Assembly (NCBI RefSeq): GCF_010726245.1
Contig: NZ_AP022561.1
Location: forward strand, 5,146,001-5,210,000
Length of the DNA stretch: 64,000 nt
From: Mycolicibacterium aichiense
GTDB lineage: Bacteria > Actinomycetota > Actinomycetes > Mycobacteriales > Mycobacteriaceae
Reading direction: 5' to 3'
The position numbers were made by a program, and so were the translations under genes. Below the pieces are notes generated by a model, which worked only from the letters and a program-made list of their open reading frames with translations, was not told the DNA's origin and did not search any database. Shown piece after piece: positions 1-64,000 of this stretch. Position 1 is the first letter of the stretch. Each line of letters starts with the position of its first letter.

Positions 1-3801
<3,801 letters not shown>

Positions 3802-3852
3802 AGCTGCCGACGGTAAACCGGTCAGCTTGGGATCGACTGTGCGTTCTGACGG

Positions 3853-4296
3853 TCACCGCACAGTCGACGTCAACCGGGCGGCGAGCTGGGCGAAGGTATC
3901 GATCCAGCCGCTGTGGAACGATTCGAATTCACTTGTCGGCAGCAAAGTGTGCTCGATCGACATCAAGGTCTCGTCCACGCCGACCGGCTCGAACGTCACC
4001 GCGACGATGCTGGCCTGTGAGGGATCCTCCCAATTCGAGTTGCTCCAGGTGAATCTCAGCAGACGCGGGCGGTCGATGGTCAGGAACTGCCCGCTGATGA
4101 GCACCCTGGTGCCCGAGTCGTCGACGTCGAAGCGCACCGTCCCGGCAACCCGAGGCTCGACGGTGACCTCGACGACGCGCACCGGATTCGGACACATCCA
4201 TTCCTGCAGCGCTTCCGGATCCAGCCACTCGTCGAACACCACCGCGGGCGGGGCCGGCATGACCCGCGAGACGACGACGGTCACCGTGTCAGTCAT
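3853..4296 (-). CDS. SRPBCC / AHSA1-like ligand-binding protein
   Basis: A 147-residue single-domain protein of the START-like SRPBCC superfamily (Activator of Hsp90 ATPase homologue type). Features are an N-terminal beta-strand (TVTVVVSRVMPAPPAVVFDEW), the strand-rich centre (GTVRFDV...LRFTWSN...VTFEPVGVDETLMSIEHTLLP) and the long C-terminal helix (SFHSGWIDTFAQLAARL). The ATG at 4296 overlaps the stop of the ArsR gene by four bases (ATGA), so it is co-translated with the regulator. ArsR plus SRPBCC pairs are a common actinobacterial module; the ligand is unknown. Its role next to the DUF899 gene is likely related to the same, unidentified, inducing signal. Confidence 0.85.
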   Translation of the reverse strand: MTDTVTVVVSRVMPAPPAVVFDEWLDPEALQEWMCPNPVRVVEVTVEPRVAGTVRFDVDDSGTRVLISGQFLTIDRPRLLRFTWSNSNWEDPSQASIVAVTFEPVGVDETLMSIEHTLLPTSEFESFHSGWIDTFAQLAARLTSTVR

Positions 4297-4628
4297 CGGC
4301 CGTCGGCCTTCTTGCGGCGCAGTCGCGCGGCCAGCGCATCCGCGCGGGTCGACCAGAACCGGGTCTGCTCGTCGATCCAGTGTTGAGCTGCGGTAAGCCC
4401 TTCCGGACGCAGCGACACCCAGTGTTCGCGTCCGCGCACCTCCCGCTGGATGAGGCCGGCCGACTCCAGCACCCCGACGTGGCGTGATACTCCGGCGAAC
4501 GTCATCGGCAGCGGAGCGGCAAGGTCGGTGATCCGGGCATCGCCCTGTCGCAACACCTCGATCAGGTGGCGGCGGGTCGGATCGGCCAGGGCGGCGTACG
4601 CCCGGTCCAACACTTGATCTTCAACCAT
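4293..4628 (-). CDS. ArsR-family transcriptional regulator
   Basis: A 111-residue winged helix-turn-helix repressor. The family signature LADPTRRHLIEVL is near the N-terminus, followed by the recognition helix region (MTFAGVSRHVGVLESAGLI) and wing (REVRGREHWVSL). No metal-binding CxC cluster is present, so it is not a typical arsenic or zinc sensor; it is of the type encoded with SRPBCC proteins. Its ATG (4628-4626) lies inside a perfect inverted repeat that is repeated upstream of the divergent DUF899 gene, which strongly suggests autoregulation and control of both units. It is the first gene of a two-gene operon with the SRPBCC protein. Confidence 0.92.
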   Translation of the reverse strand: MVEDQVLDRAYAALADPTRRHLIEVLRQGDARITDLAAPLPMTFAGVSRHVGVLESAGLIQREVRGREHWVSLRPEGLTAAQHWIDEQTRFWSTRADALAARLRRKKADGR

Positions 4629-4636
4629 CTTGTTGA
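4621..4636. promoter_or_regulatory. Putative ArsR operator 1 (covers arsR start codon)
   Basis: The sequence TCAACCATCTTGTTGA has 5-bp arms TCAAC/GTTGA separated by six bases and covers the regulator's ATG. A second copy with the same arms, spacing and inner TT lies 53 bp away at 4674-4689. Binding here would block translation initiation or transcription of the regulator. Inference from symmetry and position. Confidence 0.6.
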
Positions 4637-4673
4637 CTATAGCCGCTCAGAGTGGTTGGCTGAACTCAGATAC

Positions 4674-4689
4674 TCAACTAACTTGTTGA
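4674..4689. promoter_or_regulatory. Putative ArsR operator 2 (upstream of DUF899 gene)
   Basis: The sequence TCAACTAACTTGTTGA matches operator 1 at 13 of 16 positions with identical arms and spacing. It lies just upstream of the ribosome-binding site of the DUF899 gene (GAAGGAG, about 4697-4703), so a bound repressor would silence the divergent gene. Inference. Confidence 0.6.
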
Positions 4690-4708
4690 ATGATTCGAAG
4701 GAGTAACC

Positions 4709-5452
4709 GTGCAGATGCCCGACATCGTGTCGGCAGCCGAGTGGGAGGCCGCCCGCAACCAAATGCTGGTCAAGGAAAAGGAACTGACGCGGGCCCGCGA
4801 CGCCCTGGCGGCACAGCGCAGGCGTATGCCGTGGACTCCGGTCGACAAGAACTACGTATTCGACGGGCCGGACGGAACCTGCAGCCTGCTCGACCTGTTC
4901 GGCGGGCGGCGACAGCTGATCGTGTACCGCGCCTTCCTCGACCCGGGTGTCCACGGCTGGCCCGACCATGGTTGCGTCGGATGTTCACTGATGGCTGACC
5001 ACATCGGTAATCTCGCCCACCTCAACGCCCGGGACACCACGTTCGTCTACGCATCACGGGGGGTGCAGGCCGATATCACGCGGATCAAGGCCCGGATGGG
5101 CTGGGACATCCCGTGGTACACCATGGTGCCCGGCCAGGACAGCGCCTTCGACGTCGACTTCGGCGTCGACCAGTGGCATGGCACCAATGCGTTCATCCGC
5201 GACGGCGACCAGATCTTCCGGACCTACTTCATCGACAGTCGCGGCGATGAAATCTTCGTCAACACATGGCATTTCCTCGATATGACCGCACTCGGCCGCC
5301 AAGAGACCTGGGAGGACTCCCCACCGGGTTACCCGCAGAGCAAGCCCTACGAATGGTGGGCCTGGCACGACAACTACCCCGGCCACACCCCGTCGCGCTG
5401 GTTCGGCGACCCGAACCCGGACGACCCCAGCGATCCGCGACCGCCGCGCTAG
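4709..5452 (+). CDS. DUF899 thioredoxin-like protein
   Basis: A 247-residue member of the DUF899 (thioredoxin-fold) family. The N-terminal helical part ends with RRRMPWTPVDKNYVFDGPDG, which is a typical family entry motif, followed by LLDLFGGRRQLIVYRAFLDP and the conserved cysteine pair in GCVGCSLMADHIG, then the DDFGVDQWHGTNAF and RTYF-DSRG segments. The cysteines sit where thioredoxin-fold enzymes carry redox cysteines, but no activity is established for the family. GTG at 4709 is preceded by GAAGGAG at good spacing; an ATG at 4715 is the alternative. It is divergent from the ArsR/SRPBCC pair and carries one of the two predicted ArsR operators, so it is probably the main regulated target. 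Confidence 0.85.
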   Translation: MQMPDIVSAAEWEAARNQMLVKEKELTRARDALAAQRRRMPWTPVDKNYVFDGPDGTCSLLDLFGGRRQLIVYRAFLDPGVHGWPDHGCVGCSLMADHIGNLAHLNARDTTFVYASRGVQADITRIKARMGWDIPWYTMVPGQDSAFDVDFGVDQWHGTNAFIRDGDQIFRTYFIDSRGDEIFVNTWHFLDMTALGRQETWEDSPPGYPQSKPYEWWAWHDNYPGHTPSRWFGDPNPDDPSDPRPPR

Positions 5453-5563
5453 CGACCACCGGGCCGAGTTATCCCACGTCAGGTCGCACAACCGGCCGGC
5501 AGCACCAACGGATGCAGCTCAACCGACGCCGATGCGCCTTCGGCGACCACTACCATCTGGTTC

Positions 5564-6796
5564 GTGCGACGAATAGTGACGGCCCTGTCCCTGCTGGTGA
5601 TCGTGGTTCTGAGCGGCGCCGCATGCGGTAAGTCCCCGTCACCGCAGCCCACGACGGACAAGCCCGCGCCGTCAGAGCAGTACGGCGATGTGATCACCAG
5701 TGATGCGGCAAGGGATCTCGATCCGTCACTGCAGTCGGCAGTCGAGTGGGCCCAGCGCTTCACGTACGCGTCCCGGTCCGGGATCAACGACAACGGCACC
5801 CATGTCACGGCGATTCTGTTGGTGCCGAAGGGGCCCGCCCCGGACGGCGGGTGGCGACTCGTTGCGTTCGGGCATCCCGCCAGCGGCACCAAACCAGGCT
5901 GCGGTCCGTCAACGTCGCCGACACTGCTCGATTCGTCGGCCGTGGTACTGCAGTTACTGCAAGCCGGTTACGCGGTCGTTGTATCGGACTATCAGGGGCT
6001 GGGCGACCTCGCCAAGATCCAGGATCGGCCGGACCGGGACCATTACCATCCCTATCTCGATTCGACGACAGTCGGCTACAACCTGATCGATTCGGTGCGT
6101 GCCGGACGCCAGGTGATCGAACGGGCCGGCGGCCAGGCGTCGACGTCCTGGCTCGCCCTTGGCATCGGTCAGGGCGGACAGGCGGCGTGGGCCGCCAATG
6201 AGCTTGCGGCGAACCAGGGCTGGAGTATGACGTTGCTCGGCTCGGTCGCCATCTCCCCGGCCGCCGATATCACCGGTCTGGCCGATGCCGCCGAGGCAGG
6301 CACACTCAACGGCCAGCAGCAACTCGATCTCCTGGCATTTCTTTCCGGAGTGAAGAACTCGTACTTCAACGACTTCCCGCTCGACGACTACCGCAGCGGA
6401 ATCGTCGCGCAGAAGTGGGACGCGCTGCTGGCATGTGATCCCGCCGGCCTCGCCGAACGCGCGACGATCGCGAGTCAGATCACCCCCGACGACCTACGGC
6501 CTCATTCCCCCGCCGCGGCGAACACGCTTCGCGGCTTCCTGGAAAAAAGCAGCCTCCCGCAAGGACCGACCCAAGGCCCGATGCTGGTGATATACGGCGA
6601 CCAAGATCCGGCGACGCCCGCGGCGTGGACTGAGGCCGCGCTGGATCGCGCATGCAAAATGGGCGACGTCATCACCATTCGCCGGCTGCCCGGTGACGCC
6701 CCCGACCAGCTCGACATGGCCGAGGCACTCGACTGGATGAACCAACGCGTCAACTCCGTTCCGGCACCCAACGATTGCGAAGGCCGTTCCTCGTGA
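5564..6796 (+). CDS. Secretory-lipase-family lipoprotein lacking catalytic Ser and His
   Basis: A 410-residue exported protein with a lipoprotein-type signal (hydrophobic segment 4-17, then LSGAAC with Cys21; the lipobox is imperfect because -3 is Gly). The rest matches the alpha/beta-hydrolase 'secretory lipase' (LIP) family: oxyanion region FGHPASGTKPGC, YAVVVSDYQGLG, the nucleophile-elbow region, and YGDQDPATP with the acid. The nucleophile elbow reads GIGQGG, so Gly202 stands where the family has the catalytic serine (GxSxGG). The usual histidine near the C-terminus is also absent (LPGDAPDQLDM). It is therefore predicted to be a binding or scaffolding pseudoenzyme. GTG start at 5564. A small hairpin (CGCCGA/TCGGCG, 5527-5545) lies upstream. 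It is coupled to the next gene by a GTGA overlap. Confidence 0.85.
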   Translation: MRRIVTALSLLVIVVLSGAACGKSPSPQPTTDKPAPSEQYGDVITSDAARDLDPSLQSAVEWAQRFTYASRSGINDNGTHVTAILLVPKGPAPDGGWRLVAFGHPASGTKPGCGPSTSPTLLDSSAVVLQLLQAGYAVVVSDYQGLGDLAKIQDRPDRDHYHPYLDSTTVGYNLIDSVRAGRQVIERAGGQASTSWLALGIGQGGQAAWAANELAANQGWSMTLLGSVAISPAADITGLADAAEAGTLNGQQQLDLLAFLSGVKNSYFNDFPLDDYRSGIVAQKWDALLACDPAGLAERATIASQITPDDLRPHSPAAANTLRGFLEKSSLPQGPTQGPMLVIYGDQDPATPAAWTEAALDRACKMGDVITIRRLPGDAPDQLDMAEALDWMNQRVNSVPAPNDCEGRSS

Positions 6797-8148
6797 GCTT
6801 GCTACATGGCTGGGTGGTGATCGCCGCTCAAGTTGTGGCCGCGGCAGTGCTGTTGGCGGCGATCGGGCGCAGATCACCACGGTGGCTGCTGCTCTGGCTT
6901 CCCATCGCGGTGATAGTCGGTGGCATCTTCGCCGGACTGACGTTCTGGTTCATCCACAACCAGGGGCTGTCCGAAGATCCTGCACCCGCGACATTCTGGG
7001 TGTGGATCGTCGGCCTCGGAGCGGCCATCGTCGTACTGATCTTCGGGTGGCGCGGTGCCGGGTGGCCCCGCAGGATTGCAGCGTTCGTGGCAGTTCCGCT
7101 GTGCCTGCTCTGCGTGGCGCTGGCACTCAACACCTGGACCGGCTACTTCCCCACCGTGCAATCCGCCTGGGACCGAATGACCGGTACCGAGTCGCCGCGC
7201 TACATCGACCAGGCCACCCTGGCCGACATGCAGCGCCAAGGAGTCCGGCCGACTCAAGGCGTCGTCGTGAAAGTGACGACACCCGATGCGGCGTCGGGCT
7301 TTCAGCATCGCCAGGAGTACGTCTATCTTCCGCCGGCATGGTTCGCGACGTCACCACCGCCCCAACTCCCCGCGGTGATGATGTTCGGCGGGCAGTTCGG
7401 CCGTCCCGACGACTGGCTGCGATCGGCCGATGCGCTTGCGACGCTGGATAACTTCACGGCGCGGCACTACGGCAACGCGCCCGTGTTCGTCTTCCCGGAC
7501 GTCGGCGGGACCTTCAGTACCGACACGGAGTGTGTTAACGGCCCTCGCGGCAACGCCGCCGATCACCTCATCAAAGATGTGGTGCCGTATGTGATCTCGA
7601 CTTTCAGCGTGAGCCCCAAAGCGGAGAACTGGGGAGTCGCCGGATGGTCGTCGGGCGGCACCTGCGCGCTGATGCTCGCGGTCATGCACCCCGACGTGTT
7701 CAGCGCGATCGTGAGTGTCGACGGTCAACTGGGCCCCAATGCCGGAACGCGCGAGCAGACCATCGCCCGACTGTTCGGTGGCGATGCCGCCGCGTGGGAA
7801 GAATTCGATCCACGGTCGGCGATCATCCGGCATGGTCCCTACACCGGGATGTCGGCATGGTTCGCGGTGTCGTCGGACACCACCGCTGAATACCGGCCGG
7901 GCGAGCACACCGACGTCCCGCCCTCGACACCGGCCGAATGGGACACCAATTCCGAGAACCACGCTGACATCGCCCATGCTTTGTGTTCGCTCGTGAGCAG
8001 CTATGGCATCGAGTGTGCCGTGGTGAAAACCCATGCATCGCACGATTTCCAAGGTGCGGGTGACGCGTTCGCCGACGCGCTGCCATGGCTGGCAGGCAAG
8101 CTCGGCACTCCGGGCGTTCGCCCGATTCCGATGCCCGGCGCCAAGTAG
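6793..8148 (+). CDS. Membrane-anchored esterase (esterase D / Ag85-like fold)
   Basis: A 451-residue protein with four predicted N-terminal membrane helices (about residues 2-130) followed by an extracytoplasmic alpha/beta-hydrolase domain of the PF00756 esterase family. The nucleophile motif GWSSGG is intact (Ser286), the acid is expected in the NAGTREQ...HTDVP region, and the C-terminal histidine is likely in KTHASHDFQ. The start is taken as GTG at 6793, which overlaps the TGA of the upstream gene and has GAAGG nine bases before it; TTG at 6775 is an alternative. It is co-translated with the lipase-family pseudoenzyme, so the two may work on the same cell-envelope substrate, a suggestion only. 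Confidence 0.82.
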   Translation: MSLLHGWVVIAAQVVAAAVLLAAIGRRSPRWLLLWLPIAVIVGGIFAGLTFWFIHNQGLSEDPAPATFWVWIVGLGAAIVVLIFGWRGAGWPRRIAAFVAVPLCLLCVALALNTWTGYFPTVQSAWDRMTGTESPRYIDQATLADMQRQGVRPTQGVVVKVTTPDAASGFQHRQEYVYLPPAWFATSPPPQLPAVMMFGGQFGRPDDWLRSADALATLDNFTARHYGNAPVFVFPDVGGTFSTDTECVNGPRGNAADHLIKDVVPYVISTFSVSPKAENWGVAGWSSGGTCALMLAVMHPDVFSAIVSVDGQLGPNAGTREQTIARLFGGDAAAWEEFDPRSAIIRHGPYTGMSAWFAVSSDTTAEYRPGEHTDVPPSTPAEWDTNSENHADIAHALCSLVSSYGIECAVVKTHASHDFQGAGDAFADALPWLAGKLGTPGVRPIPMPGAK

Positions 8149-8165
8149 CGTCCGCGGCGCAGAAC

Positions 8166-9353
8166 CTAGATGACAGTCAGGCAGGCCTGCGCGATCGCCA
8201 GCTCCTCGTTCGTCGGGATCACCAGCACGGTCGTCGGTGACTTGTCGGCCGAGATCCGCCGTGCGCCCCTGGCCGGACTGTCGTTGAGGTGCTCGTCGAG
8301 TTCGATGCCCAGAGGCGCCAGACCGGTCAGCGCGTCCCGCCGAACTCGTGCGTCGTTCTCCCCCACCCCGGCCGTAAACGTCACAACATCGGTGTGTCCG
8401 AGAACAGCCAGATAGGCGCCGACGTATTTGCGTAGCCGGTGGATGTAGACGTCGTAGGCCAATTGCGCTGCCTCGTCGCCGGATTCGATCCGCTGATGCA
8501 CCACCCGGAAGTCGATCTCACCACCAAGGCCATACATTCCGGAGTGCCGATTGAGCATGGTCTCGATCTCCTCTACCCCCATGCCCGCGGTCCGCCAGAG
8601 GTATACGAGTACTCCGGGGTCGATGTCACCGGAACGCGTCCCCATCACCAACCCCTCCATCGGCGTGAGTCCCATCGAGGTGTCGACCGGACGGCCACCG
8701 GCGACGGCGGACGCAGAGGCACCGTTGCCCAGGTGCAGCACGATCTGGTTCAGCGATTCGACCGGCGCGTCCAAGAACTGTGCGGCCTGCTGACTGACGT
8801 ACTGATGAGAGGTGCCGTGAAAGCCGTAACGGCGAATATCCCAGCGTTGGGCCAATTCCCGGTCCATCGCATAGGTGGCCGCGGCGGACGGCAGATCATG
8901 GAAGAACGCGGTGTCGAACACCGCGATGTGTGGCAGGTCGGGCAACACTCGGCGGGCGACCTCGATACCGAGCACCGCAGGTGGATTGTGCAGCGGGGCA
9001 AGCGCCGCGAGCTCCTTCAGTTTGACGATCACCGCATCGTCGATGACGGTGGGGCGGTACAGATCCTGGCCGCCGTGGACGACGCGGTGCCCGACGGCAA
9101 CGAGCCCCAGATCGTCCAAATGCTGGCCCGACTCGGCGAACAAGTCGAACGCGGTGCGCAGCGCCGCCTCGTGATCGGCGATCCGGCCGTCACGGCGGAT
9201 CTCTTCGGTGCCCGACTTCAACGTGGCGGCCGACGTGTCCTCGCCGATCCGCTCGACGATCCCATGCGCCACAGAGGCGCCGGTATCCGGTTGCACGAGC
9301 TGGTATTTCAGTGACGACGAGCCGGAGTTGAGTACCAGAACGGTATCGGCCAT
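8166..9353 (-). CDS. ackA: Acetate kinase AckA
   Basis: A 395-residue acetate kinase: acetyl phosphate + ADP gives acetate + ATP. Signatures are the N-terminal [11 protein letters not shown] phosphate-binding motif, HRVVHGG, the [19 protein letters not shown] motif, [27 protein letters not shown] and FTAGVGEND near the C-terminus. The ATG at 9353 shares a base with the pta stop (TGATG); a GTG one codon upstream is an alternative. pta-ackA order and coupling are as in other mycobacteria. It converges with the esterase gene across a 17-bp gap with no obvious terminator. Confidence 0.97.
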
Positions 9354-11437
9354 CACAGCCCCTGTGCCTGGATCGCCGTGATCGCCACGGTGTTGACGAT
9401 ATCCTCGACGAGCGCGCCGCGGGACAGGTCGTTGACGGGTTTGTTGAGCCCCTGCAGCACCGGCCCGATCGCGATGGCACCCGCACTGCGCTGGACTGCC
9501 TTATAGGTGTTGTTCCCGGTGTTGAGGTCCGGGAAGATCAGCACCGTCGCGCGTCCGGCCACTTCCGAGCCCGGCATCTTGGCGGCGGCCACGGTTGGGT
9601 CGACGGCGGCGTCGTATTGAATCGGCCCTTCCACCAACAGCTCCGGCGCCCGTGACCGGACCAACTCGGTGGCAGTCCTGACCTTCTCCACACCGCTACC
9701 GCTGCCCGAGTCGCCCGTCGAGTAGGACAACATCGCCACTCGCGGGTCGATCCCGAACTGCGCGGCCGTGCGCGCCGAACTGACCGCGATGTCGGCGAGT
9801 TCCTCGGCGGTCGGATCCGGCACGATCGCGCAGTCGCCGTAGGCCAGCACCCGGTCGGACAGGCACATCAAGAAGATGCTCGACACCGTCGAGACATCCG
9901 GCTGGGTCTTGATGATCTCGAAGGCCGGCCGCACGGTGTGCGCGGTGGTGTGTGCCGCGCCGGAGACCATCCCGTCGACGATTCCGTTGTGCACCAGCAT
10001 CGTTCCGAAGTACGACACGTCATGCATTATTTCGCGCGCTTGCTCCAGCGTCACTCCCTTCTTCTTCCGGAGCTCGGCATACTGCTCGGCGAACTGGTCG
10101 CACAGCTCACTGGTCCGCGGATTCAGCACGGTTGCCGCCGTCAGATCCACGCCCAATTCCGCTGCACGCGAGCGGACTTGAGCTTCCTCGCCGAGGATTG
10201 TCAAATCGGCTACCCCGCGGCGCAGCAATCGTCCCGCGGCCCGCAGGATGCGGTCGTCGTCTCCCTCGGGCAGCACGATCCGCTTCCGGTCGGCCCTGGC
10301 TCGCTCCATCAGCTGATAGGTGAACATCTGCGGCGTCGTCACGGTCGGGATCGGCAGGCTGAGCCGGTCCTGCAGCTCGTCGATGTCGACATAGCGCTCC
10401 ATGAGGGCGATAGCGGTGTCTATCTTGCGCTGAGAACTTGCGGTTACCCGACCCCTGGTGCTCGCCACTGCGCTCGCCGTCTCGAACGTGCCGAGATCAC
10501 TGGCGATGATCGGTAGTCGCAGACCCAGGCCGTTCACCAGTTGCGCAATCGACCGGTGCAGCGGCAGCCCGCCGTTGAGGATGATGGCCGACAGGGAGGG
10601 AAAGCCCTCGGCGGCATGCGCGCTCGTCACAGCCAGCACCACGTCGGAGCGGTCACCCGGGGTGATCACCGCAACGCCTTCGGTGAGTCGTTCCAGACAG
10701 TGCTCGGCGGTCATGCCCGCCACCAGCACACCCATCACCTCGCGGCCGAGCAGCGAGGAGTCGCCATGCACGAGAACGCCACCGACGGCAACGCTCAGAT
10801 CGGCGACGGTCGGGGCCACCAGCAGCGGCTCCTCGGGGAGGACGTAGATGCGCGGCCCCAGCGCCGCGCAGGCCTGCGCGACTGCCGCCAGCTGGGCCGG
10901 GTCAGCACGGTTGGCCACCACCGCCGCGGTGTGTGCATGCTGGGCGGCCAATTCGGCCAGACAGAGCTCGATGACCTGTGCGACTTCTCCCGGCGTGCGG
11001 TCGCGGGCGCGGACCGAGAGCAGCACCGGGGCGCCCAGGTTGGCGGCGATGCGGGCGTTCACGCTCAGCTCGGTGGGTGAGGCGACATCGGTGTAGTCCG
11101 ATCCGACTATGACGACAGCGTCGCAGCGGTCGGCCACCTCGTGGTAGCGGTCGACGATATCGGCGATGGCGCCGTCGGGATCGGCGTGCAGCCGTTCATA
11201 GCTGACGCCGACGCATTCCTCATAGGTCAGCCCGGCGTTGCTGTGGGCCAGCAACAGCTCGAGGATGTAGTCGCGGTTCTCCCGTCGGGTGATCGGGCGG
11301 AACACGCCCGCCCTCGGCACCATCGCGGTCAGGCGGTGCAGGATGCCCAGCGCGACGGTGGACTTACCGGTGTCACCCTCGGGCGACGCGATGTAGATCG
11401 ACGTAGTGGTGCGCGCGGCGGTCACGATCTTCAGCAT
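9353..11437 (-). CDS. pta: Phosphate acetyltransferase Pta (long, with P-loop domain)
   Basis: A 694-residue long-form phosphotransacetylase: acetyl-CoA + phosphate to acetyl phosphate + CoA, feeding AckA. The N-terminal half carries a dethiobiotin-synthetase-like P-loop ([12 protein letters not shown]) and the DRTGG region; the C-terminal half is the PTA_PTB catalytic domain ([15 protein letters not shown]...SYFGTMLV...[15 protein letters not shown]...[17 protein letters not shown]). The ATG at 11437 gives a length close to that of the M. tuberculosis enzyme (690); TTG at 11488 would add 17 atypical residues and was not chosen. The P-loop domain in long Ptas is a regulatory module. Fgd, its neighbour in M. 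tuberculosis, is displaced here by about 25 kb. Confidence 0.96.
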
Positions 11438-11669
11438 TCCGCATCCACCGCGGCTCCGTACCCGCCGCACCCGTCGTTCACAGCTCAAACGTGAGTTGCA
11501 CCACAGAGGGCGGGGTTTTCAGCGATGGATCAAATATTTGCTGTATTTGTAGTTGGCGTAACTTTTCGCTAGTCACGACCATGATCAATCCAGAGCCATT
11601 ATCTGCCACACGCAGCTATGCAAACGCAAGTTAGCTGCTGCAACCATCATTTGGACACCGGATGGATAG
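11438..11669. promoter_or_regulatory. Divergent promoter region between pta and EPS locus
   Basis: These 232 bp separate pta (minus) from the first EPS gene (plus) and are clearly more AT-rich than the flanks, especially 11520-11580 and 11590-11655. No gene was recognised. Both transcription units must start here. No conserved operator could be picked out with confidence. Confidence 0.5.
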
Positions 11670-13169
11670 ATGCCAAACATCGATGTGACGGCCACCGTCG
11701 CGCCGCGGCCCGTTACCGACCGCGAACTCCCAGACGATATTTCGACTGACGCCCCGGCCCGGCCAACCGGTCTCGGCGTGTTGCATCGAGGCATAGCGGT
11801 GGCATCGCTTTGCCTCGTCGCGTACGCATCCAGCTACGCACACAACTTCGCCGACGCGGTCGCCGGCTCTCGAGCCGCGTATCTGATCGTCCTGCCCGTC
11901 CTGGCTCTTCTGATCGCCGCCGGATACCGCACCACCTCACACGGGGTCGGCGACGGTGAATCGGACTGGATCGTGGCCACCTTGATCGCCGTTCTCGGTC
12001 TGGCGGCCATCTATCTGTTGATCGGCCGGATGCCGACGCTGTCAGCGTGGTGGCGTCTGGAGTCACTGGCGGTCCTGGTGTGGGCCGTGTGTTGCGTCGT
12101 CGTCTTGTTCGGTATGCGCCACGCCCTCACGATGTGGGCGTTGTGGCTTTTCCTGGCGTTCTTCGCCACGCCCGTGCCCTACCTGGCGGCCACGGCCGCC
12201 CTGGGCGGAACCCCTACCGCCGGCGCAGTGGTGGCCGCCGCGATCGGCGCGGTTGCCGTTTACCTGGCCACCCGCCCGCTTCCCACACAGCGTCGACTAG
12301 CCGCCACCGCCATCAGCCTCGTGGCCAGCGCACCGCTGGTGTTCGGCTGCGCATCCTGGTTTCTGCCCACGATCATCGTCACCGGCGGAGTCATTCCCGT
12401 CCTGTCGGTTCTCGGTGCCCGGCTTGCGCCGGATCGCCGCTCGGCAGACTCCACCGAACGCTCGATCAGCGCGGCAATGCCCCACCGTTCCTCGCGGACG
12501 GTGGGTTTCCTCGCCGTCGGCACCGCGATCCTGGCCGCCGCCGGGCTGCACCAGCACGAGGCGCCGACCCTGCGAACGGTCCCAACAGACTGGACGGCCC
12601 GCAGCGGTCTGTCCCGCGGTGCGTCCTATGACTTCGTCACCAACGTCGCCGGGCCCGGCTCCACACTGGTCAGATATGCCGTGCCGGCCGAAAAAGACAT
12701 GCCGACCGCCGCGGTAGACGTGCTCTCGACACCCAGCGAGGCCGTTCTGGACGACCTCGCCGATGTCGTCTGGTATCCGACCGCACGGCCGGTGAGCTAT
12801 CGAGCCGTCACCGCCTCCACCGCAATCCCGGCCGGCACCCGTGCCATCCACAGCGACGCCGACGCCGCCGCCGACGCCCGTGGGGTGGACTGGTATGCGC
12901 TGACCTGGACCCAACGCGCCGGCTCACTGTTCCAGCGGGTGACCGTGATCGTCAGCCAGTCGCTGACGGGTGATCAGGCACCCCCGGCACCCCAGCCGCC
13001 CGACGTCCTCGACGCATCCGTGGGCTCGTGGCTGTGGCTGTCACGTCAGCGGCCGCAGGGCCTCGATCACGTCGATCCGCTGGTGAGTCAGCGCGCCGAC
13101 AAGTTGGTGGCCGCGATCAGTGGCAGATCCGGCACCGCCTACCCCGGAGGCTCCCACAGACGTGACTGA
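11670..13169 (+). CDS. Unknown polytopic membrane protein, first gene of EPS unit
   Basis: A 499-residue protein not recognised as a named family. About eight to nine membrane helices (roughly residues 38-57, 69-86, 100-119, 130-148, 152-178, 184-203, 210-253 as two, 278-294) are followed by a soluble C-terminal domain of about 200 residues with a repeated V-x-Y-x-V strand pattern and a basic tail (GGSHRRD). That layout resembles exosortase/EpsI proteins of other EPS loci, but the exosortase Cys-Arg-His pattern was not found, so no function is assigned. ATG at 11670, GGATGG shortly upstream. It overlaps the GT2 gene by eight bases and leads a four-gene coupled unit, which suggests a role in polymer synthesis or export. 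Confidence 0.75.
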   Translation: MPNIDVTATVAPRPVTDRELPDDISTDAPARPTGLGVLHRGIAVASLCLVAYASSYAHNFADAVAGSRAAYLIVLPVLALLIAAGYRTTSHGVGDGESDWIVATLIAVLGLAAIYLLIGRMPTLSAWWRLESLAVLVWAVCCVVVLFGMRHALTMWALWLFLAFFATPVPYLAATAALGGTPTAGAVVAAAIGAVAVYLATRPLPTQRRLAATAISLVASAPLVFGCASWFLPTIIVTGGVIPVLSVLGARLAPDRRSADSTERSISAAMPHRSSRTVGFLAVGTAILAAAGLHQHEAPTLRTVPTDWTARSGLSRGASYDFVTNVAGPGSTLVRYAVPAEKDMPTAAVDVLSTPSEAVLDDLADVVWYPTARPVSYRAVTASTAIPAGTRAIHSDADAAADARGVDWYALTWTQRAGSLFQRVTVIVSQSLTGDQAPPAPQPPDVLDASVGSWLWLSRQRPQGLDHVDPLVSQRADKLVAAISGRSGTAYPGGSHRRD

Positions 13170-14589
13170 GACCCTGCAACCCGCGCAATTGCACCCGCGG
13201 TTTTCGGCCCACAATCTCCTCGGCGCCCGCACTCTGACCGCATTGGGTGTTGCCACCGCCGCCCTGATCGCCGGCGGCGTCGCATTCCCCTACGCTGTCG
13301 CACCCACCGTGACCGCACTGATTGCCGCCTTCTATCTCGCATCCAGCATCGACCGGAATTATCTTCTGCTGCGCGGGATTCGCTCGTCGGCACTCATCCG
13401 GGTCTCCGACGACGAGGCGCTGGCACTCACCGATGACGAGTTGCCGGTGTACACGGTGTTGCTGCCCGTCTACGACGAGCCCACCATCGTCGCCAACCTC
13501 CTCAACGGAGTGGGGCGACTGGACTACCCCAGAGACAAACTGGAAATCCTGCTGCTCGTCGAGGAAGACGATCTGCCGACCCAGATGGCATTGCTCGACG
13601 CGAATCTGACATCCATCCGGGTCATCATCGTTCCCCACAGCATGCCGAAGACGAAGCCGAAGGCGTGCAACTACGGTATGGCAACGCCCGGCCTTCGCGG
13701 TGAGCTGATGACCATCTACGACGCCGAGGACATCCCCGACCCGCTGCAGCTGCGTCGGGCCGTCGCCGCATTCCGACAGACCCCGGCCGAGGTCGGGTGC
13801 CTGCAGGCCAGGCTCGGCTACTTCAACGAGCGCCAGAATCTGCTGACGCGATTCTTCTCCTTGGAGTACGACCAATGGTTCGGCGTCGTGCTGCCTGCGG
13901 TGGAACGGGCCCGCTGCGTTGTGCCGCTCGGCGGCACCTCCAACCACATGCGCGCCGACGTGTGGAGGGAGATCGGCGGGTGGGACGAGTACAACGTGAC
14001 CGAAGACGCCGATCTCGGTGTGCGGCTTGCGCGCTGCGGCTACCGAACCCGGATCCTGGATTCGGTGACGCTGGAAGAGGCGAATTCCGATGTGGTGAAC
14101 TGGATTCGGCAACGGTCGCGCTGGTACAAGGGCTACCTGCAGACCATGCTGGTCCATCTGCGCAATCCCGCGGCCCTGCGCAGAGAGATCGGCGTCAAGG
14201 GCACCTGGCGCCTGATCAACATGACCGGCGGTGTGCCGCTTACCGCGGCGTGCAATCTGCTGTTCTGGTTCATTCTGGCGACGTGGATGTTGGGCCGGCC
14301 CCACGCCGTCGAAGTGGTGTTCCCACCGATGACCTATTACGTCTGTCTGGTTCTGCTTCTCATCGGCGCACCGATGTCGGTCTTCGTCGGCCTCATCGTC
14401 GCGCAGGCGTTGGGTAAACCCCACCTCTGGTGGGCGGCTGCGCTGGTCCCGCTGTATTGGTTCCTGCAATCCATTGCGGCGGTGAAGGCGTTCTATCAGC
14501 TGGTGACCAAGCCGTGTTTCTGGGAGAAGACCGTCCACGGCCTGTCCGAAAAACACACTGTCCCTGAGTCGACGGGAAATCTTTCGTGA
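13162..14589 (+). CDS. Membrane GT2 polysaccharide synthase (XagB / CesA-like)
   Basis: A 475-residue processive-type glycosyltransferase. Two N-terminal membrane helices (about 22-40, 46-62) precede a GT-A domain: LPVYDEP (101-107), KPKACNYGM, IYDAED (DxxD, 185-190), PLGGTSNHM, NVTEDADLG with Asp282, and QRSRW (317-321); three C-terminal helices follow (about 352-376, 391-417, 424-448). The IYDAEDIPDP, PLGGTSNH and TEDADLG strings are typical of XagB-type EPS synthases related to cellulose synthase. There is no PilZ domain, so direct c-di-GMP control as in BcsA is unlikely. GTG at 13162 follows GGAGG (13146-13150); GTG at 13120 is an alternative. It overlaps both neighbours and is probably partnered by the BcsB-like protein encoded next. 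Confidence 0.92.
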   Translation: MTETLQPAQLHPRFSAHNLLGARTLTALGVATAALIAGGVAFPYAVAPTVTALIAAFYLASSIDRNYLLLRGIRSSALIRVSDDEALALTDDELPVYTVLLPVYDEPTIVANLLNGVGRLDYPRDKLEILLLVEEDDLPTQMALLDANLTSIRVIIVPHSMPKTKPKACNYGMATPGLRGELMTIYDAEDIPDPLQLRRAVAAFRQTPAEVGCLQARLGYFNERQNLLTRFFSLEYDQWFGVVLPAVERARCVVPLGGTSNHMRADVWREIGGWDEYNVTEDADLGVRLARCGYRTRILDSVTLEEANSDVVNWIRQRSRWYKGYLQTMLVHLRNPAALRREIGVKGTWRLINMTGGVPLTAACNLLFWFILATWMLGRPHAVEVVFPPMTYYVCLVLLLIGAPMSVFVGLIVAQALGKPHLWWAAALVPLYWFLQSIAAVKAFYQLVTKPCFWEKTVHGLSEKHTVPESTGNLS

Positions 14590-16553
14590 GAGCACTTTTC
14601 GCCAGACTCGGCACCGTGAGTATGGTGTCGGTTCTGCTTGCGGCACCGATGCTGGGCAGCGCGCTCGCGCCCGCGTCGGCAGACCCGGACAGTGACGTGG
14701 TCGAGGTGATCTCCACTGAGCCCGCACCCGAGCCGCCACGGTTGATCGGGTGGCCCCAGCTGGGATTGCCGGACAGGATCGATCTACTGGGAGCCAATCA
14801 ACCCAGCGAGACCGCGATCCCGGTCCCGGCCGGCACGGTGCCGACGACGCTCAGTGGCGTCATCGGCGCGGTCGTCAACGTGGTCAGCGGGCGGGTGGAC
14901 GTTCTCGACGACCGCGGCATGGTGCTCGGCACCATCCCGGTACCGGCCGACGCGACGACCGTACCGTTCGAAATCGACATCAGCCCGGCGCTCGTCGCCA
15001 ACGGCATGGCCAAGCTGAGCTTCGTCATCCGCGACAACAACCAGAACGTCAACAATTGCACGCAGATACCGGCGCTTTCGATCAGCCAGCTCGCCAGTTC
15101 GTTCGCCGGGCCGCCGACCGACCCGGCATCGGTAGCCGACTACCTGCCGAGCTTTCTCGACAAGATCCTGATCAACGTCGGCCCGAATCCGACCTACGTT
15201 CAGCAGCAGGCGGCACTGGACTTGGTGGCACAACTGACCAAGAAGTACCGTCCGATGCCGGTCCGCATCGACGTCACCACCCAGGACATCGCACCCGCGC
15301 CGGAACCCACTGTGCGGGTGATCGACATCCGCGACAACAGCCAGCCAGGGGTGATCGTCGAGAACGCCGGCACGCCCGCGGCGACGCTGGTGATCAGCGG
15401 CACCGGACAGACACTGGCTCGACAGGTGCAGCTATTCGTCGACCAGAGAACGAATTTGGCCCAGGCACCGGCAGCCGTTGTGCTGTCGTCCAAGGACGAC
15501 ACCACACTGTCGAGCAACACCAAGACCTTTGACCAGCTCGGCGTCAACGGCCAGGCCTCGGTCCTCGGGGTCACCACCATCTACGCCGGCTTTGACGTGA
15601 GCGCCTTCGGCGCGGGTCCGATCAGCAGTGCCAGCGTCCACCTGATGGCCAAGTACACCCCGGTCGGCAGCGGCCAGGCATCGGTGCTGATCCGTTCGGG
15701 ATCAACGGTTTTGGCCACCCACCGGCTGGACAATTCGGGAACGCTGGACATCAGCGGCGTGATCCCTCCGGAAGAGATCGCCTCGAACGTCGGACTCGCA
15801 CTGGAGCTTCGCTACATTCCACAGCAGGAATGCGCCCCCCTCAATGACCGCATGACGTTCGCCCTGGACGGGCAATCGACGGTCACGGTTACGCCGGGTA
15901 CCAACAACCGCGGCGGATTCCCGGTATTGCCAATGGCATTCACCCCTGACTTCTACGTGACACTGGACAGTCCCGAATACATCAGGTACGCCGCGCAGGC
16001 CATCAATCTGATGGCGCAGCAGACGTCGGTGACTCTGCGCCCGAAAGTGACGACTTTCGGCCAAGCGTCCAGTTCCGGCACCGGATTGTTGGCCGTCACC
16101 AGCGGTGCCGCTCTGTCCAAGGCAGGCATGAAAGCTCCGCTGGTTCCCAACGGAGCAAGCGACGTCGGCGTCAACGGCGACCCCGCCACCGATCTCAATG
16201 TCAACGGGCAGGTCGGTGCCATCCAGGCGTTCACCTCCAACAACCGCACGGTGCTGGCCATCTCGGCCACCGGCGACTGGTCCCTGGTCGACGCGTCGTT
16301 CGACTACATCCGCGGCCTGCCCAGTCGCTGGGCATCGGTGGTCGGCGACGTGGTCGCCACCGGATCGCAGGGCCGTACGGTGAACATGTCCGTCAACGAG
16401 GGCGGCCCGATGGCCCGCCAGCCCAATCCCGGCGCCGCCTGGAAATGGTGGGCGTGGCTCAGTCTCGGCATCGGCACCGCCGCGCTCGTCATCGCCGCGA
16501 CAGTTCTGGTGATCCGGTTACGCAGGCGCACCACCACCAGCCCTGAGCTGTGA
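14586..16553 (+). CDS. BcsB-like exported, membrane-anchored protein (copy 1)
   Basis: A 655-residue protein with a signal peptide (cleavage likely after SADP region, about residue 33), a long beta-rich extracytoplasmic body, and one C-terminal membrane helix (about 620-643) ending in RLRRR. Layout and patterns such as VPVPAGTV, LSFVIRDNNQN-CTQIPALSISQL and the terminal TM match the cellulose-synthase regulatory subunit BcsB family, which guides a nascent glycan leaving the GT2 channel and binds it via carbohydrate-binding-like domains. It starts at a GTG overlapping the GT2 stop (GTGA) and its own stop overlaps the next gene in the same way. A diverged paralogue sits at 22715-24691. Polymer specificity is unknown. 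Confidence 0.85.
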   Translation: MRALFARLGTVSMVSVLLAAPMLGSALAPASADPDSDVVEVISTEPAPEPPRLIGWPQLGLPDRIDLLGANQPSETAIPVPAGTVPTTLSGVIGAVVNVVSGRVDVLDDRGMVLGTIPVPADATTVPFEIDISPALVANGMAKLSFVIRDNNQNVNNCTQIPALSISQLASSFAGPPTDPASVADYLPSFLDKILINVGPNPTYVQQQAALDLVAQLTKKYRPMPVRIDVTTQDIAPAPEPTVRVIDIRDNSQPGVIVENAGTPAATLVISGTGQTLARQVQLFVDQRTNLAQAPAAVVLSSKDDTTLSSNTKTFDQLGVNGQASVLGVTTIYAGFDVSAFGAGPISSASVHLMAKYTPVGSGQASVLIRSGSTVLATHRLDNSGTLDISGVIPPEEIASNVGLALELRYIPQQECAPLNDRMTFALDGQSTVTVTPGTNNRGGFPVLPMAFTPDFYVTLDSPEYIRYAAQAINLMAQQTSVTLRPKVTTFGQASSSGTGLLAVTSGAALSKAGMKAPLVPNGASDVGVNGDPATDLNVNGQVGAIQAFTSNNRTVLAISATGDWSLVDASFDYIRGLPSRWASVVGDVVATGSQGRTVNMSVNEGGPMARQPNPGAAWKWWAWLSLGIGTAALVIAATVLVIRLRRRTTTSPEL

Positions 16554-18286
16554 CCACGGTCGTAGCCGCTCCGATCCAGGCCGACTCCGACCAGTCGGCC
16601 CAGGGCAGCACGCGCTGGCCGGGGTTGCTGCTCTTCACCGTCTTGACTGCGCTCTACTGTGCGGTCGGGACCGTTCTGGTGCTGCGGTACAACATCTTCG
16701 AGCCGGATGCACCCAATCGGGTGGCCAACGCCGGGTTTGCGATCTACGCCCGCGATCCACACCTGTCGGCCATCGGGTTCGTCTGGAATCCGCTGCCCAG
16801 CATGGTCGACATACCGTTCGTGGCACTCAGTCACTGGTGGCCGGCGCTGAAGTACTACGGGATCGCCGGAGTCATCCAGAGTTCGCTGTTCATGGCCGGC
16901 GCCGCGCTCATGGTCCGGGGTATCGCGCTCGACCGCGGACTCCCGACGGCGTGGCGGTGGGTCGCCGTCGGCGCGGTGGCCCTGCACCCGATGATCATTT
17001 TGTACGGCGGCTCCGGCCTGAGCGAGGCGGCGGAGATGTTCTGCCTGGTGTGGGCTGTACGGCACTTGATGCGATGGTGCGATAGCGAGCGCGTCGGGGA
17101 CCTCGCCTGGGCCGGCATCGCTTTGGGCTGTGGATATCTCACCCGATACGAGGTGGTCCCGGCTGCCGCCGGCGCCGCCCTGTTGGTCGGTGTGGTCACC
17201 TGGCATCGCTCGCGCGGTTCCGACCGTCTGCAGTCCACCGTCCTCAACCTGGGCATCATCGGATTCCCGATCGCCGTTACCATCCTCATCTGGGCAGTCA
17301 CCGGCTGGATCATCAACGGGGAACTGTTCGCCACCTTCTCCTCCCAGTACGGCAACAGCAGCCAGGTGGCACAGCGGTTGGCACATGTGGGTCGCGGCGA
17401 CCCCGGTTCCGGATGGCTGGTCGTCTCCGCACGGCTCTTCGGCATGCAACCGCTGACGGGAATCGCCGTTGCGACGGCGGTGCTGGTCGCGGTGTTCCGC
17501 AGACAGGTCAGCACTGTCGTGCCGGTGGCAGTCCTCGGTGCCACCCTGACGTTCGCCGCAGTGGCACAGCATCTTTCGATGACGTTCGGGTGGTTCCGCT
17601 TCTATCTGCTGGCCATCCCGATGGTGGTCTGCATCGCGGTTGCCTGTTGGACGTCGGCGCGGCCGGGCGCTGCCCGCAGCACGGCGGATAGGCGTTCCAC
17701 CCAAGCCGCCGCTGTCTTACTCACCGCGTCGGTGGTGGTGGCGATCCCGGTGACGACGCCGCTGATCGTCAACGAGGACATCGCGTACGGGCAGCTGGAA
17801 TCCAGCTTCATCTCTCTGGTCGATCCGGTCGGCCATCCTCCGGAGAAGCAGTCCGCACGCCGGCGCCTGATCAGTGAGCGGCAACTCGCCGCCTGGCTCG
17901 ACGCGAAGAAGCTTCCGGACGGCGCGGTGTTGATGGATACCTTCTTGGCGTGGGGGGTTTGGCTGTCCTCGGACCACCCGAAACAGTTCGTGATCACCAG
18001 TGACTACGATTTCTCGGCGGCCTTGAACAGGCCGTGGGACATGGGAATCCGCTACATCGTGGCGACCAATCCCCGGCTCAATATCCCCGACGCGATCAAC
18101 CGCCGCTACCCGGACCTGTGGTCTACCGGCGCGGGGATCGGCAGGCTGATCTACTCGGCAGACGGCGTGACAAGCGACGAGATGTTCCGCGTCTACGAGG
18201 TCATCGGCAAGCCCGTCGATCCGGTCAGCACCCCTGGAGCGCCTCGTCCGGTCTCAGCTGTGGAGCCGGTCAAACCACCGCGCTGA
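16550..18286 (+). CDS. GT-C-type membrane glycosyltransferase (GT39/ArnT-like)
   Basis: A 578-residue polytopic protein with about ten membrane helices and a C-terminal extracytoplasmic domain. The first outer loop carries acidic residues (IFEPDAPNRVANAG, Glu51/Asp53) and the second ARDPHLSAIGFVWNPLPS, a pattern seen in GT-C enzymes that use polyprenyl-phosphate sugars. GLSEAAEMF and GYLTRYE are further GT39-like features. GTG start at 16550 overlaps the BcsB-like stop (GTGA). As the last gene of the coupled unit it may add or transfer a sugar to the polymer on the outside of the membrane. Substrate cannot be told from sequence. Confidence 0.75.
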   Translation: MTTVVAAPIQADSDQSAQGSTRWPGLLLFTVLTALYCAVGTVLVLRYNIFEPDAPNRVANAGFAIYARDPHLSAIGFVWNPLPSMVDIPFVALSHWWPALKYYGIAGVIQSSLFMAGAALMVRGIALDRGLPTAWRWVAVGAVALHPMIILYGGSGLSEAAEMFCLVWAVRHLMRWCDSERVGDLAWAGIALGCGYLTRYEVVPAAAGAALLVGVVTWHRSRGSDRLQSTVLNLGIIGFPIAVTILIWAVTGWIINGELFATFSSQYGNSSQVAQRLAHVGRGDPGSGWLVVSARLFGMQPLTGIAVATAVLVAVFRRQVSTVVPVAVLGATLTFAAVAQHLSMTFGWFRFYLLAIPMVVCIAVACWTSARPGAARSTADRRSTQAAAVLLTASVVVAIPVTTPLIVNEDIAYGQLESSFISLVDPVGHPPEKQSARRRLISERQLAAWLDAKKLPDGAVLMDTFLAWGVWLSSDHPKQFVITSDYDFSAALNRPWDMGIRYIVATNPRLNIPDAINRRYPDLWSTGAGIGRLIYSADGVTSDEMFRVYEVIGKPVDPVSTPGAPRPVSAVEPVKPPR

Positions 18287-18294
18287 GGTACCGC

Positions 18295-19260
18295 TCACTG
18301 CGGCAACCCGCCGCCGCAGTCCCGCCGCCAGTCGGCGAAGGCCTCGCGAAGCGAATACTGCGCGGTGAAGCCGATGTCGGCGAGACGCTCCGAGCTGATG
18401 TTGGTATCGAACTGCAGTTTCTGGATACGTCTGGGGTGCAGGCCGAAACGTGCTCCCGTCGGATCGACCACCGCGAACGGCGTGGCCGCAGCCAGGGCGA
18501 GGCGGTAGGGAACAGTCCGCGGGTGGCGGTCCCATCCCCAGGCCGCGTTGATGGCGTCGACGTGGTCGTGGATCGTGGTCGGCTGCGGATAGACAGCATG
18601 GTAGGTCACGTGCGGCCCGTCGTCTTCGGTGAGCAGGGTCAACAGCCGAACCATGTCTTTGAGGTAGATACAGCTTTTCACGGTGTCGTCGCGGCCGATG
18701 TAGGCGAAGCGGCCCTTGCTGAGGCCGCGGATCAACCGCCGCATGTTGCCGGTGTCGCCGGGGCCGAACACCACGCCCGGACGCACGATGCGCAGGCGCC
18801 GTCCCGGCTTCTCGGCCTGCCACGTCCGCAGGATCTCCTCTGCCTGCAGCTTGCTGGCGCCGTACGCGGTGTCTGCGTCGCCGAAGTCGCTTTCACTGCG
18901 GCGCCACGGACCAGAAGCAAAGGCCATCATCGAACTGGTGAAGACGATGTTGTCCACACCCGCTTCACCGGCGGCCTGACACAAGCGACGTGTCGCCTCG
19001 GCATTGTTGGCGAAGTAGTCCCGCCACGGAAAACCGGGTTCCTTGGACAGCGCGGCCAGGTGCACGATCGTCGGCGGGCACGGCCGGGGCAAGTCAGCCG
19101 CGGTGATGGTCTTCAGATCCAGACGCAGCGAGTCAGCGGCCGGCTTGGCGTCACGGTCGATTCCCACCACGGGTCGGCCGATCTCGCGCAGGTGCGAGAC
19201 CAACGCACTGCCGATGAAACCCGCACTGCCCGTGACCATCACGGCCCCGTCAGTCGTCAT
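18295..19260 (-). CDS. NAD-dependent sugar epimerase/dehydratase
   Basis: A 321-residue extended short-chain dehydrogenase. The NAD motif GSAGFIGS is near the N-terminus, and the active site is TSSM with YGASK (YxxxK). The body has VRPGVVFGPGDTGNMRRLI and a C-terminal substrate domain. It probably changes the stereochemistry or oxidation state of an NDP-sugar for the EPS. ATG at 19260. It runs against the GT-C gene with only eight bases between the stops. A non-coding stretch of about 790 bp lies upstream of it. Which sugar it acts on is not known; decarboxylase or reductase activity is equally possible for this family. Confidence 0.88.
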   Translation of the reverse strand: MTTDGAVMVTGSAGFIGSALVSHLREIGRPVVGIDRDAKPAADSLRLDLKTITAADLPRPCPPTIVHLAALSKEPGFPWRDYFANNAEATRRLCQAAGEAGVDNIVFTSSMMAFASGPWRRSESDFGDADTAYGASKLQAEEILRTWQAEKPGRRLRIVRPGVVFGPGDTGNMRRLIRGLSKGRFAYIGRDDTVKSCIYLKDMVRLLTLLTEDDGPHVTYHAVYPQPTTIHDHVDAINAAWGWDRHPRTVPYRLALAAATPFAVVDPTGARFGLHPRRIQKLQFDTNISSERLADIGFTAQYSLREAFADWRRDCGGGLPQ

Positions 19261-20050
19261 TGAAGCGCCGATCCGAACAGTGTGATCATGAATCGCCCCT
19301 CAGTTACCGGCATGGAATTAATCGCCTTCGCATCGCCTGATAAGCCAACTGTCAATATACGACTTCGGCGCTGAGAATTGCCGCCCAACCCAGCCCACCC
19401 CGGCCGGGCATCGAAAACACTCGCTGGCTTCACTTTTCACGCGGGGAAGACCCCACAGCGGTACAGCATTGCTCGTCGAGTCGTTGCACAGGGAGAGACT
19501 CCAAGTGATCGCCCAACGCTCACCCCCCGGAATGGCCCCCCGATGCGAACGGAGCATAGCACTGCGCGCTCACCGCGAGATTCGAAAGCGCCGATATGAA
19601 TAGCCCTCGCAGAGCACGCCGTCCGTGGCCGGTCGGCAGATGGATGGTATCCGGAGTCAGTGCGTGATGTCCCCGTTCCGCACAGGCCGCAGCGGACCAT
19701 CGGCTTCGTCAGTCTCATGGCAGACTCAACCTCAAAGTGTTTAGGCACCAACATTTTTCACAAGGCTTGGGGTTGCGGACCCGCCGGCGGCCAACTCTTG
19801 CTCGCGAGCTACCGTCCGCAAAGTCTTTAGCCGCGCGGACCAGGACGAGCACCGTTGCGAGCACTTGCCGGAATCGACCAGCTCGAAGCCGTGCCGCAAT
19901 CGTGCACAGTGGCGACTCGCGGACCGTTCGCGGCAAACCTGATGGCGGCAAACCGGACAGAAAGATTGCGCCTGACCCGGCTGTACTCATAGCCTACGGA
20001 GATGTATCCGCGGTGGCGACGGGGCGTTTCGCCAGACATACGGGGGCTGG
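19261..20050. other. Non-coding 790-bp divergent intergenic region
   Basis: No credible coding region was found here; open frames of about 70-105 codons look like low-complexity Arg/Ser/Pro translations with no start signal or family pattern. The region separates the minus-strand epimerase from the plus-strand AKR-GMC gene, so it must hold two promoters. AT content rises around 19300-19375 and 19725-19770 (TTTAGGCACCAACATTTTTC). It also holds the short direct repeats listed separately. An unusually long spacer in a compact locus suggests extensive control or an untranslated leader. Confidence 0.6.
19917..19954 (+). repeat. Short direct repeats upstream of AKR-GMC gene
   Basis: GCGGCAAACC occurs twice (19930-19939 and 19945-19954, 15-bp spacing), and TCGCGG at 19917 and 19928 extends the pattern to the left. 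The cluster lies about 100 bp before the GTG of the fusion gene, where activator sites would be expected. Direct observation; function is inferred. Confidence 0.45.
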
Positions 20051-22690
20051 GTGTTAGGGCGGGTTGAACTCCAGGGACCACAGTTGACCGTGAGCGCGGT
20101 CGGATTCGGATGTGGTGGCCTGATGCAGTCACCCTCCCGCAAGGAGCGAATGGCTGTCCTGGGCAGCGCAGTCGACAGCGGGATGACCCATTTCGACACC
20201 GCACGTATGTACGGACTCGGGATGGCAGAAGCTGAGCTAGGTGCGTTCTTGCGCACCATCGACAGAGACCGCGTCACCATCGGCACCAAGTTCGGCACCC
20301 CCGTCGGTGGCCTCGCCAGCCGGCTGGCCCGGTTTCAGGCTCCCGCGCGGGCGCTGCTTCGTAAAGCACCCGCGTTGCGGGCGGCCGTCAAGAGCCGCCA
20401 GGCCCCGGCCCCGATCCCCCGGGCGTACGACGCCACCATCGCGGCATGCAGTCTCGACGAAAGCCTCACCGCGCTGGGGGTGGATTACGTCGACATCCTG
20501 TTCGTGCACGGCCCGCGGCACATGGACACCGTGGCCACCGACGAGCTCCGCGAGTTCTTCGAGCGCGCTCGCCAGCAGGGCAAGATCCGCGCCTGGGGGG
20601 TGTCTCAGGACGAGGACCTCGAGGTGGATTTCGTTGGACGGTTCGGTCCCGAGGCGGTGGACCAGCTTCGCAGCGACGTGCTCCATCCTCCGCCGCGTGC
20701 GTCTGATATCACGTTCGGTGTCCTGAATCGGCCACTCGAGATGATCTCTTCCGCGTTGCAGGCTGATACCCGAATGGCGAGCCAGTGGCGTGATGCTCTG
20801 CAGCTCGACCCGCTGGCTCCCGGCGTTTTGGCCAAGCTGCTTCTTGGATCAGCCACCGCGGCAACGGAATCCCGCGCGATCCTCTACAGCACCACCGATC
20901 CCAAGCGCATCGCCCAAGCGGCCGACGCCGTCTCGTCGCCCTACGATGCCGAGACGTTGTCCCGGTTCTTGGAACTCGCCGCGGAGTTCCGGCTCAGTGG
21001 CCGGATGGTGCGCAAGACCGAAGATTTCGTCGCGGGTACGACGATCAGGACGGACGTCGTTGTCGTCGGCGCCGGTCCGATCGGTATCTCCACCGCCTTG
21101 GAGCTCGCGAAGTCCGGTGTCGAGGTGGCGCTCATCGAAAGCGGTCTGGAGCGCACCGATCACACCGCACAGGAGTTGGCGTCGTTCGACTCGCGACAAG
21201 ACGACGTCTTCCATGCCCGCAGCGATCTGACTGTCCGCCGCGCGGTGGGCGGCGCATCGGCGTTATGGGGTGGGCGTTGTGTCGCGTTCGACCCGATCGA
21301 CTTCGAGGACCGACCGCTGACGGCGCAGGCGCCGTGGCCCATCCGGCACTCCGATGTCGAGCCTTATATGCAACGCGCCTGTGATTGGGCGCAGTGCGGC
21401 CGGGCGGCCTTCAACGTGCGAGACATTCCCGAACTCGCGCAACGCGATCTGGTCGCCGGACTGCCCGACGGTGACGTGCGCACCAGTGACCTCGAACGCT
21501 GGGCACTACCGACGCGCTTCGGCCGCGAGTACCGCGACGCCATGCACGACAGCCCGTTGTTGTCGCTGTGGACCGGCCTGACCTGCACAGAGGTCGTGAC
21601 CACCGAGCGCGGCGACTCCGTGGATCACCTCGTCGTCAAAACCCTTGACGGTAAGGAAGGAAAGGTGGTCGCAAACGATTACGTCATCGCGACCGGCGGC
21701 GTGGAGGCAACCCGGCTGCTGCTCGCATCAGACCGCCATCATCCGGCGGGGCTGGGCAACGCGGGTGGGCATCTGGGGCGCTGGTATATGGCCCATACCG
21801 AGGGCCGATTCGCCCGCGTGAAATTCAACACCGACGACGTCATCTACGAGCACGAGCGTGACCGCGACGGCGTGTACGTCCGGCGACGGTTCACCTTCAG
21901 TCCGCAACTGCAGCGCGAGCTCGAAATCCCCAATGCTGCAACCTGGTTGGTCAATCCGCCGATCAGCGACCCGGGACACGGAAGTGGGATCCTGTCGGGG
22001 GTCTACCTGACTTTGATCTCCCCGGTGGGTCGTTTCCTGCTCGCCGAGGCGATTCGTGAGGCCCACACCAAGACCGAGGGTCCACCGCAAATCATGGCCC
22101 ACGTCCGCAACATCGTGCGCGATCTGATCCCGTCCATCCGGTTCGCGATCACATTCTCCTACGCCCGCCTCATCCGCAAGGGGCGCAAGGCGCCGGGCTT
22201 TTTCATCAAAAGCGCCGACAACCGGTATTTGCTCCACTACCACGGTGAGCATCTACCGCACTGGGAGAGTCGGGTCGAACTCACCGAGGAGCGCGACGCA
22301 CTCGGCATGCGTAAAGTCCGGACCCATATGCACTTTTCGGACGCCGACTACGAAAGCGCCCGCAAGGCAATCGAACTCATCGACGCCCACTTGCGTGCCA
22401 CCGGTGCCGGAAATGTGGAGTGGCTCACCGACGATCCCGAAGGTTCGGTACGGGAGTTCATGCGCGGGTTCGCCGGCTACCACCAGGCCGGGACAACGCG
22501 TATGTCCGAATCTGCCGAGGACGGCGTGGTGGATTCCGACCTGCAGGTCCACGGGGTACGCGGACTGTACGTGGCGAGCACTTCGGTGCTTCCCACCTCG
22601 AGTCAGGCCAACCCGACGCTCGTCGGGATCGCGCTGGGAGTCCGACTGGCCGATCACCTCGCCGATGCCCGGGCCGCTGAGGGAAGCTAG
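20051..22690 (+). CDS. Aldo-keto reductase fused to GMC flavoprotein oxidoreductase
   Basis: An 879-residue two-enzyme fusion. Residues 1-320 are an aldo-keto reductase with catalytic Asp49, Tyr54 (HFDTARMYG), Lys80 (GTKFG) and His153 (LFVHGP). From about residue 333 a GMC (glucose-methanol-choline) oxidoreductase begins, with FAD motif VVVVGAGPIG, GGASALWGGRC, TGGVEATRLLLASD, and C-terminal GYHQAGTTRM plus QANPTLVG with the family His and Asn. The frame runs through without interruption. No signal peptide is seen, so it works in the cytoplasm, presumably reducing and oxidising one carbohydrate intermediate. It starts with GTG at 20051; codon 2 is the rare TTA. Both active sites look intact. 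Confidence 0.9.
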   Translation: MLGRVELQGPQLTVSAVGFGCGGLMQSPSRKERMAVLGSAVDSGMTHFDTARMYGLGMAEAELGAFLRTIDRDRVTIGTKFGTPVGGLASRLARFQAPARALLRKAPALRAAVKSRQAPAPIPRAYDATIAACSLDESLTALGVDYVDILFVHGPRHMDTVATDELREFFERARQQGKIRAWGVSQDEDLEVDFVGRFGPEAVDQLRSDVLHPPPRASDITFGVLNRPLEMISSALQADTRMASQWRDALQLDPLAPGVLAKLLLGSATAATESRAILYSTTDPKRIAQAADAVSSPYDAETLSRFLELAAEFRLSGRMVRKTEDFVAGTTIRTDVVVVGAGPIGISTALELAKSGVEVALIESGLERTDHTAQELASFDSRQDDVFHARSDLTVRRAVGGASALWGGRCVAFDPIDFEDRPLTAQAPWPIRHSDVEPYMQRACDWAQCGRAAFNVRDIPELAQRDLVAGLPDGDVRTSDLERWALPTRFGREYRDAMHDSPLLSLWTGLTCTEVVTTERGDSVDHLVVKTLDGKEGKVVANDYVIATGGVEATRLLLASDRHHPAGLGNAGGHLGRWYMAHTEGRFARVKFNTDDVIYEHERDRDGVYVRRRFTFSPQLQRELEIPNAATWLVNPPISDPGHGSGILSGVYLTLISPVGRFLLAEAIREAHTKTEGPPQIMAHVRNIVRDLIPSIRFAITFSYARLIRKGRKAPGFFIKSADNRYLLHYHGEHLPHWESRVELTEERDALGMRKVRTHMHFSDADYESARKAIELIDAHLRATGAGNVEWLTDDPEGSVREFMRGFAGYHQAGTTRMSESAEDGVVDSDLQVHGVRGLYVASTSVLPTSSQANPTLVGIALGVRLADHLADARAAEGS

Positions 22691-22714
22691 CTGACCGCCG
22701 ATTTCGTCGGCAGA

Positions 22715-24691
22715 CTATTCATCGACGTCAGCGGGTTTGGGCCGGCGTAAAGCCAAGATCACGGCCAAGACCGCAATGACCGCGAGCACGCCGCCACCTA
22801 TAAGGCCGTATTTGAGCCACCCGCCCGAACTGCCGCTGGTCTGAGTCGGCGCGAGGCTGTCGCTGGTCGTTCGGATCGCCACATTGGTCGGCGTGCCTGC
22901 CTCGCCTGCTGCGAGCACGTCCCCGGTCAGCCCCAACCAGTTACGGTCCGAAGCCGCGATATAGCTGAACAGGGGGTCCACCAGCTTCCAGTCGCCAGTC
23001 GTCGTGACGAGGATGACAGATCGATTGCGTTGCGGATCGGCGAAAGCCTGAATAGATCCAAGGCCACCCTCCATGTTGACGTTCAACTCGGTCGGCAGCC
23101 CGAACTTCACCATCGGACCCTCGCCGCCAATCGGCGGGTTCAGTGCAGTTTGTTTGATGGCCCCGGAATTGGCCACTATCAGTGCCCCCGAGTTGCCGTC
23201 TACCGCGGACTGAAGGCTGACAACCTGTGGCGTGAGAGGGGTTTTCGTAATGCGCGACACCACCGCAACTATGTCGGCGGCATAGCTGAGCTGATTAGGG
23301 CTACTTCCGTCGAGCGCCACCACGAACTTGGGGCTGAACTCGGACGGAAACGCGGTGAAGCCGCCAAGTGGAGCGCCACCCCTGTGCATGGTGAGCGTGG
23401 ATCGTGGATCAATCTGAAATGTCATGGGCGCAACCAAGGGTGAACAGTCCTGCGCCGGCGTATCAGTCAGCGTGAATTGGAGATTGATGTACCGCTGGTC
23501 GAGAATTCGGCTGTCGAGGTTGAACGTCGTATCCAGACGTCCGGTGCCGTCGAGCGTGCCCCGATAGACGATGACGTTGTTGGAGCGGATCATCACCGTT
23601 GATGCGTCACCTTGGTGGACAGGCGTGTAGTCGGCGAGCAAATGAACCTGAACCCCGTCGAATCTGGGGCCCAACGATGCACGGTCAGAACCGACCTCGA
23701 AAGTGCTCGTCTCGAAAAAAGTGGCTTGCCCGCTCACTTTCAACTCGCCGAACGTGAGCGTGTCTCCGCGCTGAACCGTGTCGGACCCGGCTTGGGTGAC
23801 GCGAGCCGCGGCCACCTGCGCCAGTGGTTGCAGCTCAGTGGTAAGCAACGACACCTGTGCCGAGAGTTGGTCGCCGTCACCGGAAATCCGAAGATAAGCG
23901 TCTGGCGCCCCGGGATTTTCGACGCTCAAGCCGGGTTCGCCGGTCTCTACGACAACCGCACGATCCATGCCAAGGGCCGGCGGCGGTTGCGCGCCACGCG
24001 GCTGGCTGACGACCGTAATCGGCAGCGGCCGGGGCGCGTAGATTCGCGCCAAGGTCGACACCAGCGTCAACACCGCCTGCTGCTCGGCGGAATTGGCATC
24101 GGATGCCGCATAGATTGTTACCCGTCCGAGCACTGAGGGGAAAAAGCTCGCGATCGTGGTCACTGGAGGATTTGTCCCAGTGAATTCGGTTGTCAGATCA
24201 CTGATCGTCAATCGCTGGAGAGGGGCACAAGCACGGTCGACAGTGTCGCGTACGCGGATCACGAATGACAGGTCGATCGACGAACCTTGCACACGTGCGG
24301 CCGAAATGTCGACATCGAAAGGTGTTGCGGCTTGGGCCGTCGCCGCAGCGGACAAATCGACTGACGCTAGAAATTTGCCGTCGCCATCATCGATCTCGAG
24401 GTAACCGGCAGTGACATTCTCCGGCATGCCAATCATGCCCCTCAGCCGCGAAGCAGTCATCCCTGCGGGCAGCGGAACGGTCACGGGCGTGCGGGCGCGC
24501 CCGTACAGCTCTACCGTCGATTGCAAACCAAGGGCCGGCCACGACAACACATTGGCTTCGACCGCAGCTGGCGGATCGGCCGTGTCGCCGGGCGCCGCAT
24601 AGGCCACCCCAGCGGATGACCCGAATAGCGTCGCCGACAGAACCAGCAAAATCGCCCAGGTGACCGCGCGCTTCGCTGTGAAGCGGTTCAT
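22715..24691 (-). CDS. BcsB-like exported, membrane-anchored protein (copy 2)
   Basis: A 658-residue paralogue of the protein at 14586-16553: signal peptide (cleavage about VAYAA, residue 33), beta-rich body and a C-terminal membrane helix (about 630-648) followed by ALRRPKPADVDE. Shared patterns include NVLSWPALGLQSTVELYG against WPQLGLPDRIDLLG, the LSFVIR-CAPLQRLTISDLT segment, and TGDWKLVDP/TGDWSLVD near the end. It is monocistronic and convergent to the AKR-GMC gene (24-bp gap), with no GT2 partner next to it. It may replace copy 1 in the same synthase or serve one of the other glycosyltransferases. ATG at 24691. Confidence 0.85.
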   Translation of the reverse strand: MNRFTAKRAVTWAILLVLSATLFGSSAGVAYAAPGDTADPPAAVEANVLSWPALGLQSTVELYGRARTPVTVPLPAGMTASRLRGMIGMPENVTAGYLEIDDGDGKFLASVDLSAAATAQAATPFDVDISAARVQGSSIDLSFVIRVRDTVDRACAPLQRLTISDLTTEFTGTNPPVTTIASFFPSVLGRVTIYAASDANSAEQQAVLTLVSTLARIYAPRPLPITVVSQPRGAQPPPALGMDRAVVVETGEPGLSVENPGAPDAYLRISGDGDQLSAQVSLLTTELQPLAQVAAARVTQAGSDTVQRGDTLTFGELKVSGQATFFETSTFEVGSDRASLGPRFDGVQVHLLADYTPVHQGDASTVMIRSNNVIVYRGTLDGTGRLDTTFNLDSRILDQRYINLQFTLTDTPAQDCSPLVAPMTFQIDPRSTLTMHRGGAPLGGFTAFPSEFSPKFVVALDGSSPNQLSYAADIVAVVSRITKTPLTPQVVSLQSAVDGNSGALIVANSGAIKQTALNPPIGGEGPMVKFGLPTELNVNMEGGLGSIQAFADPQRNRSVILVTTTGDWKLVDPLFSYIAASDRNWLGLTGDVLAAGEAGTPTNVAIRTTSDSLAPTQTSGSSGGWLKYGLIGGGVLAVIAVLAVILALRRPKPADVDE

Positions 24692-24962
24692 CGGAGAGCC
24701 TTGAAAGAGGTATCGATGTGCACGAAGGTGCCCTGCCCCCGTGGCTGCGGCGGAACCGGGAACCAGACTGAACCGATCGAGTGCACGCTGTTCTACTTTC
24801 GAGTCCGAAATTGAGGTAATCCCAACCGCTGAGAGGGACAGGCCTCAGCAGGGTTAGGATCATATCCCGTTTGCCACATGTCAAGGTGCGCGCGAAACGC
24901 CCGTTGAATTGAACTGTTCAGCAGTCGGCACAGATGCCGCGAACACTCCAGCCGTTTATTGC

Positions 24963-24978
24963 CGGGTCGATTGACCCG
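24963..24978. promoter_or_regulatory. Palindrome 1 in EPS intergenic region
   Basis: CGGGTC-GATT-GACCCG is a perfect 6-bp inverted repeat with a four-base spacer. It overlaps a TTGACC sequence that could be a -35 element. Role unproven. Confidence 0.4.
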
Positions 24979-25017
24979 CCGCGGCTGTAAGGACTACCTA
25001 GAGCGGCCGCGAAATAA

Positions 25018-25033
25018 TTACCTTGATAGGTAA
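25018..25033. promoter_or_regulatory. Palindrome 2 in EPS intergenic region
   Basis: TTACCT-TGAT-AGGTAA is a perfect 6-bp inverted repeat with a four-base spacer, the same layout as palindrome 1, in an AT-rich stretch. It looks like a dimeric regulator's site. No regulator gene is encoded in the locus, so the binding protein would have to come from elsewhere. Confidence 0.45.
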
Positions 25034-25134
25034 GTCAGGGCAACCCATCGTGATTCCCCGCGCTATTGTCAGCAAGGAGCAGGCACGTCTGACCGGGCTT
25101 GCTAGTCCTTTGGTGCCGACAAGTCTGGTGGAAT

Positions 25135-26511
25135 GTGGACCTTCGTAGCTACTGCCGTGTGTTGGTGCGGCGCTGGCCGGTACTCATGTCCGTGTTCGTC
25201 CTGGTCGGCGCTGCGGTGGCCGGAGTGGGGTTCCTCGTTCCGGAGACCTTCACCGCCAACGCCCGAATAGTATTCACGCCCAACTTATCCGTGGATACGG
25301 AGATGCAAACCCGCCAGGTTGCCCAGTTGTATCTCGCGGATCGCATGAAGACCTACGCACAGGTAGTGACCACCAACCAGGTTCTGCAACCGGTCATAGA
25401 CTCGCTCAGTCTGGGTGTCACGGTGCCAGAGCTGGTCAAACGGACAGAAGTCACGATCCCCACCGGCACCCAGGTTATCGACGTGGCGGTGTCGGCGCCG
25501 ACCGGTGAGGAGGCCGCCGCCACAGCCAACCGCACAGCCAACCGCATTGCTAACGCAATGCCGTTCGCCGTGGCCGGCCTCGAGGGCGCGGCTTCGGTCG
25601 CTGCGTCGCCGATCCAAGTCTCCGTGCTTCAACCCGCCCAAATACCCTCTTTCCACACGACCCCGAACGTCACGTTGAACCTCATCGTCGCGGCTGGGTT
25701 GGCGTTCATCGCAGCGATATTCGCTGCGGTTCTCGTGGACAACTTCGATACCCGGGTGCGAAGGCGCCGTGACGTCACCGCTTTGGGCGCTACGTACCTT
25801 GGCGGGATACCGGCGGGACGTCGCACCAAGGCCAAGGATTCGCAGGTCTCGACGCAGGCACCCGACCGCGAGGCGATCTTTCGGCGGATCGCCATCGACG
25901 TTCTCCACGCAGTCGATGAGACACCGACACGTCTGGTATTCACCTCCCCACGGATGGGCGTGGACAAGACGATGGTGGCGGCCAACATCGCCGGTGCGCT
26001 CGCCGAGGCAGGCAACCATGTGGTCTTCATCGACGCGGACGTGCGGGGACGCCGCCTGGCTTCTCAGGTCGGCATCAAGCAATCGCCGGGGATCACCGAC
26101 CTGGTCTCCGGCCGTAATGAACTGGACGAGTCGTTCTTCGAATCGACATGGCGCGGCTTCACCATCATTCCGTGCGGCGGCAGCGCCATCGATGCCGGCG
26201 AGATGCTCGCCAGCGAGAAGTTCGGCGAGGTGATGAGAGACCTTGCCGGCTACTTCGATGTGATCATCGTCGACGCCCCGCCGATCACGAATTTGAGCGA
26301 GGGTTCGCTCTTCACTCAGAACATCAAGGACGTCGTGGTGGTCGCCGAAGCGGTCAATACGCGACGTAAGGAGTTCCTGCTTGCCACCAACTCCCTGCGG
26401 CACGCCGGAGCTAAAATCCTGGGTGTTGTGTTGTCGCGAGTTCGCAAGGATGAGCAGTCGGCGCCCGCCGAAGAGAAGGACCGAAACGATGAGGCGACAT
26501 CCGATCGATGA
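25135..26511 (+). CDS. Wzz/BY-kinase-like chain-length protein with altered P-loop
   Basis: A 458-residue polysaccharide co-polymerase of the fused Wzz plus P-loop type. Membrane helices at about 14-34 and 180-201 frame the extracytoplasmic chain-length domain; the cytoplasmic half resembles CpsD/CapB tyrosine kinases with Walker A' (FIDAD, 298-302) and Walker B (DVIIVD, 375-380). The Walker A motif is unusual: SPRMGVDKTM (271-280) has Asp277 where the kinase family has Gly (GxGK[ST]). The C-terminus (QSAPAEEKDRNDEATSDR) contains no tyrosine cluster. It may thus control chain length without auto-phosphorylation. GTG at 25135 (MDLRSY) was chosen over the longer frame from 25099 because the typical MDLR-YxRVLxRRW start begins there. 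Confidence 0.85.
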   Translation: MDLRSYCRVLVRRWPVLMSVFVLVGAAVAGVGFLVPETFTANARIVFTPNLSVDTEMQTRQVAQLYLADRMKTYAQVVTTNQVLQPVIDSLSLGVTVPELVKRTEVTIPTGTQVIDVAVSAPTGEEAAATANRTANRIANAMPFAVAGLEGAASVAASPIQVSVLQPAQIPSFHTTPNVTLNLIVAAGLAFIAAIFAAVLVDNFDTRVRRRRDVTALGATYLGGIPAGRRTKAKDSQVSTQAPDREAIFRRIAIDVLHAVDETPTRLVFTSPRMGVDKTMVAANIAGALAEAGNHVVFIDADVRGRRLASQVGIKQSPGITDLVSGRNELDESFFESTWRGFTIIPCGGSAIDAGEMLASEKFGEVMRDLAGYFDVIIVDAPPITNLSEGSLFTQNIKDVVVVAEAVNTRRKEFLLATNSLRHAGAKILGVVLSRVRKDEQSAPAEEKDRNDEATSDR

Positions 26512-26546
26512 TGACCGGCAGATGACGTCGGCGGGATGAGCGGCGG

Positions 26547-27311
26547 ATGCCGCGACCGATAGTCACACGCCATGCACGCTTCAACATTTCAGAAATAAGC
26601 GAGCCAGAGGTTATCAAGGCGATCTTGACGCGTAGTGCTCCGCTATCCGCGGGAGCGCCCCACCTGGTTGTGACACCGAACATGAATCACGTTGCTCGAC
26701 TTCAGTCCTCAGCTGAGTTCGGATCGATCTACGAGCGTGCCAGGCTGATTCTGGCCGACGGCTGGCCGGTAGTGCGGCTCGCGAAAAGCCTGGGTGCTGG
26801 GATTTCGGGCCGCTCCACCGGAAGTGGGATCACATACACCTTGGCGCATACCTACGGCGGGGGCCATCGCGTTTTCCTCGTCGGTGGCTCCACGCCGGCC
26901 TCGCTCGAAGCGGCTGCGGCGGTCTTCCGCGAAAATGGTTGGCTCGTCGAGTCGGAGCAAGCTCCTATGGGGTGGCTTGGCTCAGCCGACAATATGCGTG
27001 AGCTCGCCGCGCGGGTGGCCGCATTCGGCGCAGATCTCGTGCTGATCGGCGTCGGTTCTCCGTTACAGGAGCGGGTCGCCGTCAGCCTGCTCAGCGCGCA
27101 GGGGGTGACCGCGGTGCTGATGGGCGTCGGCGCTTCCATCGACTTCATCGCCGGCGAGACGGCCCGCCGCGCGCCGAAATGGATGCAGCGCCTCGGGATT
27201 GAATGGTTGCACCGCATTCTGACCGATCCCGGCCGACTCCTGAAGCGTTATGTCGGCGACGTGGTTCCGTTTCTGCGGGTTGTCCGGCAGTCTCATGCCA
27301 ACTCGGAATAA
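26547..27311 (+). CDS. WecG/TagA/CpsF-family glycosyltransferase (GT26)
   Basis: A 254-residue GT26 enzyme. Family landmarks are the TPNMNHVARLQ region, ILADGWPVV, GRSTGSGITY, the GSPLQE motif (usually GxPkQE), and the C-terminal GVGASIDFIAGETARRAPKWMQRLGIEWLHR segment with the PGRLLKRYVGD tail. GT26 enzymes add a sugar to an undecaprenyl-PP-sugar, which fits a lipid-linked repeat unit made for Wzx/Wzy. It lies 35 bp downstream of the chain-length gene and is probably in the same operon. The polyprenyl-phosphate sugar-1-P transferase that would start such a unit was not found in the window. Confidence 0.9.
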   Translation: MPRPIVTRHARFNISEISEPEVIKAILTRSAPLSAGAPHLVVTPNMNHVARLQSSAEFGSIYERARLILADGWPVVRLAKSLGAGISGRSTGSGITYTLAHTYGGGHRVFLVGGSTPASLEAAAAVFRENGWLVESEQAPMGWLGSADNMRELAARVAAFGADLVLIGVGSPLQERVAVSLLSAQGVTAVLMGVGASIDFIAGETARRAPKWMQRLGIEWLHRILTDPGRLLKRYVGDVVPFLRVVRQSHANSE

Positions 27312-27324
27312 TGGGGGAAGACAT

Positions 27325-28176
27325 ATGACTCTGCTCATCGTCACGCCGATGTACAACGAGGTCGACAACGTGGCGGGCCTCCTCGAGTGCCTCAAGGCGC
27401 AGCGATTCCGGGACTTCGATTGGGTAGTGGTCGATGACGGCAGCACCGATGGCACCGCCGACCGTCTTGCGCAACTCGATACCGACAAGTTCGCCACCAT
27501 CCTGTCGAAGAAGAACGACGGCGGACTGCTCTCCGGGTCGGAGTTCAGGTCATGGCGCTTCGGCGTCGAAAGGGCGCTGCCCCAGAAACCCTATTCGCAC
27601 GTGATGAAGCTGGACGCCGACGCGCGACTGGCCCCGGATTACCTCGAACGGATCGTGCCGCTTGCGAGCGGTCGAGTCGGCATCGCAGGCGGCGTCATCG
27701 CGACGCGAGGGATGGCCGAGCAGAAGTTCCACGTGCCCGGTGCGGTCAAGCTGTACACGATCGACGCGTACCGGGCGACCGAGTCGCTGGCCACGGCACA
27801 TGGCTTCGATGCGATCGACGAGATCGCGGTCAGCTACCACACGGGTTTGGAAACCCGCGTGGACACCGGCGCTCATTTCGAGCTGACGCGCGCTATCGGC
27901 GCAAGCGCGGGAGAGATCCAGGGGCGGTATCGCAATGGCCGGACGAGTCGCTGGATCGGCTACGACTTCACTTATTTCCTCGTGCATTGCGCCCGCTACA
28001 TTGCGCGACGTCCATACGTGATCGGCGCGCTCGCGCTGCTGTGGGGCTACCTCACTGCGGGCCCAGGCCCGTTCGCACCGGAATTGAAGAAGGCGCACGC
28101 CCGGATGCAGCGCGAGAAGCTCGGCCGAGCAATCCGCAACCCGTTGGGGTTCTGGCGCGAGGCCTACAAGGTCTGA
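27325..28176 (+). CDS. GT2-family glycosyltransferase
   Basis: A 283-residue soluble GT-A enzyme with VTPMYNEVDN at the N-terminus, VVDDGSTDGT, and KLDADARLAPDYL (DxD). A hydrophobic stretch near the end (GALALLWGYLTAGPG) suggests membrane association. ATG at 27325 follows GGGGGAAG (27313-27320) and is preferred to the longer frame from 27250. It follows the GT26 gene by 13 bases. Probable role: adding one sugar to the lipid-linked EPS unit; donor sugar unknown. Confidence 0.9.
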   Translation: MTLLIVTPMYNEVDNVAGLLECLKAQRFRDFDWVVVDDGSTDGTADRLAQLDTDKFATILSKKNDGGLLSGSEFRSWRFGVERALPQKPYSHVMKLDADARLAPDYLERIVPLASGRVGIAGGVIATRGMAEQKFHVPGAVKLYTIDAYRATESLATAHGFDAIDEIAVSYHTGLETRVDTGAHFELTRAIGASAGEIQGRYRNGRTSRWIGYDFTYFLVHCARYIARRPYVIGALALLWGYLTAGPGPFAPELKKAHARMQREKLGRAIRNPLGFWREAYKV

Positions 28177-28201
28177 ACCGGGCCTCGCACGCCGATATTT
28201 G

Positions 28202-29128
28202 CTAGCGCTGTGAGTCCTGTTCCGCGGCGCGCTCGGTGACGCGCTCGAGAATTCGTCTGCGCCCCTCGACGTCTATCGAATTCGTCGACTGAATGGCGCA
28301 GGCTATGGGGTCGGGCAACAGACTATCGACAAAGGCCGCCTCGTCGGCCGGCCCAGTGAAGTCCCCCGTCCACCGCGAATGACACAGCGAGCGGGATTGA
28401 TTCGACAATCCCGCGGCTTCCAATCCGAGGACTTGATCGACGAAGACCCCATAGAGCACGTATTCGGCGAGGTGGGGTGTCCTGGCGAGGGACTTTGCCC
28501 AGTTCTCTCCCGTCGTTTCTTCTATTCGCGCCGTCATAGCCTCCACTACCGTGCGCCGCCATACCACGATCTGATCGATGTATTCAGTGGTGTAGTAATC
28601 GGCTTCCGGAAGGCCGAGCAACCGCGCCGCTGCCGCGTACCAGGGTATGTGCGCTTCGAGTCGCAGCGACTCTTCACTCTTATGAAAGCGGGTCTTGTCG
28701 TCGATCATGAACGACGAGGCGGTGAAAGGACGGATGAATGCGCTATCGCTGTCGACATGGACGACGATGTCGGCATCGCTGCGGAGGGTGGCAGCGATTT
28801 TCATCATCTGTTGCGCAATCCAGCCACGAACGGGCAAGGTGAACGGGGTCAAATACACGTTGCGCCGGGGAAGTCGAAGTCTCGCACGCCATTTCGGCCC
28901 GGGCAGCGGTACCTTCCACAACCACTTCGGCAGCAGGTCCTCCTGCGCGCCGAGAATCCGCCGCGACGTCGCGAGATCGGCAAATAGTGGAAGATCCCGC
29001 CTGGGGACGTAAAGCCTATGGGTCACATCCTCTGGCGCGAATCGATCGACGCTCGCGCACAGCAGCCGACACACCTCAAGGTCGCCACTGTAGGAGCACG
29101 TAATGAGCTGGACCGAGTTTCCGCTCAT
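28202..29128 (-). CDS. DUF6492-family probable glycosyltransferase
   Basis: A 308-residue protein of the DUF6492 type. It has a GT-A-like DxD motif (HVDSDSAFIRP), and NSVQLITCSYSGDLEVC at the start with DQIVVWRR and HLAEYVLYGVF further on, patterns of that family in EPS loci. ATG at 29128 is preceded by GGAG at suitable spacing; longer frames run up into the next gene's 3' end without a ribosome-binding site. It is on the minus strand, downstream of the GT-B gene. Glycosyltransferase activity is inferred. Confidence 0.75.
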   Translation of the reverse strand: MSGNSVQLITCSYSGDLEVCRLLCASVDRFAPEDVTHRLYVPRRDLPLFADLATSRRILGAQEDLLPKWLWKVPLPGPKWRARLRLPRRNVYLTPFTLPVRGWIAQQMMKIAATLRSDADIVVHVDSDSAFIRPFTASSFMIDDKTRFHKSEESLRLEAHIPWYAAAARLLGLPEADYYTTEYIDQIVVWRRTVVEAMTARIEETTGENWAKSLARTPHLAEYVLYGVFVDQVLGLEAAGLSNQSRSLCHSRWTGDFTGPADEAAFVDSLLPDPIACAIQSTNSIDVEGRRRILERVTERAAEQDSQR

Positions 29129-29243
29129 TGGCTCCGCTTCTGACCGATCCGGGGTCCCAACCGGCGTGGTGGGAACGTCCATAGTGTACAGCGCACCGCA
29201 TTTGCCCCTGCCCGATGTATTGGCGACATTCGCGAAATTGTGA

Positions 29244-30332
29244 CTACGAAATCTCAACCGGGGCATTAAAGGCCGAGTGCGCGGCGAATCCGGGCTCGGC
29301 CTCGAGAAGCGCCTGGACAACCCTCGCGGGAGGCCGTCGATCATGCGCCATTGTGGCGAGACCGCGGTAACAAGCCATATGCAAAGCAATTCCCGTCGAC
29401 CAATCCCACCGGGAGAGGTCTGGCAGTCCCGCAGGTGGAGTCCGACTGAGTGCGTCCTTCAAATCTTGCGCGGTCAACGGGCCGTCGTACAGCATCACCC
29501 ATTCCTCGCCCACCTCGCGCGCAATGACCTCGTTGAAAGGACTGCGCCGGGCAAGAACCGGGCGCCCAATACTGAGCGCGTAGACCAGCGCTCCCGAGTT
29601 GTGCATATGCGTGTACGGAAGGCACACGATTCGGTGATTGAAAATCTCGGCGGTGAGTTCGTCATCTTCCAGGTGCCTGATGTCGAGCACCGCGGAAGGG
29701 ACGTCTGCCACGAGCGCGCGCAGCTCACGTTCGTAGGATTCGTCGATCGCCCGCCCGGCAATCGTCAGCGTTGCATCCGCATCGCGTGCCGCGGTGATGA
29801 GGGTTTCGATCCCTTTGTATCGCCGCAGCAATCCGAACAGGATGACGTCTCGGTGGGGCTCCCGTGGCGTCAGGTCGACACCTTGTTTTTGCAGCCAGCC
29901 ACGGTAGTCCCCGTGCAGAATGACCACCCCGCGCGCTGGGTCGTTGAGCTCCGACTCGTTGAGGTAGATACGGAGGGCGAACATTCGCTCCAGAGCGCGC
30001 GACAGCAACCGCTCGAAGCCTCGGTCTTGGTCGTGGGGCGCGAGGTCGTGCACGGTCAAAACGACAGGCACTCGGCGCGCACGCAACCGCAGAAGCAGTA
30101 TCGCCACCAAGACCCGCTTGACCATCGTCTTCGCTCGCCCGTTGGCGCGATACAGCTGCTCAGGCCAGTGCACATGGAAGACGTCAGGACGAAAGAAGAG
30201 GGCGGTGCGCCACGATAGTGGCTGCACGTCTACCTGATCACTCAGATCGGTGACCAGCTGCTGCAGGTATGGGTTGTCATGGTGCTTGAGCGGTCCCGTC
30301 GACATCAGGACCTTCAGTCGTGGTGCACTCAT
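29244..30332 (-). CDS. GT-B-fold glycosyltransferase (GT4-like)
   Basis: A 362-residue GT-B enzyme. The N-terminal domain has VFHVHWPEQLYR and VLTVHDLAPHD; the C-terminal domain has VILFGLLRRYKGIETLI, LTIAGRAID and HNSGALVYALSIGRPVLA, a typical donor-binding region of GT4-like transferases that act on lipid-linked sugars. ATG at 30332. It is followed by DUF6492 on the same strand, and divergent from the Wzy-like gene across 212 bp (30333-30544), where a CCATCGCGATGG palindrome at 30502-30513 is the only notable element. Sugar specificity unknown. Confidence 0.88.
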   Translation of the reverse strand: MSAPRLKVLMSTGPLKHHDNPYLQQLVTDLSDQVDVQPLSWRTALFFRPDVFHVHWPEQLYRANGRAKTMVKRVLVAILLLRLRARRVPVVLTVHDLAPHDQDRGFERLLSRALERMFALRIYLNESELNDPARGVVILHGDYRGWLQKQGVDLTPREPHRDVILFGLLRRYKGIETLITAARDADATLTIAGRAIDESYERELRALVADVPSAVLDIRHLEDDELTAEIFNHRIVCLPYTHMHNSGALVYALSIGRPVLARRSPFNEVIAREVGEEWVMLYDGPLTAQDLKDALSRTPPAGLPDLSRWDWSTGIALHMACYRGLATMAHDRRPPARVVQALLEAEPGFAAHSAFNAPVEIS

Positions 30333-30544
30333 CGGCTTCCCCTCTCGCGCTGCGCACTTCGGACAGCAACCACCAGAACGCCCGCCACGTGACGGTAGCT
30401 TGGAAGCGTCGCGGCGGCCAAGGAAAGCCCGGTGAAGCAGGGAGCGCGTTGCCGATAGTGATGCTCACCAGCCGGTAACATCCACACTTCCCGTGCGTGC
30501 ACCATCGCGATGGCACGGTCCGGGCAGTGCGAGCGGAGGGACCG

Positions 30545-31834
30545 ATGCACCGGAGAGGCCGGCTGTTCATCACGTGTGATGCAGCAGCGGTGTTGCTCAT
30601 CGTCATTCTGTGGGTCCGGGCAATCGGCTCGCTCATCGCCCTATCGATCACTGCAGAAAAGGTGTTCGTCCCGATCGGTGCAGATCCGATTTGGCCGCCC
30701 GCCGCCAACGCCGTCTCCAAACTGTTCTACCTGCTTGCGGTCCTTCTGTGCGTCGGCATCATCATCTTCCGCATCAACGACGTCACCCGGCCGGGCCTGT
30801 GGCGGCTCGCTGTCCTGCTGGCGCCCTGGCTGTACATCATCATTCGCAACCTGTATTCCGGCAGCTGGCCAACCCCCGAGGGTGTGCTCTACGTGGTGCT
30901 GATTTTGGCGCTGGCAGCGTTGCGCCCCCGCCCTCGTGTGCTCATCGCGCTGGGAGTGCTCGTGGTGCTGACGGCGGCCATCGCGATCGCGTTCGGTGTC
31001 TTGCTGCCGGATGCCGGCCGAGCGCATCTTGCGGAAGGGGTGTTGAGCGTCCGCCCCGACAAGGCGGTGTTCCCCTCCCTGGGATTGCTGCAGGGAATGT
31101 TCACCCAGGAGAACAGCCTGGGTGTGTATCTTTCCGTCGGGATCGCAGCGGTGGTCCTGCTGCCGCGTTGGTGGCTGCGGTTCCCGGGGTTGGCGATCGT
31201 GGCATTCGCCATCGCGTGGTCGTCGGCTCGTAATTCCATGTTCGCAGCGGCGGTTTCCCTGCTGTTGGGTGCCGTTATCTGGGTTATTGCCGAGTTCGGC
31301 TGGCGCCGTGTGGCGTCAACGGTGGCCCGTCTCGCAACCGGCGCGTTACTTGTGGTCATGTGCGTGGTGCCGTTGACGGGATGGCTGTCGTCCAGCGGAT
31401 GGGATCCCGATGCCTACACCGGCCGTGGAGTCATCTGGAACGGGTCGCTGACGCATTGGGTCGAGCGGGCGCTTCTGTTTGGTGGCGGCAGGGATTGGTA
31501 TTCGCGAATCACGAAGAGCGAAACAACCACTCTGATCTCGGGGGCCTACTCAGGCCACAATCAGTTCGTACAGTTCGTCGCCACCGGCGGGGCTGTGCTC
31601 GCCGTCCTCGCTCTCGGGTCGCTGCTCGTGCAGATGTATGTCATCACGGCGCCGAAAAGCCGCTACTTGGTAATCGGCGCAATGATTGTCGCCGCGATTG
31701 CCGTCAGTGGATGGCTGGAGGTGCCGCTGGGTTATGTCGATTGGTCGACGAACTGGACCGTCACAATCGTTCCACTTGCGATCTTGTTCTTGGCGCGACG
31801 TGAAGAAGTACACCAAGAAAGCCCTAGCCGGTGA
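30545..31834 (+). CDS. Wzy/O-antigen-ligase-like polymerase
   Basis: A 429-residue polytopic protein of the O-antigen polymerase/ligase (Wzy_C, WaaL) type with about ten to twelve membrane helices and a long periplasmic loop containing LSSSGWDPDAYTGRGVIWNGSL, YSRITKSE and SGHNQFVQF, where the family's Arg/His active residues occur. ATG at 30545 is preceded by a strong GGAGGG (30535-30540). It would join lipid-linked EPS units outside the membrane. Its stop overlaps the GH6 gene start (GTGA), so polymerase and glucanase are made together. Wzy sequences diverge greatly, so the call rests on topology and context. Confidence 0.8.
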   Translation: MHRRGRLFITCDAAAVLLIVILWVRAIGSLIALSITAEKVFVPIGADPIWPPAANAVSKLFYLLAVLLCVGIIIFRINDVTRPGLWRLAVLLAPWLYIIIRNLYSGSWPTPEGVLYVVLILALAALRPRPRVLIALGVLVVLTAAIAIAFGVLLPDAGRAHLAEGVLSVRPDKAVFPSLGLLQGMFTQENSLGVYLSVGIAAVVLLPRWWLRFPGLAIVAFAIAWSSARNSMFAAAVSLLLGAVIWVIAEFGWRRVASTVARLATGALLVVMCVVPLTGWLSSSGWDPDAYTGRGVIWNGSLTHWVERALLFGGGRDWYSRITKSETTTLISGAYSGHNQFVQFVATGGAVLAVLALGSLLVQMYVITAPKSRYLVIGAMIVAAIAVSGWLEVPLGYVDWSTNWTVTIVPLAILFLARREEVHQESPSR

Positions 31835-32997
31835 GCGATCGGCGAGCCGGTCCGATTTCGTCATGGTGGCGGCGCGTCAAGCGAGGAGAAAAGCGCACCG
31901 TTTTCGCTACGGGTGCGGCTTCAGTCTTCGTGATCCTGCTGGCTTTCGCTGCAGTCGCCTATTCGGGGCAACGGTCAGATGGCCCCGCTTCGGGAACGAT
32001 AGAGGGCAGTAAGCCGGTCAGCGCGACGTTGTATCGCGATCCACAACTGCAGGCGATCGCGGCGGCGCGGGAGGACTCCCGATTCAATCCGATCGCCGAA
32101 ACGCCGCAAGCCAAGTGGTTCTCCGATTGGTCCACGACTACGACTGTCCAGCATGACATTCGCGACTACCTCTGGGGCGCGACGTTGGCGAATGCAATCC
32201 CGACGATCGTGCTCTACCGGATCCCTCATCTCGATTGCGGCGGCCCCACGCCCGGTGATCAGGTCTACACCGGTGCACGCGATGAGCAGGAGTACCGGGA
32301 CTGGGTCGACGGCGCCGCCGCCGCGTTGATGGGTCATGTCAACGCGATCGTCATCCTCGAACCCGACGCACTTCCGCAGCTGGGACAGTGCGAGCAGGGC
32401 GATCGCCTGGGCACGCTGCGATATGCAGTCGACACGCTTTCGGCGACGGGGGCGCGGGTCTATATCGATGCAGGACATGAGAACTGGCTGAGCGCAGCCG
32501 AGGCCGCGGACCGATTGAAAAAGGTCGACGTCGACAAAGTTGCCGGCTTCAGCCTCAACGTGTCGAACTTCAACACGACAGAAGGCGAAGTCCGGTATGC
32601 CGAGAGCGTGCGTATCGAACTCAGCAAGCTCGGCATCGACGACGCGCACTACGTGATCGACATCAGCCGAAACGGCGCAGGCACCCAAGACACCACCTGC
32701 AACCCGCCGGGAGCGCGATTGGGACAGCCACCTCAGCTGTTCCACGGCGGCACACTCGATGGGCTGCTGTGGGTGAAGAATCCCGGAGAGACCGACGGAT
32801 CGGCCTGTCGGGGTGGCCCGGACGTTGGGTTCTGGCCAGCGGCCGCGCTGGGCCTACTCGGGCTGGATGGGGCGGCGGCACGCGATCGAGGTGCTCCGGG
32901 ATGGATCGGATACTCGGTCGCGGCCGTTGCCGCACTGGCGGTATTGGCGGCCTTGATCGGCTGGGTCGTCGTCAAGAGGCGCCGAACCGCTCGGTGA
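31831..32997 (+). CDS. Membrane-anchored GH6 glucanase
   Basis: A 388-residue glycoside hydrolase family 6 protein. Catalytic-region motifs are AKWFSDW, YRIPHLDCGG (Asp135), ILEPDALP (Asp179), VYIDAGHENW, GFSLNVSNF, VIDISRNGAG, and VKNPGETDGSACRGGPD (Asp322). GH6 enzymes cleave beta-1,4-glucan with inversion. The Arg of the usual RDC motif is Leu here, so altered specificity is possible. Helices at about 24-46 and 358-380 (followed by KRRR) anchor it at both ends, a layout not seen in secreted cellulases. It overlaps the Wzy-like gene. A glucanase in an EPS locus usually trims or releases polymer, as the GH8 BcsZ does in cellulose operons and GH6 CslZ in Streptomyces csl loci. Confidence 0.9.
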   Translation: MSDRRAGPISSWWRRVKRGEKRTVFATGAASVFVILLAFAAVAYSGQRSDGPASGTIEGSKPVSATLYRDPQLQAIAAAREDSRFNPIAETPQAKWFSDWSTTTTVQHDIRDYLWGATLANAIPTIVLYRIPHLDCGGPTPGDQVYTGARDEQEYRDWVDGAAAALMGHVNAIVILEPDALPQLGQCEQGDRLGTLRYAVDTLSATGARVYIDAGHENWLSAAEAADRLKKVDVDKVAGFSLNVSNFNTTEGEVRYAESVRIELSKLGIDDAHYVIDISRNGAGTQDTTCNPPGARLGQPPQLFHGGTLDGLLWVKNPGETDGSACRGGPDVGFWPAAALGLLGLDGAAARDRGAPGWIGYSVAAVAALAVLAALIGWVVVKRRRTAR

Positions 32998-33049
32998 GAC
33001 CGGAGACCACATGCCGATCTTTCCTTCTTCGCTCCGTGGAGATGACACC

Positions 33050-33100
33050 ATGACTCCTGTGCACCGCATCGGGCTCGGCCAGTCATGTTCGAAGGAATAA
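33050..33100 (+). CDS. Possible 16-residue leader peptide before wzx
   Basis: ATG at 33050 opens a 16-codon frame (MTPVHRIGLGQSCSKE), with GTGGAG about eight bases upstream. Its TAA at 33098-33100 falls just after GAAGGAA, which is the ribosome-binding site of the flippase gene starting with TTG at 33104. Translation through it could therefore help initiation at that weak start. Too short to judge by codon use; may be chance. Confidence 0.3.
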   Translation: MTPVHRIGLGQSCSKE

Positions 33101-33103
33101 AGG

Positions 33104-34645
33104 TTGGCGCCGCCGAATTTTGCCCGCAACACACTTCTCGGCGCCATCTCCGGTGCCGCCGTCACTCTCTCCGGCTTCGTCGGCAGCGCGATTGCCGCCC
33201 GACTGCTCGGGCCTGACGACCTTGGCGTCGTTGCCTACATCATCTGGTGCGTCACGCTCACCGTGGCGGTCGCGACCGTGGGCAGCGATGTCGTACAGCA
33301 GCGATTCATCCCCAGCCTCCGTGCCATGGGCAGAGACGATGAGGTAGCCGCCCTGGTCGGAGCGATCCTGCGGCTGTCCGTGGCTGTCGCGATCGTGGCT
33401 GCGGTGGTCTTGTTCTTCTACCTTAGCGGGCCAGGCAGAGGTGCACTCACCGGGCTTTCCGATACCTCCCAGATCGTCGTCATCGCAGTCGCTTTGACGT
33501 GGTTCATCTGCTGGAGACTGTCTGACCTGTATCTCTACAATCTCAGAGGCGAGCAGCAATTCGACAAGCTCGCTCGCATCTCCTCCGTCTCGGCTCTGCT
33601 GAGGGTGACAACAACGGTGCTCGGCGCCTGGCTGTTCGGGGTCCCAGGTGCTCTCGCCGGCAATATCGCCGCCACTATCCTCCCCGCCCGCCGGGCCTTG
33701 CCGCTGCTACGCAACAAGCCCCGCGTCCGTCCGGACCTCAGACAAGAAGTCTTCAGGTTCACGCTGGTGAGCTGGATGATCGCGCTGACCGGCCAGCTGT
33801 TGTTCGGCCGAACGCAGATCGTCTTCCTCGAGCACTACGCCACGCTCGCCGCCGTTGGCCTGTTCGCGGCCGCACTGACTGTGGCCGAGATGGCGTCGCA
33901 ACTGCCGCAGCTCTTCCTGTCGGCCCTGCTCCCACGTTTCAGCGAGCAGAGCGGTCAAGGCGCCCACGACCACATGATGCGCCTGTACCGGACGATGACC
34001 GCGCTGATGGCGTTGGTGATGTTTCCGCTCTGCCTCGGCCTTGCGGCGATCACGCCGGTATTGGTCCCGCTGATCTTCGGTGATGAATTCGCCGAAGCCG
34101 CCTCGGTTGCATCGATACTGCTGATCGTCGTTGGGATCTGCAGTGTCGGCGGTACCAACAACAACCTCATGCTGAGCCTGAGTAAGACCAAGATTCTCGT
34201 GGTGTCCAACGCCGTTGGCCTGGTCGCTCTGATCCTGCTGAGCTTCCTGGTGATACCCCGATACGGGTTGATGGGAGCAGCCTGGTCACGAGGGATCGTC
34301 CAAGTACTGGTCATTGCCATCGAAATCATTTGCACGGCAATACAAACCGGATTCCACCCACCGTATCGCGCGCTGGGAGCGATAACACTTGCCGCGGTGG
34401 CACAGGGCGCGGTGGCGTATGTGGTGGTCTTAAACATAGGCGGCGCATGGTCGTTGGTGGTCGCCTTACCCGCCGCGGTCATCACCTACCTCATCGGTCT
34501 TCGAGTATTTGCGATACTGCCGATGGTCGACCCCACGCTGCCGAGTCGACTCATGTCGCATACCCCTGCGCGGCTCGAACCGCTGATTTCCCGGGTCCTG
34601 CGGCTGCTGGTGCCGCCTACCGCGGGGCGCGCAGAACAGGATTAG
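33104..34645 (+). CDS. Wzx-type polysaccharide flippase
   Basis: A 513-residue oligosaccharide flippase of the MATE/MOP superfamily with about fourteen membrane helices. The start is NFARNTLLGAISGAAVTLSG (a common Wzx N-terminus), followed by AARLLGPDDLGVVAY and, in the middle, LFGRTQIVFLEHYATLAAVGLFA. It moves lipid-linked repeat units across the membrane for Wzy. No ATG is available: TTG at 33104 follows GAAGGAA (33091-33097) at proper spacing. It lies 106 bp after the GH6 gene, in the same direction as Wzy-like and the two sugar enzymes downstream. Confidence 0.93.
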   Translation: MAPPNFARNTLLGAISGAAVTLSGFVGSAIAARLLGPDDLGVVAYIIWCVTLTVAVATVGSDVVQQRFIPSLRAMGRDDEVAALVGAILRLSVAVAIVAAVVLFFYLSGPGRGALTGLSDTSQIVVIAVALTWFICWRLSDLYLYNLRGEQQFDKLARISSVSALLRVTTTVLGAWLFGVPGALAGNIAATILPARRALPLLRNKPRVRPDLRQEVFRFTLVSWMIALTGQLLFGRTQIVFLEHYATLAAVGLFAAALTVAEMASQLPQLFLSALLPRFSEQSGQGAHDHMMRLYRTMTALMALVMFPLCLGLAAITPVLVPLIFGDEFAEAASVASILLIVVGICSVGGTNNNLMLSLSKTKILVVSNAVGLVALILLSFLVIPRYGLMGAAWSRGIVQVLVIAIEIICTAIQTGFHPPYRALGAITLAAVAQGAVAYVVVLNIGGAWSLVVALPAAVITYLIGLRVFAILPMVDPTLPSRLMSHTPARLEPLISRVLRLLVPPTAGRAEQD

Positions 34646-34727
34646 ACCTATCTGCCCGTCCCCGGGGTACTAGGCTTGGCTCGAGAATGAACCGGTAGGG
34701 GCGGGGCTCCGCGCAGAGAGGCTGTCG

Positions 34728-35816
34728 ATGATCCGTATCCTCCTGATCGGTGCAGGAGCCGTGGTTGAGGAGCTCTACCAATTCCCTTTGCAGCGACTGG
34801 AAAAGGCGAAGGCCGTCGAGGTCTTGGGCGTCGTCGACCCCAACGAATCACGAGGGCGCCAGATCGCGTCTAAGTTCAAGCGGGCGCGCGCGTACCCTGA
34901 CTGCGCGGCGGCGTTTCGGGACGGCTCATACGATCTCGCCATCATCGCCTCACCGCCGGCTCTGCATGCCGAGCATGCGTGTGCGGCATTCGAACACGGT
35001 TGCCATGTGCTGTGCGAGAAGCCCATGACGACAACGGTGGCCGATGCGGATCGCATGAACGCGGCAGCAGCGAAAGCCAACAGGACGCTGGGGGTGGCGT
35101 ATCCCCGGCGGTTCTACTCGAATTTCGCCGACGTCGCACGACTCGTCGCGAACGGCGACCTCGGGGAGGACCTCGAGTTCACCTACCGCGAGGGGGGCAC
35201 CTATGGCTGGAAGGCGGCCACCGACGCCGCATTCCGACGCGAACGTTCGGGCGGCGGCGTGCTGCTGGACATCGGCGTGCACATGCTGGATCAGTTGGCC
35301 TGGATTTTCGGCGATCCGGTGGTAACTCGCTCTTTCGACGACAGTTTCGAAGGTGGAGTCGAGACTAATTCGCTTCTGTCGCTGGTGTTTCCGCGAGGCC
35401 GCGGCGTCATGCAGGTCAGCTGGGAGTACCCGCTGAATAATGGTCTGCGGATCCGGGGTTCCTCAGGTGAGGTGATTCTGGACAATGCCGACATTCGCAC
35501 CTATCGCCGCAAGACCCCTCAGGGATGGTCGCTGGTACCGGCCGAGACATCGTGGCCCGTGGACCTTGCGCCAACGGGCGGCAAGCGGACCCGGCCCGCC
35601 GGTTACGGCCCGTGCTTCGAGGCCGAGTTGATCGCCATGCTCAGATGCATTCGCTACGGCGAAGCATTTCCCGTGACCGGCCTCCAGGCCGCGAGTGTGC
35701 AAGCCGCCATTGACCAGGCCTACGAGCGAGCCGAGCCGCTGGAGTGTCCCTGGCTGCCGGAAGACGAACAGGTGGCCGCGCGGGCCAAGCACTGGAAGGC
35801 CGGTCAGCCGCAATGA
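34728..35816 (+). CDS. Gfo/Idh/MocA-family sugar dehydrogenase
   Basis: A 362-residue NAD(P)-dependent oxidoreductase. The Rossmann motif is LIGAGAVVEELY near the N-terminus, followed by the family signature CEKPMTTTVADADRM and the catalytic-region GGVLLDIGVHMLDQLAWIFG with its conserved histidine. It is expected to oxidise or reduce a sugar or NDP-sugar hydroxyl for the EPS. ATG at 34728 has GAGAGG upstream. Its last base overlaps the next gene (ATGA), so the two sugar enzymes are co-translated and may catalyse successive steps. Between the flippase and this gene (34646-34727) nothing else was seen. Confidence 0.9.
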   Translation: MIRILLIGAGAVVEELYQFPLQRLEKAKAVEVLGVVDPNESRGRQIASKFKRARAYPDCAAAFRDGSYDLAIIASPPALHAEHACAAFEHGCHVLCEKPMTTTVADADRMNAAAAKANRTLGVAYPRRFYSNFADVARLVANGDLGEDLEFTYREGGTYGWKAATDAAFRRERSGGGVLLDIGVHMLDQLAWIFGDPVVTRSFDDSFEGGVETNSLLSLVFPRGRGVMQVSWEYPLNNGLRIRGSSGEVILDNADIRTYRRKTPQGWSLVPAETSWPVDLAPTGGKRTRPAGYGPCFEAELIAMLRCIRYGEAFPVTGLQAASVQAAIDQAYERAEPLECPWLPEDEQVAARAKHWKAGQPQ

Positions 35817-36898
35817 AACCCATCGCCATCATCGGGGCCGGGGGCTTCGTCGGCGCCCGTCTCATAGAACGTGCCGAACTTCGCGGCGACATACCCCTCG
35901 TGCCCATCGTCCGATCCCCGCGCAGTCAGGGTCGGTTGGCGCGGTTCGGCATTCGCACCGTGCATGGTGATGCTTCCGATCCGGCATCTCTGGTTCCGCT
36001 ACTGAAGGGGTGCGGAACGGTGGTGAACCTGACCATGGGAGACGACAAGCGCACGGTCGGCGACGCTCAGTCCATTCACGCCGCATGCCAGAAGGCGGAC
36101 GTTCCCCTGTTCGTGCACATGAGTTCCGCTGAGGTATTCGGCCGGGCAGAGACTCACGGTCTGAACGACGATTCGGTACCAGATGGAAAGCACTGGATGG
36201 AGTACGCCCAGGCGAAATCCGCTGCCGAAGCGTGGTTGCGCTCCCAGTCCGCCGGGCCGGTGCAGACAGTCATCCTGCGACCGGGACTGATCTGGGGCCC
36301 AGGGTCGGGATGGCTCGTGGAGCCGGCCAAGGCGTTGATTGACGGCACCGCGTACCTGCTGAACGGCGGGCGCGGGATCTGCAATCTGATCCACGTGGAC
36401 AACCTCATCGAGCACCTGGTTCAACTGGCGAAGTCCGCTGCGCCCCGCTCCGATGTCTTCAACATCGCCGACAACGAGACGCTCACCTGGGCCGATTACT
36501 ATCGCGCCATTGCACACGAAGTGGGCGTTGATCCATCGACGATACGTCTGCTTGGCGATGCAAAGTACGACGAGAGCAACTTCCAGAAAATCCAGCAGAT
36601 CCTCAACATTGCGCCGGCCCGCGCCATCAAACGTCGACTCAGCGCCGGCACCAAAGGCCGGCTGAAGCAGCAGTTGCAGGATCGCATCTCGCCACCGATT
36701 ACCGAACCTCAGCCCATCGAGCCCGAACCTACTGTCACCAAACAGCTTTGGTGGCTTCAAGGCACCGCAAGGAAACTACCGTCGACGAAGTTCGCCGAGC
36801 AGTATCCCGAGCTGCAGCTCAAGCCGTTTGATGAACTGATGACGGCAGCCGGAAAGTGGCTGCGCTTCGCCGGTTTCGAGAATTCGGACCGCACTTAG
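35813..36898 (+). CDS. NAD-dependent epimerase/dehydratase
   Basis: A 361-residue extended SDR with [12 protein letters not shown] (NAD binding), HMSSAEVFG and YAQAKSAAE (YxxxK), and [14 protein letters not shown]. The C-terminal part is longer than in most family members and ends with a low-similarity tail ([15 protein letters not shown]...), which may be a membrane- or partner-contacting extension. ATG at 35813 overlaps the dehydrogenase gene by four bases. It is the last EPS gene: its stop shares four bases with the stop of fgd on the other strand, which marks the right edge of the locus. Confidence 0.88.
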
Positions 36899-37905
36899 CC
36901 CAACTTGCGCAACCGCGGCTCCAGATCCCGCTGGAACAAGTCGAGGAATCGGCGCTGATCGTGGCCCGGCGCATGGAACACCAAGTGGTTGAGACCGTAT
37001 TTCACGTAGTCGCCGACCTTCTCGACAGCTTCGTCAGGGTCGGAGGCCACGATCCACCGCTTGGCGACCTGCTCGATGGGCAGCTCGTCGGCGGCCTTCT
37101 CCATCTCGAGTGGATCGTGGATGTTGGTCTTCTGCTCGGCGGTCAGCGACAGCGGCGCCCAGAACCGGGTATTCTCCAGCGCCAGTTCGGGATCGGTGTC
37201 ATAGGAGATCTTGATCTCGATCATCCGGTCGATGTCGTCGGGGTTCTTGCCCGCCGCCTCGGCACCCTCTTTCATCGCCGGGATCAGCTTGTCCTTGTAG
37301 AGCTCCTCGCCCTTGCCGGAGGTGCAGATGAACCCGTCACCCGCACGGCCTGCGTACTTGGCCACCTGCGGACCACCCGCGGCGATGTAGATCGGGATGC
37401 CACCTTCGGGCACGTCGTAGATCGAAGCACCCTTGGTCTTGTAGTACTCACCCTCGAAATCGACCCGGTCGCCCAGCCACAGCTCCCGCATCAGCCGCAC
37501 CGACTCGCGCAGCCGCGCGTACCGCTCTTTGAACTCCGGCCACTCGCCCTCGTAGCCGGTGGCGATCTCGTTGAGCGACTCTCCGGTGCCGACCCCGAGG
37601 AAAATCCGATCCGGGTACAGACATCCCATTGTGGCGAACGCCTGTGCAATCACGGCGGGGTTGTATCGGAAGGTCGGGGTCAGCACCGACGTGCCGAGGA
37701 CCAGCCGCTTGGTGCGCTCCCCCACCGCCGTCATCCACGCCAGTGAGAACGGTGCATGCCCGCCCTCGTGACGCCACGGCTGGAAGTGGTCGCTGACCGT
37801 CGCGCTGTCCATCCCGTGCGCCTCGGCCAGCACCGCCAGCTCGACCAACTCACGCGGCGCGAACTGCTCCGCCGACGCCTTGTATCCCAGTTTCAGTTCA
37901 GCCAC
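36895..37905 (-). CDS. fgd: F420-dependent glucose-6-phosphate dehydrogenase
   Basis: 336 residues, the same length as M. tuberculosis Fgd1. It oxidises glucose-6-phosphate to 6-phosphogluconolactone and reduces cofactor F420 to F420H2. Landmarks are [22 protein letters not shown] (catalytic His40), [12 protein letters not shown] with the catalytic Glu, and [16 protein letters not shown] at the phosphate site. A luciferase-like monooxygenase fold protein, typical only of F420-using organisms, which supports a mycobacterial assignment. In M. tuberculosis the next gene downstream is pta; here the EPS locus separates them. Confidence 0.97.
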
Positions 37906-37978
37906 GCTCTCGTTTCTACTCCCCTTTGGTGCACAGCGAGTGGCCGAGTCCTAGTCGAGCGCGGCCTACACTCGCGGC

Positions 37979-38713
37979 ATGGCCGTGGATCTCACCGCTA
38001 TCACCGATCGCGTGCACATGGCGCAGACCCCGTTGGTCAATTGGACGGTGGTCGCCGATGACGCGGGCGTGATGTTGATCGACGCTGGATTCCCCGGCAG
38101 CCGCGATGACGTCCTGGGCTCGCTGCGGAAACTCGGGTTCGGCCCGACCGATGTGACGGCAATCCTGCTGACCCACGCCCACGTCGACCACCTCGGCACG
38201 GCGATCTGGTTCGCCAACACACATGGCACCCCGGTCTACTGCCACGCCGACGAGGTCGGCCACGCCAAACGCGAGTACCTGCAACAGGCATCCCCGGTCG
38301 ATCTGGTCTTGCATGCCTGGCAGCCCCGCTGGGTGAAGTGGTCGCTGGACATCGTGCGCAAGGGCGCGCTGCGCCACGACGGGATTCCGACAGCGGGCGT
38401 CCTCACGCCGGCCGTCGCCGAGACGCTGCCCGGCCGGCCGCAAGCTGTGCCGACGCCGGGCCACACCGGCGGGCACTGCTCCTACATCGTCGACGACGTT
38501 CTGGTCAGTGGCGACGCTCTGGTGACCGGGCATCCGTTGTCCCCGACCAAGGGGCCGCAGCTACTGCACCGGGTGTTCAACCATGACGAACCGGGCTGTG
38601 TGCGCAGCCTGTCAGCGCTGGCGACGCTGGACATCGATGTGCTGATTCCCGGGCACGGCGACCTGTGGATCGGACCTGTCCGCGAAGCGGCACGTCAGGC
38701 GATGCCTCGTTGA
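37979..38713 (+). CDS. Metallo-beta-lactamase-fold hydrolase
   Basis: A 244-residue protein with the di-metal motif THAHVDH (His66, His68, Asp70, His71), TPGHTGGHC, VSGDAL and LIPGHGD. Members of this superfamily hydrolyse thioesters, lactones or phosphoesters; the substrate here is unknown. A homologue (Rv0406c) sits at the same place beside fgd in M. tuberculosis, so this marks conserved backbone. It starts at ATG 37979, divergent from fgd across 73 bp. Confidence 0.9.
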   Translation: MAVDLTAITDRVHMAQTPLVNWTVVADDAGVMLIDAGFPGSRDDVLGSLRKLGFGPTDVTAILLTHAHVDHLGTAIWFANTHGTPVYCHADEVGHAKREYLQQASPVDLVLHAWQPRWVKWSLDIVRKGALRHDGIPTAGVLTPAVAETLPGRPQAVPTPGHTGGHCSYIVDDVLVSGDALVTGHPLSPTKGPQLLHRVFNHDEPGCVRSLSALATLDIDVLIPGHGDLWIGPVREAARQAMPR

Positions 38714-38732
38714 GCCGTGAATTCGCTTGCCC

Positions 38733-39209
38733 TCAGAGCATTTTGACGAAGGCGATCGGATACTGCTCGGCATCGCTGGGCAGCGGTTGATCGAGGCGGC
38801 TGTAGCCGGCGCTGTCGTACAACGCTTCGGCCTCGGGCTGCCGGTTGCCGGTGGTGAGGTAGATGCGGTGATACCCGCGCCGGGCGATCTCGGTTTCCAG
38901 GGCCGCGAGTAGCGCGGCGGCGTGGCCTTGACGCCGATGCCGGCTGTCGGTCCAGATCCGTTTGAGTTCGGCGGTGTCGTCGTCGAAGCGACAGAACGCT
39001 CCGCCCGTCACCGGCTGATCGCCGAGCAGCCCGATCAGCATGCCGCCGTCGGGCGGGTGGAACTGGTCGGCCGGATGGTCGCGCAGCCACCGCGCGACCC
39101 CCGCTTCGGGAGCCTCATAGCGGGTGGCGTACTCGACGGCGAGCTCGGCCAATAGTGGCTCTGCCAGCGCATCGTCGAAGTCGACGGGGACGAAGCGCAC
39201 TGCGTTCAC
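38733..39209 (-). CDS. GNAT-family N-acetyltransferase
   Basis: About 158 residues. The acetyl-CoA motif region reads KRIWTDSRHRRQGHAAALLA (R-x-x-G-x-A form), followed by YLTTGNRQPEAEALYDSAGY, the usual GNAT C-terminal strand-helix. The start is taken as GTG at 39209 (NAVRFVPVDFDD); the open frame extends upstream without a ribosome-binding site or conserved sequence. It converges with the metallo-hydrolase gene. Substrate unknown. Confidence 0.85.
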   Translation of the reverse strand: MNAVRFVPVDFDDALAEPLLAELAVEYATRYEAPEAGVARWLRDHPADQFHPPDGGMLIGLLGDQPVTGGAFCRFDDDTAELKRIWTDSRHRRQGHAAALLAALETEIARRGYHRIYLTTGNRQPEAEALYDSAGYSRLDQPLPSDAEQYPIAFVKML

Positions 39210-39316
39210 TGAATCGAGTGTGCACTCAGTGCGACGATTCGGACGAAATCTCGACCTGGACGCACGCTCGAGACCCTGAATGCACGGTCGATTACAAACA
39301 GCCTTTCCTCCAAAAG

Positions 39317-39330
39317 TTGACACCTGTAAA
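39317..39330. promoter_or_regulatory. Candidate operator before SDR gene
   Basis: TTGACA-CC-TGTAAA is a near-perfect inverted repeat (one mismatch) ten bases before the SDR start codon. This form is common for TetR-type operators in mycobacteria. No TetR gene lies adjacent. The TTGACA could instead be a -35 element, but the start codon is too near for a normal -10. Tentative. Confidence 0.35.
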
Positions 39331-39340
39331 GTTTCGGGTC

Positions 39341-40204
39341 ATGGACAACATCCGGGGCAAAACCATCGCGATCACCGGCGCGGCCCGGGGTATCGGTTTC
39401 GCGACCGCACGGGCCCTTCTGCAGCGCGGCGCGCGCGTGGTCATCGGCGACCGGGATGTGACGCTCGAGGAGTCGGCCGTCGCCCAGCTCAGCAAGCTCG
39501 GGCCGGTCTCGGGCTACCCCCTCGACGTCAGTGATCCCGAGTCGTTCGCGACCTTCCTGGACAAGGCTCGCGCCGACGGCGGCGGACACATCGACGTGCT
39601 GATCAACAACGCCGGGGTCATGCCGGTCGGGCCGTTCCTCGACCACTCCGATCAGGCGGTGCGCACCGCTGTGGAGGTCAACTTCTACGGTGTCGTGACC
39701 GGCTGCCGCCTGGCGCTGCCGGAGATGGTCCGGCGTCGCAGCGGCCACATCGTCAACATCGCCTCGATGGCCGGCATGCTCGCCGTGCCCGGCCAGGCGC
39801 TCTACGCCGGGACGAAGTTCGCCGTGGTCGGGCTGTCCACCGGGCTTGCGGACGAGTACGCGCCCCAGGGCGTCCAGATCAGTTGTGTCATGCCGACATT
39901 CACCAACACCGAACTGATCTCAGGCACCCACACCACCGCGGCCACCAAACCGGTGCAGCCCGAGGACATCGCCGCCGCCGTGGTCAAGGCATTGGACAAC
40001 CCGACAACGTCGATCTCCGTTCCGGGTTACTCACGCTTCCTGGCCACCGCCGTGATGTTCCTCCCTCCGCGCGGCCGGCGTTGGTTGTCCAAGAAGATGG
40101 GCACCGACCGGGTGTTCCTCGACTTCGACACAACGGCCCGCGCCGCCTACGAGAAGCGGGCTCAGAGCGCCACCGGCGTGGTGGAGGACCCGCAGCAGGA
40201 TTAG
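39341..40204 (+). CDS. Short-chain dehydrogenase/reductase
   Basis: A 287-residue classical SDR with cofactor motif TGAARGIGF, NNAG in VLINNAGVMPV, catalytic Ser in IVNIASMAG and YAGTK (YxxxK). C-terminal part longer than average (LPPRGRRWLSKKMG), seen in mycobacterial lipid/steroid SDRs. ATG at 39341 is the first in-frame methionine with conserved sequence; longer frames from 39155 have no support. Substrate not known. Confidence 0.92.
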   Translation: MDNIRGKTIAITGAARGIGFATARALLQRGARVVIGDRDVTLEESAVAQLSKLGPVSGYPLDVSDPESFATFLDKARADGGGHIDVLINNAGVMPVGPFLDHSDQAVRTAVEVNFYGVVTGCRLALPEMVRRRSGHIVNIASMAGMLAVPGQALYAGTKFAVVGLSTGLADEYAPQGVQISCVMPTFTNTELISGTHTTAATKPVQPEDIAAAVVKALDNPTTSISVPGYSRFLATAVMFLPPRGRRWLSKKMGTDRVFLDFDTTARAAYEKRAQSATGVVEDPQQD

Positions 40205-40212
40205 CCGGGCGC

Positions 40213-40659
40213 CTAGGCGTCGCCGAGGACCGGCACGGCATCGCCGGGCCGGTAGGCCTCGATCGGACCGATCTGGGCGAGAAGAACTTCCGGCTCGACG
40301 GTGTAGAGCGCACCCGCGTCTTCGCCAGTGCCGACCAGCACCGCCTTCACCCCCGCCGGGAAGTCATCGTCCTCCCCGGAGGCCGTGATCCAGATCCGGG
40401 TGACCGGCTCGTATCCCTCGTCCATCACCGCGGCAGCCGACGGCTCGAAGAACCAGCTGATCAGAGTGTCGGTGGAGAATTCCGCGTCGAACGTCCAGCC
40501 GCGCGATGTCAGCCACTCATCGAATGTCTCGACCGCTTGGGCCAATTCGACGTCGACGTCGTCCAGGGCGCCCTTGACGTCGCCGGGCAACCAGCGCTCG
40601 TCACGGCTTGCCTGCCGCTTCTTGCGGCGGGCCTTCTTGGCGTCGGATTTCCTGGACAC
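40213..40659 (-). CDS. Conserved hypothetical acidic protein
   Basis: 148 residues, family not recognised. A strongly basic N-terminus (SRKSDAKKARRKKRQ) is followed by an acidic globular part (EDDDFPAGVKAVLVG). No signal peptide or membrane helix. It ends eight bases from the SDR stop and lies directly downstream of metZ on the same strand (two bases between), so it is probably co-transcribed. The basic tail could bind nucleic acid or membrane. Confidence 0.75.
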   Translation of the reverse strand: MSRKSDAKKARRKKRQASRDERWLPGDVKGALDDVDVELAQAVETFDEWLTSRGWTFDAEFSTDTLISWFFEPSAAAVMDEGYEPVTRIWITASGEDDDFPAGVKAVLVGTGEDAGALYTVEPEVLLAQIGPIEAYRPGDAVPVLGDA

Positions 40660-40661
40660 CG

Positions 40662-41882
40662 CTAGCCCAGCGCGCGATCCAGGTCGGCGATCAGGTCCTC
40701 GGTGCCTTCCAGGCCGACCGAGATCCGCACCACTCCGTCACCGAGCCCGATCGACGCGCGCCCTTCCGGCCCCATCGCACGGTGCGTAGTGGTCGCCGGA
40801 TGCGTGATCAGCGTCTTGGCGTCGCCGAGGTTGTTCGAGATGTCGATGACCTGAAGCCTGTCGAGCACCTCAAAGGCGCGTGCCTTGCCGCCGTCCAGTT
40901 CGAACGTCACCACGGTGCCACCGCCGCGCATCTGTCGCTTCGCGAGATCGAACTGCGGATGTGATTCCAGGAAGGGATATTTCACCCAGTTGACGCCGGC
41001 CTGGGCTTCCAGGAACTCGGCTACCCGCTGCGCGGAGCGGTTCGAATAATCCACCCGCACCGCCATCGTCTCCAGACCCTTCAACAGCACCCAGGCGTTG
41101 AACGCGGACAGCGCGGGGCCGGTGTGGCGCATCAGTTTCTGCACCGGGCCGTCGATGTACTCCTTATCGCCGAGGATCGCACCGCCGAGCACCCGGCCCT
41201 GACCGTCGATGTGCTTGGTACCCGAATACACCACAACATCCACGCCGAGCGGGATACCCTGCTGCAGCAGCGGGGTGGCAAACACATTGTCCAGCACTAC
41301 CTTTGCCCCGGCAGCGTGCGCCATTTCGGAAACCGCCGCGATGTCGACCAGCGACTGCATCGGGTTGGACGGGGTCTCGAAGAACACTGCCTGCGTCGGA
41401 ACCGAGAGTGCCTCTTCCCACTGCGAGAGGTCGTCACCGTCGACGAGGACGGTCTCCACACCCCAGCGCGGCAGGATCTCGTTGCACACCACGAAGCAGG
41501 ATCCGAACAGGCTGCGAGCGGCCACCAGCCGGTCACCGGCACCCAGCAGCGCGCCCAACGCGGTGAACACCGCGGCCATGCCCGACGCGGTCGCGAATGC
41601 GGCAGGCGCACCTTCGATCAGCCGCAGGCGTTCCTCGAACATCGAGATCGTCGGGTTGCCGTAGCGGGAGTAGACGTACCGGTCGATCTCGCCGGTGAAA
41701 GCCTTCTCGGCCTCGGCGGCCGACGAATACACGTACCCGGAGGTGAGATACAGCCCCTCGGCGGTCTCCTCGAACTCCGAGCGCAGCAGGCCACCCCGAA
41801 CCCCGATGGTCGCCTGGCTAACCCCGTCGGGCAGCGGCGCGGGGATCCGGACCGACGGCACCGGATCAGTCGAGTCGGTCAT
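40662..41882 (-). CDS. metZ: O-succinylhomoserine sulfhydrylase MetZ
   Basis: A 406-residue PLP-dependent Cys/Met-metabolism enzyme that makes homocysteine from O-succinyl(acetyl)homoserine and sulfide. Landmarks are YSRYGNPT, the ATASGMAAVF region, FFETPSNP, and the PLP lysine in YSGTKHIDGQGR (Lys223). Order rhodanese-metZ matches M. tuberculosis (Rv0390-Rv0391). ATG at 41882 overlaps the rhodanese stop (ATGA). Confidence 0.95.
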   Translation of the reverse strand: MTDSTDPVPSVRIPAPLPDGVSQATIGVRGGLLRSEFEETAEGLYLTSGYVYSSAAEAEKAFTGEIDRYVYSRYGNPTISMFEERLRLIEGAPAAFATASGMAAVFTALGALLGAGDRLVAARSLFGSCFVVCNEILPRWGVETVLVDGDDLSQWEEALSVPTQAVFFETPSNPMQSLVDIAAVSEMAHAAGAKVVLDNVFATPLLQQGIPLGVDVVVYSGTKHIDGQGRVLGGAILGDKEYIDGPVQKLMRHTGPALSAFNAWVLLKGLETMAVRVDYSNRSAQRVAEFLEAQAGVNWVKYPFLESHPQFDLAKRQMRGGGTVVTFELDGGKARAFEVLDRLQVIDISNNLGDAKTLITHPATTTHRAMGPEGRASIGLGDGVVRISVGLEGTEDLIADLDRALG

Positions 41883-42292
41883 GACTGTTTCCAGGGCAGA
41901 CCCAGCGCACGCCAGCCATTGCTGCCGCGGTGTCCGTCGGCATCGAGCTGGCCTTCGAACCCGTCAAGCATGTTGTAGGACGGCGCGATTCCCGCGGCAG
42001 TCGCCGTCTCGGCTGCGGGGATGGAACGATTTCCGGAGCGACAGATGAACACCACCGGGCGCTCCCCGGCCGTCACGCCCGCAGCGTTCAGTTCGGCGAC
42101 GAAGTCCTCGTTTCGCTGGCCGTTGCTGCGGTTCCACTCCACGAACACCACATTGCGGCCCAGGCTGGACAGATCGGGCACACCGACCCAGCGCCACTCG
42201 GCGTTGGTACGGCAGTCCACCAGCACCGCCTCGGGGTTCTCGCTGAGCAGCTTCCAGCTCTCCTCAGGGGTGATATCTCCTGCGTAACTCAC
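41879..42292 (-). CDS. Rhodanese-domain sulfurtransferase
   Basis: 137 residues, one rhodanese domain with the active-site loop CRSGNRS (Cys84) and the N-terminal VLVDCRTNAEW. It carries persulfide sulfur. Coupled by ATGA overlap to metZ, which suggests a sulfur-supply role in methionine synthesis, though this is inferred. Confidence 0.93.
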   Translation of the reverse strand: MSYAGDITPEESWKLLSENPEAVLVDCRTNAEWRWVGVPDLSSLGRNVVFVEWNRSNGQRNEDFVAELNAAGVTAGERPVVFICRSGNRSIPAAETATAAGIAPSYNMLDGFEGQLDADGHRGSNGWRALGLPWKQS

Positions 42293-42326
42293 CCGTCCGA
42301 TCCTTCCACACGATTCTGGATGGCTC

Positions 42327-42767
42327 TCAGACCGGACCGGGCGAGCAGACGGTCCACTCCCCGTTCTCCCGGACGAAGGTCATCGGGGTCTTGAGCTTGG
42401 CATCCGCCGCCTTCTCGAAGTGGTAGACGACGGTTGCGGTGGCCTTGTCACCATCGATCTTCACGTCGGTGACATCGTCGACGTATCGAGCACCATGTGC
42501 GGCCTTCGACTTCTGTTGGCCGCCAAGAACATCCGCCTCGACACCCTGCTGCGCGGCGCAGGTGTACTTGCGGAAATCCGGGTAGTTGTCGCGCTGCAGC
42601 GCGTCGTTCTGCCCGACCGCGGCGCGGCCGACCAGCACGTCCTCACTCATCGGCTTCCTGTCGTCGACCAGCCAGGCGATCCCCACCGCGGCGAGCACCA
42701 GCACCGCGACACCCAGCGCGATCAGGATGGGCATCGGGCTGGCGCCGTCGTCCTCACGTTCGGTCAC
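42327..42767 (-). CDS. Single-helix membrane-anchored protein, unknown
   Basis: About 146 residues: short cytoplasmic tail, one membrane helix (MPILIALGVAVLVLAAVGIAW), then an extracytoplasmic domain with a strand-rich part (YVDDVTDVKIDGDKATATVVYHF) of a cystatin/NTF2-like type seen in many actinobacterial membrane proteins. The start is taken as GTG at 42767, giving a GTGA overlap with purT; a longer start at 42776 is possible. It sits between purT and the rhodanese gene. Function unknown. Confidence 0.75.
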   Translation of the reverse strand: MTEREDDGASPMPILIALGVAVLVLAAVGIAWLVDDRKPMSEDVLVGRAAVGQNDALQRDNYPDFRKYTCAAQQGVEADVLGGQQKSKAAHGARYVDDVTDVKIDGDKATATVVYHFEKAADAKLKTPMTFVRENGEWTVCSPGPV

Positions 42768-43942
42768 GGCTGCCACACGCGGTGCAGGGCGGTCGACACC
42801 TGGCGAACCCTATCGCGGGCGGCGGTGACATCGGATGCGGTGGCCAGGGCGACGCCCAGCCGCAACCGCGCGGCACCCTCGTGCCTGCCCAGCAGGCGCA
42901 CATCGCTCTCTGGCACGGCCAGGGCCTCGGCCAGCACCGCGGGGTTGATGTCGGTGCGACCGGAGCTCTCCTCGGCGCCGCCGTAGGTGACCTCCGCGGC
43001 GCCCGGCGAGATCATGATGGTGTCCACCGGCAGCCCCAGAACCGCACGCGCGTGGAGCTCGAACTCCGACAATCGCTGGGTACGCATGGTGACCAGCCCG
43101 CTGTCGTAGGGACGCACGCTGACGTCGGAGAAATACACCTCGTCGCCGCGTACCAGCAGCTCCACCCCGAACACGCCGCGGCCGCCGAGCGCCCGCACGA
43201 TGCGTGCGGCCACGGACTTCGCCGCCCCGAGCGCCGCCAGCGTCATCTGCTGAGGCTGCCAGGACTCCAAGACACCGCCGTCGACCTGCCGATGCCCGAT
43301 CGGCTCGCAGAAGTGCAGTGCCGGGCCGGCAGGCCCGTCGGTCCGCACGGTGAGCAAGGTGACGGCGTAGTCGATCTCGACGACGGTCTCGGCCAGCACC
43401 CGGTTGTGCGGCACCCGGCCACCGGCCGCGACGGCGCGCTGCCACGCGGGCTCGACGTCGTCGGGGCGCAGCAGCACCGACTGGCCCTGACCCGGCACCC
43501 CGATCACCGGCTTGACCACCAGCGGGAAGCCGGCATGGTCGGCGACGGCGGTCAGCTCGGCGACCGACCCGGCGAACCAGAACGGCGCGGTCGGCAGCCC
43601 CAGTTCGTCGGCGGCCAGCCGGCGCATCCCCTCGCGGTCCAGGCTCAGCTGGGTGGCGTACACACCCGGCACCACCTGGGTGGCGCCGCTGTCGGCGGCC
43701 GCCCGGAGCGCGTCGATGGCCACGGCATTGGTGTCGACGACGACGTACTCCGGTTCGACGCGGGCGATGGCGGCGGTCAGCTCGTCGGGGTCGGTGATCT
43801 TCACGACCAGCGCCTCGTCGGCGACGTCGTGGGCCGGTGCGTCGGCATAGCGATCGACGGCGACCACCTCGGCTCCGAGTCGCTGGAACGCCAGCACCAA
43901 CTCCCGACTCAGCTCACCCGACCCGACCAGCATCACGCGCAT
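42764..43942 (-). CDS. purT: Formate-dependent GAR transformylase PurT
   Basis: 392 residues, the length of E. coli PurT. An ATP-grasp enzyme that uses formate and ATP to formylate glycinamide ribonucleotide in purine synthesis. Landmarks are VMLVGSGELSREL (N-terminal), KPVIGVPGQGQSVL, ETVVEIDYAVTLL, and the ATP-binding FGVELLVRGDEVYFSDVSVRPYDSGLVT. ATG at 43942 is preferred to TTG at 43951. It heads the purT-membrane protein-rhodanese-metZ run. Confidence 0.96.
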   Translation of the reverse strand: MRVMLVGSGELSRELVLAFQRLGAEVVAVDRYADAPAHDVADEALVVKITDPDELTAAIARVEPEYVVVDTNAVAIDALRAAADSGATQVVPGVYATQLSLDREGMRRLAADELGLPTAPFWFAGSVAELTAVADHAGFPLVVKPVIGVPGQGQSVLLRPDDVEPAWQRAVAAGGRVPHNRVLAETVVEIDYAVTLLTVRTDGPAGPALHFCEPIGHRQVDGGVLESWQPQQMTLAALGAAKSVAARIVRALGGRGVFGVELLVRGDEVYFSDVSVRPYDSGLVTMRTQRLSEFELHARAVLGLPVDTIMISPGAAEVTYGGAEESSGRTDINPAVLAEALAVPESDVRLLGRHEGAARLRLGVALATASDVTAARDRVRQVSTALHRVWQP

Positions 43943-43963
43943 GATGCCCAAGGATAGGTGGGT

Positions 43964-45076
43964 TCATCCCCGCGCAGGCCAGTGCCAGGACGGCTCGTCC
44001 AATAGGCCCTGGCCGACGATTGCGGTCTGGCCCTGTTCCTTGGTGAGCTCGATCGCGTTGACGTCGCGCTGCCGCCTGCGCAGCGCCTCCACCAAGGCGG
44101 CGGAGTGCGTGACGACCACGATCTGCGAGCGCTCCGAGGACCGCGCGACGAGCGCGGCCAGTGCGGGCAACAGGTCGGGGTGCAGGCTGGACTCCGGTTC
44201 GTTGAGCACGGTCAACTCGGCCGGTCGCGGCGTGAGCAGCGCGGCAACCCACAGCAGATAGCGCAGCGTGCCGTCGGATAGCTCCGCCGCGGTGAGTGCA
44301 CGCAGCATGCCGGGCTGGCGCAGCGTCACCTCGAACCGGCCCTCGGTGCGGATCTGCACCCTGCTGCCGGGAAACGCGTTGTCCACGGCCTCGGCCAGTG
44401 CACCGGCGTCACCGATTTCGGCGATGGTCTGCAATGCCGCGGCCAGGTCCGCGCCGTCATGGCTCAAAACCATTGTGCGGGTGCCGATCTGCGGCTGACG
44501 GGCAGGTGCGTCGCTGTCGGTGCGGACGTGGTCGTAGAACCGCCACGACCGGACCCGTTCGCGCAGTGCCAGCAGTTCGGGCGCCGCCTGCGGGTCGGCG
44601 ACTTCGCTGAGCATGCTGTCGAACGGCCGCAGCGTGGCCGCCGGGTGCCAGCTGTCGTCGGCGTCGCGGAGCAGAACGGTGCGCACCGATCGCTGGGCCA
44701 GCAGTGCCGAGGGCCGCAGCGTCGCACCCGCCCAGACGGCTTCCGACTTGATCTCGGGGTCGAGGTTGAACGCTGTTTCGGTCTCCTGGGGCAGGCCGAA
44801 GTCCACGGCGTAGCCGAAGTCCTCACCGGCGAAGCCGAGCTTCAGGCTCACCGGGCCGGTCTTTCCCGGGCCGGCCCACATCGTGGAGCTCAGCCCGCCC
44901 TCCCGGGCCAGCGCACTGACCGCGCCATTGCGCGCCGAGTCGGCCAGCAACCGCAGCGCGCGGTACAGGCTGGACTTCCCGGCACCGTTCGCACCGGTGA
45001 CGACATTGAGCCCGCGCAACGGCACGATCAACCGGCGCAGCGACCGGTAGTTCTCCACAGCGACGGTGTCGAGCAC
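43964..45076 (-). CDS. ABC/RecF-type AAA ATPase
   Basis: About 370 residues with Walker A GANGAGKSS (28-36), a signature-like LSDGTLRYL, and Walker B VLNEPESSLHPDLL. Without coiled coil or nuclease domain it belongs to the short RecF/AAA_21 ATPases; a role in DNA repair, phage defence or elsewhere is possible but not shown. GTG at 45076 follows GGTGGGGG; it is preferred to a longer, implausible Arg-rich N-terminal frame. It is just upstream of purT on the same strand, 21 bases apart. Confidence 0.85.
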   Translation of the reverse strand: MLDTVAVENYRSLRRLIVPLRGLNVVTGANGAGKSSLYRALRLLADSARNGAVSALAREGGLSSTMWAGPGKTGPVSLKLGFAGEDFGYAVDFGLPQETETAFNLDPEIKSEAVWAGATLRPSALLAQRSVRTVLLRDADDSWHPAATLRPFDSMLSEVADPQAAPELLALRERVRSWRFYDHVRTDSDAPARQPQIGTRTMVLSHDGADLAAALQTIAEIGDAGALAEAVDNAFPGSRVQIRTEGRFEVTLRQPGMLRALTAAELSDGTLRYLLWVAALLTPRPAELTVLNEPESSLHPDLLPALAALVARSSERSQIVVVTHSAALVEALRRRQRDVNAIELTKEQGQTAIVGQGLLDEPSWHWPARG

Positions 45077-45107
45077 GCCCCCACCTAACCAGGCGGGGAC
45101 GACAGTT

Positions 45108-46814
45108 TCAGACCGCGATCGCCACAGGCGTCGGCACGGTGGCCGTCGGTGGTGCCGGCGGCAACGGCTGAACACCCGGCACCGGCGTGTACGGCCACAG
45201 GTCGGGCGGGATGATCTGGTTGCCGGTCACCCCGGTCAGCCGGGCGATGATCTGCGCCGGAATGTTGACCAGCTGATAGAGCACCGCACCGACGAACTGG
45301 ATCGGCAGCTTGAACGGTCCGGTCATGTCCGCGGTGAGCCCGTTGAACAGCGAGTACACGAAATACGGAACGAATCCCGCGACGGTCCGGAGGTCCAGGG
45401 CGATGTTGGTCGCCACGTCGGGATACCCGTACATCGCGATCGCATCGGTCAGCGCCTGGTTGATCCCGTCGAAGCCGGGGACCAGCGGCTTGTAATCACT
45501 TCCGGCAAGGTCCATCAGGGGCGAACCCGCCGAGTACGACGGGGGCGTCAGCCCGAACAGTGCGTCCACCGTCGGGGTGATGTCGATGTTGGAATACGTG
45601 TTGTTGATCGCCCCCGCGGTGAAGCCCGCGCCGTTTGCGATCACGAACGTAGTCGTCTCCCACGGTGTTTGGAAGCCGTGCGCCCGCATGTCCGAGCCGA
45701 GCCGGATCGTCGGCCACGGCACCTGGCCGTGGTCGGTGGTCACCAGCACGGTCCACTTCTCATCGGGATGCGCGGAGTTCCAGTCGGTGACCGCGGCCAT
45801 GATGTCGCCGACGTTGTCGTCGACGTTCTTGAGCGCATCCTTGTACTGCTGCGACCCGGCGTCGTACTCGTGCCCGGTGTTGTCGACACCGACGAAGTAG
45901 GTGAAGTTGAAGCTGGAGATGCCCGCGGTGGTGCCGTTGATCGCGTCGACGGACGCCTGGCCCACCAGGTCGTCGGTATCGAGCCAGCTGTTGTTGTACT
46001 TCGGGAAGAACTTGATCACGTCGGCGGGAATCGAACCGGCCCCGGCGATCTGAGCGATGTTCTCCCAGTCCGCGATCGCCGTGGTCTGGATGGTGGGGTC
46101 AGCCGCCTCGAGTTGATTGAAGACCGTCGGCCACTTGTCGTAGGTCCACGGCGTGAAGACATTGTTGAACAGACCCGCCTTCTCACTCCACACGCCGGTC
46201 AAGATGCTCGTCCACGACGGATTGGAAATCGTGGTGTGCCCGACCATGGTCGACGCTGCGGTGGTGCCGGTGGTCATCAGGGCTTGCAGGTTGACGTTGT
46301 CGGGGTTGGACAGGATGGCGCTGAGATTCGTTCCGTCGATCCCGATCACCAGCACGTGGGTCGGTGTGCCTGCGGCCAGCGCGCTGACCGATCCGCCGTT
46401 GCTCGCCGCGGCCGCGGAAGCGGTTGCCGTCATCACCAGGCCGCGACGGCTGCGGCCGACCGCGGGCGACACCGTCGACGATGCCCCGCCGCTCCCGGAG
46501 ACCACCGGCGTGATGCCAAGGGTGGACAAAGCCGCCGAAAGGGCCTCTGCCGCCGGGCTTGCCGATTTACGTACCGCCGCCGCGGGTTTGCGGATTGTGG
46601 ATGGCTTCGCAGGCTTACTCACCGCGCCCGCGGTGGTCGAACGATTGCGGGCTTTCGGCCCCGCGTTGGGGGAGCTTGCCTTCGATGCGCCGGCCGACGG
46701 GCCCGCGGTGGAATCCGGCGAATCCGCGTAGGCGATCGCGGTCGCGACCGTCGACCCCAGACCGAAGATGCCTGCCGCCGCGACGCCGACGCAGAGTTGT
46801 TTGGTTCGCTTCAT
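45108..46814 (-). CDS. Secreted alkaline-phosphatase-superfamily phosphodiesterase
   Basis: A 568-residue exported protein. Signal peptide about 1-30, then a Ser/Ala/Pro/Lys-rich linker of over 100 residues with no cysteine, then a catalytic domain (phosphodiesterase/nucleotide pyrophosphatase type): VIGIDGTNL (metal Asp), SNPSWTSILTG (nucleophile Ser/Thr), VGVDNTGHEYD, and VTTDHGQ. A Pro-rich C-terminus ends it. The long linker may span the peptidoglycan or arabinogalactan. It ends 31 bases upstream of the ATPase start. Substrate unknown. Confidence 0.88.
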   Translation of the reverse strand: MKRTKQLCVGVAAAGIFGLGSTVATAIAYADSPDSTAGPSAGASKASSPNAGPKARNRSTTAGAVSKPAKPSTIRKPAAAVRKSASPAAEALSAALSTLGITPVVSGSGGASSTVSPAVGRSRRGLVMTATASAAAASNGGSVSALAAGTPTHVLVIGIDGTNLSAILSNPDNVNLQALMTTGTTAASTMVGHTTISNPSWTSILTGVWSEKAGLFNNVFTPWTYDKWPTVFNQLEAADPTIQTTAIADWENIAQIAGAGSIPADVIKFFPKYNNSWLDTDDLVGQASVDAINGTTAGISSFNFTYFVGVDNTGHEYDAGSQQYKDALKNVDDNVGDIMAAVTDWNSAHPDEKWTVLVTTDHGQVPWPTIRLGSDMRAHGFQTPWETTTFVIANGAGFTAGAINNTYSNIDITPTVDALFGLTPPSYSAGSPLMDLAGSDYKPLVPGFDGINQALTDAIAMYGYPDVATNIALDLRTVAGFVPYFVYSLFNGLTADMTGPFKLPIQFVGAVLYQLVNIPAQIIARLTGVTGNQIIPPDLWPYTPVPGVQPLPPAPPTATVPTPVAIAV

Positions 46815-46923
46815 CGCGCAATCACCCGATTCCCCAAGACCCGTTAGACGCCAATAGCTTTGCCTACTTGACCATGCCCCGCAGCAAAGTCGGCAAAAAT
46901 GACGCGGCCGCCAGGTGGACCGG

Positions 46924-47397
46924 CTATGAATTCAGATCGGCGCGAAAGTCTGCCATGGCGGCCAGTACCGCGGTGAACACCCGATGGGCCGCCGCCAGAT
47001 CAGAGTCGGGTATCTCGTCCAGGGCGCGGTGGGTGTGGGTGGCAAGCGGCGTGAAGAACGCCCGGCCGACCTCAATGCCGTGGTCGGCATAACGCAGAAG
47101 CACTTTCCGCCGGTCGGACGGGTCGTAGTCGCGCCGCAGATGGCCGGACTCGATCATCCGCTCGACCAGGTAGGTGATCGCCGCACCCGAAAGCCCCATC
47201 CGGGTGCGCAGTTCCCCGGCGGTCAGCGGGGTGCCGGCGTTCTCCGCGACCATCACGTGCACCAGTGCGCGGAAATCGTTGGCGGACAACCGGTGGATGC
47301 CGGCGAAGGCTCGCCCGATCTGATCCGATTCGGCGGACAGCGCCTGCACGTCGGCGACCACGGCAGCCTCCAGCGCGGGCCTGCCGGGAGATTCCAT
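46924..47397 (-). CDS. MarR-family transcriptional regulator
   Basis: 157 residues with a winged HTH: LTAGELRTRMGLSGAAITYLVERMIESGHL, then the wing (RDYDPSDRRKVLLRY) typical of MarR. Divergent from the MmpL gene with 59 bp between, in which two direct repeats are found. It is the likely repressor of the MmpL/P450 pair and itself. Confidence 0.93.
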   Translation of the reverse strand: MESPGRPALEAAVVADVQALSAESDQIGRAFAGIHRLSANDFRALVHVMVAENAGTPLTAGELRTRMGLSGAAITYLVERMIESGHLRRDYDPSDRRKVLLRYADHGIEVGRAFFTPLATHTHRALDEIPDSDLAAAHRVFTAVLAAMADFRADLNS

Positions 47398-47412
47398 GCC
47401 ACCAGAGTATCC

Positions 47413-47442
47413 GTTAAGTAGATGAACTGTTAAGAAAATGAA
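47413..47442 (+). repeat. Direct repeats in the marR-mmpL spacer (operator candidate)
   Basis: GTTAAGTAGATGAA (47413) and GTTAAGAAAATGAA (47429) are two 14-bp direct repeats with a 16-bp period (12 of 14 identical), lying between marR and mmpL and just before the mmpL ribosome-binding site. Direct repeats rather than a palindrome would be unusual for a MarR dimer, although each unit could be a half-site. Confidence 0.5.
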
Positions 47443-47456
47443 GCTATCTTGGAGTC

Positions 47457-49556
47457 ATGCACCGAGGATTCGAGGGCCGACGACCCGCCTGGGACCGCGT
47501 CGGCGAGCTTGTCAGCAAGCGGTTTTCCTGGCTGTTGGCGCTGATCATCGCGGTGATCGGCGGCGGACTGATGGGCGCCTTGGGGCAGGGCTCGTCGGCC
47601 GATCAGTCACCGGTCGCCCTTCCTCCCAGCGCGGAATCCGCCAAGGCCGCAGCGTTGCTCAAGGAGTTCCCCGGAGGCGGCGCAGCGCCGGTGATCCTCG
47701 TCGTCACGCGCACCGACGGCGAGGCGCTGACCCCTGCCGACCTGGCCGCCGCCGAGGCCGCCCGCGGGCGGATGGTCGCCGCCACCGGCACGGGCGGTCC
47801 GCCGATCCCGGTCACCGCATCCGAGGACGGCAAGGCCGCCCTCGCGCCGGTGCCGGTTGACTCCACACTGTCCGGCTTCGCACTCAACGACGAAGTCAAG
47901 TCGCTGCGGGAGGCCGCCAAGGCGGGACTACCCGGCGACCTGACAACCAACGTCACCGGCGGCCCCGCATTCGGCGCCGACATCGCGAATGCGTTCTCCG
48001 GCGCGAACATCACCCTGCTGGCCGTCACCGGCGCGGTGGTCGCGCTGCTTCTGATCATCACCTACCGATCGCCGGTGCTGTGGCTGGTGCCTCTTCTCGT
48101 CATCGCGTTCGCCGACCGGGTGGCCGCGGTGCTGGGTTCGGCGATCGCCGAGGGCACCGGCATGACCGCCGACGGATCGACGTCGGGCATCACCAGCGTT
48201 CTCGTATTCGGTGCCGGGACGAACTATGCGCTGCTGCTGATTTCGCGCTATCGGGAGGAGCTGCGCTCAGCGCCCGATCACCGGGCGGCGCTGCGCACCG
48301 CGGTCCGGTTCGCCGGGCCTGCGATCGCGGCCAGCAACGCCACCGTGGTGCTGGCCCTGCTGACCCTGCTGTTGGCGTCATCGCCGAGCACCCGCAGCCT
48401 CGGTGTCCAGGCCGCCTCCGGACTGGTGGTCGCCGCAGTGTTCGTGCTGCTGATGCTGCCACCGCTGTTGGCGTTATTCGGCCCGAAGCTGTTCTGGCCG
48501 TTCATCCCTCGTCCCGGCGGCGAACAGATCACTGCCACCGGTGCCTGGCATCGGGTTGCGGACTGGGTGTCCAACCACGCCGGCCGGGTCACCGTCGCCT
48601 CCACGGCTGTGCTGATCGTGCTGGCGACCGGACTGTTGGCAACCCCGGTGGGGCTCAACCAGATCGACCAGTTCCGGGTCAGCGCAGACTCGGTGGCCGG
48701 CTACCGGACGCTGTCGGCTCACTTCCCCAGCGGGCTGACCGACCCGACCCGGGTCATCGGCCGCGCTGACGCGGGCGCCGCGCTGGAGGAGGCCATCCGG
48801 ACCACCCCGGGCGTCATCTCGGTCAACCCGGCAGGCAACTCAGCCAGCGGGCTCAGCCAATGGCAGGTCGTGCTCGCCGCCGAGCCCGCCTCCGATGCGT
48901 CGTTCGATACCATTGCCGCCCTTCGAGATTCAGTCCATCGAGTCGATCCCGGCGCGCTGGTGGGCGGATCGGACGCACAGGCACTGGATGCCAAGAACGC
49001 GGCGGTTCACGACCGCTGGGTGGTGATCCCGGCGATCCTGATCGTCGTTCTCGCGGTGCTGTACATCCTGCTGCGGGCGGCGCTGGCGCCGTTGATCCTG
49101 GTCGCCGCCACCGTGCTGTCCACCATGGCCGCACTCGGCCTTGGCGGCTGGGTCAGCGTGCACCTGCTCGGCTTTCCCGCGCTGGACAACACCACCCCGC
49201 TGTTCGCGTTCCTGTTCCTGGTCGCCCTCGGGGTGGACTACACGATCTTCCTGGTCACCCGCGCCCGCGAGGAGACCCCGCAGCACGGCACCCGTGGTGG
49301 GATCGTGCGGGCGGTCTCGGCGACCGGCGCGGTCATCACCAGCGCCGGCATCGTGCTGGCGGCGGTGTTCACCGTGCTGGGCGTGCTGCCGCTGATCGTG
49401 CTCACCCAGCTGGGGATCATCGTCGGCCTGGGCATCCTGCTGGACACCTTCGTGGTTCGTACGGTGGTGATCCCGGCGCTGTTCACCCTGATCGGCCCGG
49501 CGATCTGGTGGCCGGCGTTCTCCCGCGCAGAGATCGAACCCGCCGAAGGCGCGTAA
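47457..49556 (+). CDS. MmpL/RND-type membrane transporter
   Basis: A 699-residue RND-superfamily protein: one N-terminal membrane helix (about 23-41), an extracytoplasmic domain, five to six helices (about 180-380) with FGAGTNYALLLISRYREELR, a second extracytoplasmic domain and a second helix group with LFLVALGVDYTIFLVTRAREE and a repeated GXXXDT motif near the end. It is shorter than the large MmpL lipid exporters (about 950) and resembles the YdfJ/ActII-3 type. No MmpS partner is seen. ATG at 47457 follows GGAG. It is followed nine bases later by a P450. Confidence 0.9.
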   Translation: MHRGFEGRRPAWDRVGELVSKRFSWLLALIIAVIGGGLMGALGQGSSADQSPVALPPSAESAKAAALLKEFPGGGAAPVILVVTRTDGEALTPADLAAAEAARGRMVAATGTGGPPIPVTASEDGKAALAPVPVDSTLSGFALNDEVKSLREAAKAGLPGDLTTNVTGGPAFGADIANAFSGANITLLAVTGAVVALLLIITYRSPVLWLVPLLVIAFADRVAAVLGSAIAEGTGMTADGSTSGITSVLVFGAGTNYALLLISRYREELRSAPDHRAALRTAVRFAGPAIAASNATVVLALLTLLLASSPSTRSLGVQAASGLVVAAVFVLLMLPPLLALFGPKLFWPFIPRPGGEQITATGAWHRVADWVSNHAGRVTVASTAVLIVLATGLLATPVGLNQIDQFRVSADSVAGYRTLSAHFPSGLTDPTRVIGRADAGAALEEAIRTTPGVISVNPAGNSASGLSQWQVVLAAEPASDASFDTIAALRDSVHRVDPGALVGGSDAQALDAKNAAVHDRWVVIPAILIVVLAVLYILLRAALAPLILVAATVLSTMAALGLGGWVSVHLLGFPALDNTTPLFAFLFLVALGVDYTIFLVTRAREETPQHGTRGGIVRAVSATGAVITSAGIVLAAVFTVLGVLPLIVLTQLGIIVGLGILLDTFVVRTVVIPALFTLIGPAIWWPAFSRAEIEPAEGA

Positions 49557-49565
49557 CGTCGTGGG

Positions 49566-50771
49566 ATGACGTCTGCGGCCGCACTGCCACCACTGCATAT
49601 GCGGCGCAACGGGTTCGATCCCACGCCGGAACTACGCGAGATCCGTGACGGCAGCGGAGTGGTCACCGCCGTCAACGCGTTCGGCATGCAGGTGTACCTG
49701 ATCACGCGTTACGACGACGTCCGGGCGGTGCTGTCCGACCACGAGCACTTCGCCAATGGACGGCCGCCGGGCTTCGTGGTCCCCGGTGCACCACAGCTGC
49801 CCGAGGAGGAGCAGGCCAGCAACCGCGCAGGCAACCTGCTCGCCCTCGATCCGCCCCAGCACACCCGATTGCGGCGGATGCTGACCGGTGAGTTCACCGT
49901 GCGCCGGATGAAAGCGCTCGAACCGCGCATCGTCGAGATCGTCGAGTCACGACTGGATGCGCTCGAGACAGCCGGTTCGCCGGCCGATCTGGTGGCCGAG
50001 TTCGCGCTGCCGATCCCGTCGCTGGTCATCTGCGAACTGCTCGGCGTGCCGTATTCCGACCGGGACGATTTCCAGCGACGCAGCGCCCGTCAGCTTGATC
50101 TGTCCATCCCGATTCCCGAACGCCTGGAGCTGGTACGCCAGGGACGCGAATACATGGGCACGCTGGTGACGGCGGCCCGACACGCCCCCGGTGAGGACAT
50201 GCTCGGCATGCTGGTGCGGGACCACGGCACGGAGTTGAGCGACAACGAGCTGATCGGGATTGCCGGCCTGCTGCTGCTCGCCGGGCACGAGACCACGTCG
50301 AACATGCTGGGATTGGGCACCCTGGCGTTGTTGCGCCACCCCGATCAGCTCGCCGCGGTCCGTGACGACCCGGACGCGGTCGCCCCCGCCGTCGAGGAGC
50401 TACTGCGCTGGTTGTCGATCGTGCACAGCAGCATCCCCCGCCTGGCCACCACCGACACCGAGGTTGCCGGCGTTGCGATCCCGGCCGGCAGCCTGGTGCT
50501 GGCGTCCTTGGCGTCCGGCAACCGGGATGCGGCCTTCGTCGACGATCCCGACGTCCTGGACATCAGACGAGACATCGTGAGCCACTTGGCATTCGGCCAC
50601 GGGGTGCATCACTGCCTCGGCGCGCCGCTGGCTCGGATGGAGATGCGGATCGCGTTCCCGGCGCTGCTGCGCCGCTTCCCGGCACTGGCCTGCGCCGAGC
50701 CGTTCGACGACATCGAGTTCAAGCCGTTCCACTTCATCTACGGACTGCGGTCCCTGCCGGTCGCCTGGTGA
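49566..50771 (+). CDS. Cytochrome P450
   Basis: 401 residues. Heme-binding motif FGHGVHHCLGAPLAR with Cys350, I-helix AGHETTSN, and ExxR in EELLRW. A soluble bacterial P450 that uses ferredoxin partners; no ferredoxin gene is adjacent. Nine bases after the MmpL gene, so likely co-transcribed under MarR control; possibly it oxidises a molecule that MmpL exports or imports. The P450 stop overlaps the 3' end of the membrane gene on the other strand by 34 bases. Confidence 0.95.
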   Translation: MTSAAALPPLHMRRNGFDPTPELREIRDGSGVVTAVNAFGMQVYLITRYDDVRAVLSDHEHFANGRPPGFVVPGAPQLPEEEQASNRAGNLLALDPPQHTRLRRMLTGEFTVRRMKALEPRIVEIVESRLDALETAGSPADLVAEFALPIPSLVICELLGVPYSDRDDFQRRSARQLDLSIPIPERLELVRQGREYMGTLVTAARHAPGEDMLGMLVRDHGTELSDNELIGIAGLLLLAGHETTSNMLGLGTLALLRHPDQLAAVRDDPDAVAPAVEELLRWLSIVHSSIPRLATTDTEVAGVAIPAGSLVLASLASGNRDAAFVDDPDVLDIRRDIVSHLAFGHGVHHCLGAPLARMEMRIAFPALLRRFPALACAEPFDDIEFKPFHFIYGLRSLPVAW

Positions 50772-51442
50772 TCCTCGAACATGCCCGCACGGGCGAGCAG
50801 TAGAACACTGACCACCAGGACCCAGATCGGGAAGCCCAGGGTGAGCCACATGCTGACGTCGCTGGCGATCAGCAGCGCCACCGCGAGCAGATAGCTGACA
50901 TACACCAGCCAGCGCGGCATCAGGCGGGTGCGAAGCCAGATCGTGGCGAGCGAGATCATGAATACCGCCGCCATCCGCAGCGCATAGGTCTTCGACAGGG
51001 TCAGCACCACCATCTGCCCGAACAGCGCCACCTCGCTGTGGCCGAGCAGATCGTGGCCCAGCGCACTGTTGCCTGCCGCCAGACCCGCCCCGATCGCGCT
51101 CGTCACGAACATCATGGCCAGGAACAGCAGTCCGCTGCCGAGGAAGACCGTCGAGAAGAACCGGTCTTCGAGCCTGCCAAGGCCGTCGCGCACGACGCCG
51201 ATGAACCACAGGAAACTGATCCCCGCGAACGGCATCAACACCGCCGCGATCTTCATCTTGCCGCCGGCGGCGTCCAGCCACTGCGATCCGGGCTGCGCCC
51301 CCTCGGGCAGCGACGAGCGGATCAGGATCAGGTTGGCGCCGAACAACAATGCGAACGCGACCCCGGCCGCCGCGGCGGCCCGCGGCGTGGTCAGGCTTTT
51401 CAGGGTTGACGAGCCTCTGGTGTCAATGTTGGAGCCGGCCAC
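50738..51442 (-). CDS. Unknown six-helix membrane protein
   Basis: 234 residues with about six membrane helices (first at about 22-40) and a soluble tail (FEDHQATGRDRSP). No family recognised. It ends inside the P450 gene on the opposite strand. A GTG at 51442 starts it. Function unknown. Confidence 0.75.
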   Translation of the reverse strand: MAGSNIDTRGSSTLKSLTTPRAAAAAGVAFALLFGANLILIRSSLPEGAQPGSQWLDAAGGKMKIAAVLMPFAGISFLWFIGVVRDGLGRLEDRFFSTVFLGSGLLFLAMMFVTSAIGAGLAAGNSALGHDLLGHSEVALFGQMVVLTLSKTYALRMAAVFMISLATIWLRTRLMPRWLVYVSYLLAVALLIASDVSMWLTLGFPIWVLVVSVLLLARAGMFEDHQATGRDRSP

Positions 51443-51461
51443 GTCATCATCGTGACAGACG

Positions 51462-53428
<1,967 letters not shown>

Positions 53429-53461
53429 CTACCCTATCGGAGCGCAGCACGAGGAGTGTCG

Positions 53462-54070
53462 TTGACCAACACCACGATCACCGTGTTGCGTTTCGGGGGC
53501 CGCCGGCTGCCCCGCGCGCTGGCCGCCCTGGAGCACCGTGACGGCGACGATCCGGCCCAGATCGACGCCGCCGCCGCAGGGGCCTCGCGGGTGATCGTGG
53601 TGGGCTCGACGGCCGACCTGGCGGTGGTGCTGACCCGGCTGATGCGACTCGAACGCCTCGACGTGGAAGTCGCCACGATATCGCGGTGGCGCGGTGCCCG
53701 GCGCGCGTTGACCGGTGTGGCACAACGTATTCCGTTGATCCGCGACGAGACCGGAACGGCGTTGGTGGACGCCGCGTTCTGGCTGCCGCCCGGCGAGGAG
53801 CGGGTGATCGAGGGCGAAGCCGTCGTCGACGACCAGGTGCTGTTCGATGGCGCGGTCACCGGGGTCCGGGTCGAGCCGATCGCGGCGATGCCCGGCCTGC
53901 GGGCGGCGGTGCTGACCGGCCGGATGCGCCCGCGGCGCTGGCTGACCGGGCGCGCCGTCCAGCTCGGCACCACCGGTGCGCGAGTGGTGCGTGACGGGTC
54001 GCTGATGCCGCGAGAGGTCAAACGCTCGGCGTTTTACCGGCACACCACGGGGTGGCTGCGGGTGTCGTGA
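53462..54070 (+). CDS. Conserved hypothetical protein (Rv0358-like)
   Basis: About 202 residues with an alternating basic/hydrophobic composition (LRFGGRRLPRALAALEHRDGDD...VRVEPIAAMPGLRAAVLTGRMRPRRWLTGRAVQL). No catalytic motif recognised. TTG at 53462 has GAGGAG (53451-53456) at five bases; GTG at 53456 is an alternative. Adjacent to purA and the M50 gene as in M. tuberculosis. Function unknown. Confidence 0.8.
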   Translation: MTNTTITVLRFGGRRLPRALAALEHRDGDDPAQIDAAAAGASRVIVVGSTADLAVVLTRLMRLERLDVEVATISRWRGARRALTGVAQRIPLIRDETGTALVDAAFWLPPGEERVIEGEAVVDDQVLFDGAVTGVRVEPIAAMPGLRAAVLTGRMRPRRWLTGRAVQLGTTGARVVRDGSLMPREVKRSAFYRHTTGWLRVS

Positions 54071-54108
54071 GGACCAGGTCGCGGCGGTGTCTCGGGTAGT
54101 TTCGTGAG

Positions 54109-54888
54109 GTGAGCGTTCGACCGCTGCGCCAGTCGGTGCGGCCCAGCCCCGTCTTCCTGGTGATCGTTGCGATCACTGTTGCCGGTGGGGTGCTGGCCTG
54201 GCTGGCCGCCGAAACCGTGCGGCCGCTGGCCTACGTCGGGGTGTTCATCTTCGTCATCGCCGGCTGGGTGGTGTCGCTGTGCCTGCACGAGTTCGGCCAC
54301 GCGTACACGGCCTGGCGCTTCGGCGATCACGATGTGGCGATCCGCGGCTACCTGACCCTCAACCCGTTGAAGTACACCAGTCCGCTGCTGTCGCTGGCTC
54401 TTCCGCTGCTGTTCATCGCCCTCGGCGGCATCGGGCTGCCGGGGGGCGCGGTCTACGTCCGCACCTTCTTCATGACGCCGCGACAACGCACCCTGGTCAG
54501 CTTGGCGGGCCCGGCAGCCAATCTGCTGCTGGCCGTCGTGCTGCTGGTGGCCACCCGAATGTTCTACGACCCCGCCCACGGCGTGTTCTGGTCAGCGGTG
54601 GCGTTCCTGGGGTTCCTGCAGATCACCGCCCTGCTGCTGAATCTGCTGCCGATTCCGGGCCTGGACGGCTACGGCGCGCTCGAGCCACACCTGAGCCCTG
54701 AAACGCAGCGAGCGGTGGCCCCGGCCAAGCAGTTCGGGTTCTTGTTCCTGCTGGTTCTGCTGCTGGCCCCAGCCATGAACCGATGGTTCTTCTCGGTGGT
54801 CTTCTGGTTCTTCGACCTCTCCGGAGTGCCCGGCGGTCTGGCGGCGATCGGGTCTGCGCTGACCCGGTTCTGGTCGGCCTGGCTCTGA
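54109..54888 (+). CDS. M50-type membrane zinc metalloprotease (site-2 protease family)
   Basis: 259 residues, five to six membrane helices. Zinc motif HEFGH (His60, Glu61, His64) lies in LCLHEFGHAYTAW and the second motif is NLLPIPGLDGYGAL. This is a compact site-2-protease-like protein without PDZ or CBS domain; substrates are unknown. GTG at 54109. It follows the hypothetical gene by 38 bases and ends before a strong hairpin. Confidence 0.93.
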   Translation: MSVRPLRQSVRPSPVFLVIVAITVAGGVLAWLAAETVRPLAYVGVFIFVIAGWVVSLCLHEFGHAYTAWRFGDHDVAIRGYLTLNPLKYTSPLLSLALPLLFIALGGIGLPGGAVYVRTFFMTPRQRTLVSLAGPAANLLLAVVLLVATRMFYDPAHGVFWSAVAFLGFLQITALLLNLLPIPGLDGYGALEPHLSPETQRAVAPAKQFGFLFLLVLLLAPAMNRWFFSVVFWFFDLSGVPGGLAAIGSALTRFWSAWL

Positions 54889-54904
54889 TCTCAGGCACCA
54901 AAAC

Positions 54905-54939
54905 GGGGGGCAGCGATCCCCTCCGTCGTTGCCCCCCGG
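54905..54939. terminator. Strong GC hairpin between convergent genes
   Basis: CGGGGGGCA (54905-54913) pairs perfectly with TGCCCCCCG (54931-54939) around a 17-base loop. It lies between the M50 protease gene and the SDR on the other strand, so can act as a bidirectional terminator. The lack of a T-run means it is not a canonical intrinsic terminator. Confidence 0.6.
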
Positions 54940-55025
54940 CTCGGTCCATCCCCCGGATTGGCACCCTCAACCTATCCACGGAAACGACCGCTGGGCAGCG
55001 ACTTGGCAAGAAATTTCGGCACGCG

Positions 55026-55859
55026 TCAGTTCTGGAGGCCCTCACTGATCCGCGAGTCGTAAGACCGGCGGACGTCGCCGTCTCCGTCGAGCATCCGGTG
55101 GTCGGCACCGAGTAGGCCCATCGCCGCAGCGCGAGCCCGGGCGGGCAGTAGTCCGTAGACGGCGGTCAGCGGGCCGAGCCGGCGCGGCACGTACACCGAT
55201 CGTCTGCCGCGGCGAACCGCCTCCACGATCGCGTCGGCGACCACCTCGGGGGCGCAGGTCCGCAGGAGCCAGTGGTCGGAGAGCCCGGCGGAAAGCTCCG
55301 TTCTCACCATGCCCGGGTAGACGGTGGTGAAGGTGATGCCACTCGCGGCGGCCTCGAGGGCGACGGCTTCGGTGAAACCGGCGACCGCGAACTTGGTGGC
55401 GGTGTAGGTCGACACTCCGCCGAAGCCCATTCGGGCCGCAGCGGACGCGACATTGACGACGTGACCGCAGTGCCGCGGCCCCATCCGCTCCATCGCGAGT
55501 TGGGTTCCGTAGATGACCCCGGCCACGTTGATGGCGAGTTGGCGCTGAATCGAGTCGGCCGATTCCTCGACCGCCGGCGTCACCGGCATGATGCCGGCGT
55601 TGTTGATCAACACGCCGAGCGGGCCGAGGGCGTCGGTCACCGAGTCCAGGAAGCACTGGTAGCTGGCCCGGTCCGTCACGTCGACCTCGCCCCACCAGCA
55701 GCCGATCTCGGCCGCCGTCAGTTCCGACTGCGCGATGTCGACATCGCCGATGGCCACTTTGGCTCCGGCCCGGACGAACGCCGACGCGGTCGCCGCTCCG
55801 ATGCCGCGGGCACCGCCGGTCACCACCACGACGCGGTCCCTCAGGTTCGTTGTTGCCAT
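55026..55859 (-). CDS. Short-chain dehydrogenase/reductase (lipid operon)
   Basis: 277 residues: TGGARGIGAA cofactor site, NNAGIMPV, VNVASAA with Ser, and YTATK (YxxxK). Preceded by AGGAGAGG. It is the last gene of the large minus-strand acyl-CoA operon, ending at the hairpin. Probably oxidises an alcohol or reduces a ketone intermediate of a lipid. Confidence 0.92.
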   Translation of the reverse strand: MATTNLRDRVVVVTGGARGIGAATASAFVRAGAKVAIGDVDIAQSELTAAEIGCWWGEVDVTDRASYQCFLDSVTDALGPLGVLINNAGIMPVTPAVEESADSIQRQLAINVAGVIYGTQLAMERMGPRHCGHVVNVASAAARMGFGGVSTYTATKFAVAGFTEAVALEAAASGITFTTVYPGMVRTELSAGLSDHWLLRTCAPEVVADAIVEAVRRGRRSVYVPRRLGPLTAVYGLLPARARAAAMGLLGADHRMLDGDGDVRRSYDSRISEGLQN

Positions 55860-55875
55860 GTCTCGTGCCTCTCCT

Positions 55876-57273
55876 CTATGCGAACCGGCGCCGCAGCCCA
55901 CGTGCGCCGATCAACCGCGACACCCGGCGCATGATCGCTCGGCGCACCGGCGTGTACGGGTACCAGGTGAGCTCTCGGGCGGGAGCGACTCGCGCCGCGA
56001 CGATCGCCTGCGGTCGGCAGAACTTCAGGACCGCGTCACTGCCGCCCCGGGATCCCAGGCCGGACTCTTTCCACCCGGCCTGCGGCAGTGCCAAGGTGAA
56101 CAAGTTAGCGAACACATCGTTGATGTTGACCGCGCCCGCGTCGATGCGCCGAGCGATGCGTTCGGCACGGTGCGCATCACCGCTGAACACCACCGCCGAC
56201 AGGCCGTAACGGGAGTCGTTGGCCAGTCGCACAGCCTCGTCCTCATCGTCGACGCGCACGATCGGCAGCAGAGGTCCGAAGGTTTCCTCCGTCATGCACA
56301 CCATGTCGTGGTCGGTGTCGGTGAGTACCGTCGGCCCCTCGCCGTGCCCGATCAACTCGGCTGCGCCGCGGGCTATCGCGTCATCACGGTGTCGGCGCAC
56401 CACATCGGCCTGGGCCCGGTTCGTGAAGCGTCCCATGTCAATCCCGGTGCGCAACCGCGTCGCTTCGGCGACGACCCGTGCCACGAACTCGTCGTAGACC
56501 GCCGACTCGACATACACGCGTTCGACCGACACGCACATCTGACCGCAGTTGGCCATCGCTCCCCACACCGCGGCGTTGGCGGCCCGAGTCACGTCCGCGT
56601 CGTCGAGGACAATCATGGCGTCCTTGCCGCCCAGTTCGAGAGCGCAGGGCACCAGGCGCTCGGCAGCCGTCCTCGCGATGGCACGCCCGGTGCGCGCGGA
56701 TCCGGTGAATTGAATGAAGTCCACGGTGTCGGCCACGGCGGCACCGTGGTCGGCGCCGCCGCACACCACATCGAGAACCTGCGGCGCACCGATATCCGCC
56801 CACCCGGCGATAGCCGCAGACACCGCCGACGGGGTCAGCTCCGACGGTTTGACCACGACCGCGCACCCGGCCAGCAGCGCAGGCACGGCGTCCAAGAGCG
56901 AAAGCCCGAGCGGGAAGTTCCACGGCGTGATGACACCGACCACCGGATAAGGCCGCTGAACGATCAACTGCCGCTTGGTGATCGCCAGCATCCCGTGGGG
57001 ACGCGGACGACGGTCGGCGAGCAACCGCGGTGCCCGCCTGCTGTGGTAGTTGATCGCCTCGATGACGTAGGGAATCTCCAGCCCCGCTTCGGTGGCCGGC
57101 TTGCCGGTCTCCCGCATGAGCAGGCCTTCCAGTCGGGACTGGTTATCCCACAGCCAGTCCCGATACCGCGCCAGCCACCGCACCCGGCTCGAGACGGGCA
57201 GCGCCGCCCATGCCGGCTGTCCGGCCCGCACCAGTGCCACGACGTCGCTCACCGTTTCGGCCGCGTCGTTCAC
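55876..57273 (-). CDS. Aldehyde dehydrogenase (succinate-semialdehyde-like)
   Basis: 465 residues. Active-site residues Cys247 (NCGQMC), Glu213 (LELGGK) and Asn119 (TPWNFP) are present. GTG at 57273 overlaps the acyl-CoA synthetase stop (GTGA). Broad-specificity ALDH oxidising an aldehyde formed within the pathway to a carboxylic acid, which the adjacent CoA ligase could then activate. Confidence 0.93.
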   Translation of the reverse strand: MNDAAETVSDVVALVRAGQPAWAALPVSSRVRWLARYRDWLWDNQSRLEGLLMRETGKPATEAGLEIPYVIEAINYHSRRAPRLLADRRPRPHGMLAITKRQLIVQRPYPVVGVITPWNFPLGLSLLDAVPALLAGCAVVVKPSELTPSAVSAAIAGWADIGAPQVLDVVCGGADHGAAVADTVDFIQFTGSARTGRAIARTAAERLVPCALELGGKDAMIVLDDADVTRAANAAVWGAMANCGQMCVSVERVYVESAVYDEFVARVVAEATRLRTGIDMGRFTNRAQADVVRRHRDDAIARGAAELIGHGEGPTVLTDTDHDMVCMTEETFGPLLPIVRVDDEDEAVRLANDSRYGLSAVVFSGDAHRAERIARRIDAGAVNINDVFANLFTLALPQAGWKESGLGSRGGSDAVLKFCRPQAIVAARVAPARELTWYPYTPVRRAIMRRVSRLIGARGLRRRFA

Positions 57274-58877
57274 TCCGCGGCTCCGGCCATCAGATCTCGC
57301 TTGAGCACCTTGCCAGTCTCGTTGCGGGGCAATGCGTCGAGGAAGACCACGTCTCGCGGGATCTTGTGACGGGCCAACCGATTGCGCACGTGGGCCCGCA
57401 CCGCGTCGGCGTCGAGAGCCGTGCCGTCCTGGACGACGACGAACGCGCACAATCGCTGGCCGAAGTCCGGATCCGGTACACCCACCACCGCGGCTTCGGC
57501 TATGCCGGGATGGTCGCCGAGGAGGTTCTCCACCTCGACCGGATACACGTTCTCTCCGCCGGAGACGATCATGTCGTCGTCGCGTCCGTCGACGAACCAC
57601 AGGCCGTGATCATCGAAGTGGCCGGTGTCACCGGAGGACATCAAGCCGTCCAGGACCTTCTTGCTGCCACCGTCGGTGTACCCCGAAAAGCTCAGGCCGC
57701 TGGACACATACAGCGTTCCACTCTGCCCCGGGCGCGTGATCACCCGGTCGTTCGCGTCATAGGCCGCGATACGGCAACCGACCGGGGGACGCCCGACGGT
57801 GCCCGGCGCGATGCGCAGTTCGTCGGGAGTCGCGACGGCGGCGGTGGCAACCTCGGTCGAGCCGTAGAGGTTGTAGAGCACGTCGCCGAAGGTGTGCAGG
57901 GTACGACGGCATACCCCCGGGGACAGCGCGGAGCCGGCCGCGAAGATCAGCTTCAGGGACGAGGTGTCGTACCGGTCGATCTCGTCGGGTCCGAGGTCGA
58001 GGATCCTGCTGAGCATGGTCGGCACCAGGATGATGGCACCCGCTCGGTGCTCCTCGGCCGCGGCGAGCACGGCCGATGGGTCGAACCGCCTGGACAGAGC
58101 GATGTGGTTTCCCAGGGCCAAACCGACTGTGGTCGTGGCTAATCCGGTGGCGTGGAAGAGCGGTGCCGCCACGACATAGCAGCTGCCGGCCGGCCACGGG
58201 ATACGGTCGAGAAGCTGAGCGGACTGCACCGGGCTGATCCGGTCGCGTGGGGCCCCCTTGGGGGTTCCGGTGGTCCCGCTGGTCAGGAGGACCACTCCGC
58301 CGGGGTGGGACGGATACGGCATGGGGTCGGCGGACTGGCTCGACGCCAGGTCGTCGAGCACGGCTCGAGTGGCGCCCTCCTCCGACCAGTTCAGCAGCAC
58401 GTCCACGCCATCCGGCAGCGCGGCCAACAGCTCGCAGAACTCCTGATCGGCGAGCACCAGTCCGATCCGCTCGCGTACGCACACGTCACGCAGCTGCGGA
58501 CCGGCGAACCCGGTGTTCAGCAGAACCGTTCGCAGGCCTGCCTTTCCCGCAGCGGCCAGGGCCACGATGACACCGCGATGGCCGCGGTTGAGCAAGCCGA
58601 TCGTAAAGTCGTGGCCGGGCCGGCGGCTCAGCAGGACCCGCGCCACGGAGTTGGACATCTGATCGAGCTGACGAAACGTCAGCGTTCCGCGTTCATCGGT
58701 CAGAGCGGGCGCGTCGCCGTAGCGGGCGGCGGTGTAGCTGACCAATCCACCGAACGATCCGTAGTGCCGTAACGCTGCGGCCGCGGTGGCTAATTGGATG
58801 GGATTGGTCAGGTTGATCATCCCTCGTCGTTGCAGCACCGCGACGGCACGCAGGAAGTTCACCAGGTCCTTGGTCAT
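57270..58877 (-). CDS. Acyl-CoA synthetase (FadD-type AMP-binding)
   Basis: 535 residues of the ANL family. Motifs are LLTSGTTGTPKGA (phosphate loop), YGSTEVATAAV, SSGDTGHFDDHGLWFVDGRDDDMIVSGGENVYP, and the C-terminal PRNETGKVLKR lysine region. Activates a fatty or other carboxylic acid as CoA thioester. ATG at 58877 overlaps the upstream gene's stop (ATGA). Confidence 0.93.
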   Translation of the reverse strand: MTKDLVNFLRAVAVLQRRGMINLTNPIQLATAAAALRHYGSFGGLVSYTAARYGDAPALTDERGTLTFRQLDQMSNSVARVLLSRRPGHDFTIGLLNRGHRGVIVALAAAGKAGLRTVLLNTGFAGPQLRDVCVRERIGLVLADQEFCELLAALPDGVDVLLNWSEEGATRAVLDDLASSQSADPMPYPSHPGGVVLLTSGTTGTPKGAPRDRISPVQSAQLLDRIPWPAGSCYVVAAPLFHATGLATTTVGLALGNHIALSRRFDPSAVLAAAEEHRAGAIILVPTMLSRILDLGPDEIDRYDTSSLKLIFAAGSALSPGVCRRTLHTFGDVLYNLYGSTEVATAAVATPDELRIAPGTVGRPPVGCRIAAYDANDRVITRPGQSGTLYVSSGLSFSGYTDGGSKKVLDGLMSSGDTGHFDDHGLWFVDGRDDDMIVSGGENVYPVEVENLLGDHPGIAEAAVVGVPDPDFGQRLCAFVVVQDGTALDADAVRAHVRNRLARHKIPRDVVFLDALPRNETGKVLKRDLMAGAAE

Positions 58878-59698
58878 GGCAACCCCAGGATCAGTCGCAC
58901 GACCTCGTGCGGGTCGTCGAGCTGCGGGCAATGCCCGGAGCGCGGCAGCACGACGAGGGCGCTGCCCGCGATCTGCTGGTGCAGGGTACGGCTGGCGTCG
59001 ACCGGAATGATGCGGTCCCTGGCGCCGTGTGCGACTACTGCGGGACAGGTGATCTGCAGATCGCGATGCCCGTCGGCCGTTTCATGCGCGTACTGGAACG
59101 CATAGCGGCCCAACGTTGCCAATGCCGCGGGACCCCCGACTGTGCGCCGCCATCGAGCGACGACGGCGGGATCAGCAAGGGCGCCCGGCCCGTAGAGCAT
59201 GTGGCGGACAGCCTTGGCGGTCGCCCACCGCAGCACCGTCGCCGGGATCGGCAGCATCGCCGCGGTGTGCCATACCTGCGGTGGAAGCCGCCTGCCGCGG
59301 GCAAGCCGGGCGGGCAGGTGGCGAGCGTTGAGCGGGTCGTTGAGCGCCAGAACCGCCTGCACTGCAGCCGGATTACGGGCCGCAGCGCGCACCGCGGTCG
59401 CCGCACCCAACGAGTTCCCGACAAGCACGGCAGGCCCGCGGTCGTCGAGCAGCGCATCGACGAAGGTATCGAACTGTGGCAGCATCGGGCCGCGTCGTCG
59501 CCGCTCCGCCCACCCGAATCCGGGTAGGTCGACCGCGACGGCCGACCGGCCGGCGGCCTCGAGCTGCCCGAGCACAGCCCGCCAGGTGTCGGCAGAATCC
59601 GCGTAGCCGTGCAGCAACACGATCGGCGGCCCGTCACCGTCCACCGACAGGACCCGGGTGCGCACGCCGTCGTAGCAACCCGTGCCGATGGTGATCAT
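58874..59698 (-). CDS. Alpha/beta hydrolase
   Basis: 274 residues with the oxyanion motif LLHGYADSADTW, nucleophile in VGNSLG (Ser96), acid in HGARDRIIP and histidine in RSGHCPQL, so the triad is intact. Probably an ester, thioester or ring-cleavage-product hydrolase. Coupled by ATGA overlaps on both sides. Confidence 0.92.
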   Translation of the reverse strand: MITIGTGCYDGVRTRVLSVDGDGPPIVLLHGYADSADTWRAVLGQLEAAGRSAVAVDLPGFGWAERRRRGPMLPQFDTFVDALLDDRGPAVLVGNSLGAATAVRAAARNPAAVQAVLALNDPLNARHLPARLARGRRLPPQVWHTAAMLPIPATVLRWATAKAVRHMLYGPGALADPAVVARWRRTVGGPAALATLGRYAFQYAHETADGHRDLQITCPAVVAHGARDRIIPVDASRTLHQQIAGSALVVLPRSGHCPQLDDPHEVVRLILGLP

Positions 59699-60951
59699 GC
59701 CGAGAGCAGTCCCTTGGCGATATGAGTCACCTGCACCTCGTTGCTGCCCGCGTAGATCATCAGCGACTTGGCGTCACGGGCAAGCCGTTCCACGCCGTAC
59801 TCCGCCATGTATCCGTTGCCGCCGAACAGCTGTACAGCCTCCATCGCCACTTCGGTAGCCGCCTGCGATGAGTAGAGCTTGATGGCCGATGCCTCCGCCA
59901 GTGACGGCATGCGGCCACGGCTGAGCGCCTCCAACGTCTGGAACACCATGTTCTGCACATTGATTCGAGCAACTTCGATCTGGGCCAGCTTCAGCTGGAT
60001 CAACTGGAACTGGCCGATGTTCTTACCCCACAACGTGCGAGTTTTGGCATAGTCGACGCACAGTCGGTGACACTCGTTGATGATGCCCAGTGACATCAAT
60101 GCGATACCGATCCGTTCACCGGCAAAGTTGGCCCGAGCACTCTCGCGACCGTCACCCCCGCCGTGCTGTTCGGTCTCGCCGAGCAGCCGGTCGGGTCCGA
60201 GCCGGACGTTGTCGAAGAACAGCTCCCCGGTGGGCGAGGACATCATGCCCATCTTCTTGAACGGCTTGCCCTGGGTCAGCCCCGGCATACCGGCATCGAG
60301 GACGAAGGTGAGCACGGGCCGGTCGCGCTTGCCGACATCGGAACCCGGGCCCTCGTCGAGCTTCGCGTAGACCACGATGACATCGGCGTCCGGACCGTTG
60401 GTGATGAACGTCTTCTGGCCGTTGAGGAGATAGTCCGAGCCATCGCGCCGCACATAGGTTTTCATGCCACCAAAGGCGTCGGAACCGGCGTCGGGCTCGG
60501 TGATCGCCCAGGCCGCGATCTTCTCCAGCGTCATCAGTTCCGGGAGCCAACGCTCCTTCTGCGCCAGCGTCCCGCGCGACATGATCGTCGAGGCGCCGAG
60601 GCCAAGGCTGACCCCGATGGTGGACAGCAGACCGATGCTCACCGCGGCGAGTTCGGTCACCAGGATGGCAGCCATCGACGCCTGGGCGCCCAGCTCACCC
60701 AGCCCCGCGCCCTTGGACTTCGACGGTGCCGAGTCGCGGGACTCCGCCTTCGCCCGTTCCCGATCCAGCATCGTCTTCACCGCTTCAGCTGCCATCACGT
60801 CGAGGCCGAACTCGCTGAACAGCTTTCGCGCGATCGGATACGGCGACCGGCTTCCGTCCTCGAGCTCCTCGATATGCGGCCGGATCTCCTTGGCGATGAA
60901 CTCCCGCACGGTGTCACGCATGATGATGTCGGTCTCCGACCATTCGATCAT
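59695..60951 (-). CDS. Acyl-CoA dehydrogenase (FadE-type), unusual catalytic site
   Basis: 418 residues with the FAD region WAITEPDAGSDAFGGMKTYVRRDG. At the end of the C-terminal helix bundle, the usual YEG catalytic base region reads IYAGSNEVQ: Ala401 replaces Glu. The base may therefore be provided from elsewhere, as in other ACADs that carry it on a different helix. ATG at 60951, two bases after the SDR stop on the same strand. Confidence 0.93.
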   Translation of the reverse strand: MIEWSETDIIMRDTVREFIAKEIRPHIEELEDGSRSPYPIARKLFSEFGLDVMAAEAVKTMLDRERAKAESRDSAPSKSKGAGLGELGAQASMAAILVTELAAVSIGLLSTIGVSLGLGASTIMSRGTLAQKERWLPELMTLEKIAAWAITEPDAGSDAFGGMKTYVRRDGSDYLLNGQKTFITNGPDADVIVVYAKLDEGPGSDVGKRDRPVLTFVLDAGMPGLTQGKPFKKMGMMSSPTGELFFDNVRLGPDRLLGETEQHGGGDGRESARANFAGERIGIALMSLGIINECHRLCVDYAKTRTLWGKNIGQFQLIQLKLAQIEVARINVQNMVFQTLEALSRGRMPSLAEASAIKLYSSQAATEVAMEAVQLFGGNGYMAEYGVERLARDAKSLMIYAGSNEVQVTHIAKGLLSA

Positions 60952-60953
60952 GA

Positions 60954-61826
60954 TCAGGCTCCCGGCAGACGTGCGGCGATATCGTCGATCTCCCAGACCT
61001 CGTCGGTCTCGATGGTCTCCACGTCATGCCAGCCCTTCAACAACGAGATGGCACCACCCTGCACCGCATACACCTGCCCGGTGAGCGGGCACTTCTCGCT
61101 GGCGAGATAGGCGACCAGCGGCGAGATGTTGGCCGGCGCGAACAGGTCCAGTCCGCCGTCCTCCGGTTCGGCCATGAGCGCGCCCATTCCCGGCGTGGCG
61201 AGCGTGAGGCGCGTGCGCGCGATCGGGGCAATCGCGTTGACCCGCACGCCGTAGCGCTCCAACTCCTCGGCGGCGATCAGGGTCAGCGCGGCGATGCCCG
61301 CCTTGGCCGCACCGTAATTGGCCTGGCCCGCATTCGGGATGGTGAGCCCGGATCCCGATGCCGTGTTGATCACCGCAGCCATCGGCTGCTCACCGGACTT
61401 CGCCTGCGCCTTCCAATACTCCGACGCATGATGCAGCATCGCGAAGTGACCCTTGAGGTGCACCGTGACCACGGCGTCCCACTGCGACTCGTCCATCCCG
61501 GCGATGAACGCGTCGCGCAGAATGCCGGCGTTGTTCACCAGCACGTCGAGGCGGCCGTACTCGTCGATCGCCTGCTGCACGAGGCTCTTGGCACCCGCCC
61601 AGCTGGAGATGTTGTCGCCGTTGGCGACCGCGCGGCCGCCCGCGGCGGTGATCTCCGCGACCACCTCGTGTGCCGGGCCGGAATCGGCACCCTCACCGGT
61701 GTTCGAGCCACCCAGATCGTTGACGACCACGAGGGCACCCTCACGAGCGAACAGGAGCGCGTGCTCGCGGCCTATCCCGCGGCCGGCACCGGTGATGACG
61801 GCAACCCGTCCGTCCAGAATTCCCAT
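60954..61826 (-). CDS. Short-chain dehydrogenase (3-oxoacyl/hydroxyacyl type)
   Basis: 290 residues: ITGAGRGIGREHA (cofactor), NNAGILRD, AVINTASGSG and YGAAK. The GREHALLFAREGALVVVNDLGG segment is typical of the MFE-type (R)-3-hydroxyacyl-CoA dehydrogenases of beta-oxidation, which pair with MaoC hydratases like the next gene. ATG at 61826. Confidence 0.93.
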   Translation of the reverse strand: MGILDGRVAVITGAGRGIGREHALLFAREGALVVVNDLGGSNTGEGADSGPAHEVVAEITAAGGRAVANGDNISSWAGAKSLVQQAIDEYGRLDVLVNNAGILRDAFIAGMDESQWDAVVTVHLKGHFAMLHHASEYWKAQAKSGEQPMAAVINTASGSGLTIPNAGQANYGAAKAGIAALTLIAAEELERYGVRVNAIAPIARTRLTLATPGMGALMAEPEDGGLDLFAPANISPLVAYLASEKCPLTGQVYAVQGGAISLLKGWHDVETIETDEVWEIDDIAARLPGA

Positions 61827-61854
61827 TTGTATTCTCCTGTAGGTTGTTTCAGCT

Positions 61855-62721
61855 CTAGTCGGCGATGACGGCGAGACCGTCGGTGATCGCCAGTTCGCCG
61901 GCAGCGGCCCGGCTGGTCTCGAAGGCGTACGTCGTCACAGCGTCGGCGCTCGACTGTTTCCAGATCCTGGTCTCCAGGTCGTCGCCCGGGAGCACCATCT
62001 TCGAGAACCGCACCGCCAGCCTCTTGAGTCGGGCTACGTCCGAATCGGCCACCTCGGTCAGCACTGCCCACGAGGTGAACGCCATGGTGCACAGACCGTG
62101 CGCGATGATGCCCGGTAGGCCCGCATCGCGGGCCACCTCCTCGTCGAGGTGGATCGGCATCGGGTCACCTGAGGCGGGCGAGTACCGGAACGTCTGGTCG
62201 AGGTCGACGTGCTGGTTCACCTTCGCGATCGGCGCGTTCGCCCGTAACCCTTCATCGAACTTGTGTGACGGAGTCAGCGTGCCGATCTTCTTGCCTGCGT
62301 TGAACCCTCGCACGAAGCAGGTCACGTATTGCTCGTTGACGAGCTCACCGTCCTCGGTGCGGCATTCGACGAGGATCGCTGCGCGGGTCCCGTTGTCGAG
62401 GCCCTCGTACCCGATCATCTTGCCCCGCGACACGAGCTTGTCGCCCGGCCGGATCGGCCGATGGAAGAAGAAGTCCTGCTCACCGTGCACCACTCGCGGC
62501 ACCAGTTCCACTGGCAGCACGTCCACTGTCGGCATCATCATGGCCTCGAAGACCGGGACGATCGCGAAGACCGGCGGTGCGATATCACCCGCCCGATGCG
62601 CGGCGATCGGATCGTTGGTGGCCGCAGCATATTCCGCGATGCGTTCCCGGGTGACCTCGAATCGGTCATCCTCGGTCCAGGTGTCCAGTCCCGCGTCGTC
62701 GAATTCCAGCGTGTCGGTCAT
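61855..62721 (-). CDS. MaoC-type double-hotdog enoyl-CoA hydratase
   Basis: 288 residues. The N-terminal hotdog lacks catalytic residues, while the C-terminal one has the hydratase motif SPASGDPMPIHLDEEVARD with the Asp/His pair and GIIAHGLCTMAF. Hydrates a trans-2-enoyl-CoA to the (R)-3-hydroxyacyl-CoA, which the adjacent SDR can oxidise. ATG at 62721 was chosen (MTDTLEFDD); a longer frame from 62847 runs into the SRPBCC gene. Confidence 0.93.
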   Translation of the reverse strand: MTDTLEFDDAGLDTWTEDDRFEVTRERIAEYAAATNDPIAAHRAGDIAPPVFAIVPVFEAMMMPTVDVLPVELVPRVVHGEQDFFFHRPIRPGDKLVSRGKMIGYEGLDNGTRAAILVECRTEDGELVNEQYVTCFVRGFNAGKKIGTLTPSHKFDEGLRANAPIAKVNQHVDLDQTFRYSPASGDPMPIHLDEEVARDAGLPGIIAHGLCTMAFTSWAVLTEVADSDVARLKRLAVRFSKMVLPGDDLETRIWKQSSADAVTTYAFETSRAAAGELAITDGLAVIAD

Positions 62722-62722
62722 G

Positions 62723-63163
62723 TCAGACTGCTGCCGCTGCCAACTCGTCGAGCTTGGCCAGCGTCTTGTCGAGCTGCTTGGCGCCGTCCTTCTCGACTGC
62801 CTTGGCCAGCGCCCCCTTGACGAGGGCACCTTCGAAGTCGCCGGCAACGGTGAAGCGCGATCCGGTTCCGACCGGCTCGATAGTGAACGTGAAATCGGCC
62901 TTCACGCCGGCCATTCCGGTGCCACCGAGCGCCAAGCTCGTGGGTGCGTCGACCGACTTCACCGCCCATTCGATCTTGTTGGCCATGTTGAGCATGACGA
63001 TCTTGGCGGTGAGCCGGGCTCCCGCGGTCAGGGTTGCCGGCGGCTCGTCGAGCCACTTGTCGTGAACGGTGAACCACTGACCCCAGGTGTTCGGGTTGGA
63101 GATGATGTCCCAGAGCGCTTCCGGGCTGGCCGCCAACTCACGTGTCGCTTCGATGTGTCCCAT
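62723..63163 (-). CDS. SRPBCC-superfamily protein
   Basis: 146 residues: strand-rich START-like fold (HIEATRELAASPEALWDIISN...FTFTIEPVGTGSRFTVAGDF) ending in a long C-terminal helix (DKTLAKLDELAAAAV). Hydrophobic ligand carrier or cyclase-like protein; its place between thiolase and MaoC suggests that it binds an acyl intermediate. ATG at 63163. One base separates it from the MaoC gene. Confidence 0.88.
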   Translation of the reverse strand: MGHIEATRELAASPEALWDIISNPNTWGQWFTVHDKWLDEPPATLTAGARLTAKIVMLNMANKIEWAVKSVDAPTSLALGGTGMAGVKADFTFTIEPVGTGSRFTVAGDFEGALVKGALAKAVEKDGAKQLDKTLAKLDELAAAAV

Positions 63164-63187
63164 GAAAATGTTTCCTTTCGTCTGAGG

Positions 63188-64000
63188 TCAGCGCTCAGCG
63201 CGCTGGTAGGCGGTCACGACAGCCGCGCCGCCAAGGCCGATGTTGTGTTGCAGGGCGGCAGTCACATCCGACACCTGCCGTTTGTCCGCGGTCCCGCGCA
63301 GCTGCCAGGTCAGCTCCGCGCATTGCGCCAATCCGGTGGCGCCAAGGGGATGACCTTTGGAGATCAAGCCACCCGAGGGGTTGACCACCCACCGGCCGCC
63401 ATAGGTGGTGTCACCGGAATCGATGAGCTTGTGGGCCTCACCTTCGCCGCACAGGCCGAGGGCTTCGTAGAGCAGCAGCTCGTTGGCGCTGAAACAGTCA
63501 TGCAGTTCTATGACCTGAAAGTCATCAGGACCCAGCCCCGCTTGGTCGTAAACTCGCCGCGCCGCTTCGACATTCATGTGATGGCCGATCAGCGCCTTGC
63601 AGGTTCCGTCGAACGTGTTGGTGAAGTCGGTGGTCATCGCCTGGCCGACGATCTCGACGGCTTGTCCGGCGAGTCCGTGCCGGTCGACGAATGCCTCAGA
63701 GGCCAGAATCGCCGCACCTGAGCCATCCGACGTGGGTGAACACTGCAGCTTGGTCAACGGGTCGTAGATCATCGGCGCGGCAAGGATGTCCTCGAGGCTG
63801 TACTCCTCTTGGAACTGCGCATAGGGGTTGTTGACCGAATGCCGGTGGTTCTTGTAACCGATCTTGGCGAAATGCTCTGCGGTGGAGCCATATTCCTTCA
63901 TGTGCTCGCGCCCAGCAGCACCGAACATCCACGGCGCCGGAGGGAACAGAACCTCGGATATCTCGGCGAGCGCCAGGAAGTGGTTCTCCATGGGCTGGGC
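63188..64000 (-). CDS. SCP-x/lipid-transfer-type thiolase (3' part)
   Basis: C-terminal part of a thiolase-like protein; the N-terminus is beyond the window end. Motifs are [40 protein letters not shown] and [11 protein letters not shown]. It cleaves a 3-ketoacyl-CoA, the last step of beta-oxidation, or acts as an aldolase-like partner in steroid side-chain degradation. It heads the visible operon. Confidence 0.93.

Follow-up and report, generated by a model that had tools for sequence, protein, structure and literature searches.

The 64,000-nucleotide stretch of Mycolicibacterium aichiense DNA analysed here (the window) carries a long run of glycan genes between pta and fgd, which raises the question whether these genes constitute a single pathway handed down with the genome, or whether the site accommodates separate gene sets that come and go. 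A preliminary description had proposed an exopolysaccharide (EPS) locus of about sixteen genes lying exactly between the two anchors, with a mixture of synthase-type and Wzx/Wzy-type parts. Family scans identify the flanks as follows:

8166-9356, minus strand: ackA, left flank (PF00871, 462.6 bits, passing the curated cut-off)
9353-11488, minus strand: pta, left anchor of the site (NF004167, 927 bits, above the cut-off)
36895-37905, minus strand: fgd, right anchor of the site (TIGR03554, 708 bits against a cut-off of 420)

According to the ORF list and family scans of the window, 17 open ORFs in mixed orientation lie exactly between the anchors (11670-36898); the proposed location therefore stands, with 17 genes in place of about sixteen. 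The last of them, ORF Q on the plus strand, ends at 36898 and meets the end of the minus-strand fgd (36895) tail to tail, with the overlap of four bases that had been described.

We surveyed 200 Mycobacterium genomes in which fgd and pta are adjacent (32 of 248 genomes do not have both anchor rows). The order is constant in all 200 pairs, in agreement with the claimed preservation of fgd-pta-ackA, and the gap ranges from a slight overlap to 29 kb. It measures less than 200 bp in 97 of the 200, which bears out the view of the locus as an addition absent from most examined genomes; presence in all mycobacteria was not seen in this synteny check anchored on fgd and pta. The site also receives genes unrelated to glycans. 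The counts of gene sets given below are based on tblastn because ORF picking alone misses some genes, such as the GT2 of G039 and the BcsB-like gene of G167. The GT2 of the first gene set described below (module I) occurs in 37 of the 200 gaps, and 14 of the 17 gaps longer than 9.5 kb contain a Wzy homologue.

Module I (11670-18286) is of the synthase type and comprises a membrane protein, a processive GT2, a BcsB-fold protein and a GT-C-like enzyme:

11670-13169, plus strand: A, membrane protein with at least 8 TM helices and a C-terminal soluble domain
13162-14589, plus strand: B, membrane GT2, BcsA/PgaC-like (PF13632, 91.6 bits)
14586-16553, plus strand: C, periplasmic protein with a predicted BcsB fold and a C-terminal TM anchor
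16550-18286, plus strand: D, multi-TM GT-C-like enzyme (PMT_2; PF13231, 24.0 bits against 26.1, just below the cut-off), 7 TM by hydropathy

Protein A matches no Pfam family at E≤1 in the window, and its homologues in other genomes show scattered weak Pfam matches only (best E 0.0072); a Foldseek search with its AF2 model (pLDDT 79.7) returned no PDB match at E≤0.001. An exosortase/EpsI-like identity was considered for it and rejected, as topology was the sole basis and no support emerged. The gene accompanies the GT2 in all 23 GT2-bearing intervals examined, window included. The ORF of B is open from 13120, and the start in relatives corresponds to 13162; among solved structures its closest matches are cellulose synthase subunit A, and the processive GT2 motifs are found (TED at 294, QRSRW as QxxRW at 331), with DAED at 201 where BcsA shows DxD. 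To judge by its families and fold, module I would produce its polymer as synthases do: B would polymerise and extrude the chain, C would take it up outside the membrane, and A and D would be accessory or modifying proteins.

Two genes separate this set from the second one:

18295-19260, minus strand: E, SDR/epimerase (PF01370, 100.7 bits), common to type II clusters
20051-22690, plus strand: F, aldo/keto reductase fused to a pyranose-oxidase-like GMC oxidoreductase (PF00248 and PF05199)

E is 78-94% identical in seven other intervals. F is inverted relative to the three nearest relatives (G024, G053 and G151), and its counterparts in G052 are two separate ORFs.

Module II (22715-36898), a cluster of the Wzx/Wzy type, has a BcsB-like protein of its own:

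22715-24691, minus strand: G, second BcsB-like protein, 32% identical to C over its full length
25099-26511, plus strand: H, Wzz and BY-kinase-like co-polymerase (PF02706, 32.3 bits; TIGR01007, 113 bits; both above cut-off)
26547-27311, plus strand: I, WecG/TagA/CpsF GT26 (PF03808, 127 bits)
27325-28176, plus strand: J, soluble GT2 (PF00535, 55.3 bits), ORF open from 27250
28202-29389, minus strand: K, DUF6492 protein (PF20102, 82.7 bits), overlapping L, start uncertain
29244-30332, minus strand: L, GT4-like (PF13692, 25.0 against 27 bits, just below Pfam cut-offs)
30497-31834, plus strand: M, Wzy-like polymerase, 8 TM (PF04932, 28.8 against 31.7 bits)
31831-32997, plus strand: N, GH6 with TM segments at the N- and C-terminus (PF01341, 174.9 bits)
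33104-34645, plus strand: O, Wzx-type (MOP-type) flippase, 11 TM (PF13440, 56.4 bits against a cut-off of 23)
34728-35816, plus strand: P, Gfo/Idh/MocA sugar oxidoreductase (PF01408, 93 bits)
35744-36898, plus strand: Q, SDR, likely start 35813 (PF13460, 61.8 bits; PF01370, 59.9 bits)

The GT2, WecG/GT26, Wzz/BY-kinase-like and flippase assignments of the preliminary description thus each exceed the Pfam cut-off, and its polymerase-like protein is matched at E 1.2e-6, a score below the cut-off when taken alone. The GH6 gene, the AKR-GMC fusion, the two SDRs, the Gfo/Idh/MocA protein and the second BcsB-like gene had not been mentioned there. H lacks a C-terminal tyrosine cluster, with no Tyr in its last 40 residues. 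The nearest solved chains of N are 1uoz (putative cellulase, E 2.9e-53) and 1up0 (Cel6/CelA1), its EPDA, DCG, RNGAG and TDG blocks are found, and a GH6 gene adjoins the Wzy-like gene in all nine type II clusters observed (window, G024, G053, G151, G039, G052, G167, G082 and G229). Pfam scans of the 17 proteins found no regulator family, as had been claimed, and no NRPS/PKS genes for a lipid part of the glycopeptidolipid or lipooligosaccharide type. The reported lack of an initiating sugar-phosphate transferase also holds for the locus; PF02397 enzymes are encoded at four other places in the genome, and initiation for module II may be provided in trans. According to its families, the cluster would assemble a polysaccharide from repeat units through Wzx and Wzy: one of the four PF02397 enzymes or a WecA-type enzyme would supply the lipid-linked first sugar, the GT26, GT2 and GT4 proteins (and perhaps K) would extend it, O would flip the unit, M would polymerise it under H, N would trim a beta-1,4-type linkage, and E, F, P and Q would provide the sugars.

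Module II differs from the rest of the locus in its relation to the closest relatives. By rpoBC, the nearest genomes are G024, G053 and G151 (about 97.5%, against 95.1% for G093). Towards these three, identity is 86-91% in module I and 86-88% in F, 69-77% in the alignable pieces of 22.9-32.9 kb, and 78-79% at 33.0-37.3 kb; at the fgd border, successive 250-bp steps against G053 rise from 68 over 89 to 96%, the level found inside fgd. The control pairs G053/G151 and G053/G024 are flat at about 89-90% throughout. Since identity is low across module II and jumps back at fgd, and the relatives keep their level among themselves, we read the following segment as a capsule-type-like cassette replacement, even with respect to the closest relatives examined:

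22700-36900, no strand assigned: putative replaced cassette, genes G to Q (69-79% nucleotide identity to the three nearest relatives where alignable)

I and K are closest to G052 (83-84%), I is also 85% identical to G082, and L is 77% identical to a gene of G167; G024, G053 and G151 lack I and L, and their K is just 31-32% identical. P0002 is 87% identical to G. The exchange would have proceeded by homologous recombination; as the rpoBC tree has weak support (81/18) inside the clade of these four genomes, either lineage may be the one that changed. An earlier candidate statement, that the nearest relative has an empty site (G093, suggested by fgd and pta, fgd 100%), was dropped: as the relatives placed nearer by rpoBC all carry the locus, the empty site of G093 belongs to a more distant lineage and not to a sister.

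Module II might instead have passed down vertically alongside module I within the M. rhodesiae clade and have diverged faster here, under diversifying selection on a surface structure and with no import. The gene trees speak partly in this direction. In clade tests of seven genes, the E and O trees keep the four-genome clade (the Wzx tree with a support of 95.8), those of M, N and H are compatible with it (p-AU 0.27, 0.29 and 0.36), and weak rejection comes from J and G (p-AU 0.035 and 0.044, without correction for the seven genes tested), so that the module II trees give a mixed picture of a swap; the neighbouring E and F are, moreover, plainly common to the relatives. In favour of gain, loss and exchange at the site, the GT2 tree of module I rejects nine members of the rpoBC clade as one group (p-AU 8.4e-5); this result depends on G018 and G184, which have a long-branched GT2 of only about 50% identity. 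Faster divergence, however, fits poorly with sharp identity steps at fgd and at the F/G border next to the flat profile of the other three genomes, and with genes I, K and L that are missing or remote in these three yet 77-85% identical in G052, G082 or G167. We therefore regard purely vertical descent as unlikely.

It is also conceivable that the two modules form one hybrid pathway, in which a Wzx/Wzy product passes to the GT2/BcsB machinery or vice versa, given that they lie side by side in the window, G024, G053, G151 and G039 and that both contain BcsB-like proteins. Yet seven of the 14 Wzy-bearing intervals are without module I, none of the 27 GT2-bearing intervals measuring 6.3-9.5 kb has room for both sets (the 13 of these that were fetched hold module I without module II), and G082 carries the modules at different chromosomal places, which makes a hybrid very improbable. 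The mixture of the preliminary description thus stands as regards the two types of part and fails as one system, since the parts occur separately. Module II occurs without module I in G052 and G167, and type II clusters lie at another chromosomal place than fgd-pta in G082 and G229. Two more cluster types, III and IV, whose Wzy proteins score above the PF04932 cut-off (61 and 49.6 bits), also occupy the fgd-pta site. A decaying or silent locus without product, to which mixed gene orientation and the lack of a regulator family might point, is barely credible next to 17 open reading frames, the GH6 and GT2 motifs, and the retention of most genes in relatives at 59-96% protein identity. Taken together, the pta-fgd junction is probably a permissive site in Mycobacterium where glycan sets, along with some other genes, come and go or are exchanged, with two independent sets present here and G-Q as the likely exchanged cassette.

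BcsB-like proteins recur in both kinds of set. Fold searches covered C (Foldseek, VIA) and A (Foldseek), and the predicted fold of C is a full BcsB fold at 13% identity to E. coli BcsB; the fold thus upholds the BcsB-like label for C, the first such gene, and none of 25 aligned members has convincing Pfam support. The likeness between C and G rests on their 32% full-length identity and on tblastn, in which C finds the G-type gene of G052 (32% over full length), because the A1 profile includes G and other module II members and its match to G is not independent. Of 40 rows with an orthologous GT2, 39 have a BcsB-family match within 6 kb of it, and the remaining one, G176, has the two genes on different contigs. 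A BcsB-like gene, besides or without that of module I, is present in all 14 Wzy-bearing intervals, which were located via fgd and pta and not via BcsB. It is tempting to speculate, at rather low probability, that a mycobacterial BcsB-fold branch is a standing part of these Wzx/Wzy systems, serving as a periplasmic crown or conduit towards the mycomembrane in place of the Gram-negative Wza/OPX.

Insertion as a mobile element or island was rejected, as the window contains neither a tRNA nor an Rfam match and none of the 17 proteins matches an integrase or transposase family. A plasmid origin was rejected as well: the module II BcsB-like protein has no plasmid match at E≤1e-10, and the 11 plasmid matches of the GT2 at E≤1e-40 are all below 60% identity. 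A literature search without preprints and most subscription journals returned no description of a glycan locus of the Wzx/Wzy or BcsB kind at the mycobacterial fgd-pta site. A review states that the pathway of M. tuberculosis biofilm cellulose is not identified, with BcsA and BcsB seemingly missing, and that some other mycobacteria have putative parts of a cellulose pathway (PMC6364259); a 2025 study likewise calls the mycobacterial cellulose machinery unknown (PMC12167362). The locus supplies named candidates for surface polymers: the GT2 with its BcsB-fold partner, and several Wzx/Wzy sets, of which one kind includes a membrane GH6. If glycan sets are exchanged at a fixed site, mycobacteria would have a counterpart of capsule typing, and surface type could be predicted from sequence.

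Compared with known systems, module I resembles the BcsA-BcsB cellulose synthase in its processive GT2 with TED and QxxRW and in the adjoining partner of predicted BcsB fold, but differs in that the Pfam scan finds no PilZ (c-di-GMP) domain in the GT2, which scores 55.8 bits against the TIGR03030 (cellulose synthase catalytic subunit) cut-off of 699.1, and in its two extra partners A and D. N shares its GH6 domain and the aligned EPDA, DCG and RNGAG blocks with the mycobacterial cellulase Cel6/CelA1 (1uoz, 1up0), which we take to be Rv0062 of M. tuberculosis; unlike that enzyme, it has TM segments at both ends and adjoins a Wzy-like gene. Predicted Wzx, Wzy and Wzz proteins in an actinomycete are also reported for the Wzx/Wzy clusters wps-1 to wps-3 of Actinoplanes missouriensis, in a paper whose main text does not contain the terms BcsB, cellulase or GMC (PMC13390465). 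Module II shares with Wzx/Wzy EPS and capsule loci between housekeeping anchors the flippase, the polymerase-like protein, the Wzz/BY-kinase-like co-polymerase and the GT26. It departs from them in having no initiating transferase in the locus, no Wza-type family among the 17 products in Pfam scans, and a BcsB-like protein as a standing member, joined in type II by a GH6 enzyme. A further difference is that its host presumably bears a mycomembrane. In pneumococcus, the cps capsule locus lies between dexB and aliA. With its variable transferases between fixed flanks and identity steps as after allele replacement, the apparent swapping of one glycan set at pta-fgd looks like the capsule-type swaps of other bacteria.

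A block of genes does lie between pta and fgd, as the preliminary description had observed: in the window (C1:5146001-5210000 of the 5.93-Mb, single-contig genome G000), the interval holds 17 ORFs (A to Q; 11670-36898), the last of which meets fgd tail to tail and overlaps it by 4 bp. The further claim of one mixed EPS locus stands in part. Synthase-type and Wzx/Wzy-type components are both present, but they form two systems lying side by side at a site whose content varies, not one hybrid, and one of them bears the marks of cassette exchange. The features are as follows.

8166-9356, minus strand: ackA, over the curated cut-off
9353-11488, minus strand: pta, over the curated cut-off
11670-18286, all plus strand: module I (A-D), comprising a membrane protein, GT2, a BcsB-like protein and a PMT_2-like enzyme
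Between modules I and II: E, an SDR, and F, an AKR-GMC fusion
22715-36898: module II (G-Q), comprising a second BcsB-like protein, Wzz/BY-kinase-like, GT26, GT2, DUF6492, GT4-like, Wzy-like, GH6, Wzx, Gfo/Idh/MocA and SDR proteins
36895-37905, minus strand: fgd, over the curated cut-off

Scores for D and L are slightly below their cut-offs, and that of the Wzy-like M is below the one for PF04932; the family assignments of these three are likely. No tRNA and no Rfam match was found anywhere in the window.

To place this interval within the genus, we searched 248 Mycobacterium genomes for GT2, fgd and pta, supplementing fgd and pta by two 80-genome searches. Both anchors were among the matches listed in at least 216 of the 248 genomes; they are neighbours (≤100 kb) in 200 of these 216, with strand and order conserved in all 200, and far apart or on separate contigs in the remaining 16. 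Measured between match ends, the gap is <200 bp in 97 of the 200 pairs, 0.2-2 kb in 28, 2-6.3 kb in 30, 6.3-9.5 kb in 28 (GT2 orthologue inside 27) and 9.5-30 kb in 17 (inside 10), and the module I GT2 is at the site in 37 pairs altogether. Since ackA and pta stay ≤30 bp apart in all 19 named loci with both genes (loci picked by GT2), the pta-fgd junction is the variable one. This site is permissive and not reserved for glycan genes, because smaller intervals carry unrelated ones: the junction of G178 (locus L048) holds an aminotransferase III, an amino-acid permease, an APH-like kinase and a GntR regulator, and that of G202 a luciferase-like protein and an endonuclease/exonuclease/phosphatase-family protein. 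The junction of G147 carries a GH38 alpha-mannosidase-like gene (L043:413-3406), that of G220 a 997-aa ORF of the same family and that of G136 a GT4. ORFs of the G178 families also occur at the junction of several other genomes.

The survey yielded some further observations on the anchors. In G016, G022, G069, G073, G150 and others, pta is just 63-64% identical and fgd and pta are far apart or on separate contigs; in this group the neighbourhood, or pta itself, has been replaced. Two fgd copies occur in G200 (0.78 and 1.18 Mb) and in G089 (equal-scoring, on one contig). At locus L085, module I genes and fgd show mycobacterial identity (82% for fgd) although the contig title names a Bifidobacterium breve MAG; the label or binning therefore looks wrong.

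The two modules recur in different combinations. Across the 23 GT2-bearing intervals examined (10 large ones, including the window, and 13 of 6.3-9.5 kb), A, GT2, the BcsB-like protein and D occur together in every case, A being shortened in G024, and module II is in none of the 13 smaller ones. A Wzy homologue is present in 14 of the 17 large intervals (G000, G024, G053, G151, G039, G052, G167, G170, G221, G138, G102, G114, G014 and G180) and was not found with the queries used in those of G081, G042 and G166; Wzx in G039, G167, G014 and G180 is represented by 24-28% matches alone. Module I is present in seven of these 14 Wzy-bearing intervals and absent from seven. Besides clusters of the module II kind (type II), two other types use the site: type III (G102 and relatives) combines three GT4 genes with Wzx, Wzy, an epimerase and an FkbM methyltransferase, and type IV (G180, G014) combines an SDR and GT4s with Wzy. 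G082 carries module I at its pta-fgd site (0.56 Mb) and a type II cluster elsewhere, at 5.29 Mb, with E, the GMC part of F, G, H, I, J, a 33% K-like gene, GH6, Wzy and Wzx; in G229, the type II cluster and fgd are on different contigs (both gene lists cover 20-kb stretches ending short of P and Q). Module II is thus separable.

A comparison with the nearest relatives indicates where exchange has probably occurred. In rpoBC, G000 groups with G024, G053 and G151 (100/100) at 97.5-97.6% identity. Protein identity to these three is 85-96% for A-D, 93-94% for E and 90-92% for F, and 60% for G, 67-68% for H, 71-72% for J, 70-71% for M, 69-70% for N, 73-74% for O, 80-83% for P and 71-73% for Q; I and L are missing from all three, and their K is 31-32% identical. 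I, J and K of G000 are 83-84% identical to those of G052; I is 85% and J 84% identical to the G082 versions, and L 77% to that of G167. The nucleotide identities of aligned pieces are 86-91% for module I, 86-88% for F, 69-77% for 22.9-32.9 kb and 78-79% for 33.0-37.3 kb, whereas the control, G053 against G151 and G024, stays at ~89-90% throughout, except for the missing stretch of A in G024. At the fgd border, 250-bp windows of G000 against G053 at 36535, 36785 and 37035 give 68, 89 and 96%, compared with 84-94% for G053 against G024. F is inverted in G000 relative to the three relatives, and the 790 bp between E and F (19261-20050; about 30-50 bp in the relatives), where no convincing gene was found, may be a trace of that inversion.

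Tree tests of the four-genome clade, made on seven genes, were mixed: the clade is kept for E and O, weakly rejected for J (p-AU 0.035) and G (0.044), and not rejected for M (0.27), N (0.29) and H (0.36). The proposed swap therefore rests chiefly on the identity steps and whole-gene differences, and less on trees. For the module I GT2, grouping the nine sampled rpoBC-clade members is rejected (p-AU 8.4e-5), a result that owes much to G018 and G184, in both of which GT2 is ~50% identical and shares a long branch with G146; the tree program marks G146, G133, G009 and G166 as long too. This tree is consistent with exchange of module I between lineages, and is not clean proof of it.

As to function, module I would make a synthase-type polymer: its GT2 has TED and QRSRW motifs, with DAED in place of DxD, no PilZ was found in it, and the nearest solved proteins are BcsA. 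The accompanying A (11670-13169), present with GT2 in every interval examined, has ≥8 TM helices and a soluble domain and gave no Pfam and no PDB fold match. In module II, the GT26 would act on a lipid-linked acceptor, and the initiating enzyme would be supplied from outside the locus; the genome encodes four PF02397 enzymes. Because the GH6 protein N retains the acidic blocks of Cel6 and adjoins the Wzy-like gene (in 9/9 type II clusters seen), the sequences point to a glycan with a beta-1,4-linked stretch. F (20051-22690) joins an AKR and a pyranose-oxidase-like GMC oxidoreductase in a single 879-aa ORF, as in the three nearest relatives; these are separate ORFs in G052 (separate neighbouring matches there and in G081), and their joining in F points to a putative paired redox step on a sugar. 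In G082 and G229 the GMC part alone is visible, short partial matches having been filtered out.

With a profile built from C and G proteins, 144 of the 248 genomes give matches at E ≤ 1e-30 and, among the matches listed, a BcsB-family match lies ≤6 kb from 39 of 40 GT2 orthologues, from 36 of 50 members of a 43-50% identical GT2 group (including one, in G111, a 73% fragment that is properly an orthologue) and from 0 of 10 members of a 38-42% group. A tandem pair of BcsB-family genes adjoins a paralogous-group GT2 at G098:C1:5234642-5238621. A Wzx homologue is present in 10 of 15 stretches around BcsB-family matches, a sample biased by its choice through BcsB. All 14 Wzy-bearing intervals contain a BcsB-like gene other than C, and the most novel finding is this constant association of a BcsB-like protein with mycobacterial Wzx/Wzy sets.
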